A stretch of DNA of 64,000 nt. It comes from Antedon bifida. Lineage: Eukaryota > Echinodermata > Crinoidea > Comatulida > Antedonidae. Location of the stretch: positions 25,611,001-25,675,000 of the forward strand of contig OY727095.1 of the NCBI GenBank assembly GCA_963402885.1, read 5' to 3'. The translations under genes were made by a program, and so were the position numbers. Positions 1-64,000 of this stretch are shown one piece after another. The notes under the pieces are model-generated. The model had not been told where the DNA came from. It was given only the letters and a program-made list of their open reading frames with translations, and searched no databases. How positions within the stretch are numbered: the stretch's first letter is position 1; each line of letters starts with the position of its first letter.

Positions 1-43
1 AATTGTGAACAATGCAATAATTACATACATTTACGGTTTTTAG

Positions 44-1902
44 TAGGTATCCCAATGAAAAAATTCAGATTAATTGTTTTACTTTTTCTTTCAGTTAACC
101 ATAAAGGACTTAATGTAATTAGCATTTTGCAATTTAAATGATGCATTTTTAAAAGGTTATAACTTTTACAATAATGAGTTAAAAGTTTTTAATTTTGTTA
201 AACCTATAGATATCACAGAGTTGTACAACTCTATTTTTTTTGGAGCCTCAGCGAAACCTATTTTTAAAATTATTGGTCCGCAAAGTTGGTCGAAAAGCAT
301 TTTGCGCCCATTTTTGCAGAATTTCCCTAAAAAATGAAAAAATTGCAATTCTTTCAATGATCTGTAACTTTTGAACTACTGTACTAATTCATTTAATTTT
401 TGTTTTACTTGTTAGAATGTAGTGTATATTTCATTAATAAATATATCAGAGATATGTGTAATATGAAACAATAATATTTTTTTAATGGTGAAATTTAAAA
501 TTATAAAAAAAAACCATGAAAAATTATGTTAAAAACTGTGTGTACTGTTTCCTTTCTTTCACATTAATTTTTGGTAAGTATGATTATTATATTATTTTAA
601 TGTACTTTATATTCATAATTTCAATCATAAATACTATTATATATAACTTTTGAATACGTAAAACAAGATTTTAGGCCCGTATGATTATGACACCAAATCC
701 AAGCCGGGCTAAGATATGCTCTTTTAGGCAAACACACAATGGGTCAAAATAAACTCATTTAAAATAATCAATGTTAATTAAAACAATTAATTGTTTACCT
801 GAATAGTATATATAACATTATAAAAATGGTTTTCTTTTCGTATTTCTAACCGTAAGTATGTTATTAAATTGAATTGAATTGCTAAAGTTTAGGCCAAGTA
901 ACGGCTTACTCGCGATCAGCAGTAGCTCCCGTCAAAGTATTTCGGTCGCAGTAATGACTTTCGACCGCCGTATACAGAGTCAAATGTAACGTTGGTATTA
1001 AATTAGCTTAATAAATGTCTACATTTAAACCTAACACATTTGCATTGTATACTTGCATAATAAATCTTCTGCACATTACACCAATTTTAAGTTGTTAAAT
1101 TAATGTCTAAAAACAGATATTCTACGATGGAAAAGGACATGTCAAGCTCCGACATCGCTGCTGTCACACATCTCGCGTCGAGCCGGCCGAACTCGAGCGA
1201 GGAGGAAAACTAAACAACGTGTTGAAAATATGGAACGTACCATTCGCTGATAGGGATGCATTAATCTATTTAACGGAAAACACCACAACAAACGCTCGCG
1301 TATTTTACAGTACAATATTTTACTCACTACATTATTCACCGGATTATAATGGTTGAATCTTTAAAATTTCGAACGGGATTTACGCCTCATGCACCAGTTT
1401 AAAAATGTAGATCGCTTGACGACCATAGGAAATACATTAATAAACGATGTTTTATCGAATAAAATAATGATTTCGCTTCAATTTATTACCGAATTCGATA
1501 TTTTTTGATCATGCACAATGGGTCAAAATACAACTTTTCTCACGAAAATTGATATTTTAGACTGATAAACCTGTCCGTACCAGCCTTTTTACGTATCAAA
1601 TTAAAGCTTATTCCAAATCTGATAACATACAAAAGAAATCACTCCGCTAGCTCTGACGGCCATCAAGCGATCGTGTTTTGAAAACAGGCTAGGGGTTTTC
1701 CGAAGATTTTTTATCGCGCGAAAATTCGCTGGTTTCCTTTTTAGACTAATTTTGAAATGATGTTTTCGCTGGAAATACTTGATCAATTTTAATAAATAAC
1801 ACATGTAAGTGAACAATAAAACACACTCTTTCAATATATTTAATTTTTATTAAAATACAATCAAAACTGTCACAACGTATCGCGCGTTCATTGGGATACC
1901 TA
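44..1902. mobile_element. DNA transposon with 16-bp perfect TIRs
   Basis: The 16-mer TAGGTATCCCAATGAA at 44-59 is repeated exactly in inverted orientation at 1887-1902. The bases just outside are the same on both sides (TTTTTAG at 37-43 and 1903-1909), which fits a 7-bp target-site duplication, although an AT-rich match is weaker evidence. The 1.86 kb interior has no transposase-like reading frame, so it would be non-autonomous. Two internal stretches, near 735 and 1512, share the phrase CACAATGGGTCAAAAT. The superfamily was not determined. Confidence 0.6.
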
Positions 1903-1909
1903 TTTTTAG

Positions 1910-3650
1910 TAATATATTTTGTAACATTGTAAAATTCAATAAAAAACGATACTATAAACAATTATCTTTAACATATCAAACTCTTATTCATGAAAAAATA
2001 TTACATGTGTATTTTGCAAATATTATAAGTCGTTACCATTGAAAATCTATTAGGAAATTGTATTTTTGTTCACTCAAAAATCAACTTTCTTTACGGTACT
2101 TTTGTAAACAAACCGCTACCCCGAATCATGTCATGTTTGGTACCTAGCTGTTCGAAAATATATCAGGTACCATAATTCTTAACAACAACAACAAATATTA
2201 CCATCACCCGATGTAATGCGATCAGGGAAGGTGTCTTTAAATAAAAAAGAGTGTTTATTTAACCTAAAATTCAAAGAATTTCAATACATTATTTTCCCGT
2301 GTGTTGGACATGCAGTCCTCAGTACATCGTGACTTCACTTTGTGTTGATTCGCGTCAAGTCAACCAATCAAAGGGCGAGAATCAAAAATTGTGAGCCTTC
2401 ATAGACTCTCTTTTCCCAGATGTTTTTTGGGTCCAGCAGCTTGGACCTTTCAATTAGTCGAGTTCACAAAATATCGAAATTGTCAGCCGTAGATAATAAG
2501 CTTTCCGCTTGATATAGCTTCTGAATGAGTAGTCCTCTGGGGATATAGCTGGCTGGCTAAAGCCGCGGCGCGAAAATATAAATGTTACAAAGTATTGCAT
2601 TAAACACATAAATATAACAAACAACAATAATATAAAACAAGTTAACTAAAAAGACTATGATTGATTTATAGTTATTTGGTTTGGTTTGATTTGTGTTATA
2701 TAATTACCTGTAGTTGCAATTTAGAATTTCTTCATTGGACTTGATAATGACATGATGGAGTCAAAAACATCGTTCTTTTTTACGCGTTTCCTATTATGTA
2801 TTTACAATAAATGTTCTCTCATTCGTATATATTATGTGACCCTGCTTATTTGGACAGCTAGCCTACAACAGACTATACTACCGTATGTCGGTGTACAAGA
2901 TACTCTTTTCACGCACAAATTTGACCTCTTAATTTTGGGTGCGTCTTATACACAGGTCACTTCCTCACGCACCCACCTAAACAGTACTCAATAGCCTCAA
3001 TAAACAACTAGGCCCCCTACCAACCAGTCTACTCTGTCAATGTAGGCCTATAGCTATTATTAGTTTAGCCTGTCTAATCATGGTTGATCACCACATCATG
3101 GTTAAAAGGAGTCTCATTTTAGGACAAAATTTAAATTGAAATATGGAATCAAATTTAGGCCAAGAAACAGCGTATACATACAACAGCAACCCTGACCACC
3201 AAAGCGCGTTTCAGCCACCTACATAGAATGGGTTACGGCCGCTGCATAGCAAATTTAAATTTTCTTAAATTTCTTCTTTTAAACGTACTTGCTTTATATA
3301 GTAGCTTGATAAATACTCCACTTATTAAATAATTGAATAAATCGGTAAAATTGACGTTTCGAAGCAAATATTCCATGAGAAGCGACATTTTTCACCATGC
3401 CTTGTGTGCAGGGAAGACTAGTTCCGAAAATGGACCAGTCCACTGCAATCCAATCCAATCATTAATTAACGCGCTAATACATGCATACCATGCATTTTGC
3501 CTGGACGACGGTAATTTAGTAATAAGATTAGAACTGAACACCTTTGCAAGGAAAATGGTAAATACTTTTATTTTTCGATAGGGATTATTTTTTCAGGGGT
3601 TGGCCTTGTTGGCCTCTTCGCACGACGGCCACGGAAAGTCAAATAAAACA
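1910..3650. other. No gene recognised
   Basis: AT-rich sequence. Open frames of about 80 codons at 2752-2994 and 3333-3581 resemble no family I know and have no exon-like borders. No convincing repeat ends were seen. Confidence 0.5.
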
Positions 3651-3699
3651 ATGTCGTTTATCAAACAGACATATAAGTTAGCTTCAATTTAATACTAAA

Positions 3700-4117
3700 T
3701 TAGCCAGATTTTGATAATGAGAAAGACTAAAAAAATATATTTATTTGAGGATTATTTAAAGGAGTATTTAAAGCCTGATAACATGTAACAAAAATTACTC
3801 CACCACCTATTATGACCGCCGCGTGATCATGTTTTGAAAATTAAATTTTCCAAAGTTATTTTTAGCGCGCGGCTTTCGGCTCGTCGGCTTTTGTACCTCA
3901 TTTTTAACTCACGTTTTCTATTAAAATATTTAATAAACATAGATTAAAAATATATATAAATAAACCTTTAAACAAGATCTTTCCAGACATATAGTTTTTA
4001 TTCACATGGGTACATAAGAAATAGTATATTAATTACTTCAAAGACACGTCACTTTTTGAAATTTCACGAACGTGTTTCGAATCACCATAACGAAAATCCG
4101 CTTCATTGGGATACCTA
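3700..4117 (+). mobile_element. Right-hand part of a relative of the 44-1902 transposon
   Basis: The stretch ends in TTCATTGGGATACCTA (4102-4117), identical to the right TIR at 1887-1902. The preceding 300 bp or so aligns loosely with 1610-1886: a CTGATAACAT phrase, then ACTCC, a GACGGCC/GACCGCC block and ATCATGTTTTGAAAA. No matching left TIR was found, so the copy is truncated or its left half has been lost. Confidence 0.5.
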
Positions 4118-4680
4118 TTATAATAAAATATAATTTAATACATATTTTCCAAACCAATAAACATCTGATAAAGCCCAATATATTGTCATACTTGTTGAAA
4201 AACTGAACATATAGGCCAACCAGTCAGGTTTTTCAAGAGTTGTTCACACAATAATTTCTTATGGGAGTGTGAGTTACAACATCCTATTAAATTATTCTCA
4301 TCATTTTAATTAGTTTCTACAATCATTGTAGAATCATAGACGGAAGTAGATTGCATTATCCACAAAATATTTCAGTGTTCACAGAGTTTGATTGCACTCC
4401 TGCGAACAATTCTGTTGTCATATCATAGCCCCTTGAGGAACCTTTGGATTATAACCACTTGTAGTAAGTTGTCATAGCTCCTAAAGGAACAAAAACACAT
4501 TGTTGGCATTTTACAGTACTGTAAATTACAAACAATTGAATAACAAAATATGATATGTCTATAATTTGTAAGTTTAAAAAGCACAAACTGATTAAATCCT
4601 ACCTGTTTTTAATTAATGGTAATTTTGAAGTTATCACTAATCTGTATTGAAATGAAAAACTAAAGATACTAAAGTATATT
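4118..4680. other. No gene recognised
   Basis: Low-complexity AT-rich sequence with no feature I can support. Confidence 0.5.
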
Positions 4681-4682
4681 GT

Positions 4683-4830
4683 GCCAGATGTTTGCAAGAC
4701 TTTAACTGTACTTTATAGTAAAGTATATATTTAGAATTATTCTTGGGTGTGACTCGAACCCACGACCTCCAGATCACTAGACTGGCTTACCACCATAGGC
4801 CACGTTCAGAGAGTAAGGCAAACATCTGAC
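4683..4830 (-). mobile_element. tRNA-like SINE head inside a short inverted repeat
   Basis: On the minus strand an A-box-like GTGGCCTATGGTGGTAAGCC is followed by a B box in GTCGTGGGTTCGAGTC (about 4739-4805). This is the RNA polymerase III promoter layout of tRNA-derived SINEs. A proper cloverleaf was not found, so it is not called a tRNA gene. The unit is framed by GCCAGATGTTTGC (4683-4695) and its inverted copy at 4818-4830 with 12 of 13 matches. That is unusual, because SINEs normally have direct repeats as flanks. Confidence 0.5.
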
Positions 4831-5236
4831 CAATTATCTTGGCTCCCAAGTTTACAAATATCATTAAAAGTCCTTATTAATATTATTAAATCTTTGTTTT
4901 CTTGGCAAAGTAATTGAAAAAGTGGCTACGCTCACGCTAGCCATTCACATCTTCGCAAAACTGATCAATTTTCCTTCAAAACTCAAAATAAAGTTTTCTG
5001 TATACCACAACAACATCGCTGCCATCACCAGCCCAAGCGATCGCAATGTAGATATATTGTGTAGTACCTAGTTAAATTTGAACATCTTATTAAAGTTGAG
5101 ATCCAACTAGAAAATTTCTATTTTTCAAGTATTTCAATGGTTTATTATGATTTTATACCCTACTCTAATGTATTAATGTATACATCTGTTCGTCATTTTC
5201 CTCTATTATCACAGTCCTTATCAATTTGCAATGAGC
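4831..5236. other. No gene recognised
   Basis: AT-rich sequence between a SINE-like unit and a pogo-like terminal repeat. Nothing further seen. Confidence 0.4.
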
Positions 5237-5289
5237 TACAGTTGAACCTCCTGTAAGCGGCCACCCTCGGGACCGAGGGAGGTGACCAC

Positions 5290-6195
5290 TTACGGGCGGT
5301 TCTGTCGATAGAGGTCCAAAACATGATATTTTTCGGAGTTCTTAACGCAACTATAAATTCTCCGACTATGTAATTTAATTTCGTCTTCATTTTCCATGGA
5401 ACAGAACTCTTGGTATTCTTTCAACATACTGTTCCGTTTACTTGACCTTTCGAACCAGTAAAATAAATTGGTGGCATGGTCTTCAACATCAAAACCGCAT
5501 ACCTCTGCAAATGAAGATCCGGCTTCCGAAGCAGCGTGGTGCAGAACATGGCAAGGACAACTGGTTACTATTATATCCTTGTTTTTCTGTAGAGGTCGTG
5601 ATTTAATCGAATTGTGTAATCCATATTGGTGTTGGTATTGTTCATGCCCAGACCGATGCAAAAGTCCCAGGTTTCGTCAGTACACCTATACTAGTAAACA
5701 TAGTTTCTGCTGTTGAAGCATGGCTGCCCTGAAGGAAATTGATATCTAAAAATTTGGTCATTACCAAATGGGTTCATGTTCACGCTAATTACTTTTGTGC
5801 TCACATGTCTTTTACGTCATCAAGTCCGCCATGGTCGCAGGAAATGTTAGTATTACACCTATCACAATGAAATTTATAAAGGTGCCCTTTGACAGAAGAA
5901 GGACATTGTCAGATGAACAGGAAAAGTTTGTGGTAGTTTTTGTTGTATGAGTGAGGCCAGTCGTTTTTTTTTTTTTCGAACAGTTCAACCTCAGTATTAG
6001 TAGCTTTTATTGCACCGCATACTTCGGGTTCAGCAACCAATCCAGATAATCATATCTACCTCCTCATTATTACTATTGCTTCCAGTAGACCTAATCTCTT
6101 CTATCACATCATCAATAGTTGAAACTGGAGCCGATCTTGATTCTGAAATATTTAGATTGAAAGGAAATCCATTTTGTTTAATTCGAAAGACAATA
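5290..6195 (-). pseudogene. Decayed transposase-like gene with BED-type finger region
   Basis: Reading down the minus strand from about 6195, broken frames give a Cys/His stretch (HCDRCNTNISCDHGGLDD then VKRH) resembling the N-terminal zinc-finger region of a widespread metazoan family derived from hAT-like transposases. A clean frame at 5290-5661 then encodes SCPCHVLHHAA, GFDVEDHATNLFYWFE and RSSKRNSMLKEY, the conserved middle of that family. Several stops and frame changes separate the pieces, for example near 5670 and 5900, and the catalytic C-terminal part is absent. The gene is therefore dead. It lies between the inverted repeats of the 5239-8285 element, but whether it belongs to it is uncertain because the protein type does not match a pogo element. 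The family name is from memory of its motifs, not a search. Confidence 0.5.
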
Positions 6196-6251
6196 TTGTT
6201 TTAGGCGGACAGATTATGGTTTAGAATTTTTGATTGCAACCCTCCTTCAAC

Positions 6252-6325
6252 GAAAAGGGGAAAATGGAAAAGAAATGAAAGGGAAAAGAAAAAGAACGGG
6301 GAAAAAATGTAGAAAATTACAATGC
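6252..6325. repeat. Purine-rich low-complexity tract
   Basis: About 70 bp made almost only of A and G (GAAAAGGGGAAAATGG and similar) on the plus strand, just upstream of a SINE. Confidence 0.6.
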
Positions 6326-6454
6326 AAGATCGCTTGGCCCCATACTAATGCTTGCTTCTCTCAACCATTAAAATTCTTGGATCCGGCCCAGTGGTAGTAC
6401 ATTTAAAAAAAGTTATAACCACTTACCACTGGATACATCGAATATATTTCTGGA

Positions 6455-6725
6455 GTCAGATGGCAGAGCGGTTAAGGCAGAGGCGCCGTTTACCGTACCT
6501 AAAGAGCCAACAACATCGGGTTCGAGGCCGACTCGCTCCTAGTCGAATAATGAACTGGGTTCTTATCCGAGAAGAGTAGGAGGTTACTGCGGTGAACTGG
6601 TTCATAAAATAGCCTCTGTATTAGGGGGATTACCACCTATCTGATAGGACAGTTGATTAATTTACTATTGGTAATCCTTGGCCGGCCTAAAGACATAACA
6701 TAAAAAAAATAAATTAAATAAAATT
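6455..6725 (+). mobile_element. tRNA-Leu-like SINE
   Basis: The head GTCAGATGGCAGAGCGG followed by TTAAGGC resembles the 5' half of a leucine tRNA with its A box. GGGTTCGAGGCC at about 6517 is the B box. The anticodon region is abnormal and there is no clean acceptor stem, so this is a SINE rather than a functional tRNA. The body runs through a GGTAATCCTTGGCC block and ends in an A-rich tail near 6695-6725. Confidence 0.6.
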
Positions 6726-6910
6726 GTTCTACAATTCCAACTTCATCATTATCACCTAAATAATAATTATTTATAATGTTTAATTGTATTAAATTAAATA
6801 AAATTTAAAAAAACTTAAAAAACAAGGTACCAGATGTAAAAGTGTGCGGATGAACTTGCCTTAATCTAATTGAGAAACTAAGTAATTGCCTGAACTTGCT
6901 TTCATTAATA

Positions 6911-7385
6911 CAGTAGAACCTTCATTTTACCTACGGTACGGGACCGAAAGGCGTATGTAAAACAAGGGGTTCGTAAAATCAAGGTTGACCTTAAATCGAC
7001 CCCAAATACATAGAAATCGTAGCTATATAAAGGCTACCGTGTTAAGGCTTTGTCTAGACTATTCAGGCCAGGCTAGCAGGCCTAGCAGCAACATGTGAGG
7101 CCTAACTAGAAAAGTACAGTATAATACAGCCTGTGCGTTTAATATCAATGTTCTTGTATTTTCTATCAATAAAAACAGTTGCTGCTATAGGGGGGAATGC
7201 ACGTGTGTAGCTTGTCTCACACAGCAGAATTCCTCACCACACACAGCCATGGCTTTGTTGAGCTTGCTTTGTTGTTGTTAAATTGCGCCCTCAATGTAAG
7301 AAAATGATGACGTCATCGGTTATTTTAAACGTACGTAAAATCCAGGGAACGTAAAATTAGGGTACGTAAAACACAGGTTCTACTG
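6911..7385. mobile_element. pogo-like MITE with TA target duplication
   Basis: TA-CAGTAGAACCT at 6909-6921 and AGGTTCTACTG-TA at 7375-7387 form an exact terminal inverted repeat flanked by TA on both sides, the signature of pogo/Tigger elements. Subterminal repeats of the ACGTAAAA type occur near both ends (about 6955-6980 and 7330-7370). The 475 bp carry no coding frame, so it must have been mobilised by a transposase supplied from elsewhere. It lies within the larger 5239-8285 element. Confidence 0.75.
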
Positions 7386-7389
7386 TAAT

Positions 7390-8190
7390 TGTTTTGTATA
7401 TATAGGCCCTGTTATTATTGAACCGGCTTTAACAAATCTAAGCGTATTATGAGTCGGTGTGTTCGACAGCTCTCAACGCATAATTCATCGGGAATAGTCA
7501 TGGTAATCTTGTTAGATTACGATGCGTACTACTCACTCAGGGTTGGCCCTGCCGTTTTTTGTTTATCATTTTGATCATTTAACATAATAAATGGTTATAA
7601 ACTTACCTTTTTTCCAAATCTGAAAGAAAACAATTTTGTCATCATGTAGGTTTATTCCTGGATTTATCCTTTTTTTGTGACATTTTTTGTCAGTTTCCGA
7701 CGTTTTAAAATAAAACAATTGTATAGTATCTCATGGACATACATAAACTGGAAAACAATTACTGGAAAAATTTAGCATTGCCGACCAGGCCGTATTATTT
7801 TCAGATGTGTGGACCCCAAAAAATAAACAAAACATCAGACTGGCATTGTAACAATCAATCAATAGATTAGTGGTATTTTAAAATGATAGGAAGAACTTTT
7901 GATAGCCGCTGTGTCTCCTGAAAAGTATTTCGTAGCTGCTGACCCAAAACTTTATTAATTGATTACCACACAAAGTGATAATGATAACTCTAGACAACAC
8001 TAATTTTTTAGTTTTATTCATTTCCAATACATAAAATCAGTCCCGCTGAAAGTGGGACAGTTGGAATCTATGTCATTACAAAAGTCACAACAATTTCCTT
8101 TTTCTATTTGCAAAAAGTCATAAGAATTTTTCAGGTGACCAGGTAATTTACCAAACAAAAAATCTAAAAAAATTTTAGTCAAAAGGGTGG
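7390..8190. other. No gene recognised
   Basis: AT-rich sequence, possibly the interior of the 5239-8285 element. No coding frame or repeat end was recognised. Confidence 0.4.
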
Positions 8191-8289
8191 CAGCGGCCGC
8201 TTACAGGAGGTATCAAATGCACTAATTAGATGGGAAGAAAAAACATGCTTTTGAATGTGCGGCCGTTAAGGCAGGTGGCCGCTTTATCG

Positions 8290-9190
8290 GAATATAACTT
8301 TTGTTTTTTGTAAGATACTGTGAAATTGCTTTTATTGATAATGAACATTTCTAGATAGAAAGTACTATTCAGTACTTATTTATATCTATATTTTCATATT
8401 AAAAACTTTTCAATATTTAATCAAAGATATCTGTGTCAATTTCATTTTGAACATCCAGCAGTGTTCCTCACTAGCATTTGGTCTGCTACTACTATAATTT
8501 GAGGCCCTGACATCATTAGTGAAAGCCACTTGTAATAGGAAACTACAAATAATCTGTTTTCATCATTAGCTTTATGCTAGAGGAAACAGGATTTGAAGAT
8601 ATGAATGCAGGATGTAAAGACAATTACACTGCAACTACTTTAAAGAAAGTATACATATATAGGCAAAGTGATGAATTAACTTTTATTCTCCCCCCCCCCC
8701 CCCATTTTGTTACTTAATTTGATTTAAATGAATAATTAAGGAATTATAGATAACTTATATAGTCCACTAAAAACTAAATATATGATCACACCATCTAAGG
8801 TTTTGTTTAAATCACCCCAATCATTAAGGGCATGTCATTGATAACTTGTTGATAGTTTATTCAAGTGATTGTATTAATGAACTTGAGGTTGAGGGCCCTA
8901 TTGTAGGAACACCAAAATGTGTCTGATACATTGACCTGCCAAACAATGATTACGACCCGTAGGGTAGCCAACTGAAGTATGACCTATGACACCAAACCCT
9001 CACTGTGTGTCTTATGCCTGGGGAGATTTTGATTACATTTTGATCAACAGGACTTGCCGACTCAAGACTATAGTGGTTGAGTTTGATATGATGTGAAAGC
9101 TAAAGTTGTTTTTGATTATTTTGATATTGAGATTTTCTCAAGTTGCAGCTCTTATCATTATCTTATGATTGTTTCTGGCAGGTGGGTCCA
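8290..9190. other. No gene recognised; contains a poly-C run
   Basis: AT-rich. A run of about 14 C residues lies at 8690-8703. I looked here for the missing upstream IMP3 exons and found none. Confidence 0.4.
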
Positions 9191-9194
9191 TATT

Positions 9195-9273
9195 TCATCT
9201 GTTTATTTAGCGCTTTGAAACCTTTGTCTCTTGCGCTTTATAAATGTTATTTATTATTATTATTATTATTATA
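9195..9273 (+). mobile_element. Retroposon 3' tail with (TTA)n
   Basis: TTTAGCGCTTTGAAACC, TTGCGCTTTATAAATG and then a TTATTATTATT microsatellite (about 9246-9273) form the common 3' end of LINE-mobilised retroposons: a GCGC-type stem, an ATAAATG and a short-unit repeat. The upstream body is not clear, so its length is unknown. Confidence 0.45.
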
Positions 9274-10040
9274 TGCAAATAACCTGGTGTCTGTTTGATT
9301 AAGATGCAGCGTATTCTGTAAAAAATGGATATGATAATTGAAATAAGGATAATTCAATCATAAATTACATTTGATGTAAAACAAACAAAATATAGTACAC
9401 TAGTAGTACACTAACTAGTACACTAATAATAAATCATATTAATATTGAACCATTAAAAAATGTATGAAAAGTTCAGTTAGTTAGTCAGTAGGTTAAATAT
9501 TTTAAGGTGCACTTGCTGGTTTTAAAAAGCCCTAAAGCTATTGTTAATGTTACAGTGAAAAAAGTGCAAGTGACTTTAAAAACTGTGTTGCCCAAAGGAA
9601 AAAACCTATTTTTTGTTCAAACAATTTGTTTATTAGTTTTTAATATAACACACCTGATTGAATTCTTGCATCATGTGTCATTTAGAATTAGCCCTATCTC
9701 ATGGAAAAGTGATATCTAATGGTGATAATGAATGGCTCTAATGTACGTTCACCTTTTTTTTGTTTTCTGTCATCGTGAGGCCGTCTTCAGGTCTGTTAGC
9801 GAAAGGCATTTGGAATCAAACTATAGAGTGCGCCGTCACGTCAAGAAGTCAGTGCAGGGGCCTCTGAGCAGGGCCGGGAAGGGAAAAGGCATTAAAATAT
9901 GTCAAAAAAGGCTAAAAGCTCAAGAGATAAGATAATGAGTGAAAAATCACTGTGTGAACTTGCTATTTTTTTTGGCTTTCACACCAATCCCACCCTTTTC
10001 CACTTAAATTCCAAGTTTCCTGGACTTTTTGCATTCTCAC
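9274..10040. other. No gene recognised
   Basis: Two open frames of about 70 codons (9507-9719, 9732-9935) show no family resemblance and no exon borders. CTAGTAGTACACTA-type short repeats occur at 9400-9430. No IMP3 exon was found. Confidence 0.4.
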
Positions 10041-10042
10041 TC

Positions 10043-10076
10043 CTGAGGACGATCAAAGCATATTGATCGAAACGTC
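10043..10076 (+). ncRNA. Hammerhead-ribozyme-like core, Penelope-type motif
   Basis: CTGAGGA (10043-10049) matches the hammerhead core CUGANGA. It is followed by a stem GATCA/TGATC around an 8-nt loop, then GAAA (10069-10072) and CGTC. That is the order of conserved boxes in type I hammerheads. Similar CTGA-NGA-stem-GAAACGTC phrases are common in the terminal repeats of Penelope-like retroelements. I could not draw a convincing stem I from the flanks, so activity is doubtful. Confidence 0.3.
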
Positions 10077-10199
10077 AAGAAACTCAACAGTTTCTTTCAG
10101 AACTAATATATGTGGTGTACCGCAAACTTATATCAACATTTGATTTCGCCATGCAAACCTTCAAACAATATATAAATCAATCTTTCTATTTATTTTCAG

Positions 10200-10354
10200 A
10201 TTTCGAATAGGCATTATTCCAAGCAAACAGAGCTTGATTTTATGTGATAATGTTTCTGCATCATCATTTTGTAGAAGACGTTTACCAGTTGTTATGAAGA
10301 AACTTAAGATGGCACAGGAAGTCAGTATGGCTGTACAGTTTATTGAACAGGGTC
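10200..10354 (+). CDS. IMP3: IMP3, internal exon A (U3 snoRNP protein)
   Basis: IMP3 is a core protein of the U3 snoRNP. It binds U3 snoRNA and helps it pair with pre-rRNA at the 18S processing sites, in the nucleolus. This exon follows a TTTTCAG acceptor and opens with the last base of a codon. It encodes FRIGIIPSKQSL, a CDNVSASSFCRRRLP block that is the family hallmark, and KLKMAQEVSMAVQFIEQG. This is the S4-like RNA-binding region, starting near residue 92 of about 184. It ends in GGTC before a GTATCC donor, a weak donor but the only one that gives the family sequence EQGHVRVGP across the junction. The first half of the protein is missing; I searched 1-10199 on the plus strand by eye without success, so those exons may lie upstream of the window. 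Confidence 0.9.
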
Positions 10355-10623
10355 GTATCCTTTAACACACAATAACCATTTAATATTAGAAATTGAAATG
10401 TTGCAATTTCAGGAATGTATGTTTACGAATATTCTTGGGCTTGTTTCTGCTGCATCTGCAAGTATGGTATAAATACAGTATAATATGACATATTTTGACT
10501 ACCTCAGTGTTAAATGAGACTTAAAATTATAATTTCATTATACAGATATATCTGCTGTACCTGTAAATGTGTCTTTATGATTTATATACTTTTTTTATGT
10601 TATTTTTCTGAATTCCTTGAAAG

Positions 10624-10675
10624 ATGTTCGTGTTGGTCCTGATATTGTTTTAGATCCAGCATTTCTTGTAAGCAG
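10624..10675 (+). CDS. IMP3: IMP3, internal exon B
   Basis: This is a 52-nt exon between a TTGAAAG acceptor and a GTAGGA donor. Joined to exon A (codon split C|AT) it reads HVRVGPDIVLDPAFLVSR, the end of the S4-like domain, matching the IMP3 consensus almost residue for residue. It ends in AG, the first two bases of an Arg codon completed by exon C. The intron before it is 269 bp; the one after it is 8,395 bp and holds a foldback element, a MITE and two HINE copies. Confidence 0.92.
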
Positions 10676-10960
10676 GTAGGATATTTTATCATTCTTCTAA
10701 ATTTTTCTGTAGATATAGTTGTTATGTATGACAAATATGGTACAGGATTAAAATTGGTGCAGTCGACCACAATTGGTTTTTACCAAGTTGGATAATCATT
10801 GGTACAGTCACATACGCCATTTTGGTGGGAAGAAAACTTAAAAGCATTGCAATGTATAGGAGATGCCGAAAAATAGGTAGCACTGTATTGTTTAAAACAT
10901 GAACTGAAATGCAAGATAAACAAGAAATATTTCTTACAAAAACAGTTTTAACTAGATTTA
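10676..10960. other. Start of an 8.4-kb IMP3 intron
   Basis: Intron sequence between the exon B donor and the foldback element. Nothing else recognised. Confidence 0.6.
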
Positions 10961-11547
10961 ATTCATCACTATAGACAGGCAGCCCAGAGACATTTGGTTA
11001 GATGAGCTAGGTACCAATATCTGACTAATTAAGTGTGTTGGGGGTCACTTGAAGTCAATGAAAATGGGAGTCTGCCGGGTACCCCCTGCTGCGTCTAGAC
11101 CGAGGGGACTCCGAAAGGTGCTAAAAAATCGGCACCGGTTAGATGAGAGAGATACCACCTAATTTTATCACCATGGAATGCCCATTGGCATCCTTATACC
11201 AGTATCACAAACGACAGACTTTTTGTCTGCTGCAATAGGCCCGCCAGACCCCCCGAGGGAGGGCCTAAAATGGGGCTAGCATAGATGAATGAGGTACCAC
11301 TCAAAATTAATGCCAAATGAACAAGTTGTGTTCGTACAATACTAAATGGATAACAACAGACTAATTGTCTGCTACACCGCAAGTACCAGACACCCTAAAG
11401 TTAGACTAGAGACCCCCCTTCCCCCAACTAGCCCAGCTTAGATATTGTAGATACCACCAGCAACCAATGTTATATGATGTAGCACATTGTAAGCAATACT
11501 AAATGACCTATTACAGACTATCTGTACACTGCCTTCAGTTTACAGCG

Positions 11548-11562
11548 AACCCCCCCCCCCCC
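11548..11562. repeat. Poly-C run
   Basis: About 14 consecutive C residues near the inner end of the left foldback arm, preceded by GCGAA. Confidence 0.7.
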
Positions 11563-13734
11563 CAACCGACTGCGAACCCCCATCCTCGACATCCCCAATA
11601 CCTCATCACCCTCATCTCTGAAAATCCTCCAAATACGTGCCCCACAATACAAAAGGTTATTTGTAAATTGAAAAATTCGTAAACTCGTTGTGAATAACTC
11701 ATACCGTCTAGACAAACGCGTACCTATTGTTTATCACTGCCAGTCAGCATGCTTAAAGAATGGAACGCTGCGGTTACCTACAATATTTATGTGTGAATAT
11801 GAAGTATAGTGTATCATTATCATAGAGGATTATAGTGAATTTAATATATTACACTATAATATCTATGGTATCATGTACTGTAGTTTACATTAGGCCTATA
11901 GCATTCGATTATTTTTTCCTAGACCACCAGCCGATACGTAGGCCTACTCAACTGTATCAATTCCACCTATTTACATTGATATATTTAGTTTCCTCAACAA
12001 ATTGCTGTAAATAAATACAGATAGAGCTATCAGGGGCAGTCGCAGGACTATTTTAAGAGGGTTGCTCAAAGACTCCAGGGCTGTAGACACTGAGTATTTG
12101 AGCAAGCAAATTGTTAAATGACACCCCTAGACGGCCGCAAATGGTACTCTCGCACGTAAAATTCATGATAAATTTGTTTTCGTTCAATGCGAACGTCACA
12201 TGGAAGTCCCTGATGAAGGTACTTTTGGTACGGTAATGCATTCTAATAACTGTACTCAATTAATGTAAATTAATTATCAATTAATAATTTTAAAAAGTTA
12301 TACAAAAAATATGAAGCTGTTGCTATAAATATATTGAGCAAAAGGTTAAATTGTATAATTTGGAATTCAGATATTCAAACCACAATTTCCAAAAATTCAT
12401 TTTTATTTATCCACTATAAACTTTACAAAAGTGTTGTTTTAAACCACACTCCAAATAAAACAAAGAAAATAATGATAGGACATTTGCAGAAAGAAGCAAA
12501 CTTTGCTCTGCTACCGGTATAACACGGTTCAAATTTCGGAACGTCTATAAATTAGGCCTACTACGGAAATTCGGCCTAATATTTACGAACGTACGGAAAT
12601 GAAGATAAATAGGGTACTACACGCATCGGAAATACAAAACTATACGCACAATTATGATTTGGCCTAAAAATTGGCCTTAGATTATGAAAAACCCCCGGCC
12701 AAAACGCAATAATTATGGACAAATCGATTATTAGCCTTGTCAATATGCCTAATATTTAAAAGGGATGAATATAGGCTATATTTCGTTTGTCGATGAATTT
12801 TTGAATTCATGTGTGAATGATTGATCCATTAGAGGTAATCTGTGATGGCTCTAGTAACACTGCTATGCGTGGGTAATTTGTGAATAGCGTAGTATGCTAC
12901 ATACACAAGCCTAGATAGGGAAGATCTGTACTGTAGTTCATTGCGAGAGGAGGGGGAAGTCCGGTAATGTGTCATGAAAAATGTAACAAGCCAGAGATGA
13001 AATAAAATCACTAACATTTAGCGGATTGTCGTTGTTTTAGTCGTCGTCAGAAGTTTATCGACCGACATCTATTTCTCATGTGTAGTAGAGCGTTTCTTTG
13101 ATTGAATAATGTTGTTTGTATTATAACACAAGTTCATTTTGGATTTTCAGTAAATTACCAATGGTTTATTCAAAGTCAAACTGTAACTAATCCCTCACTA
13201 TTCAATCAAAATGTTATTGTTATACTACTATATTGTTGAAAAATGGATTGCGTGATATGAAAATGGATTGATAGTAAAACGTAATAAAGATACGTTCTTG
13301 TCTGGTTATTAGGTATTCATGCTCTGATGAAGCAGAGGATTATTTTTATAGCGTTCCATTTAAAATAAATGTTATTACAAAGATATATTTTGGTTGTGAA
13401 GGTCGTTTTAACAATTAGGCTAATATCAAAACATTCAACAATGATAAAAAGTACGATCGTTTTGTTCAATGGTAGCATGCTGCGCCAACTTGGTAATAAT
13501 ATAGACAATACTCACACAGATAATACAACTGAATAACCGATACTTGAGGTATAACAATAATGTAACTTTATTAACAAAGCAAACAGTAAACATTCGTATG
13601 TAGAACAACAACAACGAGGGGGCTCATATGGAGCGCCGTACGTGACATAACAGCCAAACTGGCGCTGCATGAGAGTGTTTTTCCGGCCAATTAGAGGTGC
13701 CATTTATCATGAATGTTATGTGCCCTGGCCTTGA

Positions 13735-14172
13735 CCCTGGCAGACCCCTCTAAAGTTCGACTAGAGACCCCATTTACCCCAAGTATAGCCTACCTTAGAT
13801 AGTGTAGATACCACCAGCAGCAAAAAAACCCACAAAACAACATGTTTAATCGAACTAACACCAAACAATTGAAAATATATCCCATCAATGACGATAAAAT
13901 GACCATTACCATTCTAAAGGGAAAATAGTTTAAGAGTTTCACTTAAAACTTATATAAGCCAAATAATAAATACTTTTCAATGCATGAGATTGTTGGAATC
14001 TACCTATATTTTCAATTGTTTTGTGTTAGTTCGATTAAAGTTAAACTTTATTCAATTAAACATGTTGTTTTGGGTTTTTTTTGCTGCTGGTGGTATCTAC
14101 AATATCTAAGGTAGGCTATACTTGGGGTAAATGGGGTCTCTAGTCGAACTTTAGAGGAGTCTGCCAGGGCCA
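13735..14172. repeat. Nested palindrome inside the foldback element
   Basis: A second inverted repeat (about 13735-13873 against 14020-14172) has a spacer of about 150 bp. The arms share ACATGTTTAATCGAACTAA and GGTGGTATCTAC. The outer halves are copies of the same GGTGGTATCTACA unit that makes up the main arms. Confidence 0.65.
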
Positions 14173-14480
14173 AGGCAGTGTACAGATAGTCTGTAATAGG
14201 TCATTTGGTATTGCTTACAATGTGCTAAATCATATAACATTGGTTGCTGGTGGTATCTACAATATCTAAGCTGGGCTAGTTGGGGAAAGGGGGGTCTCTA
14301 GTCTAACTTTAGAGGGGTCTGCCAGGGCCAAGGCAGTGTACAGATAGTCTGTAATAGGTCATTTGGTATTGCTTACATTGTGCTAAATCATATAAAATTG
14401 GTTGCTGGTGGTATCTACAATATCTAGGCTGTGCTAGTTGGGGGAAGGGGGGTCTCTAGTCTAACTTTAGGGAGTCTGGC
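14163..14480 (+). repeat. Tandem 158-bp units forming the right foldback arm
   Basis: Units begin with GCCAGGGCCAAGGCAGTG at 14163 and again at 14321, a 158-bp period. Each continues through CAGATAGTCTGTAATAGG and TGGTGGTATCTACA to GGGGTCTCTAGTC. A third, partial unit carries GGTATCTACA at about 14409. The left arm holds only one unit (about 11395-11535, inverted), so the arms differ in copy number. Confidence 0.65.
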
Positions 14481-15020
14481 ACTTGCGGTGCAGCAGACAA
14501 TTAGTCTGTTGTTATCCATTTCGTATTGTATGAACACAACTTGTTCATTTGGCATTAATTTTGAGTGGTACCTCACTCATCTATGCTAGCCCCATTTTAG
14601 GCCCTCCCTCGGAGGGTCTGGCGGGCCTATTGCAGCAGACAAAAAGTCTGTCGTTTGTGATACTGGTATAAGGATGCCAATGGGCATCCCATGGTGGTAA
14701 AATTAGGTGGTACTCTCTCATCTAACCGGTGCCGATTTTTTTAGCACATTTCGGGGTCCCCCCGGTCTAGACGCAGCAGGGGGCACCCGGCAGACTCCCA
14801 TTTTCATTGACTTCAAGTGACCCCCAACACACTTAAATAGTCAGATATTGGTACCTAGCTCATCTAACCAAATGTCTCTGGGCTGCCGGTCTACTATGGT
14901 GAATTATAGGTTATATGCATTTGATTTTTTAAAAGATATATTGATTTTGTCATGGTATTTAATTATTTATAATATATAGGATCTTGGTAGCGCACGTAAA
15001 ATAGCCAGTATCCCTGCACT

Positions 15021-15396
15021 GTGGGCTAAACGGACATTGTGACGTCATCGTATGTCCACTGGAATATAAAATATAGGATATTTGTCTCTTTCGTTATTGC
15101 TCATCACATTCAATAGAGCGCATCTCGCTTCCGTATTCCATTTCCCTTAAGATTTTAATACTGTGTAGGTCAATCAACTATCTTTCGCATGAGTTAAAAA
15201 TATTTTAATTTTTATGACGTCATCATGTCTAAAAATGTAAATAACGTGGGTCACTTATTTTCATCTTTACAGTATAAATTTCAATCTGTTATAGCTTGTC
15301 AGAAAAAAAAAAGATAAATCATGATTAAAACATTTTTGGAAGCTATTGGATTGTAGATACAAATTCATGTGAACATTTTGCCAATCAGATGTTGCA
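15021..15396 (+). mobile_element. HINE body fragment, plus orientation
   Basis: It carries the internal landmarks of the long HINE units in order: GGACATTGTGACGTCATCG, TAGAGCGCATCTCGC, TTTTTATGACGTCATCATG, AATAACGTGGGTCAC and GAACATTTTGCCAATCAG. Neither end hairpin is present, so it is an internal fragment. Confidence 0.7.
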
Positions 15397-15856
15397 GGGA
15401 TGTGAATTTTCAGTGGTTTCCGCGATTTCTGGGTTTTTTACACGTTTTTAAAAGGTCTCGTAAGTCCTACGAATCCGTCGAGAAAATTTTAGGGGGGTAC
15501 GGTTAGGTAACGAACAAAAAATCCCGCAATTATTTATCTTAAATAACGTCGATCCTAGCACTTCCTGTATCTTCCAACCTATCTATTTTGGTGGCATAAT
15601 AATTGGCGTTCATATTTTAATGAATAACAAATTTAATAATAATTTTATAATGTAAAATAACCCTTTTTAAAAAGTAATTGTCGAACATTTTCTAAACAAA
15701 TTAAATGAAGGTGATGATTTTATTTTTATTTATTTATTTAAAACATATTCAAAGAGGATAAAAACATATCAGGTATAGATGTAGCACCTGTTTTACATAT
15801 GGTCCTGTTTATAGAAAATAGAAGGTAATAATAAAAACATGTATAAAATATTCTTA
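15397..15856. other. No gene recognised
   Basis: Intron sequence with a short TTTA-rich run at 15720-15745. Nothing else seen. Confidence 0.4.
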
Positions 15857-16594
15857 AGGCTACGGTCACACTACAACCCCAAGCCTGGCACGACTCACCG
15901 CGATTGAGATTTCAAACCGGGCTTGAGTTTATTGGGCGGTCACACTATTCGAATTCTGTTGGGTTGTCCTCCGAACGAAACCGGAAATCAGTCAGCTAGC
16001 TAAATAAATTAAGTGAGCCAATCTGTAGTACATACTTACAATTTTATTTAGAATTCACTAGGCCTATGCATTTTGTTGTTACTGTAGATGATTTAAATTT
16101 AAAATATATGTAATCGACTGATTGTAAGCATAATATTAATATAGGCCTGCCGCCACAGACAGAGTAGGCTAGCAGATTCTAGTTTCGTCTTAAATTCAAC
16201 CACTAGATGACAGACAATGCACAGCGTACAAAATGCCGGTGATAGTTACGAAGGACCTCAGATTACAAGAAGAAAAATTAATGCACAAATCTCTTTAATA
16301 TCTTCACCTCAACCAAAACCCGACGAAACGATCCACGAAAAAAAGGCATGTGGATATCCATCCACTAAAATTCCCAATAAACAACACAGAGTTGATGACT
16401 GTGATTGGCCAGATTCCAAAAAATAATGTCAATCCCGGTCACGCTAAGGTCAACTCAGGGTCCATCTGGGTTGAGTTGCCTGGATTGAAATCGATTTCAA
16501 GCCAGGCGCGAGTCGATCCACGTTCGGTCACACTACAAAAATCTCAATTGCGGTGAGTCGCGCCAGGCTTGAGGCTGTAGTGTGACCGTAGCCT
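15857..16594. mobile_element. 738-bp MITE with TIRs of about 53 bp
   Basis: The left end AGGCTACGGTCACACTAC continues through AAGCCTGG, CGACTCACCGCG and ATTGAGA. The right end is its inverted copy at about 16542-16594 with a few mismatches. A further GGTCACACTAC lies inverted just inside the right end (about 16527), so the subterminal sequence is itself repeated. The flanks (TTA and AAA) show no clear target duplication. An open frame at 16217-16426 is not similar to a transposase. Confidence 0.75.
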
Positions 16595-16662
16595 AAAACT
16601 TGTAAAAACAGTAAAAATAACATTATGTACATTTATGATAAAAGGTGAAAATACAAAAAGAA

Positions 16663-18682
16663 CTAGATTTGAACTCGTCACTACGGACGAGTTAGGTTAT
16701 CCGCAGCGCAAACGCCACGTGCACGTCATACGTTAGAATATTACGCGCAGAAAAACGATCATGCCATTGGAAAAATGTTAGTGCGCTCTCTATTTTGTGT
16801 CACGTCTAAGTATATACAGTACACTATATACTGTATACGTACTACATACAGTGCAGTATAGGTGAAAATAAGTGACCAAAGTTTTTGACGCTTTTGCACA
16901 TGATGACGTCATAACAATTTTAAAAATTGTAAATCATGCGAAAAATAATTGATTGACCTAGACCCCATTTACACTTTCGTTTGGGTCCAGGGCCGGTCCT
17001 GGGCCGGTTGCAAAATATTTACTTTTTAGGCCGGCCCAGAGCGTTTACACTACCGACGCAGATTACTGGTCGTAAATAATTTTATCGGAAGTACCATTGC
17101 ATGCTGGGATACGAAGTACAGTTTGTTTACATTTTTCTCGCTCGATGTCAATTCAACTTTCCGCGCGAACCGACCATTTTATATTTATACTGTTGTTGTT
17201 TTTTGTCCCGTCCCGTTAAAAAACAAAATGAACCCCACTGTTTTATATATATGGCTGTATTTTATGTATATGCGAAACAAGCGGAGGAATACTTTATTGA
17301 AAGAAGTCACAGATGAGGATAATGAAGAGGAGGTTCATTTTACAAAATATCAAGATCGTGTTCCCGAGCAACCCAAGTACCTCCTCGTATGTCCAATTGG
17401 AACCACGATTTTCAGACATCTTATAAAAATTGGTACAAATAAATTTAACTACGGAATATAAATGATGAAGAAAACAAATTGTCGCGCGAAAAAGAAGGTA
17501 TGTACCAGAATGTCGGATCGTCATAACAACCACCTCATAAAAAGGTCAAACGTTGTTCACGGTTCACTGCGTAAGCCGGCCCAAAACGTAAAAGCCGCTC
17601 CTGAACCTACCTGGAGAGGTGGCCCAGATCTGCGTCCGGCCCAGGGCCGGCCTAACTTTTTGGAGTATTTACACTTATCAATTGCCGACCCAGGGCCGAC
17701 CCAGGGCCGGCCTAAATCGTAAGTGTAAATGGGGTCCTAGACAATATAAAAAAATGGAGGGAAATGGAATATGGATAAGTGGAGATGCGCTCTATTTAAT
17801 GTGATGAGCTATGACGAAAGATACAAAAATCCTATATTTTATATTCGAGTGGCCATACGATGACGTCATAATGTCCGTTTAGCCATATTGATTCATGATT
17901 CGATATTTACAACTCATCTACTTCCAGAATATGTAATTTTAAAAAAAGTTCACCAAGTAGTTTAAAATCTATGACTGTTTAAAAAAAGGCATAATTTTGA
18001 CGAATTTTTGAATATTTTCATCAAAAACGCGCGCAAATTGTCCAATTCGACGTGCTCGTATGACGTTAAATTATGTCGGAATTGTTTAAAAGTTGGTAAA
18101 ATTACTAGAAAAGGCTGAAAAAACTAAAATCACGCAAAAAAATCTGTTTTTAACGCTACGTGCGCACCGCGCGCGTAATTTTTTGCGCGCACGTGGGAAT
18201 TTTTGACATGCTTAAAATGACATGAAACGCGTAGAAAGTTGATTAGAAATTGATTTTTCGCATTTTGAAATTTTAAACGCGCGTGCGCACGTAACTTTCT
18301 ATAAAACATGCCATTTTTAATCCATAGAAAGTTTGCCCTTGACATGACTTAAATTTTCACCTAGTGTCAATACAAAATGACTTTTGGTTTTTAATCTATG
18401 ATCAATCATTGAAATTCATAAAATCGCGCGTAAGTCACGTTGCGCAACTCTAAAATCATAAAACAAAGTGTCTTGCACATCTACAGTTAGAGGTCAATCT
18501 TCTGACAAAGTTATATAATCTTATGTTAGCAAGAATTAGAGATATGCTGCCAACAAAATTCTGGGAAAGAAAGAAGAATATAGAAAAAAAAAAAAAAAAA
18601 GAAAAAAAAAGATCCTGACAATAACAAGGGGTTATCCGCCAAGTGCGGATAACCAATTATCCGCCAAGTGCGGATAACCAAT
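16663..18682 (-). mobile_element. HINE copy, A' end type, split by a MITE
   Basis: On the minus strand the 3' end is at 16663 (CTAG then T), preceded by a hairpin with stem GAACTCGTC and by GCGGATAACC. The 5' end is the hairpin GGTTATCCGC/GCGGATAACC at about 18634-18655, with a second similar hairpin after it. The body has poly-A (poly-T on the sense strand), a GAAAGAAAGAAGAA tract and TGACGTCA sites at about 16903 and 17860. A 776-bp MITE (16961-17736) interrupts it; without that the unit is about 1.2 kb. Confidence 0.7.
16961..17736. mobile_element. 776-bp MITE with CTA target duplication
   Basis: GACCCCATTTACACTT at 16961-16976 is repeated inverted at 17721-17736. CTA flanks it on both sides (16958-16960 and 17737-17739). 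Intact HINE copies read GATTGACCTAGACA at this spot (for example near 22360), which is the empty site with a single CTA. The subterminal regions are rich in GGGCCGGCC-type repeats. A 3-bp duplication fits PIF/Harbinger-like elements, but CTA is only a near match to their usual target. No transposase was seen. Confidence 0.85.
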
Positions 18683-18689
18683 AAAACAA

Positions 18690-19070
18690 ATTTGTAAATG
18701 ACTTAATCACAGAGAGTGACTGAAAACAGAGGCAATAAAATATTTTAAAAAGACAATTTCTAAATGAATTCCCTAATACAATCATCAATAAAACTTTCCT
18801 TTAGCTGGTGTTGATTTTTTATTTATTATATAAAGCTATTGGTGTTTCTCCATTAGTTGGACCTTTTACTACTTAGCGGCGGATTGTTCTACATTAACGT
18901 TTTTTTCTCCGACATTAGAGGTTCAAACATGCATTCTTCTTTTTCATTTTAAAGAACGAAAGTTTTAAAAATGAACTTCTCTGGACTAACTAGTAATCTG
19001 TACTAAAAAGAAATCAATATGGTAATGGTAATACATTAATAGATTGTTACAAATTTTTATTTTTGTTCAG
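18690..19070. other. Unique intron sequence before IMP3 exon C
   Basis: AT-rich, no repeat ends recognised. It leads into a pyrimidine tract and TTGTTCAG acceptor. Confidence 0.5.
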
Positions 19071-19143
19071 GAATATGGAAGATTTTATCACATGGACAGA
19101 CACATCTAAAATTAAGAAACATGTAATGATGTACAATGAAAAG
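19071..19143 (+). CDS. IMP3: IMP3, internal exon C
   Basis: This is a 73-nt exon between a TTTTTGTTCAG acceptor and a GTAAGG donor. It completes the split Arg codon from exon B and encodes [18 protein letters not shown] and MMYNEK. This matches the conserved C-terminal segment of IMP3, in which MEDFxTWxDxSKIKxHV is nearly invariant. It ends on a complete Lys codon (phase 0), which matches the start of exon D 23,333 bp further on. The exon is a small island between HINE copies. Confidence 0.93.
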
Positions 19144-19199
19144 GTAAGGACATAATAGATAGAAAAACGATTATACCAATGTGACTGAAGAAAAAAAAA

Positions 19200-20212
19200 T
19201 ATTAGTGTGCCCTCTATTTTGTGTCTAAGTATATACATTATACACTATATACTGTATACATACAGAATAGGTGAAAATAACGGGACCCGCCTTTTATTCC
19301 AATTTTTAACATGATGACGTCATCAAAATGAAACATGTAGATAGCAATTTTGGAAGGGAATTATCTGAGCAACAACATATCAACGTGTTGAAGAAATATA
19401 CGTAGAATATGAAAGCACGTTCTTGTAAATGTCATGAACTATGATGCAAAATATGAAAATATGACTTTTATAATTGAACTGGCCATATGATGACGTTACC
19501 ATTCAACAGTTATTCACGCTTTTGCACATGATGATGTCATCAAAATTTTTAAGACAGTAAATCATGCGAAAGATAATTGATTAATATATCAAAATATGGG
19601 GAAAATGGAATACGGATAATTAAATGTGATGAGCTATGACGAAAGAGACAAAAATCCTATATTTTATATTCGAGTGGCCATACGATGACGTCACAATGTC
19701 CAGTTAGCCATATTGATGCATGATCGATATCTACAACTCATCAACTTCCAGAATATGTAATAAAAATAAACTTCACCGTTTAGTTTAGAAACTATGACTG
19801 TTTAGGCATAATTTTGACAAAAACATTTGCACGCACATGGATATTTTTACATGCTTAAAATGACATGAAACGCGTAGAAATTGATTTTTCACATTCTAAA
19901 ATTTTAATTGCACACTTAACTTTCTGTGAAACATGACACTATGTCGGTCTGTTGGTCAGTAAACACTAACTTGAGCACGCGACTGCAGCCATGTATATGG
20001 TCTTGTTTTTCTACAGAAAGTTAATACATGATATAAATTACACTTTTGCTAAGTTTCAATTTAAATTGTATGGTTTCCGATCATGTTATGTCATATAACA
20101 AAGTTTCTTGCACATCTATAGATAGAGATTAATCTGACAAAGTTATACAATCTTATGTAATATAATTAGAGATATGCTGCAAACAAAATTCGTGGAAAGA
20201 AAAAAGATAAAA
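19200..20212 (-). mobile_element. HINE copy lacking its 3' end
   Basis: From GTGCCCTCTATTTTGTGTC onward it follows the other minus-strand units: the ACACTATATACTGTATAC palindromic tract, ATGATGACGTCATC (about 19312), TGGCCATATGATGACG, AGTGGCCATACGATGACG and the final GAAAGAAAAAAGAT tract. It lacks the CTCGTC hairpin and CTAG at its 3' (left) side. Confidence 0.65.
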
Positions 20213-21685
20213 CTAGACATGTAACTCGTCACTTCGACAAGTTAGTTATTCGCACCACACAAACGCCACGTGCACGTCATACGTTGACATTTTGCACACA
20301 GAATAAGGTTATGGCATTATGACCTGAACTGAAGAATATGATATGCTGTTTAGTGCTGAATTCTGTCAATTTTTTGTCATATAGTATATACAGTGCAAAC
20401 GGTATAATCTGTATACATATTACATACAGTGTAGAATAGGTGAAATTACGGGACCAGCTATTTATTCCAATTTTTAACATGGCGACGGTATCAAAATGAA
20501 ACACTAAGATAGCAATTTCGGAAGGAAATTATCTCAGCAACAACATATTAACGTGTAGAAGAAATTTGAATACGTAAAATGTAGATGCGCGCTCTTTTAA
20601 ATGTGATGAACTATGACGCAAAATATGAAAATACGACTTTTTATATTCAACTGGCCATATGATGACGTCACATCTGATTGGCAAAATGTTCACATGAATT
20701 CGTATCTACAATCCAATAGCTTCCAGAAAACGTTTTAATCATGATTATCACTTTATTCTGATGAGCTATAACCGATTGAAATTTACTGTAAAGATGAAAA
20801 TAAGTGACCCACGTTAAAATATTTTTAACTCATGCGAAAAATAGTCCATTGACCTAGAAAATATCAAAATCGGGGTGAAAACGGTAAACGGATAAGTGGA
20901 GATGCGCTCTATTAAATGTGATGCGCTATGACGAAAGCTACAAAAATCCTATATTTTATATTTGGGTGGCCATACGATGACGTCACAATGTCCTGTTAGC
21001 CATATTAATGCATGATTCCATATCTACAACTTATCATCTTCCTGGATATGTAATTAAAAAAAAGTTCACCTCGTAGTTTAGAATCTATGATTGTTTAAAA
21101 AATTTTTGAACTTTTTCATTAAAAACGCACATAAATTATCCAATTCAACGTGCCTGTATGACGTAATTTTAAGTCAAAATTGTTTAAAAGTTGGTAAAAT
21201 TACTATAAAAGGCTGGAAAAACATAAATCACAAAAAAAAAATTGTTTTCAACGCTACGTTCGCACCATGCGCGTACAAAAATGCGCCCGCGTGGGAATTT
21301 TTTACATGCTCAAAATAACATGAAACACGTAGAAAGTTGATTAGAAATTGATTTTTCGCATTATGAAATTGTAAACGTGCGTGCGCGCGTAACTTCGTGT
21401 GAAACATGCCATTTTTTCTCCACAGTCAGCTAGCGCAAGATATAAATTAAACTTTTGTTAAGTTTCAATTTACGCTGTTATATGGTTTTCGATATATATT
21501 AAAAACGCGAAATTCATAAAAACACGCGTAAGTCACGTTGCGCATTTCTGACGTAATTCACAATAGCAGGTGCACAACTTCACGTGAATGCCCACATGTT
21601 GACAAAGTTATAAAATGTTATGTTTACACGTTTTTGAGATATGCGTGACACAAAAATGACAGAAAGAAAGAAGAATACAGAAAAA
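20213..21685 (-). mobile_element. HINE unit, A end type
   Basis: The 3' end is at 20213 on the minus strand: CTAG, then ACATG, then a hairpin AACTTGTCG/TGACGAGTT with small mutations, then a mutated GCGAATAACTAA. It abuts the next unit with no 5' hairpin between, a head-to-tail junction at 21680-21686. TGACGTCA sites lie at about 20663 and 20978. Unit length is 1,473 bp. Confidence 0.75.
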
Positions 21686-23269
21686 CTAGATTTGAACTCG
21701 TCACTTTGACGAGTTCGGGTTATCCGCGCAAACGCAACATGCACATACGTTTAAAATATATGAACGCCAACAATTATTATGCCATCCTATGACATGAATT
21801 AAATATGTTTACAGTGCTGAATTGTACCTATTTTGTAGCATACAGCATATTACAGTATTTACAGAATACATTGTATGTTATATACAGTGCAGCATAGACG
21901 AAATTACGAGACCCATCTTTTAAATCCAATTATTAACACGATGACGTCATCAAATTGACATATAAAGATAACAATTTTTGAAGATAATTATCTAAATAAT
22001 TACATTAATATAAATTTGAAGAATTTTGAGCACGTAAAAGTGAGATGCGCTCTCGTTTAAATGCAATGAACTTTTACGCAAGAGATGAAAATATGACTTT
22101 TTGAATTCAACTGCCCATATGATGACGTCACAACATCTGATTGGCAAAATATTCACATGAATTTGTATCTACAATCCAATAGCTTCCAGAAAACGTTTTA
22201 ATCATGATTATCACTTTTTATTCTGACGAGTTAAAACAGATTGACATTTACTGTAAAGATGAAAATAGGTGACCCACGTTATTTACATTTTTAGACATGA
22301 TGACGTCATAAAAATTAAAATATTTTTAACTCATGTGAAAGATAGTTGATTGACCTAGACAGTATTAAAATATATGAGGAAATGGAATACGTATAAGTGA
22401 GATGCGCTCTATTTAATGTAATGAGCAATAATGAAATAGTCAAAAATCCAATATTTTACATTCGTGTGGCCATACGATGACGTCATAACATCCGAGGGGT
22501 AAAGATTCTGCATGAATTCATATCTACAACATATCTGCTTCTATATTAAATAAAAAAAATTGGGGGTAACGGTTGATCCTGAGGAGCTATAATAGATTCA
22601 AAATAGGCATAATTTTGACAATATTTTGTCACTTTTGCAACTAAAACGCGCCCAAATGGTCTAAATCAACGTGTTTGTTTGACGTCATTTTAATTTGAAA
22701 TGATGTCAATCTTATTTTAAATGACTAGGAAAGGCTGTAAAATCATAAATCAAGAGAAAAACACATGATTTTCATGCTCCGTGCGCACCTTACGCATAAA
22801 ATTTTTCGTGCACGTTGGAATTTTTGACATGCTTAAAATGTCATGATCAGCGTAGAAAGTTGATTAGAAATTAATTTTGCGCATTTTAAAATTTTAAATG
22901 CGCGTGCGCGCGTAACTTTTTGTGAAACATGCCATTTTTAATCCATAGAAAGTTTGCCTTTGATATAATCTAAATTTTCACCAAGTGTCAATACAAAATG
23001 ACTTTTGGTTTATAATCTATGACCAATCATTGAAATTCATAAAATTGCGCGTAACTTACGCTGCGCGACTCTAACGTCATTTAAAATATGGAGGTGCACA
23101 ACTTCGGGTAAATGTCCATATAATGACAAAGTTATACAAAAGATATATTCACAAGCAATAGGGGATATGCTGCTCACAAAAATCCGGGAAAGAAAGAAGA
23201 ATAAAGATGAAAAAAAAAAGATTTTTACAATCACAAGGGTTATCCGCAACTTCAAAGTTGCGGATAACC
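21686..23269 (-). mobile_element. HINE unit, A' end type, with 5' hairpin
   Basis: The 3' end on the minus strand reads GCGGATAACCC, then the 10-bp stem GAACTCGTCA/TGACGAGTTC with loop AAG, then AAAT-CTAG. Its 5' end is the hairpin GGTTATCCGCAACTT/AAGTTGCGGATAACC (23238-23269). The 5' stem and the 3' flank share GGATAACCC. TGACGTCA or close variants lie near 21943, 22123, 22302, 22478 and 22681. Confidence 0.8.
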
Positions 23270-23299
23270 CAAAAAAAAAAAAAAAGATGATGAAACAGG

Positions 23300-23402
23300 A
23301 CAGTTACAAGGCGTTATCCGCTGAATGCGGATAACTAAAAAGTAATAATAAAATAAAAACAATAACAAGGGGTAATCCGCGTGTGGAATAAGTGTGGATA
23401 AC
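23300..23402 (-). repeat. Extra HINE 5' hairpin modules
   Basis: Two further hairpins of the same design (GTTATCCGC/GCGGATAAC near 23315-23335, and a decayed one near 23371-23402) are separated by A-rich spacers with AACAGGACAGTTACAAGG. They continue the 5' side of the unit before them as a ladder of about 70-bp modules. Confidence 0.65.
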
Positions 23403-23404
23403 CA

Positions 23405-23995
23405 ACAAAACAATGTAATGGCTTTTCTTATGTACGCCAAAAATATTGCTTTCAGGGTAATGAAAAGTTACTCAATAGATTTAATTATTTGTAAACTAAA
23501 TGAATATTAATTCTCCTGTAATGATGTAAAAACTTTACAACAATTGGTACTAATCATAAGAACGTAAAGTATATATATATATATTATATTATTATATATA
23601 TTATCTGAACGTTACACACAGGAGGAAACCGTTAATATGGGTCACTGAAACAGTCTCTACACGAACGTACCAAGAGACCAAAAGCATAGTTTATCAAATG
23701 GGTGACAGTGAGCGGTGCTTTAACATTTGTATCACAATATATCATGACAACAGCATCTTGTTAATTTTGGAACAAAATGATCAAATAACAACTTTCGTAG
23801 CCTACTTATATATCGGTCGTAGTAGATACCATTTATAATTATAAACAGAGCAAGCAGCAGAAATAATCAATAATATAAGCATTAAAGGCGTGTCCCTGGT
23901 ACCAGGCCTCCTATATTAACATTGAATCGCACCTAAATTTAATTAAGTGATTAATAAATAGCATAAATAATTAGTTAAATTACTAAAACAAATTG
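23405..23995. other. Intron sequence with a TA microsatellite
   Basis: A run of TATATATATATA with ATTAT variants occupies 23569-23604. No other structure recognised. Confidence 0.5.
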
Positions 23996-23999
23996 TATT

Positions 24000-24300
24000 T
24001 CACATAAAGTAAAGGCCTTTATAATTGATTAGTTGAATATCTAAAACAAATAAATTGTAGTTCACGATTCAGTTGAATCACTAAAATCACATTGTAGTTC
24101 ACGTAAAGTAGAGGCCTTCAATAATAGTTAAATTACTAAAACAAACTGTAGTTCGCGTAAAGTAAATGCCTTTAATCAATATAATTGATTAGTTGCATAT
24201 CTAAAACAAATTAATTGCAGTAGTTCACGATCAGTTGAATCACTAAAATCACAATGTAGTTTACCTAAAAGTAAAGGCCTTCAATAAACTAAATTCAAAT
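24000..24300 (+). repeat. Short tandem repeat array
   Basis: Repeated phrases TAGTTGAATATCTAAAACAA, TTGTAGTTCACG and GTAAAGTAGAGGCCTT recur in order, in units of about 60 bp grouped into higher units of about 180 bp. Copies are diverged. Confidence 0.55.
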
Positions 24301-24572
24301 TGTAATTAGGACATAATGTAAAAGCCTGCCATTTCAACCTCCCTATTTCATAATTCAAATTATATCAAGAGTTATTCATTTTGCCATGTATTTGTATTTT
24401 CTGGACTTATCGACAAATAAAAATATTGAATTTCGCCACCAATGGCCATTTTGCGGGAAGTCACAGGACCCAGAAGCCAGTTAGCACTACAGTGCGAGTG
24501 TGTGAAAATTACCCTATGATATCCACAAATTTCGATAGGAAACGCTAAATTGTGTCGTTGTAAAATACAAAA

Positions 24573-24728
24573 ATGGAACAATAGCGTAATACTGAAAACT
24601 AATGTTATCAAATCTATGTTTCGCGATACATCTGAGATAGATAATGTAGGTATCCAAGGCGGAGATTTATCCCAAAGTTTTTCCATTGTGCTCTCCTATG
24701 TCAGAATTAACCATAATTTATATATAGA
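24573..24728 (+). repeat. Direct repeat, copy 1
   Basis: It shares ACATCTGAGATAGATAA, GGTATCCAAGGCGGAGATTT and ATGTCAGAATTAACCATAA with 25945-26068 in the same order and orientation, 1.35 kb apart. Copy 1 ends next to a hairpin, CTAGAGGG...CCCCTCTAG (24729-24766), that copy 2 lacks. Confidence 0.65.
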
Positions 24729-24766
24729 CTAGAGGGTGAGCTCGCTTCGCTCGCTTCCCCTCTAGG
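24729..24766. repeat. GC-rich hairpin CTAGAGGG/CCCCTCTAG
   Basis: An imperfect palindrome around GAGCTCGCTTCGCTCGC. It is absent at the matching position of the second direct-repeat copy (26068), so it may be the edge of an insertion beginning here. Confidence 0.4.
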
Positions 24767-24769
24767 AAG

Positions 24770-25940
24770 TGTAGACGATGGTTTTCGGAATGATAATATT
24801 CTTCTTTTACGTTTTCTGTCGGTTACCATTATTGAAAATGCTTGACATTCGTAAAACTAAACTATTCTGTTTCACAGTGTCTTAGATGATTAATAACATT
24901 TTAAAGTATAGTCTTTATTATTTGGTAGGGCCCTTATAGGGCGGAGGTGGGGAGGCGGAGTTCATTTGACCCGATGGAGGGGCTTATTCGAGGGATATAT
25001 GTTAAATTTTTTAGTTTTAATAATATGGTAACATTTATAATCAAATGAAATCCTCTATCTAATAGATATGAAAAGTGGTAAAAAAGAATAACAAATGCTT
25101 GGTAAATTGTAGATAACAGTGCAATGAATTCTACTACAAATAGTATAATTGTGTTATTATAAATGTGGATGGGATGAACGTTTATTAGGTAGTTGGGTTG
25201 GCGGGGGGGGGGGGGGGGGGAGGGGTGTGGGGGTGGTGATTATTATTCAAAGTGATGTTTTATTGGAGAGGCGTTTATTCACATAAATATCATCCTAATA
25301 AGTATTAGACATTATTTAATTTAAACATCTTTTGAAACTAACTGCCGTGACAGAGTGGGCCATTTCGGCCCAAGAAAGAAGACATTACGGCTTGCAACAT
25401 GGGCAGACATCTCGGTCCTAACAGGACACAGATAGCCTACAGTTATTCCTGCCAGCTTACTTAATAAAACTCAGCTATCGGGATTTCACTCGATTAATGT
25501 CTTATCATCAAAACTCCCTATGTAATTTTATAATACTATTCCCCACAATATATTCCGATTCTTTATGGCGTATATTTAATTTGATCTTTATTAATTTGCA
25601 GTATAATTTTTATTTTTTAACTACTGTACCTTTCACACGCGCGGTCCGTTCCTAAAATAAACAAAAAACTAAAATGGCTATGACTAATGGCCAACTTAAG
25701 CTCCAGTCCTACTATAGTATCTGTATTGATTGATGGAAAGTGCCTGTTTCCAGTCACCTTTAGGGTCAAATCTATTATTTTAACTGCTCCCTTGTGTATA
25801 AAAGAGAGAAAATAGTTGAAACCAAGTTGCTGCAAGGTGAACTTATCATAAACCCGGAAATAACTTGACCGCCAAGAATTGAAATTGAGTAGAAAATCTA
25901 CGTTGTTAAAAAACTCTTTATAATATCTTGCTAAGATAGA
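24770..25940. other. No gene recognised; poly-G tract
   Basis: A run of about 18 G residues lies at 25203-25220, within a GT/G-rich stretch to 25240. A 117-codon minus-strand frame (25617-25970) resembles nothing I know and is judged chance. Confidence 0.45.
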
Positions 25941-25944
25941 AATA

Positions 25945-26068
25945 TGGAAAAATAGCGTCGAACTGCACATCTGAGATAGATAAGGTAGGTATCCAAGGCG
26001 GAGATTTGTACCGAAGTTTTTGCATTGTGCTCGCCTATGTCAGAATTAACCATAATTTATATATAGAT
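25945..26068 (+). repeat. Direct repeat, copy 2
   Basis: Second copy of the 24573-24728 repeat. It runs straight into an A-rich stretch instead of the hairpin. Confidence 0.65.
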
Positions 26069-26069
26069 A

Positions 26070-26640
26070 CACAAAAAAAAAGACAAAAAGTTACATAGAT
26101 ACATAGATATATAACAGTATGGATACAGTTTAAAAATAAATCTATATAACTAAAATTGTTTTTTCATTAACATTAGCATTTATAAAATTGTCCCATGTTA
26201 CTCATCCAAAATTTCAAGGTCATTGTTTATCTTTAAATCTCTCTTATGGCATTATTAATCTATCATTTTGAGTGAAACAAATTGCAAACAGAGATTTTTC
26301 TTTTTTAAATGGTCACATATCGAAATTTGAGCATCACACCTCTGTTACTCATCCCGATTGTGATTCAAACAATCCAGTCAAGTGCTTTTATTTGTATTCT
26401 CACATTCATATATAACAAACTTTCCAGTCAAGTGTTTGTGTATTCTCACATATATAACAAACGTTATTCTGTGTGCAGTAGGCTACCGTGTATCGCATCT
26501 CATCAACGCTATATTGTTTGTTTCGTTGTATGCCCCGTTACCATTATAAAGGACTGACCATCTGCAGACTAATATGCAAATAATGCAACTTTCAGACCAA
26601 GTAGGCTATTTACATAAATAACTACGTAAACACTACACCA
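26070..26640. other. No gene recognised
   Basis: AT-rich intron sequence. A short duplicated phrase with ACAAACTTTCCAGTCAAGTG occurs near 26375-26440. Confidence 0.4.
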
Positions 26641-26649
26641 ATGATGCAA

Positions 26650-27958
26650 ATTAGCTTAAATATGCAAATTAGGGTGAGATTACAGGGTTACCATATCTCA
26701 AAAACTATTAGTCCGAGAGAGTTGATTTTTTCACTGATTTATTCAAAATGTTTATATTTATATTTACTCTAATGAAACATTTTACGAAAAAAATAACCGT
26801 AAGTACAACATTTGACTTTCGACCCCGTTTCTCAATGTTTTCATACACAATTTGACTAAAATGTCTGTAGAGACTTTATTTTGCCCTCAAATGACCCAGA
26901 CATAGGTTCCTAATAGCCAGCATAGGATCACTTTGTAATTCCCAAAATCACACCTTTGTCACACACCTCGAAAGTATGCAAATTAGTAGTACAATTTAAA
27001 TAAAATATGCAAATAAGAGGGAAAATTACAGTTGTCCTATATCTCGAAAACCACTAATGCTGAGATGAAACATTTTACAAAAAATTGACCGAAAGTATGA
27101 CATTTGACCCTCGACCCCATTTTTCAATATTGCATATATTATAATGAAACTAAAATGTCTGTAGAGACTTTATTTTGCCCTCAAATGACTCGGATACAGG
27201 TTTCTACTAATAGCCAACATAGGACTGTTTAGTGTTTAGTAAATCTCAAAATCACACCTGTATCACTCACCTTCAAAGTATGCAAATTATTAGTACAAGT
27301 TACATGAAATATGCAAATTTTGGGTTGCACTTACAGGTTCCTATATATCAAAAACCACTATGGCTAGAGAGTTGATTTTTTCCAAAACTTGTTCAGAATG
27401 TAAATATTTATATTTGCTCTAATGAAACATTTTACGAAAAAGTGACCGGAAATACAACAATTGACCCTCAACCCCATTTATCAATGTTTGCATACATAAT
27501 GCGACTAAAATGTCTGTAGAGACTTTGTTTTGGACTCAAATAACTCGGATACAGGTTTCCTATAGTCGGCATAGGACCGCTTTGTAATTCCCAAAATCAT
27601 GCCTTCGTCATGCACCTCGAAATTATGCAAATAAGGGGGTGAAATTACAGTCTTCCCATATCTCGAAAAGCATTAATGCTAGAGAGTTGATTTTTTCAAA
27701 GCCTTATTCAGAATGTACATATTTTTATTTGTTCTAATAAAACATTTTACGAAAAAATTTGACCCTCAACCCTATTTCTCAATATTTGCATATAATGTAA
27801 CTAAAATGTATGTACAGACTTTGTTTTGGCCTCAAATGACGTGGATACAGGTTTTATATAGCCAGTATAGGACCGTAGTAATTCCAAAAGTCAAGCACCT
27901 CGAAAGTATGAAAATTAGTAGTATGTTATATGAAATATGCAAATTACAGTGAATTGTC
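26650..27958 (+). repeat. Tandem array of four units of about 300-350 bp
   Basis: Units start at ATGCAAATTAG-like phrases near 26660, 27008, 27311, 27626 and 27938. Each runs through a TTACAG phrase, CATATCTCGAAAA, GAGAGTTGATTTTTTC, CTAATGAAACATTTTACG, TTTGACCCTCGACCCC and AAAATGTCTGTAGAGACTTT. The part around TCTAATGAAACATTTT and the following CCG-AAA resembles the sub-repeats in the arms of the element at 54376-57630, so the two arrays appear related. Confidence 0.75.
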
Positions 27959-27961
27959 ATA

Positions 27962-28095
27962 CCATATTTTCCGGAGTATAGGTCGACCCCAAGTATAAGT
28001 CGACCCCCAACTTTGGCCTAGAATATCGTTGATTTTGGTATGACCTGAATATAAGTCGACCCCCAAAATCGGCTAATAACACAACTTTAAAGTTC
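27962..28095 (+). mobile_element. Terminus of a DNA transposon of the CCGGAGTATA type
   Basis: ACCATATTTTCCGGAGTATA is followed by repeated AAGTCGACCCC phrases (about 27985, 28000 and 28053). ATTTTCCGNNNTATAAG followed by CCCC repeats is the look of a widespread animal DNA-transposon end. No inverted partner was found before the next feature, so only one end is supported. Confidence 0.4.
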
Positions 28096-28502
28096 AAAGA
28101 GGGCTAGAAATGTATGAAATGTGGTTGTTTGTTTATATTATTAAAGTGTAGGCCTAATCAATATCGAACGGACGTAATCACAACGACTTCGCCGCCGTCT
28201 TCGCCAGCCTATAATAAATGACAGCGATGTAGCGTTACTTGCTATCAGCGATGTTTTTCGCGTCACTCGAATAAATTAAAACGAGTTTTCCGTTAGGAGG
28301 CTTATTAATTGTACAGGCTAGTAGTTGTAAATCGCGTTATCTGTAAATGTACACGCGCCCGACTAAGGAGAATTTATTTTATGAATAGACATGCGCAGTA
28401 ATTGTAATTACAAACAAACAAACAAACTGCGCATGTGTATAGATGAAAATATCGCGCAATAACAAACATGCTGCATGGACATTCCGACGTCTGTGGTGTG
28501 TG

Positions 28503-28995
28503 TTACGATGTTTCCCCTTCTCCCTGCATCCGTGCTGATTTTAATATGCCTTCACGCCACACACTGTCAAAAGCTTTTCGGAAGTCCAGGATCTATATGT
28601 TAAAATACTTTTAAGGGTAAAAATGTGATCTTCACATCTATGTTCAGTTCTGAAGCCTCCATGGACTTCTGAAAGCAGATCTTCCTTTTCAATGAAATTA
28701 GAAATATGCATAGAAATAACCCTGTTAAATATTTTTGATATACATGAAGTTAGTGAAATACCTCTACAGTTGTTTAAATCTGTTTTATTTCCTTTTTTAA
28801 AGATTGGAACAATTATACTCAAGTTCCATTCACTCGGGATCTTTTCAATTAGTAATAATTTGTTAAATACTTTACATTAGTTTAGATATATTTCAATTGC
28901 ATTACCACCATTTTTAGAAGTTCATTCGTAATATTGTCAACTCCTGGGGCTTTATTATATTTTGCAACCAACAGTGCTTCATGTATTATCTGTAG
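28503..28995 (-). pseudogene. LINE reverse-transcriptase fragment
   Basis: Minus-strand frames encode the fingers and first palm motifs of a non-LTR retrotransposon RT: NKAPGVDNITNELLK, then WNLSIIVPIFKKGNK, CRGISLTSCISKIFN, GGFRTEHRCEDHIFTL and ILDFRKAFDSVWREG. The last block is motif A, with the catalytic Asp followed by the FDSVW turn. The pieces lie in different frames (shifts near 28890 and 28590, plus an in-frame stop near 28870), and the YADD motif and later palm are missing. It is a dead, 5'- and 3'-truncated copy next to the left end of the plus-strand HINE block. The clade was not determined. Confidence 0.75.
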
Positions 28996-29008
28996 GTCTA
29001 TTCTTATT

Positions 29009-29678
29009 AGTTATCCGCATTGAGCGGATAACTCCTTGTAACTGTCCTGTTTCATCATCTTTTTAGTTATCCGCACTTGGCGGATAACTCCTTGTTATTG
29101 TATGGGATCAATATTTTTTTCTGTATTATTCTTCTTTCTCGCTATTTTTGTGCAGCGCGTTTCTCTAAAATGTGTAAACATAACATGGGATCATCATTTT
29201 TTTTTTTTTTCTGTATTATTCTTATTTCTTTCCTTCCATTTTTGTGTAGAGCGTTTCTCTAACATGTGTAAACATAACATTTCATAACTTTGACAACATG
29301 TGGGCATTTACGTGAAGTTGTGCACCTCCTATTTTTGAATGACGTCAGAGTTGCGCAACGTGACTTACGCGCGATTTTATGAATTTCGCGTATTTAACAT
29401 AGGTCAAAAACCAAATAACATTTTAAATTGAAACTTTGCAGAAGTTTAATTTATATCATGCACTAACTTTCTGTGGAAAAAAAATTGAGAGTTTTACACA
29501 AATTTACGTGCGCACGCGCATTTAAAATTTGAAAATGGGAAAAAACAATTTCTAATTAACTTTCTACGCGTTTCATGTCATTTTGAGCATGTCATGCAAT
29601 ATTCCAACGTATATGACATGCACGTGGCGTTTGTCGTGCGGATAACTAACTCGTCAAAGTGACGAGTTACATGTCTAG
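29009..29678 (+). mobile_element. Short HINE copy, A end type
   Basis: Two 5' hairpins AGTTATCCGC/GCGGATAACT (29009-29033 and 29065-29089) precede a short body: GTGTAGAGCGTTTCTC, ATGACGTCAGAGTTGCGC and CATGTCATTTTGAGC. The 3' end has GCGGATAACTAA, stem AACTCGTCA/TGACGAGTT with loop AAG, ACATGT and CTAG (29675-29678). The module with paired TGACGTCATCRTATGGCC sites is missing, as in the 460-bp unit at 32956-33415. Confidence 0.75.
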
Positions 29679-29690
29679 TTTTTCTTTATT

Positions 29691-31418
29691 AGTTATCCGC
29701 ACTTGGCGGATAACTCCTTGTGATTGTATGGGATCATCATTTTTTTTTTCTGTATTATTAGTTATCCGCATTCAGCGGATAACTCCTTGTAACTGTCCTG
29801 TTTCATCATCTTTTTTTTTTTTTTTTTTGGTTATCCGCAACTTAGTTGCGGATAACCCATGTGATTGTAAATATCTTTTTTTTCATCTTCATCTTCTTTG
29901 TTATTCTTCTTTCTTTCCCGGATTTTTGTGCGTTGCATATCCCCTATTGCTTGTGAATATATCTTTTGTATAACTTTGTCATTATATGGACATTTACCTG
30001 AAGTTGTGCACCTCCATATTTTTAATGACGTTAGAGTCGCGCAGCGTAAGTTACGCGCGATTTTATGAATTTCAATGATTGATCATAGATTATAAACCAA
30101 AAGTCATTCTGTATTGACACTTGGTAAAAATTTAAGTCATATCAAGGGCAAACTTTCTATGGATTAAAAATGGCATGTTTCACAAGAAGTTACGCGCGCA
30201 CGCGCATTTAAAATTTCAAAATGCGCAAAAATAATTTCTAATCAACTTTCTACACTGATCATGACATTTTGAACATGTCAAAAATTCCCTCGCGCGCGAA
30301 AAATTTTACGCGTAAGGTACGCACGGAGCATGAAAATCATGTGTTTTTCTCTTGAATTATGATTTTACAGCCTTTCCTAGTGATTAAAAAAAATATTGAC
30401 ATAATTTCAAATTAAAATGACGTCATACGAACACGTTGATTTATACCATTTGCGCGCGTTTTAGTTGAAAATGTTACAAAATATTGTCAAAATTATGCCT
30501 ATTTTGAATCTATTATTGCTCCTCAGAATCAATGGTGACCCCCAATTTTTTTAACTTATTATGTAAGAAGATAAATTGTAGATATGAATTCATGCAGAAT
30601 ATTTACCTCTCGGATGTTATGACGTCATCGTATGGCCACACGAAGGTAAAATATAGGATGTTTGTCTCTTTCGTTTTTGCTCATCACATTAAATAGAGCG
30701 CATCTCGCTTATACGTATTCCATTTCCTCAGATATTTTAATACTGTCTAGGTCAATCAACTATCTTTCCCATGAGTTAAAAATATTTTAATTTTTATGAC
30801 GTCATCGTGTCTAAAAATGTAAATAACGTGGGTCACCTTATTTCATCTTTACAGTAAATTTCAATCTGTTATAGCTCGTCAGAATAAAAAGTGATAATCA
30901 TGAATAAAACGTTTTCTAGAAGCTACTGGATTGTAGATACGAATTCATGTGAACATTTTGCCAATCAGATGTTGTGACGTCATCATATGGCCAGTTGAAT
31001 AAAAAAAGTCGTATTTCCATCTCTTTCTTAAAAGTTCATTGCGTTTAAACGAGAGCGCATCTCACTTTTACGTGGCCAAAATTCATCAAATTTGTATTAA
31101 TGTAATTATTTAGATAATTATCTTCTAAAATTTTTATCTTTAAATGTCAATTTGATGACTTCATCGTGTTAATAATTGGATTTAAAAGATGGGTCTCGTA
31201 ATTTCGTCTATGCTACACTGTATATAACATATACAGTTTATTCTGTAAATACTGTAATATGCTGTATGCTACATAATAGGTACAATTCAGCACTGTAAAC
31301 ATATTTATTTCATGTTATAGGATGGCATAATAATTGTCGAGGTTCATATAGTTAAGTATGTGCATGTTGCATTTGCGCGGATAACCCGAACTCGTCAAAG
31401 TGACGAGTTCAAATCTAG
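29691..31418 (+). mobile_element. HINE unit, A' end type, with three 5' hairpins
   Basis: Two AGTTATCCGC hairpins (29691-29715, 29760-29784) are followed by GGTTATCCGCAAC/GTTGCGGATAACC (29829-29857), the one next to the body. The 3' end reads GCGGATAACCC, stem GAACTCGTCA/TGACGAGTTC, AAAT, CTAG (31415-31418). The body has TGACGTCA sites near 30419, 30620, 30797, 30974 and 31160 (mutated). This is the plus-strand equivalent of the unit at 21686-23269. Confidence 0.8.
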
Positions 31419-32955
31419 TTTTTCTGTATTCTTCTTTCTTTCTGTCATTTTTGTGCAGAGCGTATCTCTAAAACGTGTTAACATAACATTTCATAACTTT
31501 GTCAACATATGAGCGTTCACGTGAAGTTGTGCACCTGCTATTGTAAATGACGTCAGAGTTGCGTAACATGACTTACGCGCGTTTTTACGAATTTCGCGTA
31601 TTTAACGTAGATCAAAAACCATATAACAATTTAAATTGAAACTTAACAAAAGTTTGTTATATCTTGCGCTAACTGACTGTGAAAAAAAAATAGCATGTTT
31701 CACACGAAGTTACGCGCGCACGCGGGTTTAAAATTTTATAATGCGAAAAATTAATTTCTAATCAACTTTCTACGCGTTTCATGTCATTTTGAGCATGTAA
31801 AAAATTCCCACGTGCGCGCATTTTTTTACGCGCGTGGTGCGCACGTAGCGTTGAAAACAATTTTTTTCTCATGATTTATGTTTTTCCATCCTTTTCTAGT
31901 AATTTTACCAACTTTTGAACAATTTCGACTTAAAATTACGTCATACGGGCACTTCGAATTGGATAATTAACGTGCATTTTTGATGAAAAAGTTCAAAAAT
32001 TCCTTAAAATTTGTCAAAATTATACCTTTTTTAAAACAGTCGTAGTTTCTAAACTAAACGGTAAAAGTTATTTTTATTACGTATTCTGGAAGATGATGAG
32101 TTGTAGATATCGTATCATGCATCAATATTGCTAACAGGACATTGTGACGTCATCGTATGGCCATGCGAATATAAAATATAGGATTTTTGTATCTTTCGTC
32201 ATAGAGTATCACATTTAATAGAGCGCATCTCCACTTATCCGTTTTTCATTTTAACCCAGATTTTGATATTGTCTAGGTCAATCAACTACCTTTCGCATGG
32301 GTTAAAAATATTTCAATTTTTTTGACGTCATCATGTCTAAAAATGTAAATAACGTGGGTCACTTATTTTCATCTTTACAGTAACTTTCAATCTGTTATAG
32401 CTCATCAGAATAAAAAGCGGTAATCATGATTAAAACGTTTTCTGGAAGCTATTGGATTGTAGATACGAATTCATGTAAACATTTTGCCAATCGGATGTTG
32501 TGACGTCATCATATGGCCAGTTGAATAAAAAAAGTCGTATTTTCATATTTTGCGTAATAGTTCATCACATTTAAAAGGGCGCGCATCTATATTTTACGTA
32601 TTCAAATTTCTTCTACACGGTAATATGTTGTTGCTGAGATAATATCCTTCCGAAATTATTATTTTAGTGTTTCATTTTGATACCGTCGCCATGTTAAAAA
32701 ATGGAATAAATGGCGGGTCCCGTAATTTCACCTATTCTACACTGTATGTAATATGTATACAGATTATACTGTTTATACTGTATATACTATATGACACAAA
32801 ATTGACAGAATTCAGCACTAACAACATATCATATTCTTCAGATCAGGTCATAATGCCATAATCTTTTTCTGTGTGCAAAATTCTAACGTATGACGTGCAC
32901 ATGGCGTTTGTCGTGCGGATAACTAACTCGTCAAAGTGACGAGTTTCATGTCTAG
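31419..32955 (+). mobile_element. HINE unit, A end type, tail-joined
   Basis: It begins directly after the previous CTAG with a pyrimidine tract (TTCTTCTTTCTTTC) and no 5' hairpin. TGACGTCA sites lie near 31550, 32141, 32324 and 32500. The 3' end is GCGGATAACTAA, stem AACTCGTCA/TGACGAGTT, TCATGT, CTAG (32952-32955). Confidence 0.8.
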
Positions 32956-33415
32956 TTCTTATTTCTTTCCTTCCATTTTTGTGTAGAGCATTTCTCTAAC
33001 ATGTGTAAACATAACATTTCATAACTTTGACAACATGTGGGCATTTACGTGAAGTTGTGCACCTCCTATTTTTGAATGACGTCAGAGTTGCGCAACGTGA
33101 CTTACGCGCGATTTTATGAATTTCGCGTATTTAACATAGGTCAAAAACCAAATAACATTTTAAATTGAAACTTTGCAGAAGTTTAATTTATATCATGCGC
33201 TAACTTTCTGTGGAAAAAAAATTGTGAATTTTACACAAATTTACGTGCGCACGCGCATTTAAAATTTGAAAATGCGAAAAAACAATTTCTAATCAACTTT
33301 CTACGCGTTTCATGTCATTTTGAGCATGTCATGCAATATTCCAACGTATATGACGTGCACGTGGCGTTTGTCGTGCGGATAACTAACTCGTCAAAGTGAC
33401 GAGTTACATGTCTAG
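32956..33415 (+). mobile_element. 460-bp internally deleted HINE unit
   Basis: It has the same 5' pyrimidine start and 3' hairpin as its neighbours but only about 460 bp of body, almost the same as 29218-29678. A short version therefore exists at two places in the block. Confidence 0.8.
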
Positions 33416-34615
33416 TATTATTCTTCTTTCTTTCTCCCCCATTTTTGTGTCTCGCGTATCTCAAGAACTTGTAAACATACCATTTCATAACTTTGTCAAC
33501 ATATGGACATTTACGTGAAGTTGTGCACCTCCTATTTTTGAATGACGTCAGAGTTGCGCAACGTGACTTACGTGCGATTTTATGATTTTTTATGATTGAT
33601 CATAGACTAAAAACCAAGCATAATTTTGTTTTGACACTTTGTGAAAATTTAAGTCATATCAAGGGCAAACTTTTTGTGGAATAAAAATGTCATGTTTTAG
33701 GCGCGCATGCGCATTTCTCCTCTATTTTTGTGTCTCGCGTTTCTCAAAAACGTGTAAACATAGTTCAAAAATTCTTCAAAATTATACCTTTTTTTAAAGA
33801 TGTATTGTCCCCCAAAAACATAAAAAATGAAGATTAATTAAATCAGACTTTGAATATGTCATTTTGTAGTTTTAATAAAGTTAATCACTTCCGTAGAAAA
33901 AAAAATGACAAAAAATAATGTTTTCACTTATGAAATGACAAAATAAATGGTTAAATTTCACCAAAAACCATTGGCTGGCAGCCAATTTGACCATTTTTTG
34001 CTTTAAATTACAGTTTTTTCAGGTAAATACATTTTTTTTTCGATCCAATTTTTGGTCAAAGTGGATAATTATTATGTGCCATTAAAATGGCATATTCAAC
34101 AAAAAAATTATAAAAAAATATTTTTTCAGGGGGACAATACATCTTTAAACAATCATAGATTCTAAACTACGAGGTAAACTTTTTTTTACTTACATATTCG
34201 GGAAGGTGATGAGTTGTAGATATCGGATCATTAATCAATATTGCTAACCGGACATTGTGACGTCATTGTATGGCCACATGAATGTAAAATATATGATTTT
34301 TGTCTCTTTCGTTATTGCTCATCACATTAAATGGAGCGCATCATGCTTATCTGTATTCCTTTTTCTCCGAGATTTTAATATTGTCTAGGTCAATCAACTA
34401 TTATATGCATGAGTTAAAAATATTTTAATTTTTATGACGTCATCATGCCTAAAAATTTAAATTACTTAAATTTAGCACTAACAACATATCATATTCTTCA
34501 GTTCAGGTCATAATGCCATAATCTTTTTCTGTGTGCAACATTCCAACGTATGACGTGCACGTGGCGTTTGTCGAGCGGATAACTAACTCGTCAAAGTGAC
34601 GAGTTTCATGTCTAG
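33416..34615 (+). mobile_element. HINE unit, A end type, carrying a MITE
   Basis: It starts ATTATTCTTCTTTCTTTC and ends with stem AACTCGTCA/TGACGAGTT, TCATGT and CTAG (34612-34615). A 347-bp TTAA MITE splits it at 33798-34144. TGACGTCA sites lie near 33545, 34258 and 34436. Part of the body is missing on each side compared with full units. Confidence 0.75.
33798..34144. mobile_element. TTAA MITE, copy 1
   Basis: AGATGTATTGTCCCCC and its inverted copy GGGGGACAATACATCT bound 347 bp, with TTAA on both sides (33794-33797, 34145-34148). The uninterrupted HINE at about 40420 reads TTTTTTTAAACAATCATAG here, a single TTAA. TTAA duplication is shared by piggyBac- and Kolobok-type elements; there is no coding frame to decide between them. 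Confidence 0.85.
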
Positions 34616-34616
34616 T

Positions 34617-34700
34617 TATTATTGCTATCATTGTACTTTGAATTGTAGTGGCTAATTTATTATTATTGCTATCATTGTACTTTGAATTGTAGTTGCTAAT
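34617..34700 (+). repeat. Tandem duplication of a 44-bp unit
   Basis: TTATTATTGCTATCATTG followed by TACTTTGAATTGTAG and GCTAATT is present twice in a row between two HINE copies. Confidence 0.75.
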
Positions 34701-34701
34701 T

Positions 34702-36488
34702 AGTTATCTGCTTGGTAGAGCGGATAACTCCTTGTTATTGTATGGGATCAATCAGTTTTTTTCTGTATTATTAGTTATCCGCTTAGTAGCGGATAACTGC
34801 TTGTAATCGTCCTGTTACTTTTTTTTTTTTTAGTTATCCTCATCCGCTTAGTAGCGGATAACTGCTTGTAATCGTCCTGTTACTTTTTTTTTTTTTAGGT
34901 GATCATTTAGAATAAAATGATCACCTATTGTTATTGTATAAAATCTTTATTATTATTTTTTTTTTTATTATTTTTTTTCTTTTTATTGTTTCTGTACACT
35001 ATTTTGTGTAACAATTATCTCAAAAAGTTTAATGTCAATGATTACAAAAATTTCAGAATATCTTTCAAATAATACAACTTAATCCTAATAAGCTTTCCAG
35101 CGTGATCACTCATCCGTGACGACATTTATACGCCATTTTGCGAAATCACATTATCAATCATATCTCCATAATTCATTATCACATATTAATGAAATTCACT
35201 ACACGTAAACTTCAGATCAAGGGTAAAAATATTAGCAAATAAAAACGCACGCACACGTAGGTTCATGCGCGTGATATCGCGCGTTAAAAATTTAAAACGC
35301 TCAAAATTAAGTTTTGATCAATTTAGAGCATGAATTAGGCCATTTGCGTGTTTCAAAAAATTACTGCGCAAAAATGCGTTTTTGCGCGCGCGATACTTAA
35401 AAAGCGTAAAAAATATGAATTTTTTTTACAAATCTCATTCTACTCACCATCCTTAGTACATTCACCAAATTTGAGTCAGTTCCGACTTAAAATAACGCTA
35501 TACGAGCACGTTAAAAATGACAAAATGCGCACATTTATTTTACAAAAATTCTGAAAATGGTGAAAAATAGGTCTTTTTTAAAATGAAAATAATTCTTCAG
35601 AATGCAAGATGACCCCTGATTTTTTTAACTTATTCTGGAAGTCATTGAGTTGTAGATATGAATTCATGTACACATTTTACGTACAAAATGTTTTGACGTC
35701 ATCAAATGGCCACTTGAATTTAAAAATTAGGATTTGTTATCTTTTTGTGTAGATTATCACATTCAACAGAGCGCATCTTGGTTATGTGTGCTCGAATTTC
35801 GCACAACTTTCAGTATGTGCTTGCTTAATTAATTATCTTTATCATGAGTTGACACTATCTTCATTTTAATGACGTCATCACGCGTAAAAACTTGAATAAC
35901 GTAGGCCGTGTAATTTCACCTTCGCAGTAAATTTGAATATCTTACAGCTCTTCAGAATTGAAGGTTACCTTGATGATTATAATTTATTGTGAAAGCTGAT
36001 GAAATGTAGATATTAATTCATATAAAAATTAAGCCTATCGGATGTTGTGACGTTAACATATGGCCAGTTGAAGTGAAAAAGTAGTTTTTTCATATTTTTC
36101 GTCAAAGTTATACACAATTCAAAGAGCGCGCACAGCGCTTCTACGTGCCAAATTTTTTTTCCAAATCTTATATTTTTTTGCTCAATTAATTATCTTTCGA
36201 AATTGTCATCTTAAAGTTTAGTTTGATAACGTCATCATGCCAAAAAATTAGAACATGTGTCCCGTAATTTCACCTATGCTACACTGTATATAGATATACA
36301 GTATATACTGTACATATTGTATATGGCATATAGGCACAACTCAGCACTATAAGCATATAATAGGATGGCATACATCAACATTTTCCGATCGTATGTTAAC
36401 GTACGTGCATGTTTAAAAAAAAATTAATTTCAGTAAAATGATAAAAATGATCACCTATAATTCGTCAAAGTGACGAATTAAATTCTAG
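34702..36488 (+). mobile_element. HINE unit, B end type, with four 5' hairpins
   Basis: Three hairpins of the AGTTATC...GATAACT type (from 34702, 34773 and 34832) are followed by AGGTGATCATTT/AAATGATCACCT (34897-34926), next to the body. The 3' end has AAAATGATCACCTAT, stem AATTCGTCA/TGACGAATT with loop AAG, AAATT and CTAG (36485-36488). The body contains GAGCGCATCTTGG and TGACGTCATCAAATGGCC. The change from GGATAAC to GATCACC is therefore made at both ends. Confidence 0.82.
35640..36290 (+). repeat. Two diverged 355-bp modules inside a HINE unit
   Basis: Module 1 (from about 35640) and module 2 (from about 35996) share the order GTAGATAT-AATTCAT, TTGACGT at 35693/36047, TGGCCACTTGAA or TGGCCAGTTGAA, a CACATTCA-GAGCGC block, TTAATTATCTTT, ACGTCATCA at 35872/36229 and GTGT(C)CCGTAATTTCACC. 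The paired sites are 354 and 357 bp apart. The same two-module body is seen in every long unit of both HINE blocks. Confidence 0.75.
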
Positions 36489-38005
36489 TTCTTTTTATTG
36501 TTTCTGTACACTATTTTGTGTAACAGATATCTCAAAAAGTTTAATGTCAATGATTACCAAAATTTCAGAATATCTTTTAAATAATATAACTTAATCCTAA
36601 TAAGCTTTCCAGCGTGATCACTCATCCGTGACGACATTTATACGCCATTTTGCGAAATCACATTATCAATCATATCTCCATAATTCATTATCACATATTA
36701 ATGAAATTCACTACACGTAAACTTCAGATCAAGGGTAAAAATATTAGCAAATAAAAACGCACGCGTACGTAGGGTCATGCGCGTGAAATCGCGCGTTAAA
36801 AATTTAAAACGCTCAAAATTAAGTTTTGATCAATTTAGAGCATGAATTAGGCCATTTGCATGTTTCAAAAAATTACTGCGCAAAAATGCGTTTTTGCGCG
36901 CGCGATACTTAAAAAGCGTAAAAAATATGAATTTTTTTTACAAATCTCATTCTACTCACCATCCTTAGTACATTCACCAAATTTGAGTCAGTTCCGACTT
37001 AAAATAACGCTATACGAGCACGTTAAAAATGACAAAATGCGCACATTAATTTTACAAAAGTTCTGAAAATGGTGAAAAATAGGGCTTTTTTAAAATGAAA
37101 ATAATTCTTCAGAATGCAAGATGACCCCCGATTTTTTTAACTTATTCTGGAAGCCATTGAGTTGTAGATATGAATTCATGTACACATTTTACGTACAAAA
37201 TGTTTTGACGTCATCAAATGGCCACTTGAATTTAAAAATTAGGATTTGTTATCTTTTTGTGTAGATTATCACATTCAACAGAGCGCATCTTGATTATGTG
37301 TGCTCGAATTTCGCACAAATTTCAGTATGTGCTTGCTTAATTAATTATCTTTATCATGAGTTGACACTATTTTTATTTTAATGACGTCATCACGCGTACA
37401 AACTTGAATAACGTAGGCCGTGTAATTTCACCTTCGCAGTAAATTTGAATATCTTACAGCTCTTCAGAATTGAAGGTTACCTTGATGATTATAATTTATT
37501 ATGAAAGCTGATGAAATGTAGATATTAATTCATATAAAAATTAAGCCTATCGGATGTTGTGACGTTAACATATGGCCAGTTGAAGTGAAAAAGTAGTTTT
37601 TTCATAATTTTCGTCAAAGTTATACACAATTCAAAGAGCGCGCACAGCGCTTCTACGTGCCAATTTTTTTTCCAAATCTTATATTTTTTTGCTCAATTAA
37701 TTATCTTTCGAAATTGTCATCTTAAAGTTTAGTTTGATAACGTCATCATGCCAAAAAATTAGAACATGTGTGTCCCGTAATTTCACCTATGCTACACTGT
37801 ATATAGATATACAGTACTGTATATACTGTACATATTGTATATGGCATATAGGCACAACTCAGCACTATAAGCATATAATAGGATGACATACATCAACATT
37901 TTCCGATCGTATGTTAACGTACGTGCATGTTTAAAAAAAATTAATTTCAGTAAAATGATAAAAATGATCACCTATAATTCGTCAAAGTGACGAATTAAAT
38001 TCTAG
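36489..38005 (+). mobile_element. HINE unit, B end type, near-identical to its left neighbour
   Basis: It starts TTCTTTTTATTG right after the previous CTAG and follows 34976-36488 with only scattered single-base changes. The period is 1,517 bp. The 3' end is identical: GATCACCTAT, stem AATTCGTCA/TGACGAATT, AAATT, CTAG (38002-38005). No 5' hairpin is present. This looks like the most recent duplication in the array. Confidence 0.82.
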
Positions 38006-39525
38006 TGAGAAATTGTTTTTGTAAAACAAAAAATGTTTCTTCGCAATTTCTTTCTGTACAGATTTTGTGTAACAAATATCTCAAAAAGTTTAATGTCAAT
38101 GATTACCAAAATTTCTGAATGTCTTTCAAATACTTTAACTTAGTCCTAATAAGCTTTTCAGCGTGATCACTCATCCGTGACGTAATTTAGACGCCATTTT
38201 GTGAAATCACATTATCAATCATATCTCCATAATTCATTATCACATATTAATGAAATTCACTACACGTAAACTTTAGGTCAAGGGTAAAAATATTAACAAA
38301 TAAAAACGCGCGCACACGTAGGGTCATGCGCGTGAAATCGCGCGTTAAAAATTTAAAAAGCTCAAAATTAAGTTTTGATTAATTTAGAGCATGAATTAGG
38401 CCATTTGCGTGTTTCAAAAAATTACTGCGCAAAAAAATATTTTGCGCGCGCGATACTTACAAAGCGTAAAAAATGCAATTTTTTTATACAAATCGCATTC
38501 TACTCACGAGCCTTAGTACATTCACCAAATTTGAGTCAGTTCCAACTTAAAATAACGCTATACGAGCAGGTTAAAAATGACAAAATGCGCAAATTAATTG
38601 CATCAAAGTGCTGAAAATGGTGAAAAATAAGGCCTTTTTAAAATGAATATAAATCTTCAGAATGGCAGGTGACCCCTAAATTTTTTAACTTATTCGGGAA
38701 GCCATTGGGTTGTAGATACATATTCATGTACACATTAGACGTACAAAATGGTATGACGTCATCAAATGGCCACTTGAATTTAAAAATTAGTAATTTTTAT
38801 CTTTTTGTGTGGGTTATCACATTCAATAGAGCACAAACGTTTTAGAATGAGCTTGCTGAATTGATTATCTTTCTCATGGGTTGTAAACATTTTTATTTTG
38901 ATGACGTCATCACGCGTAAAAACTTGAATAACCTAGGTCGTGTAATTTTAGCTACACCATACATTTGAATATCTAATAGCTCTTCAGAATTAAAGGTGAC
39001 CTTGAAGATTATAACTTATTATGAAAGCTGTTGAAATGTAGATATGAATTCATATAAAAATTAAGCCTATCGGATGTTGTGATGTTATCATATGGCCAGT
39101 TGAAGTTAAAACATAGTTTTTAGATTTCTTTAGTCGAAGTTATACAAATTTCAATGAGCGCGCATTGCGCTTCTACGTATCAAATTCTCTTCCAATCCTT
39201 ATATTTATTTGCTCAATTCATTATCTTTCGAAATTGTCATCTTCGAGTTTATTTTGATAATTCCATCATACCAACAAATTTGAACATGATGTGGGTCCCA
39301 TAATTTTACCTATGCTACACTGTATATAGATATACAGTATATACTGTACATAATGTATATGGCATATAATAGGCACAGCACTATAGTATAACCGTATAAT
39401 AGGATGGCATACATCAACATTTTCTGATTGTATTTTAACATACGTGCATGTTTAAAAATATTAATGTCAATAAAATGATAAAAATGATCACCTATAATTC
39501 GTCAAAGTGACGAATTAAATTCTAG
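38006..39525 (+). mobile_element. HINE unit, B end type, more diverged
   Basis: It has the same order of landmarks and the same 3' end (CTAG 39522-39525) but more differences and a small loss near 38835. It begins with an extra inverted phrase, AGAAATTGTTTTTGTAAAAC followed by AAAAAATGTTTCT. Length is 1,520 bp. Confidence 0.8.
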
Positions 39526-41330
39526 TTTTTCTTATTTCTTTCTCCCCCATTTTTGTGTCTCACGTATCTCAAAAACTTGTAAACATAACATTTCATAACT
39601 TTGTCAACATATGGGCATTTACGTGAAGTTGTGCACCTCCTATTTTTGAATGACGTCAGAGTTGCGCAACGTGACTTACGTGCGATTTTATGATTTTTTA
39701 TGATTGATCATAGGCTAAAAACCAAGCATAATTTTGTTTTGACACTTTGTGAAAATTTTAGTCATATCAAGGGCAAACTTTTTGTGGATTAAAAATGCCA
39801 TGTTTTACAAGACGTTACGCGCGCACGCGCATTTCTCCTCTATTTTTGTGTCTCGCTTATATCAAAAATGTGTAAACATAACATATCATAACTTTGTCAA
39901 CATATGGGCATTCACGTGAAGTTGTGCACCTACTATTGTGAATGACGTCAGAAATGCGTAACGTGACTTGCGCGTGATTTTATGAATTTCCCGTATTTAA
40001 CATAGATTGAAAACCATATAACAATTTAAGTTGAAACTTAGCAAAAGTTTAATTTATATCTTGCGCTAACTTTTTATGCACTAAAAATGGCATGTTTTAC
40101 ACGAAGTTACGCACGCATGCGCATTTAAAATTCAAAATGCGCAAAATTAATTTCTAATCAACTTTCTACGCTGATCATGACATTTTAAGCATGTCAAAAA
40201 TTCCCACGCGCGCGAACAATTTTACACGCGTGGTCCGCACGTAGCGCTAAAAACATCTTTTTTTGCGTGAATTATGTTTTTCCAGCCTTTTATAGTGATT
40301 TTATCAAATTTTAAAACAATTTCGACTTAAAATTACGTCATACGAGCACGTCGAATTGTACAATTTGTGCGTGTTTTTAATAAAAAAATTCAAAAATTCG
40401 TCAAAATTATGCCTTTTTTTAAACAATCATAGATTCTAAACTACGAGGTAAACTTTTTTTTACTTACATATTCTGAAAGGTGATAAGTTGTAGATATCGG
40501 ATCATTAATCAATATGGCTAACCGGACATTGTGACGTCATCGTATGGCCACACGAATGAAAAATATAGGATTTTTGTCTCTTTCGTTATTGCTCATCATA
40601 TTCAATGGAGCGCATCATGCCTATCTGTATTCCTTTTTCTCCGAGATTTTAATATTGTCTAGGTCAATCAACTATCTTACGCATGAGTTAAAAATATTTT
40701 AATTTTTATGAGTCATCATACCTAAAAATTATAATTAACAGGGTTATTAATTTCATCTTTACAGTAAATTTTAATCTGTTATAGCTCGTAAGAATAAAAA
40801 GTGATAATTATGATTAAAACGTTTTCTGGAAGCTATTGGACTGTAGATACGAATTAATGTGAACATTTTGCCGATCGGATGTTGTGAAGTCATCATATGG
40901 CCAGTTGAATAAAAAAAGTCGTATTTTCATATTTTGCGTCATAGTTCATCACATTTAAACGAGCACGCATCCATATTCTACGTATTCAAATTTCTTCTAC
41001 ACGTTAATATGTTGTTGGTGAGATAATGTCCTTCCGAAATTGCTATCTTAGTGTTTAATTTTAATACCGTCGCCATGTTAAAAATTGGAATAAACGGTGG
41101 GTCCCGTAATTTCACCTATTCTATACTGTATGTAATATGTATACAGATTATACTGTATATACTATATGACACAAAATAGACAGAATTCAGCACTAACAAG
41201 ATATGATATTCTTCAGTTCAGGTCATAATGCCATAATCTTTTTCTGTGTGCAATATTCCAACGTATGACGTGCACGTGGCGTTTGTCGTGCGGATAACTA
41301 ACTCGTCAAAGTGACGAGTTTCATGTCTAG
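39526..41330 (+). mobile_element. HINE unit, A end type, last of the array
   Basis: After the three B units the array returns to an A-type body: GTTGCGCAACGTGAC, CGGACATTGTGACGTCATCG and GTCGCCATGTTAAAA. It ends GCGGATAACTAA, stem AACTCGTCA/TGACGAGTT, TCATGT, CTAG (41327-41330) followed by T. The 5' half holds a partly duplicated start region (39526-39830, then again from about 39835). Confidence 0.8.
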
Positions 41331-41439
41331 TATAAAGGTTGTGATTATCATTATTATTGTCAGTATTGTAAGAACTATTGTACATTTCATTTACTTCTCT
41401 TTTTACTAGATAGGCAAAGCAATCTTTATCTATGTTGGG

Positions 41440-42154
41440 CTCACCAAGATTTTCCCACTATTTTTAGCATTGTCCAAAATTTTACTTTTGACTGTAATAA
41501 TTTAATACAAGTGATACCTGATTTTTAGGATATCCCAGAAGTCCCTGCAGGATGGTCCCCCTTTATTTGCAATATCAACTGATTTATTGACTCTACTTTC
41601 TGTAATCTTCCTAGCAATTAAATTTGTTACTAGATTCTTTTTTCTTGGTACTTTTGCCATAACTTTTCACTGTTGTCTTTGTTCAAACTAGTTTTAGTAC
41701 TGTATCTATGTTCTCTTGCAGCTTTTCTTCTCTCTAGGATTGTAGCTTTTATTTCATCTATTTTCTTTATTTTAGCTTTTGTTAAGTGATTAACATTGTT
41801 GAAAGCTAATTTAACTTTATCCTTTTGTATATTATTTTGAAATTTTTTCTTACCACCTCGTCTATTTCATTTTCTCTTAGGTGTGTTCTTTTCTTGTACT
41901 GGTAAGCTTTGTGTCTCTAAATAAGTGGTTTCACTGTCAGTTCTTGGGCACAATGTAGAAAGCACAATCTTTGTTGTTGGAGCTCTAACTCTTACCTCAT
42001 TTATCATTTCTTCATAGTTGGCAAGCCCTTCTTCCAAATCATTATCGATTGTACAATTTTTTGTACCAACATGAATAAGTATGGAGCTGAAATCATCTGG
42101 TTTAATTAAATAAAGTGAAACAAGCATTGTACTAAAAAAATTAATCTGGCACAT
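41440..42154 (-). pseudogene. LINE fragment with SGNH-esterase-like part
   Basis: The minus-strand frame 41867-42154 encodes SSILIHVGTKNCT and NYEEMINEVRVRAPTTKIVL, which resemble blocks III and following of SGNH/GDSL hydrolases; GTxN corresponds to the Asn-bearing block. Such esterase-like domains are known in the first ORF of several LINE groups. Further down the strand, shifted frames give KATILERRKAAREHRYSTKT, NSEKLWQKYQ and RKITESRVNKSVDIANKGG then FWDIL, typical of a LINE region before the RT. The Ser block and the RT itself are not present and at least two frameshifts occur, so it is a dead fragment. It lies at the right edge of the HINE array inside the IMP3 intron. Confidence 0.5.
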
Positions 42155-42476
42155 GCAATTAAATGTAACCCAAGGATGTTTATATTAGTAATTAACTGGC
42201 TATTCTTAATGGAATGATTACGTGGCTGGTAGTATTACTTTTTTGTAATTGTTTTCAATTCTACCAAATAGAACAAAATAAAGAAACAGAGAGATTAAAA
42301 CAGAAAGTATTTCAGTTTCTGTTCTGTATTAAGTATTTTATTTACATTAATTTTAGAATCAGTGGCACACACCTTTTGGTTATGTGTCCATACAAGTAAT
42401 AACTAACTATTTTATTAAAGGATAAATATAAAAATTTGTTTAGCATCAATGACATAGATTTCTTTTTATTTTTCAG

Positions 42477-42503
42477 ATGGATGACTTTGATATGATGTCA
42501 TGA
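42477..42503 (+). CDS. IMP3: IMP3, terminal exon D
   Basis: After TTTATTTTTCAG this short exon reads MDDFDMMS and a TGA stop (42501-42503), in phase 0 with exon C. The IMP3 family ends in a similar acidic tail (human: RDDFDLEA), so the DDFD core supports the call despite its size. Chance matches to eight residues are possible, but the acceptor, phase, stop position and downstream poly(A) signals agree. The internal Met here is an ordinary residue, not a start. Confidence 0.8.
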   Translation: MDDFDMMS

Positions 42504-42830
42504 TAATGCTGTTAGATTACGTTCTTTCTGTTGCACAACCAAGAATATGTTCAAAAGAAACTAGATTGTGAAGTGAATAAAAAAACATGTATAGAAGGAA
42601 GCATTCACATTTTGGATTCTACTTTCTTTATATTTTTAACAGTATAAGCAATCCATTACCACAATCCATCAGTTTAATTAGTATTAAACATCTAATAAAT
42701 ATTTTGTTTTTAATCATTTATTTTTATGGTTATATTTCTCATTTAAAAAATTAAATATAAAGTATATTTTTGTGTTGAGATGGCTATACTCTACAATACA
42801 GAATACAATAAAGCATTTTATAGATATTTT
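42504..42830 (+). promoter_or_regulatory. IMP3: IMP3 3' UTR with poly(A) signals
   Basis: AATAAA occurs at 42576-42581, about 75 bases after the stop, and again at 42807-42812. Either could set the 3' end. No coding frame follows in this orientation. Confidence 0.55.
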
Positions 42831-42964
42831 CAGGTGTAATATCACCCCCGGACAACTACCCCCTTAAGACAACCCCTTCATCAGTTCATTGATCCAAAAT
42901 TGATTTTCTTTGTGATATCAATGTCGTGAAATACAAAAAAATAGAAATTCACCAACGTTCAGGT

Positions 42965-43265
42965 CAATCCATATATTAATGCTACTAAATTTTTCGCGTA
43001 TTTTACATATCTCCTCCAAAATCACTGAACGGTACGTGCTCACATTTGGCACACTGATGTTTAATGATGGGCCGCACATGATAGACTATGTCACTTTCCT
43101 GAATTTTAAGGATAAATACTAAAAAAAGGTAAAAAATAGCAGTAATTTGACCATGTTTCGCGAGTTGTTACGTCACCTATCAACTACACAACCTCCTCCG
43201 TTGTGTACCGCAATGGCCCGATCTACAAACACCATGCCGAGCCGCCAAATTAAAACGGTGTTTAG
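42965..43265 (+). repeat. Leader of a mobile gene, inverted relative to 52083-52390
   Basis: It matches the reverse complement of 52083-52390 over about 300 bp: ATTAATGCTACTAA, TTTTCGCGTATTTTA, GTGCTCACATTTGGCACACT, AATAGCAGTAATTTGACCA, TTTCGCGAGTTGTTACGTCA and TTGTGTACCGCAATGG. At 52 kb this sequence precedes a decayed gene; here the homology stops after CCAAATTAAAACGGTG and no gene body follows. Confidence 0.8.
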
Positions 43266-43362
43266 TATTGGCAGCCGCCCAACCGTATTGACTAATCGCG
43301 TCGTTGAAGTTTTAATTAATTACACCTATCCTTTGGAACAGAACGTATTTTGTAAATCACGG

Positions 43363-43445
43363 TTTGGCTCAGTGAGTAAAACGCTGTGGCCATTGAAATT
43401 AATGCTTAGTAGGTTCGAGTTCGAATCCACGATAGGATGTGCAAA
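43363..43445 (+). mobile_element. tRNA-like SINE head
   Basis: The A box TTTGGCTCAGTGAGTAAAAC (43364-43383) is followed by the B box GGTTCGAGTTCGAATCC (43412-43428), which contains GGTTCGA with a small duplication. There is no acceptor stem, so it is a SINE or decayed tRNA copy. Confidence 0.5.
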
Positions 43446-43489
43446 TAATAGATATCTCAGCTTAAAGCAAAAAATCTAAACTACAATGT

Positions 43490-44340
43490 AATTACAAAAG
43501 TAGCAAAAAACATACCTAATCTCACGCAAAAAAAATTACAAAATATAAAAAACCATTAAAATTTTTAAAAATGTAAATAAGAAAAAAAAAATAAAAAGCA
43601 AACACACAAATAAAATGATTCCAAAGTCGTGTTTCCACAAAATATCAGATATAAAAGTTTGTGTCCGAGCGCATCATCTAATTTCGAGTAGTGAGTGCAC
43701 TTTTTGTCCGTTTTATTATTCCAATACTCACATCTTAATTTTTATGCTCATATTTATGTTTTTTATTAAAATGTTTCAATCTTTTTTAATCTGATCAACA
43801 GACGTCACTTTCTGATGCGCACCCTAGATTAATATTCACACAGCACAAAGTCCAATATCCAGTATTGCGCTTCTATAATACTTAATCATCCCATGCGAAT
43901 TATTATTAAGGCACGGATTATTACAAAAGTAGCAATTTGTTAACAGATCTCCCAAACAAAAAAAATTGCAAAATATTAAAACCATTGAAATAAAAAAAAA
44001 ATGTCAATAAAAAAAAAGCACACAAAAACAAAACAATTCCAAATGGTTTGATACATTGTTGAACATGAAAACAACTTAACAATTCGTGTTTCCACAGCAA
44101 TGTGTTTTTCATTCGATTTATGTCCAAAATTAAATATAGTTTGTTATTTTATACTTTCGTTAGTGTTTGCATGCATCATCTAACTTATTCACACAGCACA
44201 ATTTTTGTTTAGCGTCTTTTATTTTCGTCTGAACAGTAAAAAGTAAAGTCTAAAGTTCCATTATGCAGTATTGCTTTCATTTTTTAACTTACAGGTATTT
44301 TTTTTTAACAAAATCAATGGCCATAAAACAGTTCCAAATT
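43490..44340 (+). repeat. Tandem duplication of about 425 bp
   Basis: ATTACAAAAGTAGCAA, a TCTC/CAAAAAAAAT stretch, AAACCATTAAAAT- and AATGATTCCAAA-like phrases, and TTTCCACA occur at 43490-43915 and again from 43920 in the same order. The copies are diverged and A-rich. Confidence 0.5.
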
Positions 44341-44475
44341 TATTCTTGATACAATTTGTTTTTATTTTGATTGTCAAAGTACTTTGAGTGCGCTTTTATT
44401 ATAAATGCAAAGTATATAACCACATATTAAGGCAGAAAACCCTGTGCGGAGCTCGGGTTACTGCTAGTGTTATTA
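44128..44475 (-). repeat. Dispersed repeat, inverted copy of 62925-63290
   Basis: It shares, in reverse orientation, CTAGCAGTAACCC, TTTTATGGCCATTGATTTTG, ATGAAAGCAATACTG, ACGAAAATAAAAGACGC and CACTAACGAAAGTATAAAAT. Both copies end at GGGTTACTGCTAGT or its complement, likely an element end. Confidence 0.65.
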
Positions 44476-44479
44476 TATT

Positions 44480-45055
44480 AACACAAATCAAGGCATGTTT
44501 ACAGGACCTTTTGGGTGTTTCAAAATTGTCCAACTTTTTTGCGTTATGCGCACATCCTTGCTTTATTTTCTCCCAATTATGTTTTTCCTGTAACACATGA
44601 AGTATCAATTATTTATACTCTACTGTAATGTAATAATATCAATAATTGGCTGAAAAAGTTGTCAATCCTGAATAACGAAGATCACTTTTGTTTTGTATGC
44701 ATATAAAGGTGTAAACTGTAATAGATAACACTTGATTTGGTGTTTAAAATAAAAGAGTACTTTTTCATATAATATTTACAAACACATTTGTTGTGATTAC
44801 AAGTAGCATTTCCAGTGAGTAGTTTAATGCATTATAATTTTATTTACAGTGTTAAATTGTTAAGAAACTAATTATTATAACATTTTATATATTTAACTAG
44901 GTAAATTATCAGGTGTAATTAAACAATGCTTTAAACGTTCTTGGAGGAAAAATAAAAATAAAAACAACATAAATGAATCTCTCTCTTAGTGCAAATTAAG
45001 AAATCTAATATATTTCTATCTTTGTAACCTTCAACTAATCATAGAAGATGTTGAT
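44480..45055. other. No gene recognised
   Basis: AT-rich sequence with no support for a gene or repeat end. Confidence 0.4.
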
Positions 45056-45059
45056 TTGT

Positions 45060-45927
45060 TTTGGCGATACACTCATCCTAATTTTTTGATATGATGACGT
45101 AATAAAAATTTAAACTTTTGTAGCTCATGTGAAGGAGAATTGATTAAGCAAGAACATTAAACATAAATTCTAGGGGAAAATAGTTACTGTAAGCATTAGT
45201 GCGATGGGATTACTTAGTTCAAAAGAGAAAAAAATCCTATTTTTAAAATTCGAGTGGCCATATGGAGATGTCGGAATATCCTGTAGGTACAAATTGTACA
45301 TGAATTGATATCTACAACTTTAAACATTTTAAAAAATGGAGGTAACCTGCCATCCTGAGGCGCTATAACTGATTAAAAATAGGTATGTTTTTGCACAAAT
45401 TTGCATAAAATTACCTATTTTTAGCACACAATTATTAAAGTTTAACGTGCATGTGCGTTGTTATTTTGCAATTAAAGTTCATCAAAATGAAAGGAAGGTA
45501 TGAAAAACAAAAATCAATTGCAAAAATACATTTTTCTACGCTTTGTACGAGTTGTACAAACGCAAAAAAATTTAGAAATTTTGAAATGCTCAAAATGACT
45601 TTTATCATGTCAAAAGTTGCTCCATATTATGAAATACACTTTTGTAAAGTTTCATTGAAAAATAAATTTGTTCAGAATTTATGATCAACCATAAAATCGC
45701 GCGTAACTTAAGCTGCACGACTATAATGTCATAACTAAGTTTCCTGCGCATCTACACTTCAAAGCCAATTTATACAAAGTTATGTTCCCAAGCAATAGGG
45801 AATATGCTGCGCACAAAAATCGTGGAAATAAAGATGAAAAAAAAACAGATCCTGATAATCACAAGGGTTATCCAAAAAAAAAGTTTATGATGATCTTATA
45901 CAATCACAACGAGTTATCAACCAAAGT
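45060..45927 (-). mobile_element. HINE fragment, 5' part, minus orientation
   Basis: Degraded body landmarks (ATGATGACGTAATAAAAATT, TTCGAGTGGCCATATGGAG, AATCGCGCGTAAC) lead to GTGGAAATAAAGATG, an A-rich run and ACAATCACAA-GAGTTATC. The last phrase is the left arm of a 5' hairpin, cut off by the foldback element that starts at 45933. No 3' end is present. Confidence 0.65.
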
Positions 45928-45932
45928 GCGCC

Positions 45933-47324
45933 TGTTGAACCCACAAATGTGAAAGCGCCCACAAATGTGAAAACGCCCACAAATGTGAAAACGTATCACC
46001 CACAAATGTGAAAACGACCACAAATGTGAAAACGCATCACCCTCAAATGTGAAAACAAACACAAATGTGAAAACGCATAACCCACAAATGTAATAAACAG
46101 CGCCCACAAATGTGAAAACAACCATCGCCCACAAATGTGATAACGCCCACAAATGTAATAACGCCCACAAATGTAAAAAAAAAAGAGAGACTTTTTCGCC
46201 CACTAATGTAAAAAAAAAATCAAATTTAGTGCTAGACTCAAACAATTTTGATCGACTTAATACATTATATCATGTGTATTGAGTTGTTTCGAAACTTGTG
46301 TATTTACGATACGTCTGTTAGGGTCGTTGTTAACGCGTTGGATTATTACCATTTTCTGTTAGTGTGCGCGTTGCATTATAAACTCATTGGCAAGACGATA
46401 TTTGTTATTTGCTGCGCGGGTGCACGATACAAGGTCAAGGCCATATTATAACATTGTTGCTTGTGTGGTTGTTAACTCGTTAGCTTACTATTCGACATCG
46501 ACTTGGAACTATACGTACATAACAGCAACGAGTTAACAACAAAACACTACAAGTAGCAATAGAATGATATGACCTTGACCTTGTAGTATCGTGCGCAAAA
46601 AATGATGAATCGAACATCGACTTGGAACTATACGTACATAACAGTAAGCCAACGAGTTAACAACCAACCACAAGTAGCAATGGTATAGATAGCCTTGACC
46701 TTGTAGTATCGTGTGCGCGCGCAAAAAAACATCGAACATGGACTTAGAACTATACGTACACAATAGTAAGGCAACGAGTTAACAACCACACAAGCAACAA
46801 TGATATTATGGCCTTGACCTTGAAGTATCGTGTACGCGCGCAGCAAATAATAATATCGTCTTGAACTATTAGGTACATTAAAACAACGAGTTTACATGCA
46901 AATATAGCGCGCACGAGCAGCAAATGGTAATGCTCCAACGCGTTAAAGACGACCCTAACAGACGTATCGTGAACACGCAAGTATTGAAACAACTCAATAT
47001 AATGTATATAAATACATTAACATTAACTCGATCAAAATTGTTTGGGCCTAGCAATAAATGTAATTTTACATTTGTGGGCGAAAAAGTCTCTCTTTGTTTA
47101 AACATTTGTGGGCGTTATCACATTTGTGAGCGATGATCGTTTTCACATTTGTGGGCTCTGTTTTCACATTTGTGGGTGATGCGTTTTTACATCTGTGGTT
47201 GTTTTCACATTTGAGGGTGATGCGTTTTCACATTTGTGGTTGTTTTCACATTTGTGGGTGATAGGTTTTCACATTTGTGGTTGATTTCACATTTGTGGGC
47301 GTTTTCACATTTGTGGGTTCAACA
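45933..47324. mobile_element. 1,392-bp foldback transposon with GCGCC duplication
   Basis: The termini TGTTGAACCCACAAATGTG and the inverted copy are exact, and both flanks are GCGCC (45928-45932, 47325-47329). Each arm starts with an array of CCCACAAATGTGAAAACG-type units (about 45940-46210 and 47060-47318). The match continues inward to CCCTAACAGACGTATCG (about 46309-46325 and 46953-46969). A 124-bp tandem repeat fills the middle. There is no transposase frame. Arms made of short tandem repeats are the hallmark of Foldback/Galileo-type elements. Confidence 0.85.
46390..46920 (-). repeat. 124-bp tandem repeat in the foldback centre
   Basis: Units are marked by AACGAGTTAACAAC at about 46527, 46651 and 46774, with partial units at both ends. 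Each contains ATGGCCTTGACCTTG, AGTATCGTG and ACTTGGAACTATACGTACA. CGCGCGCA-type tracts vary in length between units. Confidence 0.75.
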
Positions 47325-47329
47325 GCGCC

Positions 47330-48030
47330 CTCACTTGCGTGCTTACATGCTGTCTTTCCTGCCTTTTAGATAGCTTTTTTTTTCAGAAACGAGGCGTATA
47401 TATTCACGCCACAACCATCATCTTGTACATATTCATGCTATGTTCGGCTTTGTGATTTAGTCTATTGTGCCAACCTGAAAAATATGAGAAAATAAACATT
47501 AGTTTACTTTGAAAGAATTGTAAATGTAGTTAATGGTAGTTGTTGCCAGGTGTACGTAGGTAGGTTGCATTATTAAATCAAGATTCATACACATAGTACA
47601 GTTCATTATGTTGTTCAGCTCGATATTTGTGCCAAAATAGATTTTTTTAAGCTAACTTTGTTATTTAGGATATGCTGAATTTAAAAAAATAAGGTGCCAT
47701 TTTTTTGGCCACTCCTTCATCCGAGTTTGGTGTTATTAGATAGGGATTATGATGCTGATCATTTTATTCCATTACACCTATGTCATCAAAAGGTATAGTT
47801 TAATAATTATTCGCCACTAAAACAAGTCTTATGACCATTAGAGGTCAAAAGGTCAAATGTTTTTGGTATCATTGTATAGCTAAATTTATTTTAAACACAA
47901 CCATAATGTTCATACTGTTGCTGGTCAAATGTTTCTAAATAAAATCTATTACAATAAATAAGAAAAAAATGTAAACCGCAGAGAAACTGATGTATAAAAG
48001 ATAATAGGCATATTTCATTTACCTTCTTGT
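47330..48030. other. No gene recognised
   Basis: AT-rich sequence between the foldback element and a mobile-gene fragment. Nothing further seen. Confidence 0.4.
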
Positions 48031-48033
48031 CAG

Positions 48034-48650
48034 TCAATTATGTCTTCTTCAGTTGTTACATCAAAATCTTTGGTATTGCCGCAGTCACTACATTTGCAAA
48101 GTGCTGTGCATGGCAAGTTGTTTTTTATACACGAACAGTTACTGGTACATATAGCACGGCAGCCACATTTTACAAGTTCAATAACTGAGGACAAACCTTC
48201 CCATCATCTCCTTTCTCCCATCCGTTTTCAGTTAACAAGGGTGTTTGTGGTAGTGGTTGTCTATATCCTTTCCAAATTGTTAATATGAGATTAGTTCTTT
48301 GTGTATGCGGTATTAGAGTCCCAAGTGTTAGAGGTAACTTTTCACCTTCAAGATTTTTAGATTGAAACAGTTCCCATCTGAGCTCTTGTACTGTTCAGCT
48401 TTTACTGTTCTTGGAATAAACCGCTGACACAAATCTCTTAAGTACTTCTGACATGCTGTTAAAGTCAAAATCATTTTCACCAAATTGCTGGAAAACATTA
48501 ACCACTTCGCATGTTCGTTCAATGCTGAGATAATGTTTAATCCACCTACTTTTGGAAATACTGGAGAATTTACCTCCCCAATCAGCCCAGTAAATGCATG
48601 AAGACCTAAGAGCCCTTTAAATTTCTCACGGCCAACTGCCAAGCATCTTG
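48034..48650 (-). pseudogene. C-terminal part of a HAFTG/GEDTD mobile-gene family
   Basis: The minus-strand frame 48328-48642 starts with LLGLHAFTG, the hallmark of a large family of repeat-borne animal proteins. The usual CD after HAFTG is replaced by LIG. It continues with RFIPRTVKAEQ. Shifted frames below give TNLILTIWKG, then PLPQTPLLTENGWEKG, and finally ELVKCGCRAICTSNCSCIKN with CTALCKCSDCGN, the Cys-rich tail, ending at a TGA at 48034-48036. At least two frameshifts (near 48325 and 48195) kill it. The family's upstream GEDTDLLVLL motif suggests a PIN/FEN-like metal-binding fold, but its function is unknown to me. Broken relatives occur at 55306-55850 and 55887-56693. Confidence 0.65.
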
Positions 48651-48666
48651 TGTATATGTCAATTGT

Positions 48667-48910
48667 TCAACTACACACATTTTCAATATCAAAATTATTT
48701 TTTAAATAAATATTGAGATAATTTAGTAATTTGGTTTTAAAAGAACTAACAGAAATATTTAAGTTGCGAATTTCACTGGGTAAGTTATTCCAAATTCTGG
48801 TAACACGTGGGATATATGATTGAAAAAAAGATTCGAATATCGACGAATATCAAAAAGAGTACCAACAGAAGAAGAGCTACGAGTAACACGTTGTGGTAAC
48901 TCGTCTAATG
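48667..48910 (-). pseudogene. 3' end of a LINE reverse-transcriptase ORF
   Basis: The minus strand encodes SSSSVGTLFDIRRYSN, then in the next frame IPRVTRIWNNLPSEIRNL and SVSSFKTKLLNYL before a stop. The PRVTRxWNxLP...SSFKxxLxxYL ending is the C-terminus of many CR1/L2-like LINEs. There is a one-base shift near 48835. Only the last 80 residues or so remain, the usual outcome of 5' truncation. Confidence 0.75.
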
Positions 48911-49316
48911 TACATCCACCCGTTTTCAAACCATCTGTTGTCGATTGAATAATATGTGATTTAATCTCTCCACTAATATCATGGAAATCACACTTATCAG
49001 CTTGTTCACGTAGTCTAATGTGATACACGTCAATGCTCTCACCTTTATTTTGCTGTAACTTTCTAAATTTCGATCTTTCAAATTCACAGTTCGATGATGG
49101 TAAGAAGTAATTTTTCAAAGCTTCTTTTTCCTGTACGTATGTCATACCTTTATTTGGTAGCATTTCAAATGTGTTAAAGTTACCTGGGCCAATGAAGTGT
49201 AGCAGTAGTGCTCTCTTCCTTACGTCAGCAGTCACGTTCGCCGCCACTAAGTAGTTATCAAACCTGGCGATCCATCTCGCCCATTCTTGTACACTGTAAA
49301 AAAAATATCTGTACAT
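48910..49316 (-). pseudogene. Gag fragment of an LTR retrotransposon
   Basis: The minus strand encodes EWARWIARFDNYLVAANV, RKRALLLHFIGP, YFLPSSNCEFERSKFR and GESIDVYHIRLREQADKCDF. This is the capsid-like retrotransposon Gag domain of Ty3/gypsy-type elements (WxxWxxxFxxYL... ERxxFRxxxQxxGES). The frame runs on without a stop into the LINE tail at 48910, making one 185-codon chimeric frame by chance. No CCHC knuckle, protease or RT was found and no LTRs were seen. Confidence 0.7.
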
Positions 49317-49459
49317 TTACACAAAATGTGCTGTCAATTAGTTTCATTCACTGGTGTTGTACAATAACAAAAAATGTGTTGTATACAAACAGTAACACTG
49401 TTGTTTGTTAACAGAAAAATTTCTATAAAGATAACATCTGTAAAGAAACACTTCTAGCA

Positions 49460-49815
49460 GTCAGTGGTTATCTGTATGTTTACATACATTTCATGTACAT
49501 AAACAACTACTATTTGTAGAATTATGTCAAAATTGTTGTATATCTACAGAATGTTTTCACTAGTTTTCTGTATGTCTACATACATTTCATGTACATAAAC
49601 AACTAATATTTGTATAATTATGTCCAAGTTGTTGTATATCTACAGAATTTTTTCTGTATTTTTCTGTATGTCTACATACATTTCATGTACATAAACAACT
49701 AATATTTGTAGAATTATGTCAAAACTTTGTTGGAAATCTACAGAATGTTTTCACTAGTTTCTGTATGTCTTACCTACATTTCATGTACATAAACAACTAA
49801 TATTTGTAGAATTGT
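49460..49815 (+). repeat. Tandem repeat, four units of about 97 bp
   Basis: CTACATACATTTCATGTACA recurs near 49478, 49576, 49671 and 49770. Units continue through TAAACAACTAATATTTGTAG, ATTATGTCAAAATTG and TATCTACAGAATGTTTTCAC. Confidence 0.75.
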
Positions 49816-50845
49816 CAAAATTATAATAATTAGACAAAACGACTGACAGACTATGATTGTTTTGAATTGCAAGACACTTTTGATTCAATGGCTACACAAT
49901 GACTGTAAAAATGGTAATATTCACTATTACATCAATTTTCAATATTTTCTAATAGAAACTATTAAATCTTAAAATGTTCAATTGTGCCACGAGACAAATT
50001 TTTGTCAATATCACAACTTGTACATTAATCTTCGCATGCAAACAAACTACCAAAAAAATAAATACAATACAAAGATAAAATACACTAACAAATAAAAAAT
50101 GTCAGTGCGTAAAAAAACAACCTGTAAATATGTCGGTACTAATTGCGAATATTTACACGTGCGAAGATTACCACATTTACAGTAATGTTAATAAGTACAT
50201 CAACCCAATAGAAAAAGTTTCAAATATTTTCAGCAACTTTTAATAGAAACATGTGCAAAAATTACCATATTTACATTGATGTAAATTTCTATGTTCAGAA
50301 ATTTAAAAAACCATAACATTTTGGCATGTTAATTTAGAAAAACTATCATATTTTTATTAAAATACAATTGTACAAGTTTTGTTGACAGTATGACAAACTC
50401 CAGTGATTTACAACCTTCAAAAACTTTCTCACAAAACTTTTCGACTTTTGGGTGGCAACTCTTTCTATATCTCTTTTCACGCTTCTTACCATTTTGTAGT
50501 TTAATTCTAAAAAAAACACCTAAAATGAAAAAAAAAGAACATAACAAAAACTGCATGGTATACAAATGCATGCTAAATCATCTCTTGTTAAAACAAATAT
50601 TGTATGCACCTGTGACGTCAGTCACAACAAATAACAGCGACGCTATTAATCGAATATGGGCGTATATACGGAAATCGTTCAAATGTACCTATAATGATTT
50701 TTTATTAAAATTACTTTCTTGGAATATTAAAAATGGTAAAGTTCCCCTTTAAGCTGAAATTGTAAGGTATTGTCATAAAACCAATACCTCCAAAGCTATC
50801 GGTCTGTGGGAGGCTAACAAATTAGACACAAATCATGTTGTATAA
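49816..50845. other. No gene recognised
   Basis: AT-rich. A 120-codon plus-strand frame (50390-50752) resembles no family and lacks a plausible promoter or borders. Confidence 0.4.
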
Positions 50846-50851
50846 CTTTAT

Positions 50852-52080
50852 TCAAAACATTTTATGAAACATCTTACTGCTATACAGCTCTAGTGTTGCC
50901 CTAGCTTCCTCAGGGTACTGTAGGTTAAATATGTAATAACACATGAACATGTGTTTTACTCCTTCCAAGAAGGATGATGCAAACATGCATGGTTTTCTGT
51001 TAATACTGATTACCTGTTAGAAAAGTAAGAACATGTATTGTTTATGTATTGGGAAAAAAGCAGATTGTTGGATAAAGCTGCTCTCTTTTATTCAACAAAC
51101 TGATATTTTAAGTTAAGATTTGGGATATTAGCAACTGAAATGATCAAAGAGACCAGTTACTGTGTTCCTATTTTTGAGATAGCTAAATTATCATCCAACT
51201 TCAATCTAGAATTCTGGCAATAAACTATTGTTTTATAAATAAGGTGACAAATGGCATAATTCTAAAACAATTAAACTTGCAGGACAGGATTTAAAATAAT
51301 AAGTCTACACTACATACAACTACTGTACTGTATTCATCAAAACATAACTTGAACTTAAATGTTTACCTGCATACAACAGACATGGACTGACAACATCTGT
51401 CACTTCCTTTTGAAAATCTCCAATGGATTGCTTCAATGCGCTTTATCAGTCACGTATATGTAATACTGCTTTGTTATTGTTTAGAACGGCCACATAATTC
51501 ACACTGTAAAGATGGCAGCAATAATTACATCATTTAATTTAAAGATATTAAATATACTTACATCAACTTCACTATCAGCAAAATAACTCATGATCATCAA
51601 TATCATTCCTAATGTTTTGTTATCTGTTTTAAGCTCAGTTTCCTCAATGTTCTGCTTCCACTTTTTAAGATGCTTTGACTGTCAGTTTAGGATCATCTAC
51701 AAAGAAATTGTAGACTGACTGTGATTTCTTCTGAACATTATCTTGAAACACCACTTGACTACTTCCTGTTAATCGATAAATGTGTGCTTGAATATGAGGT
51801 GCATTAAACAAAAAAGGCCACTCATCATGAAGAAGCTCTAATGACAATGCTGGTTCTTGATTAATTGAAAAGCGTTGCGATGGGTATGTAAGCTCCATAT
51901 ATTCCTTAATCCTTTTTTCGTCCTTTATTTCTTCAACACTTGCTGGAGCCAAGTTTGTTTTTCTTTTTGTGTTTCTTCATTTTCAAGCTCTCCATAGCTG
52001 TCTGGCCGCCACTCTAAACAATCATAAGAATCTTTGGTATTTTTCCGTTTTTGGCTTCCTGCTTCTCCATCTTTTCTCAT
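50852..52080 (-). pseudogene. Decayed multi-exon gene of a SAM-associated repeat-borne family
   Basis: The first exon (51562-52080) reads MRKDGEAGSQ, KDSYDCLEWRPDSYG, EEIKDEKRIKEYMELTYPSQ, SINQEPALSLELLHDEWPFL and YRLTGSSQVVF, then in a shifted frame LKKWKQNIEETE and LGMILMIMSYFADSE before GTAAGT. This order (DSYxCxxWxP, MxxTYxxQR, EWPxLF, LTG, LGMILxxMSYF) matches a family that is abundant in fish and invertebrate genomes, often with an N-terminal SAM domain. Candidate later exons are 51367-51503, with an in-frame stop, and 50852-50917, whose YPEEARATLELY fits the family end. Frameshifts near 51950 and 51670 plus the stop suggest a pseudogene. The family name is from motif memory. Confidence 0.5.
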
Positions 52081-52082
52081 TC

Positions 52083-52390
52083 TCAATTTTGCACCGTTTT
52101 AATTTGGTGGCTCGACATGGTCTTTGTAGATAACGCCATTGCGGTACACAACGGAGAAGGTTGTGTAGTTGATACGTGACGTAACAACTCGCGAAACGTG
52201 GTCAAATTACTGCTATTTTTTGCCTTTTTTAGTGTTTATCCTTCAAATTCAGGAAAGTGACATAGCCTATCGTGTGCGGCCTATCAATAAACATCAGTGT
52301 GCCAAATGTGAGCACATACCATTCACTGGTTTTGGAGGAGAAAAATAAATAAAATACGCGAAAAACTTAGTAGCATTAATATAGATTATG
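52083..52390 (-). repeat. Leader of the decayed gene; inverted partner at 42965-43265
   Basis: It immediately precedes the start of the gene above and contains a short upstream frame (MALSTKTMSSHQIKTVQN). It is conserved with the copy at 43 kb, mostly single-base differences, in opposite orientation 9 kb away. Confidence 0.75.
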
Positions 52391-52399
52391 TACAATATA

Positions 52400-53788
52400 C
52401 TGTATTGATTTAGATCACTTTCAGCCTTTATTAGAAAATATTTTCATATCAAAAAGTACATGCTATAAAGGAAATAAAAATCGAAAGATTGTGCAGTGTC
52501 ATTTAATTTTGTTTTATTTATTTTTTGTCTGAATGTTAACTTTCTTTTGAACTTGCAGTATTGTATGTGTTTTTTATATGTTTGTTAACAGACGTTTTCA
52601 GCCTTTCAAAAAGTCCAGTAGACTTATGTATTACTTTTGTATTTTGGTTAAGTATGTATACTCATTCAATGGCGAATCTCGTGTATATTTATTTATGAAA
52701 ACCAAATCCACAAGTATAGAACAAGTCTGTATATCAAATGTAAATTTATAGCGTATACCGGTATGCTACCGTATTAATTATAGATAATCTTATATGAGAC
52801 GAAATGGAAATAAAATGGTTTACAAAAAAAATTACACTTAGTTTTATTACTTGATGTATTACTTAATTATTATTAAATTTCAAACGAAATTGAAATGAAG
52901 AGCTCCCAAAACATGTTCTGAATCTCTTTATTACTGAAGTAAAGCATTTAATTGAAAATGAGTATATGACGTGCTACTATTATAAAGCTCAATGTAAATG
53001 TAAAATCAACTTGCATTAATGATATAACAAAGTGCTTGTTTTATATAGTAATTGTATTATAATATAGTAAGATGTCTTTCGGGTATGAAGCGTGTCACAT
53101 ACACACAGAGACAAAATAATATCTTGGACCTGCACTGTGTATGGACTATAACCTTACGGTTTTCATTAAACACATCATTCCATGCTATCCATTCTAAACT
53201 TCTCATTATCAAAACTTTTGCATTCCTCTCATTCATCTCATCCATTTTTGTCTTGGTGAAAAGGGAGGGTATTTTATATTCCTAACCTGAGTTTATAGCC
53301 TCTCTACCCGAACACGAACAGAATAGAATAATGAATACTGTCATAACTACGTTTTTAATCAATTTTTATCATCTTTTTATTGTCATTTATATATTGTAAT
53401 TAATTGTATTTTTTTTAATGTAAATGAAGGAAAATGAGGATTTTAACATCAAAATCAATCATCATATGTATATACAATGTAAACTATATCAATTGATGGT
53501 ACCTGCTTTTAACAATGTATCATATAAATTAGCGAAAAAACAATATGTTTAAAAATAATATTTAAATGTACACACATGTATAAATATTTATTGTTATACT
53601 TATAACAGAGCATAATAAAAAAAGTGGGACGAACCCACACAAGACAAAAAAATATATAAATTGAATATAAAATTACGTTTTTTAGTAATTCATTTTATAT
53701 ATTATATCAACATTGCCAATATCAATAAAATACGGATTGTTAAACACCTTTAAAAACTTGATAACTACCCAAAAAAAATGTATATGAA
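52400..53788. other. No gene recognised
   Basis: AT-rich sequence with TTTATT and ATATAT-type simple stretches. No repeat ends or coding similarity. Confidence 0.4.
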
Positions 53789-53790
53789 TT

Positions 53791-54375
53791 TGCTACCCCT
53801 ATACAGATATTGAACAGTTGGTATGCCGTGCGTTATTATGCAAATGAGTTGGTGCAGGTGTAGTGGGGAAGATGGTATTTTTAGTTATTGCGGTCAACAC
53901 GCCACACTGTTGAATTGTGATGTTGTTAATCTTTACATTAGAAGATTATTCAAATTATGTAAATAAAACATTTTCCGGGCGGAAACATAGCAGCTCTTCT
54001 CTTTTAGTTTGCAAAAGTAATCTCGGAAAGAACTCCATGTGGAAAAGAAGCCCACCTAAGAGTACAAAAAATGAAGGAGCACATTTGGCTTCAATTGACC
54101 TTAGTGCTGAGGCAGGGAGAGCACACCATAACATCTATTATTTTTCTGTGGCTTTCGCCACCTGATTTTTGATGTTGTAAATGTTATGTTTAGCACAAAA
54201 ATCTAAATTTAACAGTGTGGCGTGTTAGCCGCGAATGACTAACAATATCATCTACATTCACTACACCTGCTCAAACTCACTTGCATAACAACGCCGACAT
54301 ACCAAACTACGATGAGATATAAATTCTTTTCTAAACACGTAACAAGAGAAATATAATTCCCTTTTTCCTTACAAT
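53791..54375. mobile_element. Duplicated repeat unit, copy 1, left part
   Basis: It matches 58660-59222 from GCTACCCCTATAC onward. Its core (53817-54306) is a hairpin element: GTTGGTATGCCG at the left and CGACATACCAA at the right, with arms of about 100 bp sharing GTTATTATGCAAATGAGTT and GGTCAACACGCCACACTG. The loop carries AGTGCTGAGGCAGGGAGAGC. The unit is cut at 54375 by the 3,255-bp element and resumes at 57631. Confidence 0.8.
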
Positions 54376-54544
54376 AGTAGAGTAGAACTAATGAAAAAAG
54401 GGGCCAACCTCAAAAAAATTGCAACAAAAGGTTTTTCAACGGATTTTGGTAGTATTGGGTGTACTAAATAACAGAAAAAAAGTCTCAAGAATTTTGACCA
54501 CCGGAAAGTGGTTTTTTTTCAAGATGGCCGCCAAAATAGATGAA

Positions 54545-55010
54545 ACGTTAAAATGTCAATACCTCCTAAACTACTTGGTCTATTGATATGATTTTGGTAC
54601 CAAAATACTCAGAACATACATATTTATATTTGCCCTAATAGAACATTTTGGCCAAAAATGACCGGAAATGCTATTTCTTGCATGTTTGACCTTTGACCTT
54701 GATATGTTGTATCTTGGTAACAACTGACCGTAGGGAAACAAATTGTGACTCAAATTGTTCAGAATGTACATATTTACATTTATTGTAATGAGACATTTTG
54801 TCAAAAAATGGTTAGAAGTAAAGGTTATTGACCTTTAACCTTTATCTATGTAGAATGTCCATATCTCGGCAACTATGTGTGGTAGAGATTTAAAATTGGG
54901 CTCTAAATACTGAGAATATGCTTATTTATATTTACTCTAATGAAACAGTTTGACAAAAAATGACCAGAAACGACATTTTTTGATGATTGACCTTGATATG
55001 CTATATTTCG
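54545..55010 (+). repeat. Sub-repeats of about 150 bp in the left arm
   Basis: Three and a half units share a phrase of the TATCTCGGTAAC type, CAGAATGTACATATTTA, CTAATGAAACATTTTG, CAAAAAATGACCGGAAA and GACCTTTGACCTTGATATG. The mirror set lies at about 57000-57450. The same unit type is seen in the 26650-27958 array. Confidence 0.7.
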
Positions 55011-55305
55011 ATAATGACTGACTGAGACATACTATTTATGGCTCAATATAATTATTTTTATTTCGTATAATGGTCTAATCTACCCATGGAATTAAGAGCT
55101 TTCCTGGGTAACTGTAATATTTATAAAGACTTTTAGAATATGAGTTCAAGTTCAAATTGTTTAGAACATACTGTATACATTCTTAATAATAATAGTGAAT
55201 AAAAAACCCGAAAAGTAAACAAAAACAAATATAATAATAATTTTAAATTTCTAATTACGGTATAGCAGCAGTTGATTGGATATTGTGCATGTATTTAGTA
55301 CGGCT

Positions 55306-55850
55306 TCCTAAACAACTGTTTCAACTTCGTCTTCATCATCGTCATCAATCTCTCTATCTACGTTGTTCCATTCTTCTAGTTGACACACTCCCCAAACTGA
55401 AGTACATGCCAATCCATAGCATCTACAACTGCAACATACAGTTTTACATCCAGTAGTACAGTTACAATGGATGATTTTCAAAAGTTCTTCTGAAGCAGCA
55501 GTTTCAATCGTCATTATTGGCACAAATGTTTTATTAAAAACTTCCCCGACTTGGTAGCATCCATGGTATTATCTTTCTTTATCCATTGCATGATTTGATA
55601 GTATACTCTAAGACTGTGACATTTTGTAGCAGATGAGGTTGGTGGTAGTAGTTGTTGAGGTTTGATAAATTATTTACCCTCAGCAACTTTCTTATTAAAC
55701 AGCTTGCATCTGTAGCTATTTAGGAAATCCAGTGACTTGGCTCCAAAACGAATAGACATGGCCTTTAATCCAAACTCCTCGATAGTTTGAAGTTTCTGAT
55801 GCGGTTGAGTGAAACTATCGGCACACATCAGTGTCATATTCTAGGTTACT
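55306..55850 (-). pseudogene. C-terminal piece of the HAFTG/GEDTD gene, left arm
   Basis: On the minus strand: CADSFTQPHQKLQTIEEFGL, KAMSIRFGAKSLDFLN, a stop, then LLPPTSSATKCHSLRVYYQ, MQWIKKDNTMDATK and, after a frameshift near 55540, the frame 55308-55523. That frame has KIIHCNCTTGCKT, CSCRCYGLACTS and CQLEEWNN followed by an acidic DDDDEDE tail. This is the conserved C-terminal third of the family, with its IEExGxKAM, LPPTS, HSLRVYYQ and Cys-rich blocks. The stop, the frameshift and the missing N-terminal part make it inactive. Its last 220 bp form part of the inverted-repeat arm. Confidence 0.7.
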
Positions 55851-55886
55851 TTCTATCAATTTATTGGTTTATTTTCCTTCCTAAAG

Positions 55887-56693
55887 ATGTCTTTGGCTTT
55901 GAAGAGTGAGGGTGGAAACGGACTTCATATTTCATTACATCGTCTAGAGAGATTTGTCCTAACTGAATTTGATGGAAAGAAAGAAGAATTCCTGTCAAGG
56001 CATGAGAACAAACACAAATTTATCAACATGCTTTCATATGAGCTACAGAAAAAAGAATGTCCTGTACGACATGCAGCCAATGAGTGGAGTTGTGGCTTGA
56101 TGGTTATGATGCTTGGCTACCACTCCAAGGGTCCTGAGTTCAAGTCCCGTCACATGTCAGGATTTTTTCTAAGGACCAAATTACTCCACTCCCAAAGACT
56201 TGTAATAAGACTTTGTTTATGTAGAGCATCTTGTGTATATGTTTGTCTTGTGAACCTCTGAGGGTCCCTAATGATCAGCAATAGCTGGATGGATCACCCT
56301 CATTAAATATGGTTTAAAAAAAACCAAAAAAAACGATGTTGACATTGCTCTGGCAACAGTTGAAGTCTCTGAACATAATACAGTAACTTTGATTGGAGAA
56401 GACACGGACTTACTGGTACTTTTACTGTATCATGTAAATACAACAAACCGAGAAGTGTACTTCAGATTAGACAAAGGAAAAGATGGGCCTACTAGAGTGA
56501 TTAATGTAACCAGATTGAAATCTGTTTTAGGATATAAAATCATCCATTGTAACTACTGGATGTATGTTGCAGTTGTAGAAGCTATGGATTGGCATGTACT
56601 TCAGTTTGTGGAGTGTGTCAACTAGAAGAATGGGACAACGTAGATAGAAAGATTGATGACGATGATGAAGACGAAGTTGGAACAGTTGTTTAA
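55887..56693 (+). pseudogene. Central piece of the HAFTG/GEDTD gene, right arm, split by a SINE
   Basis: The plus strand gives RFVLTEFDGKKEEFLSRHEN, INMLSYELQKKECPVRHAAN (to about 56085), then a SINE (56088-56330). It resumes with VDIALATVEVSEHNTVTLIG, EDTDLLVLLLYH and REVYFRLDKGKDGPTRV to KSVLG (56334-56530). The EDTDLLVLL motif has the spaced acidic residues of PIN/FEN-like nucleases. Directly after KSVLG the sequence jumps to KIIHCN, so the HAFTG-to-LPPTS region (several hundred codons in relatives) is deleted. Small deletions then break the Cys-rich tail relative to the left-arm copy. It is an inactive remnant. Confidence 0.7.
56088..56330 (+). mobile_element. tRNA-derived SINE inserted in the gene
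   Basis: The A box TGGCTTGATGGTTATGATGC and B box GAGTTCAAGTCCC lie 45 bp apart. The body ends GCTGGATGGATCACCCTCAT, then TAAATATGG and an A-rich tail. The gene reads through on both sides, which fixes the insertion site to within a few bases. No clear target duplication is visible. Confidence 0.65.
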
Positions 56694-57630
56694 GATGCCG
56701 TACTAAATACATGCACAATATCTAATCAATTGCTGCTATACCATAATTAGAAATTTAAAAGTTATTATTATATTTGTTTTTGTTTACTTTTCGGTTTTTT
56801 ATTTACTATTATTATTATGATTGTATACAGTATGTTCTGAACAATTTGAACTTGAACTCATATTCTGAAGGTCTTTATAAATATTACAGTTATTTGATTC
56901 CCAGGAAAGCTCTCTATTTCATAAGTAGATTAGACCATTATACGAAATAAAAATAATTATATTCTGAACAAATTGAGCCATAAATGGTGTATCTCAGTCA
57001 GTCATTATCGAAATATAGCATATCAAGGTCAATGGTCAAAAATGTCGTTTCTGGTCATTTTTTGTCAAACTGTTTCATTAGAGTAAATATAAATAAGTAT
57101 ATTCTCAGTATTTAGAGCCCAATTTTAAATCTCTACCACACATAGTTGCCGAGATATGGAAATTATACACAGATAAAGTTAAAGGTCAATAACCTTTACT
57201 TCCAACCATTTTTTGACAAAATGTCTCATTACAATAAATGTAAATATGTACATTCTGAACAATTTGAGCCATCATTTGTTTCCCTACGGTCAGTTGTTAC
57301 CAAGATACAACATATCAAGGTCAAAGGTCAAATTGTCAGAAATGGTATTTCCGGTCATTTTTGGCCAAAATGTTCTATTATAGCGAATATAAATATGTAT
57401 GTTCTGAGTATGTTGGTACCAAAATCATATCAATAGACCAAGTAGTTTAGGAGGTATGGACATTTTAACTTTTTATCTATTTTGGCGGCCATCTTGAAAA
57501 AAAACACTTTCCGGTGGTCGAAATTCTTGAGACTTTTTTTCTGTTATTTAGTACACTCAATACTACCAAAATCCGTTGAAAAACCTTTTGTTGCAATTTT
57601 TTTGAGGTGAAACCTTATTTCTACTCTACT

Positions 57631-57861
57631 ACAATAAAGTTATTCATTCGCGGCGGTCAACACACCACACTGTTGAATTTTGATGTTGTTGATGTTTTAC
57701 ATTATATTATCTTAAATTAACTTGACTCTCTAAATATCTCTCATTCAACATAAAAGAAAAACATTTTATATTTATTTTAAAAAAAAAAGAAATCCGTAGA
57801 GATTCGAACCCCAGCTAGCACAGCTGAGAGAATCCAAACGATAGTTAGTAGAGCACTACCC
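57631..57861. mobile_element. Duplicated repeat unit, copy 1, right part
   Basis: It continues copy 1 after the 3,255-bp insertion and matches 59223-59440: TCATTCGCGGCG, ACTTGACTCTCTAAATATC, AAAACATTTTATATTTATTT, GATTCGAACCCCAGCTAG and AATCCAAACGATAGTTA. Confidence 0.8.
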
Positions 57862-57900
57862 GTTATGCCACAATATACACGAGTAATGAAAGTTGACAAT
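57795..57900 (-). mobile_element. tRNA-like head, minus strand
   Basis: On the minus strand TGGCATAACGGGTAGTGC (A-box-like) is followed by GGGGTTCGAATCTCTACGG (B box) with an abnormally long middle. It is part of the duplicated unit; the second copy at 59385-59440 keeps the B box but is cut before the A box. Probably a SINE head, not a working tRNA. Confidence 0.45.
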
Positions 57901-58014
57901 AGTATAGTTTTATACGCGCTTCATATTACGTCATTCTAATCGTTACGTCATAAATTTGCATATTTATGACGTAATTTTTAGGAAACGAATCTAGTTTTAA
58001 CCTTGCTTTAAACC

Positions 58015-58335
58015 AGAGGGCCGGATAGCTCAGTCGGTAGAGCGTCGTGGAACACGATTATCGTGGGTTCAAACCCCATGCCGGTCGGTGGAAAAGAGTT
58101 AAAGCTATGCGAGCTTCTGTGTTTGGGGTTCACATATTTAAACGTCCCCCTTTCCACCACACATCATGAGGCAATAACATCAACGCATCTGATGTGTGGT
58201 ACCCCCAAGGCTGTGAGAGAGCGTTACCGTGCTAGAGGCAAGGGAGCACACTATCATTTTTTTTGGCTTCCCGACTCTTTCCGATCTCGTAAATTTTATG
58301 TTTGGCGCCCTCAATTTTAAGAACACCTAAGTTAT
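58015..58335 (+). mobile_element. tRNA-like SINE
   Basis: GGCCGGATAGCTCAGTCGG, TAGAGC and, 30 bp on, GTGGGTTCAAACCCC and GCCGGTC resemble a tRNA with D arm, T arm and a partial acceptor stem, but no 5-bp anticodon stem with a 7-nt loop can be drawn. The body includes two inverted CATCAGATG-type phrases around 58160-58200 and AGGCAAGGGAGCACAC, similar to the loop of the hairpin elements nearby (AGGCAGGGAGAGCACACC). Confidence 0.5.
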
Positions 58336-58339
58336 GTCA

Positions 58340-58655
58340 GAAAAATAGGAATAAATAAATACAAATGTGTAAAGATGCCGAAGCCTGGCTTGGCTAGTGT
58401 ATTCTCTCTATTTATTTAAATTTAAATACATATGCATTATTGTAATAAATAATTTCACAATTTGTGTGTTAATTTTTAACTTTGAACAAACGAAAATGAT
58501 TTCAAACCATGTACTACATTTTACTGTGTTTGAGCATGAATAAATGATATTGAATTAAGCGAATAATTGATAATGAGAAATCAAAACAACTGATACAATG
58601 AATTAAATGATGAACAATAGCAGCCTGAACAAGCCTGGCCATCCAACCAACCCAT
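58340..58655. other. No gene recognised
   Basis: AT-rich sequence between a SINE and the second duplicated unit. Confidence 0.4.
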
Positions 58656-58659
58656 TGAT

Positions 58660-59440
58660 TGCTACCCCTATACAAATATTGAACAGTTGGTATGCCGTGC
58701 GTTATTATGCAAATGAGTTGGTGCAGGTGTAGTGGGGAAGATGGTATTGTTAGTCATTGCGGTCAACACGCCACACTGTTGATGTTGTTAATCTTTACAT
58801 TAGAAGATTATTCAAATAATGTAAAAAAAAAACTATTTTCAGAGCGGGAACCAAGCAGATCTCCTCATTTAGTTTGAAAGTAATCTCGAAAAGAAGTCCA
58901 TCTGGAAAGGAAGGCCACCCAAGAGTACAAAAAATGAAGGAGCACATTTGGCTTCAATTGGCTTTAGTGCTGAGGCAGGGAGAGCACACCATAACATCTT
59001 TTATTTTTCTGTGGCTTTCGCCACCCGATTTTTGATAATTATTGCAAATGTTATGTTTAGCACAAAATTTAACGGTGTGGCGTGTTGACCGCAATGACTA
59101 ACAATACCATCTTTCCCACTACACCTGCACAAACTCATTTGCATAACAACGCCGACATACCAACGATGAGATATAAATTCTTTTCTAAACACGTAACGAA
59201 GAGAATTATAATTCCTTTTTTTCTGACATTATTGTTAGTCATTCGCGGCGCCACACTGTTGAATTTTGTTGTTGTCACTCTTTTACATTTATTATCCTAA
59301 ATTAACTTGACTCTCTAAATATCGATATCTCTCTTTCAAAATAAAAGAAAAACATTTTATATTTATTTAAAAAAATGCATACAGATTCGAACCCCAGCTA
59401 GTATAGCTGAGAAAATCCAAACGATAGTTACTAGAGCACT
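58660..59440. mobile_element. Duplicated repeat unit, copy 2 (empty site)
   Basis: This uninterrupted copy of 53791-54375 plus 57631-57861 has its hairpin core at 58686-59164 (479 bp). At the position where copy 1 carries the 3,255-bp element it reads CTGACATTATTGTTAGTC, with a single ACATT in place of the duplicated ACAAT. Its right side is cut at 59440 by a HINE fragment. Confidence 0.8.
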
Positions 59441-59842
59441 TTAATTTGATTTTTCGCATTTTAAAATTTTAAACACGCATGCGCGCGTAATTTTGCGTGC
59501 AACACTCCATTTTTACTTTATAGAAATTTGACTCTTGATATGAATTATCATTTTCTTAAGTTTCAATAACAAATGTCTTTTGGTCCTGAATTTGAGATAA
59601 ATTTTTAAAAATCGTATAATCATGCGTATGTCACGCGCTGCGCAACTTGGACAGCACCGAAAACCTTATTACGACATCTTCAGATAGAGGTCAATCTTCT
59701 GATATAGTTATACAATGTTATGTTGAGAAGATTTAGAGATACACGCGCAACAAAATTCGTGGAAAGAAAGAAGAATAAGAAAAGATAAGAAAAAGAGATC
59801 CTGACAATAACAAGGGGTTATCCGCGAAGTGCGGATAACCCA
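59441..59842 (-). mobile_element. HINE fragment, 5' part with hairpin
   Basis: From GATTTTTCGCATTTTAAAAT through GCGCGCGTAATTTTGCG and GGAAAGAAAGAAGAAT to the hairpin GGTTATCCGC/GCGGATAACC at about 59817-59840. Orientation is minus, with the 5' end on the right. The 3' half is missing. Confidence 0.7.
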
Positions 59843-59879
59843 AAAAAAAAAATTGGGGCTGAGGTCCTGGAGACACTAA

Positions 59880-59937
59880 TATACATTTTTATTTCCTATT
59901 TTAAATTATAAGTGCCATTTTCGGACCACTAATAAAT
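59880..59937. repeat. Short dispersed repeat
   Basis: A phrase of the form TTTCATATTT...AAGTGCCATTTTCGG-ACTAA recurs in diverged form near 60495-60530, 60950-60990 and, inverted, 61655-61680. The four small copies may mark ends of an unrecognised element. Confidence 0.35.
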
Positions 59938-59944
59938 ATATTAA

Positions 59945-60490
59945 AGATGTATTGTCCCTTGAAACACAAAAAAATGAAGGTCAAAATATTCTAAATTTAA
60001 ATTGGCCATATTAAAGTAATATTAAAGTTATTCACTTTAAGTCGAAAATTCGAGCCAAAAGCAACAAGTTTACGTAATTAACAGGTAAATTAGTTTGATT
60101 ACATTTCGTCTGGAAAATCGTCGCGAGCGAAAGTAAACAAAGATTTCAAACCACGAGTACGCATTATGCATATGCTAATTAGGATTGTTTACAACTCGTC
60201 ACGGTTGAGAAGGTATTTTCACACAGATCGTGAGAAAGTTTTATGATTATGCATACAGAATAGCCAAACAAGCGCGTTTCATTATGGGGTATGTTTTGAT
60301 CGAAAACTTTGACTGGAAGTCAGAGTTATTTTTTTAACAAAAAAACGTCTGTATTTCAGTTAAATGATTTTTTTTTCGACACATTTTTGGTGATAGTTAA
60401 TAACTATTATGATACTTCAAAATGACCCACCTTTTTTCGAAATCTGTTATTTTTTATTTTTTTGGAATTAGTCAAAGGGACAATACATCT
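59945..60490. mobile_element. TTAA MITE, copy 2
   Basis: It has the same termini as copy 1 (AGATGTATTGTCCC and inverted GGGACAATACATCT), again flanked by TTAA (59941-59944, 60491-60494). The 546-bp interior is longer than copy 1 and only partly similar, so the family has a length range. Confidence 0.85.
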
Positions 60491-60594
60491 TTAATTATTT
60501 CATTTGAAATTAAGTGTCATTTCCGGCCATCGAGCAGCTCTATTTCCCCCAATTTCCAGAGAGCGTCATTCTGACCATGGAGGTTGGTGTGAGT

Positions 60595-60680
60595 GGCCGA
60601 ACCGTCCCAGAATAAACATGTTTAAAACAGATAGTTTGTCTCCGATGGTTTTTGTATGGGGTTAATGGAGAGTGAAATAA
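60595..60680. repeat. Inverted repeat partner of 61765-61865
   Basis: GAACCGTCCCAGAATAAACA, TTTAAAACAGATAGTTTG, TCTCCGATGGTTTTTGTATG and GGGTTAATGGA occur inverted at 61765-61865, 1.1 kb away, with few mismatches. Together they may bound a foldback-like element of about 1.3 kb. Confidence 0.6.
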
Positions 60681-61139
60681 GATCAAATATAGAACATTTG
60701 CAAAGATGCCGATTTCTAGACCAATTTCAAAGCTTAGACTAATTCCGCCGCTGGGCAAGGCCTTAGGCATATACGAGTCGAGGTTTTAAAGTCGCGTCTG
60801 AATAGTCTATACATTTTAACATTATCATAATATCATAGGTAATTAATGTATAGTAGTAAGTATAAGTATAAGTGCAATTGGCTCTATTTTCATTATTAGC
60901 TCCCCCAACCATGATGGGCTAGTACTGGAGACTTAATATTATTTAATTTCATATTTCAATGAATAGGTGCACTTTCCGGGGACACTAAATAAGTATTTAT
61001 CTTAGACAAACGCAAGTTATTATAATCACTGATATGGCTTGAAACTAATTTTTCTTTTGCATTACGGATGGAGTACCCGATATTGAACATAATAATACCA
61101 AGTTTGAAATGTTTTTTGAGATGTTTTTGTATGTGACTA

Positions 61140-61430
61140 TTTCGCTGTGCTCCACCACTGGCGCCAAATTGGATCCACTGGAGCACAGTGTATTAACATA
61201 CGAAAATATATTGAAACTTAATTGGGTCCACTGGAGCGCAGTGTATAACATACGAAAAGATATTAAAATTGAGTGACTTTATTTCTATTTTTATCACTGT
61301 GCTCCACTGGTGCTAAATTGGGTCCACTTGAGCAGTTACCGTAGTACTATTTCTATTATTGAAGTTAATAAAGGCATAAATGGCGCTCCGTAGAGATGTA
61401 GAGAATGCTCCAGTCGTCAGAATGACGCTC
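61140..61430 (+). repeat. Repeat with GCTCCACTGG units, copy 1
   Basis: GTGCTCCACTGG, TTGGGTCCACTGGAGC, CAGTGTATTAACATACGAAA and AATAAAGGCATAAATGGCGC are shared with 62325-62545 in the same order. Within this copy the CCACTGGAGC-GCAGTGTAT segment is itself duplicated (about 61178 and 61229). Confidence 0.65.
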
Positions 61431-61869
61431 TGAATATACCTCTAATATCATTGGAAATCACTTTTCAGTCTGGAGTACGCCCTCTAGACTTGGCTTATTA
61501 CACCCATGTTACACCTCTCTGGAGCAATTGCGGTTTGCTGCAGCACGTCCCTGAGAGTGAGGCATACATTTATTGTATTTGTCTTGAGGTATTGCCTGTT
61601 GAAGAATAGCACGGGCTATTCCATTATACTGTGGGTAATTACGTCAAATTTATAATGCTCCCCGGAAATGACATCTATTATTTTTTCAAACAACATGTAT
61701 AAGAATCTTCAGTACCCCACCATGCTTAGGGCTGAGCAAAGATAATTTTGAAAAATAGAGCTGCATAGGTTCCATTAACCCCATACAAAAACCATCGGAG
61801 ACAAACTATCTGTTTAAAACAATATTCTGGAACGGTGCGGCCATACACGCCACCAACTACCATAAACGT

Positions 61870-62320
61870 TTATTCATAATATACGGTATTAAATACAAAT
61901 CTTGCATGAATCGGACATTTCGCTACCAATGTAGCAACAAAATTAAGGGTTATATTGATATAAGTTAAATACGTTTATCAGGTAAAAATTAATTAACGTC
62001 AATTTTCGGCGAGTTCCTATATATGCAGCCTTGAATTTTAAATAGGGGATGGAGGCGTAGACACCAAATATTTGAGCGTCAGGCCCCCATCGGGAGGGCC
62101 TTTGGCGAAGCGATTTTAGGCAATTAATTGGTCGGAATTGGTACTCTTCTTGCACATAAAATTCATGATAAAACCGGCACCACTAGTCTAGTTGGCCCGA
62201 AATGACACCCTACACGAAAATAAAAATCGCGAGCGGGCAGTAGCCTATGCTCGCATTTATTAATACAATTAATTACATACTGAACATATATTATAATTTA
62301 GCAATTCTATTTCTATTTTC
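61870..62320. other. No gene recognised
   Basis: GGTACTCTTCTTGCACATAA and AAATTCATGATAAA near 62140-62175 resemble 12140-12172, a weak dispersed repeat. Nothing else seen. Confidence 0.35.
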
Positions 62321-62324
62321 TATC

Positions 62325-62545
62325 AATGTGCTCCACTTTTGCCCAATGTGGTCCACACAGTGTATTAACATACGAAACTATAATTAAATTAGTGACTTAT
62401 TTCTATTCTATATCACTGTGCTCCAAATTTGATTAACTGGACCAGTTACCGGAGTACTATTTCTATTACAGTATTCGGAAGTAAATAAAGGCATAAATAG
62501 CGCTCCGTAGCTAGAGAAATTGAGTATGTTCCAGTCGTCACTGCT
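62325..62545 (+). repeat. Repeat with GCTCCACTGG units, copy 2
   Basis: Second, diverged copy of 61140-61430, ending in the same GCGCTCCGTAG and CCAGTCGTCA phrases. Confidence 0.65.
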
Positions 62546-62749
62546 CTGCATTCTTTTGGTATAGGGTGGTATTCTTTGGTAGGCTTATGACTAACCCCAG
62601 AAAACAAACAAAATAAAACGTGAAATGTTGACAAATAAAATGATAGGCGTAGGCCTAGTTTGTGTTGAATTTCCAGGAAAAGTAGAAAATGTTCATAATT
62701 TGATGGAATGTTTTAAAGGCCAGGAAACCCTTTCAATGGTATGGTAATT

Positions 62750-62880
62750 TTAGGCGCCGCAATAGGCCCCTACTAGTAGGCCTAGGCTAGCCTAGACTTA
62801 TAGAAGCCTAGACTAAGCTAGGGCCTAGCCTTGACTTAGGCCTAGGCCTAGATAGACCTACCCTAACTAGGATACCTAAA
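62750..62880. repeat. TAGGCC-rich low-complexity stretch
   Basis: The words AGGCCTA, CTAGGC and TAGACC are repeated about a dozen times in 120 bp with partly palindromic order. The same word is scattered singly through the window. Confidence 0.6.
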
Positions 62881-62924
62881 AAAAATATAATTGGTAATAT
62901 TGTATTATTATTGTAACTAGCAGT

Positions 62925-63290
62925 AACCCATGCTTTGCACGGTCTTTTATGCCTTAATAATAATATGTGGTTATACTTTGCATGTATACTAAAACTAAAA
63001 GCGCACTCTGATAAAATTACTTTGACAAATTATCAAAATAAAAACCAATTGTATTATCAAGAATAAAATTCGGAATTATTTTATGGCCATTGATTTTGTT
63101 ATACACTATCCCTTCACTTTCAAATATTTGTAAGCTAAAAAATGAAAGCAATACTGGATATGGAATTTTAGACTTTACTTTTTACTGTTCAGACGAAAAT
63201 AAAAGACGCTAAACAAAAAATTGTGCTGTGTGAATTAGTTAGATGATACGCGCAAACACTAACGAAAGTATAAAATACCAAACATGACAT
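62925..63290 (+). repeat. Dispersed repeat, inverted copy of 44128-44475
   Basis: It begins ACTAGCAGTAACCCATG and runs through GGCCATTGATTTTGTT and ACGCTAAACAAAAAATTG to ACTAACGAAAGTATAAAAT. It then continues into a HINE fragment. Confidence 0.65.
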
Positions 63291-64000
63291 TTTGCGCATG
63301 TAAAAAATTCCCGCACGCGCAAACGATTTTATGCTCGAAAATCATGTTTTCTCTATTGAATTGTGATTTTCCAGCCTTTCCTAGTCATTTTTAAAAAGAT
63401 TGACATCATTTCAAATTAAAATGACGTCATACGAACACGTTGATCTAGACCATTTGTGTGCGTTTTAGTTGCAAAAGTTACAAAATATTGTCAAAATTAT
63501 GCCTATTTTGAATCTATTATAGCTCCTCAGGATCGACAGTAACCCCCAATTTTTTAAACTTATAAGCAGATATGCAGAATCTCGGATGTTGTGACGTCAT
63601 CGTATGGCCACACGAATGTAAAATATAGAATTTTTGTCTTTTTCGTTATTGCTCATCACATTTAATAGAGCGCATCTCGCTTATCCATATTCTATTTCTC
63701 TCTCGAGATTTTATTATTGTCTAGGTCAATATTTACATTTTTATGACGTCATAATGTCTAACAATTTAAATAACGTGGGTCACTTATTTTCATCTTTACA
63801 TTTGCTATCTTTATGTTACATTTTGATTATTATGTTACAAATTGGATTAAAAGATGGGTCAACATATACAGTGTATTCCGTAAATACTGTTACAGTATGC
63901 TTTATGACACAAAAGTGGTAAAATTCAGCCCTGTAAACATTATTTAATACATGTCATAGGATGGCATAATAATTGTCGGCGTTCATATTTAATGTATGTG
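63291..64000 (+). mobile_element. HINE fragment running off the window
   Basis: Body landmarks in plus orientation are CACGCGCAAACGATTTTATG, AATGACGTCATACGAACACG (63420), GTTGTGACGTCATCGTATGG (about 63590), ATAGAGCGCATCTCGC, TTATGACGTCATAATG (about 63741) and AATAACGTGGGTCAC. The segment between 63800 and 63835 is shortened relative to full units. The 3' end would lie beyond 64000. Confidence 0.7.

Follow-up and report, generated by a model that had tools for sequence, protein, structure and literature searches.

The locus raises the question of whether the two ends of a rolling-circle transposon family change together and, if so, what reads the sequence that they share. The window, the whole 64-kb stretch of Antedon bifida DNA that was analyzed, harbors units that look like non-autonomous Helentron/Helitron2 elements of the HINE type. 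An intact unit begins after a T with a word-loop-word' hairpin, followed by the constant box TTGTNANYGT. The middle is a single-copy body of ~1.5 kb without long reading frames, and the 3' side consists of word', a hairpin with the core CGTCA-AAG-TGACG and CTAG, then T. The same word of 10-13 nt is present at both unit ends. Four versions were found: A, G (called A' in the sequence-only reading that preceded this work), B and the newly found D. The ends and hairpins detected in the window are listed below.

29009..29033, plus strand: 5' hairpin, word A, outer bracket, closes at 34615
29065..29089, plus strand: 5' hairpin, word A, closes at 29678
29638..29678, plus strand: 3' end, word A with hairpin and CTAG (exact match)
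29691..29715, plus strand: 5' hairpin, word A, closes at 33415
29760..29784, plus strand: 5' hairpin, word A, closes at 32955; joined flanks have an uninterrupted counterpart
29829..29857, plus strand: 5' hairpin, word G, closes at 31418; joined flanks have an uninterrupted counterpart
31377..31418, plus strand: 3' end, word G (GGATAACCC) with hairpin and CTAG (exact match)
32915..32955, plus strand: 3' end, word A (exact match)
33375..33415, plus strand: 3' end, word A (exact match)
34575..34615, plus strand: 3' end, word A (exact match)
34702..34729, plus strand: 5' hairpin, word A with one base changed, closes at 41330
34773..34863, plus strand: two 5' hairpins, word A, within a 65-bp repeat (TRF: 100% matched)
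34896..34927, plus strand: 5' hairpin, word B, closes at 36488
36445..36488, plus strand: 3' end, word B (GATCACCTAT) with hairpin and CTAG (exact match)
37962..38005, plus strand: 3' end, word B, no B 5' hairpin remaining
39482..39525, plus strand: 3' end, word B, no B 5' hairpin remaining
41290..41330, plus strand: 3' end, word A (exact match)
23370..23404, minus strand: decayed 5' hairpin, G-like word (by eye)
23313..23336, minus strand: 5' hairpin, word A, closes at 20213 by nesting
23237..23270, minus strand: 5' hairpin, word G, closes at 21686
21686..21727, minus strand: 3' end, word G (exact match)
20213..20253, minus strand: 3' end, decayed word A (GCGAATAAC)
18630..18679, minus strand: 5' hairpin, word G, 25-bp unit present twice
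16663..16704, minus strand: 3' end, word G with variant hairpin CGTCCGTAGTGACG (form G1)
59816..59840, minus strand: lone 5' hairpin, word G (GGGTTATCC); no free 3' end below it in the window

Exact matches placed the words and stems where the sequence-only reading had put them, within one base, and the 5' hairpins it named are all present. The five body-adjacent units that it described as matching their own 3' ends do so: 29065/29678 (A), 29829/31418 (A'), 34896/36488 (B) and, on the minus strand, 23270/21686 (A') and 18654/16663, whose 5' and 3' words are GGTTATCC and GGATAACC. Its three 3' ends, A, A' and B, were recovered, but the set is larger, with a fourth form at 16663 minus (GGATAACCTAACTCGTCCGTAGTGACGAG) and a decayed A at 20213 minus. 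The pairing that it saw maintained in every 3' stem is kept between A and B, where one inner pair changes from C-G to T-A, but a loop-side pair is lost in GGATAACCTAACTCGTCCGTAGTGACGAG. The compensatory-stem argument is thin, A and B differing in that inner pair and otherwise in outer pairs. Outer hairpins, beyond the body-adjacent ones, pair as nested brackets (29760/32955, 29691/33415, 29009/34615 and 34702/41330). The outer pair 23336/20213 on the minus strand was matched by eye, and its decayed end was left untyped by the script. For the B ends at 38005 and 39525 there is no B 5' hairpin, and pairing without regard to type combines an A 5' end with a B 3' end there.

The proposed Helitron2/Helentron-like anatomy was borne out, with subterminal repeats, a 5' hairpin, a 3' palindrome and T|T flanks. 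The matching subterminal inverted repeats characteristic of Helentrons and HINEs (~11-15 bp) are present, some words (10-11 nt) being at or just under 11 bp, and an inverted repeat beside the 5' subTIR gives the hairpin. Insertion is into TT without target duplication: flanks are T|T in 55/55 paired units of the fetched loci, and an empty-site test of nested units found uninterrupted counterparts for 16/32, against 7/32 with exchanged flanks, a modest difference. The hairpins are far more stable than shuffled sequences (z -4.3 to -8.1 for single ends), and this includes the 3' palindrome (z -4.3 and -5.2 for two forms). The box TTGTNANYGT lies behind 73 of 74 hairpins chosen by word alone, for all four words (chance 0.0016); this count left out 84 hairpin finds in the other orientation (hairpins match both strands) or without preceding T-rich sequence. 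The oriented hairpin plus CTAG pattern occurs at 2063+2094 (4157) sites in the 315.6-Mb genome, and the reversed control at none. Central tandem repeats or microsatellites, frequent in HINEs and not required, are absent inside bodies within the window. A canonical Helitron (Helitron1) was rejected, as there is neither a 5'-TC start nor A/T insertion; the units lie between T and T and are word-first. The CTAG 3' end is the sole feature common to the units and canonical Helitrons.

Covariation of the 5' hairpin with the 3' word was tested well outside the window, and the agreement holds. At the fetched loci, words are shared in 38/38 innermost and 14/17 outer 5'/3' pairs. Among the matches listed on contig C1:0-14.17 Mb, 62 of the 64 typed innermost pairs agree, the shuffled control giving a mean of 24.3 and a maximum of 39 in 20,000 shuffles; the two disagreeing pairs and one untyped pair were resolved by reading the letters. 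The two sets of pairs overlap, and the counts exclude unpaired ends and ends without a recognized word. Outer pairs disagree in 3/17 cases at the fetched loci and, before correction, in 4/16 among the matches listed on C1:0-14.17 Mb, where 19/100 3' ends and 13/94 5' ends are partnerless. The fetched loci are not a random sample: L005-L024 are the first hairpin places on contig C1, and L035-L039 are five of the six rows with an A-like word among 100 matches listed. Genome-wide, the 5' and 3' counts of each word are in balance, with 1525/1593 for B, 237/207 for D and 2791/2106+609 for A and G together. Words were used for typing, after typing of 3' ends by their tails, which are mosaic, had given false mismatches.

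Words G, A and D are each one base pair apart, and both hairpin arms and the 3' word change together, while all words share one 5' box and one 3' hairpin core. The covariation is less novel than the earlier reading supposed, since identical subterminal repeats are a published criterion: Helentron families are sets sharing an identical subterminal inverted repeat of at least 11 bp (PMC4067079, excerpt). What is apparently new is the co-change at three places of words one base pair apart, with box and 3' hairpin core constant and bodies switching words. No description of typed nesting or of three-place co-change was recognized in the open literature searched, as far as the accessible portions of those papers extend.

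The movement of bodies between end types, also proposed earlier, is borne out by a few cases. The unit L023L024 minus 6728 combines a body resembling D (0.88-0.97 across segments 1-8) with a 3' end resembling A (0.97, against 0.69 to D), and carries word A at both ends; the segment comparison covered word-matched units of 1150-1900 nt. Five elements join the form-G1 3' hairpin (as at 16663) with word A, and the 5' word is A in 5/5. Word A itself stays fixed across nine combinations of leader and tail and one variant of the 3' hairpin.

The clusters are best read as nested insertions and thus as typed brackets. Their growth has been shown in part: incoming copies insert either 24-52 nt behind a resident 5' hairpin, in the T-run, or directly after a resident CTAG. 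A 19-kb array resolves into 12 matched pairs with four words. At contig C1:19.280-19.292 Mb, a stack of six B 5' ends stands opposite as many B 3' ends, and at C1:20.361-20.366 Mb three stand opposite three. The arrays might instead have arisen in tandem, by rolling-circle replication or unequal exchange, the bracket pattern being a coincidence. Tandem Helitron arrays have been published (PMC4067079, excerpt), B units 1 and 2 of the window are 98% alike, two B ends lack a 5' hairpin and one D unit at L019 lacks its own. However, 5' hairpins of different words are stacked with their 3' ends in mirror order, which is unexpected under tandem copying, and we regard this origin as very improbable for the arrays in general; tandem readthrough is kept only for some same-word runs. 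Composite elements may have moved as one unit past foreign 3' ends: L031 and L032 have two junctions in common, but their inner elements differ, and independent hits in the same T-runs fit equally well.

For the matching itself, we favor self base-pairing over word-specific Reps. Our main reading, with a probability of about 0.6, is that one Rep-helicase family would recognize the constant box, the 3' hairpin core and CTAG, and that the word would be read by base-pairing within the element. The left arm of the 5' hairpin would pair with its own right arm or with the same-strand 3' word, and a transposition round begun at one 5' end would stop at the 3' end whose word matches. A word read by self-pairing would need changes at three places, and this would leave words matched and neighboring sequence not. 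More tentatively, the word may be a self-pairing address, the transposase being blind to its letters and needing the 5' left arm to find the 3' partner. The idea that subterminal repeats pair is already mentioned in PMC4344730 (excerpt). A folded mock junction counts against the pairing model, two hairpins being more stable there than word-to-word pairing.

The sequence-only reading assigned a distinct helicase-Rep to each word. On that view, the four words would be binding sites for four transposases and bodies would parasitize the matching one. The words do match at both unit ends, and Rep genes are plentiful in the genome (36 matches, 20 of them with open frames of >2,000 aa and no stop). 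However, at the three of 36 Rep loci that were read (L025/L026, C12 and C10), no Rep lies between ends bearing these words, which leaves that claim unsupported, and the C10 Rep has no such end within 16 kb. Two candidate autonomous partners for word G were rejected. The C12 Rep has a G 5' hairpin on one side and a G 3' end on the other, but it belongs to a separate 8.35-kb opposite-strand insertion, and on either side of that insertion the element's body can be aligned with the window unit 18679-16663. In L025/L026, a decayed G end (19823779) closes the open G 5' ends before the Rep is reached. Since box and 3' core are the same for all words and three words are one base pair apart, there is little for separate proteins to distinguish, and we consider four dedicated transposases unlikely. 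A single Rep serving all words is likewise unsupported, because no transposase with these ends was found at those three loci. Common descent could also keep the end words identical. Both ends would be inherited, and template switching at the circle junction would spread changes without word-specific recognition. The A copies, up to 99.9% identical, show that shared descent accounts for much of the agreement, Helitron circles have been published (PMC5148889, PMC5876387, excerpts), and in a joined circle the anatomy brings three word copies close together, both 5' arms and the 3' word within about 80 nt. Yet the word agrees at both ends even though body, leader, tail and 3' hairpin are mosaic from one word to another; descent with free recombination predicts mismatched recombinants, and there are 0 in the 38 innermost fetched pairs. 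Descent or copying as the only cause seems improbable to us.

The selection of start and stop sites by eukaryotic rolling-circle transposons is poorly understood, and this genome offers a natural experiment, with thousands of ends, four words in part one base pair apart, and swapped bodies and hairpins. Protein and pairing readings of the word, and the insulation of families by word, become testable with few constructs, and the typed nests record the order of family activity. If the self-pairing address is true, one enzyme could move many mutually insulated element lineages, new addresses would arise via co-ordinated one-base changes in three places, and an element could find its own 3' end among the interleaved ends of its relatives in a nest.

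In the single-strand transposons of the IS200/IS605 family (IS608), short element sequences base-pair next to a protein-held hairpin. This analogy would hold if the pairing model is right, but the host is different and a Y1 TnpA stands where a Rep-helicase is expected here; no membership is claimed. Closer systems were compared through excerpts of the published accounts. HINE/DINE-1 elements (Thomas et al. 2014, PMC4067079) are similar in their subterminal inverted repeats, 5' hairpin, 3' palindrome, TT insertion and absence of genes; here, in contrast, several words occur on one body superfamily, with single-base-pair differences and deep typed nests, and the excerpted account contains no description of several-word bodies or typed nests. 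Cg_HINE of the Pacific oyster (PMC7492417) has a 5' subTIR with a complementary inverted repeat separated by a 1-12 nt gap, a 3' subTIR followed by a palindrome, T-rich or TT targets, and eleven elements in one genome. It differs in the microsatellite and satellite-like tandem repeats between its modules, where our units have a single-copy body. FoHeli of Fusarium oxysporum (Helitron2; PMC5148889) shares asymmetric terminal inverted repeats, hairpins and repeated 5' termini, which its authors attribute to self-insertion, and circular intermediates are described. FoHeli encode Rep-Hel, and their repeated 5' ends are short and accompanied by a single 3' end; in the present units, the outer 3' ends are retained and paired by word. 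The matched end words of this genome are a richer version of a phenomenon described in other genomes.

The elements compared here are gene-less units of the Helentron/Helitron2 (HINE) type, in which a word of 10-13 nt builds a 5' hairpin and returns before a 3' hairpin. In the fetched units the order is T, a word-loop-word' hairpin, 0-3 nt, the box TTGTNANYGT and a leader that contains GATC or CATC plus a T-run. A body of about 1.5 kb follows, then word', 0-2 nt, the hairpin core CGTCA-AAG-TGACG, 4-12 nt, CTAG and T. Because our first finder demanded the box, it was retested on hairpins chosen by word alone, and was present behind 73/74 of these, with all four words (random places, 0.0016). 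Six-frame translation of four units gave no frame longer than 99 codons between stops. Some A copies at separate places are 99.9% identical, and the family has therefore moved recently. The words and stems described by the sequence-only reading were recovered in the window as exact matches, at the positions it gave; word D is added here.

End words and 3' forms
Word A: 5' AGTTATCC, 3' GGATAACT
Word G (A' of the sequence-only reading): 5' GGTTATCC, 3' GGATAACC
Word D: 5' GGTTTTCC, 3' GGAAAACC
Word B: 5' GGTGATCA, 3' TGATCACC
G1, a 3' form of word G: hairpin CGTCCRTAGTGACG, example at window 16663
G2, a 3' form of word G: example at window 31418
G3, a 3' form of word G: example at fetched locus L014

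Words A, G and D are separated by one base pair. A further 3' form (GGATAACCAAACTCGTCCTCAAGTGACGAGTT...CTAG) directly precedes an A 5' hairpin in locus L038 (minus, about 448-490).

A scan of the genome (315.6 Mb, 27 contigs; the window is C8:25611001-25675000) gave 2063+2094 matches to the correctly oriented hairpin with CTAG and none to the reversed pattern. Pattern searches found 2106 3' ends with words A and G together (G1 counted separately), 1593 with B and 207 with D; these words account for about 94% of the oriented sites. Form G1 adds 609. The corresponding 5' ends number 2791 for A or G (control 17), 1525 for B (control 0) and 237 for D (control 13), so that 5' and 3' totals are nearly equal for each word (B 1525/1593, D 237/207, A+G 2791/2715).

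The two ends of a unit carry the same word, and this pattern is real and well supported. Ends were paired blind to the word, by nesting only, each 3' end closing the most recently opened 5' end. In the fetched loci all 38 innermost pairs (38/38) and 14/17 outer pairs had one word. The three misfits, two in the B cluster of the window and one in L019, lie where a word's 3' ends outnumber its 5' ends, and there such pairing is bound to slip. In the match listings for contig C1:0-14.17 Mb, 62/64 innermost typed pairs agreed (20,000 shuffles: mean 24.3, maximum 39), as did 12/16 outer pairs. The two innermost misfits arose because the strict pattern missed G hairpins with ATGTGATTGT, visible in L031 and L023, and the single untyped 3' end is GGATAACT, concordant with its 5' end. 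With loci L005-L024 in common, the two sets are not independent. Ends without a partner in the C1 listings were 19/100 at the 3' side and 13/94 at the 5' side. Pairing left five G1-type G 5' ends open. In the first 14.17 Mb of C1 the G1 3' pattern occurs at exactly four places, which close four of these ends one by one, in two cases past a nested unit, while the fifth (11657034) remains without a closer in this interval. Among the matches listed, five elements join a G1-type hairpin to word A at the 3' end, and in every one (5/5) the 5' word is A as well; they have one leader in common and thus represent a single lineage. The earlier proposal that each 5' word matches its own 3' end is borne out by these counts.

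Nested arrays show the same typing. At C1:9947-9966 kb the array spells (B (B B) (D (B (D (A A) D) (A (A A) (D D) A) B) (A A) (A (G G) A) D) and leaves a single B unclosed; the next same-strand 3' end (9946163) is B, which makes twelve matched pairs. At C1:19.291 Mb six stacked B 5' ends stand opposite six B 3' ends in 1.5-kb steps, and at 20.36 Mb three stand opposite three. The first B closer (19.288 Mb) lies 3.1 kb from the six-fold stack, which implies one innermost unit of unseen type. Stacked 5' hairpins are spaced by 24-52 nt, with one at 84 (n = 33), and sit within the T-run of the outer leader; the other landing site of new units is directly behind a resident CTAG. Joined flanks match an uninterrupted counterpart in 16/32 nested units and exchanged right flanks in 7/32, which favours nesting, though modestly when taken alone. 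On the plus strand of the window the first cluster spells (A (A A) (A (A (G G) A) A) A); the second has the order (A (A (A (B B) B) B) A), which does not balance. One A 5' hairpin is present twice there, in a 65-bp tandem repeat (34773-34898, 100% match) at the B cluster's edge. Slippage adding or removing stacked hairpins would give both the imbalance and this copy. A 44-bp tandem duplication (34616-34701, 97% match) is found at the same edge. In L031 (C1:10306100-10306450) and L032 (C1:13181150-13181450) both nested junctions are identical and the inner elements differ, reflecting either repeated insertion into the same T-runs or movement of a composite.

Other features of the window
45939-46179 and 47102-47317: facing arrays of one short unit (CCCACAAATGTGAAAACG / reverse complement), about 1 kb apart
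48759-49316, minus: frame of 185 aa, presumably gag-like, as in LTR retroelements
26672-27875: diverged repeats of about 300 bp (families D16, D18, D20), unrelated in the sequence listing to the end words

The bodies of 45 units were aligned and compared by segment. In some segments the words A, G2, D and B form separate body groups, and in others they lie close: A and G2 share 0.88-0.90 in segments 6-7 and 0.64-0.69 in segments 0, 4 and 8, and B resembles the other words at 0.44-0.58 in segments 0-3 and, G1 excepted, at 0.70-0.74 in segments 6-7. One word-A unit (L023L024 minus 6728) is 0.88-0.97 similar to D across segments 1-8, and in the last segment its similarity is 0.97 to A, with 0.69 to D. 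Its 5' hairpin retains the D/G3 loop with word A on both arms. This single mosaic, read once, shows that bodies switch words and that the word then matches at both ends, as had been supposed when a body was said to have moved between end types.

The profile search (PF14214) gave 36 Rep matches. They represent a large Helitron family that encodes OTU, DUF6570, Rep and PIF1 domains in one open frame of about 3,000 aa. This family may still be active, since 20/36 matches are in stop-free frames >2,000 aa. Autonomous Rep elements with the present end sets, expected by the sequence-only reading, were not found at the 3/36 Rep loci inspected. For the L025/L026 locus (C8:19811561-19821017; DUF6570, Rep, PIF1, OTU and a match to Herpes_teg_N), neither the 1.5 kb upstream nor the 9 kb downstream contains an A, G, D or B end on the strand of the locus, and the C10 Rep has none in 16 kb. 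The C12 Rep was rejected as the word-G element's own gene: it is a separate insertion inside a G1 element, the opposite-strand Rep-bearing element (C12:16126403-16134758, L027/L028) interrupting the word-G element by 8.35 kb. On its 3' side an apparent hairpin and then CTAG followed by T were seen by eye.

One common Rep could hold the word-invariant parts (box, hairpin core, CTAG and TT), and the variable word would need only to match itself, at three places. This invariance, the self-matching word and the single base pair between A, G and D suggest that the element may read its word by internal pairing. Against this, a mock junction folded alone preferred the two local hairpins, and the likeness of the three word copies could also be due to descent combined with template switching at the circle junction. 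With its clean multi-word code, which is independent of body and flanks, and its typed nests, the family is well suited to testing the mechanism.

The kind of element is already known, and the same anatomy is described for Helentrons/HINEs and Helitron2 in PMC4067079, PMC5148889 and PMC7492417. Repeated 5' ends have been ascribed to self-insertion (PMC5148889), and pairing of subterminal repeats has been mentioned (PMC4344730). Our search of the open literature found no description of three-place co-change in words one base pair apart, nor of typed nests. Thomas et al. (PMC4067079) define a Helentron family by an identical subterminal inverted repeat of at least 11 bp, and end agreement within a family is therefore expected. 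The same paper notes near-identical repeats in families <70% alike, which fits a separate evolution of bodies and words.
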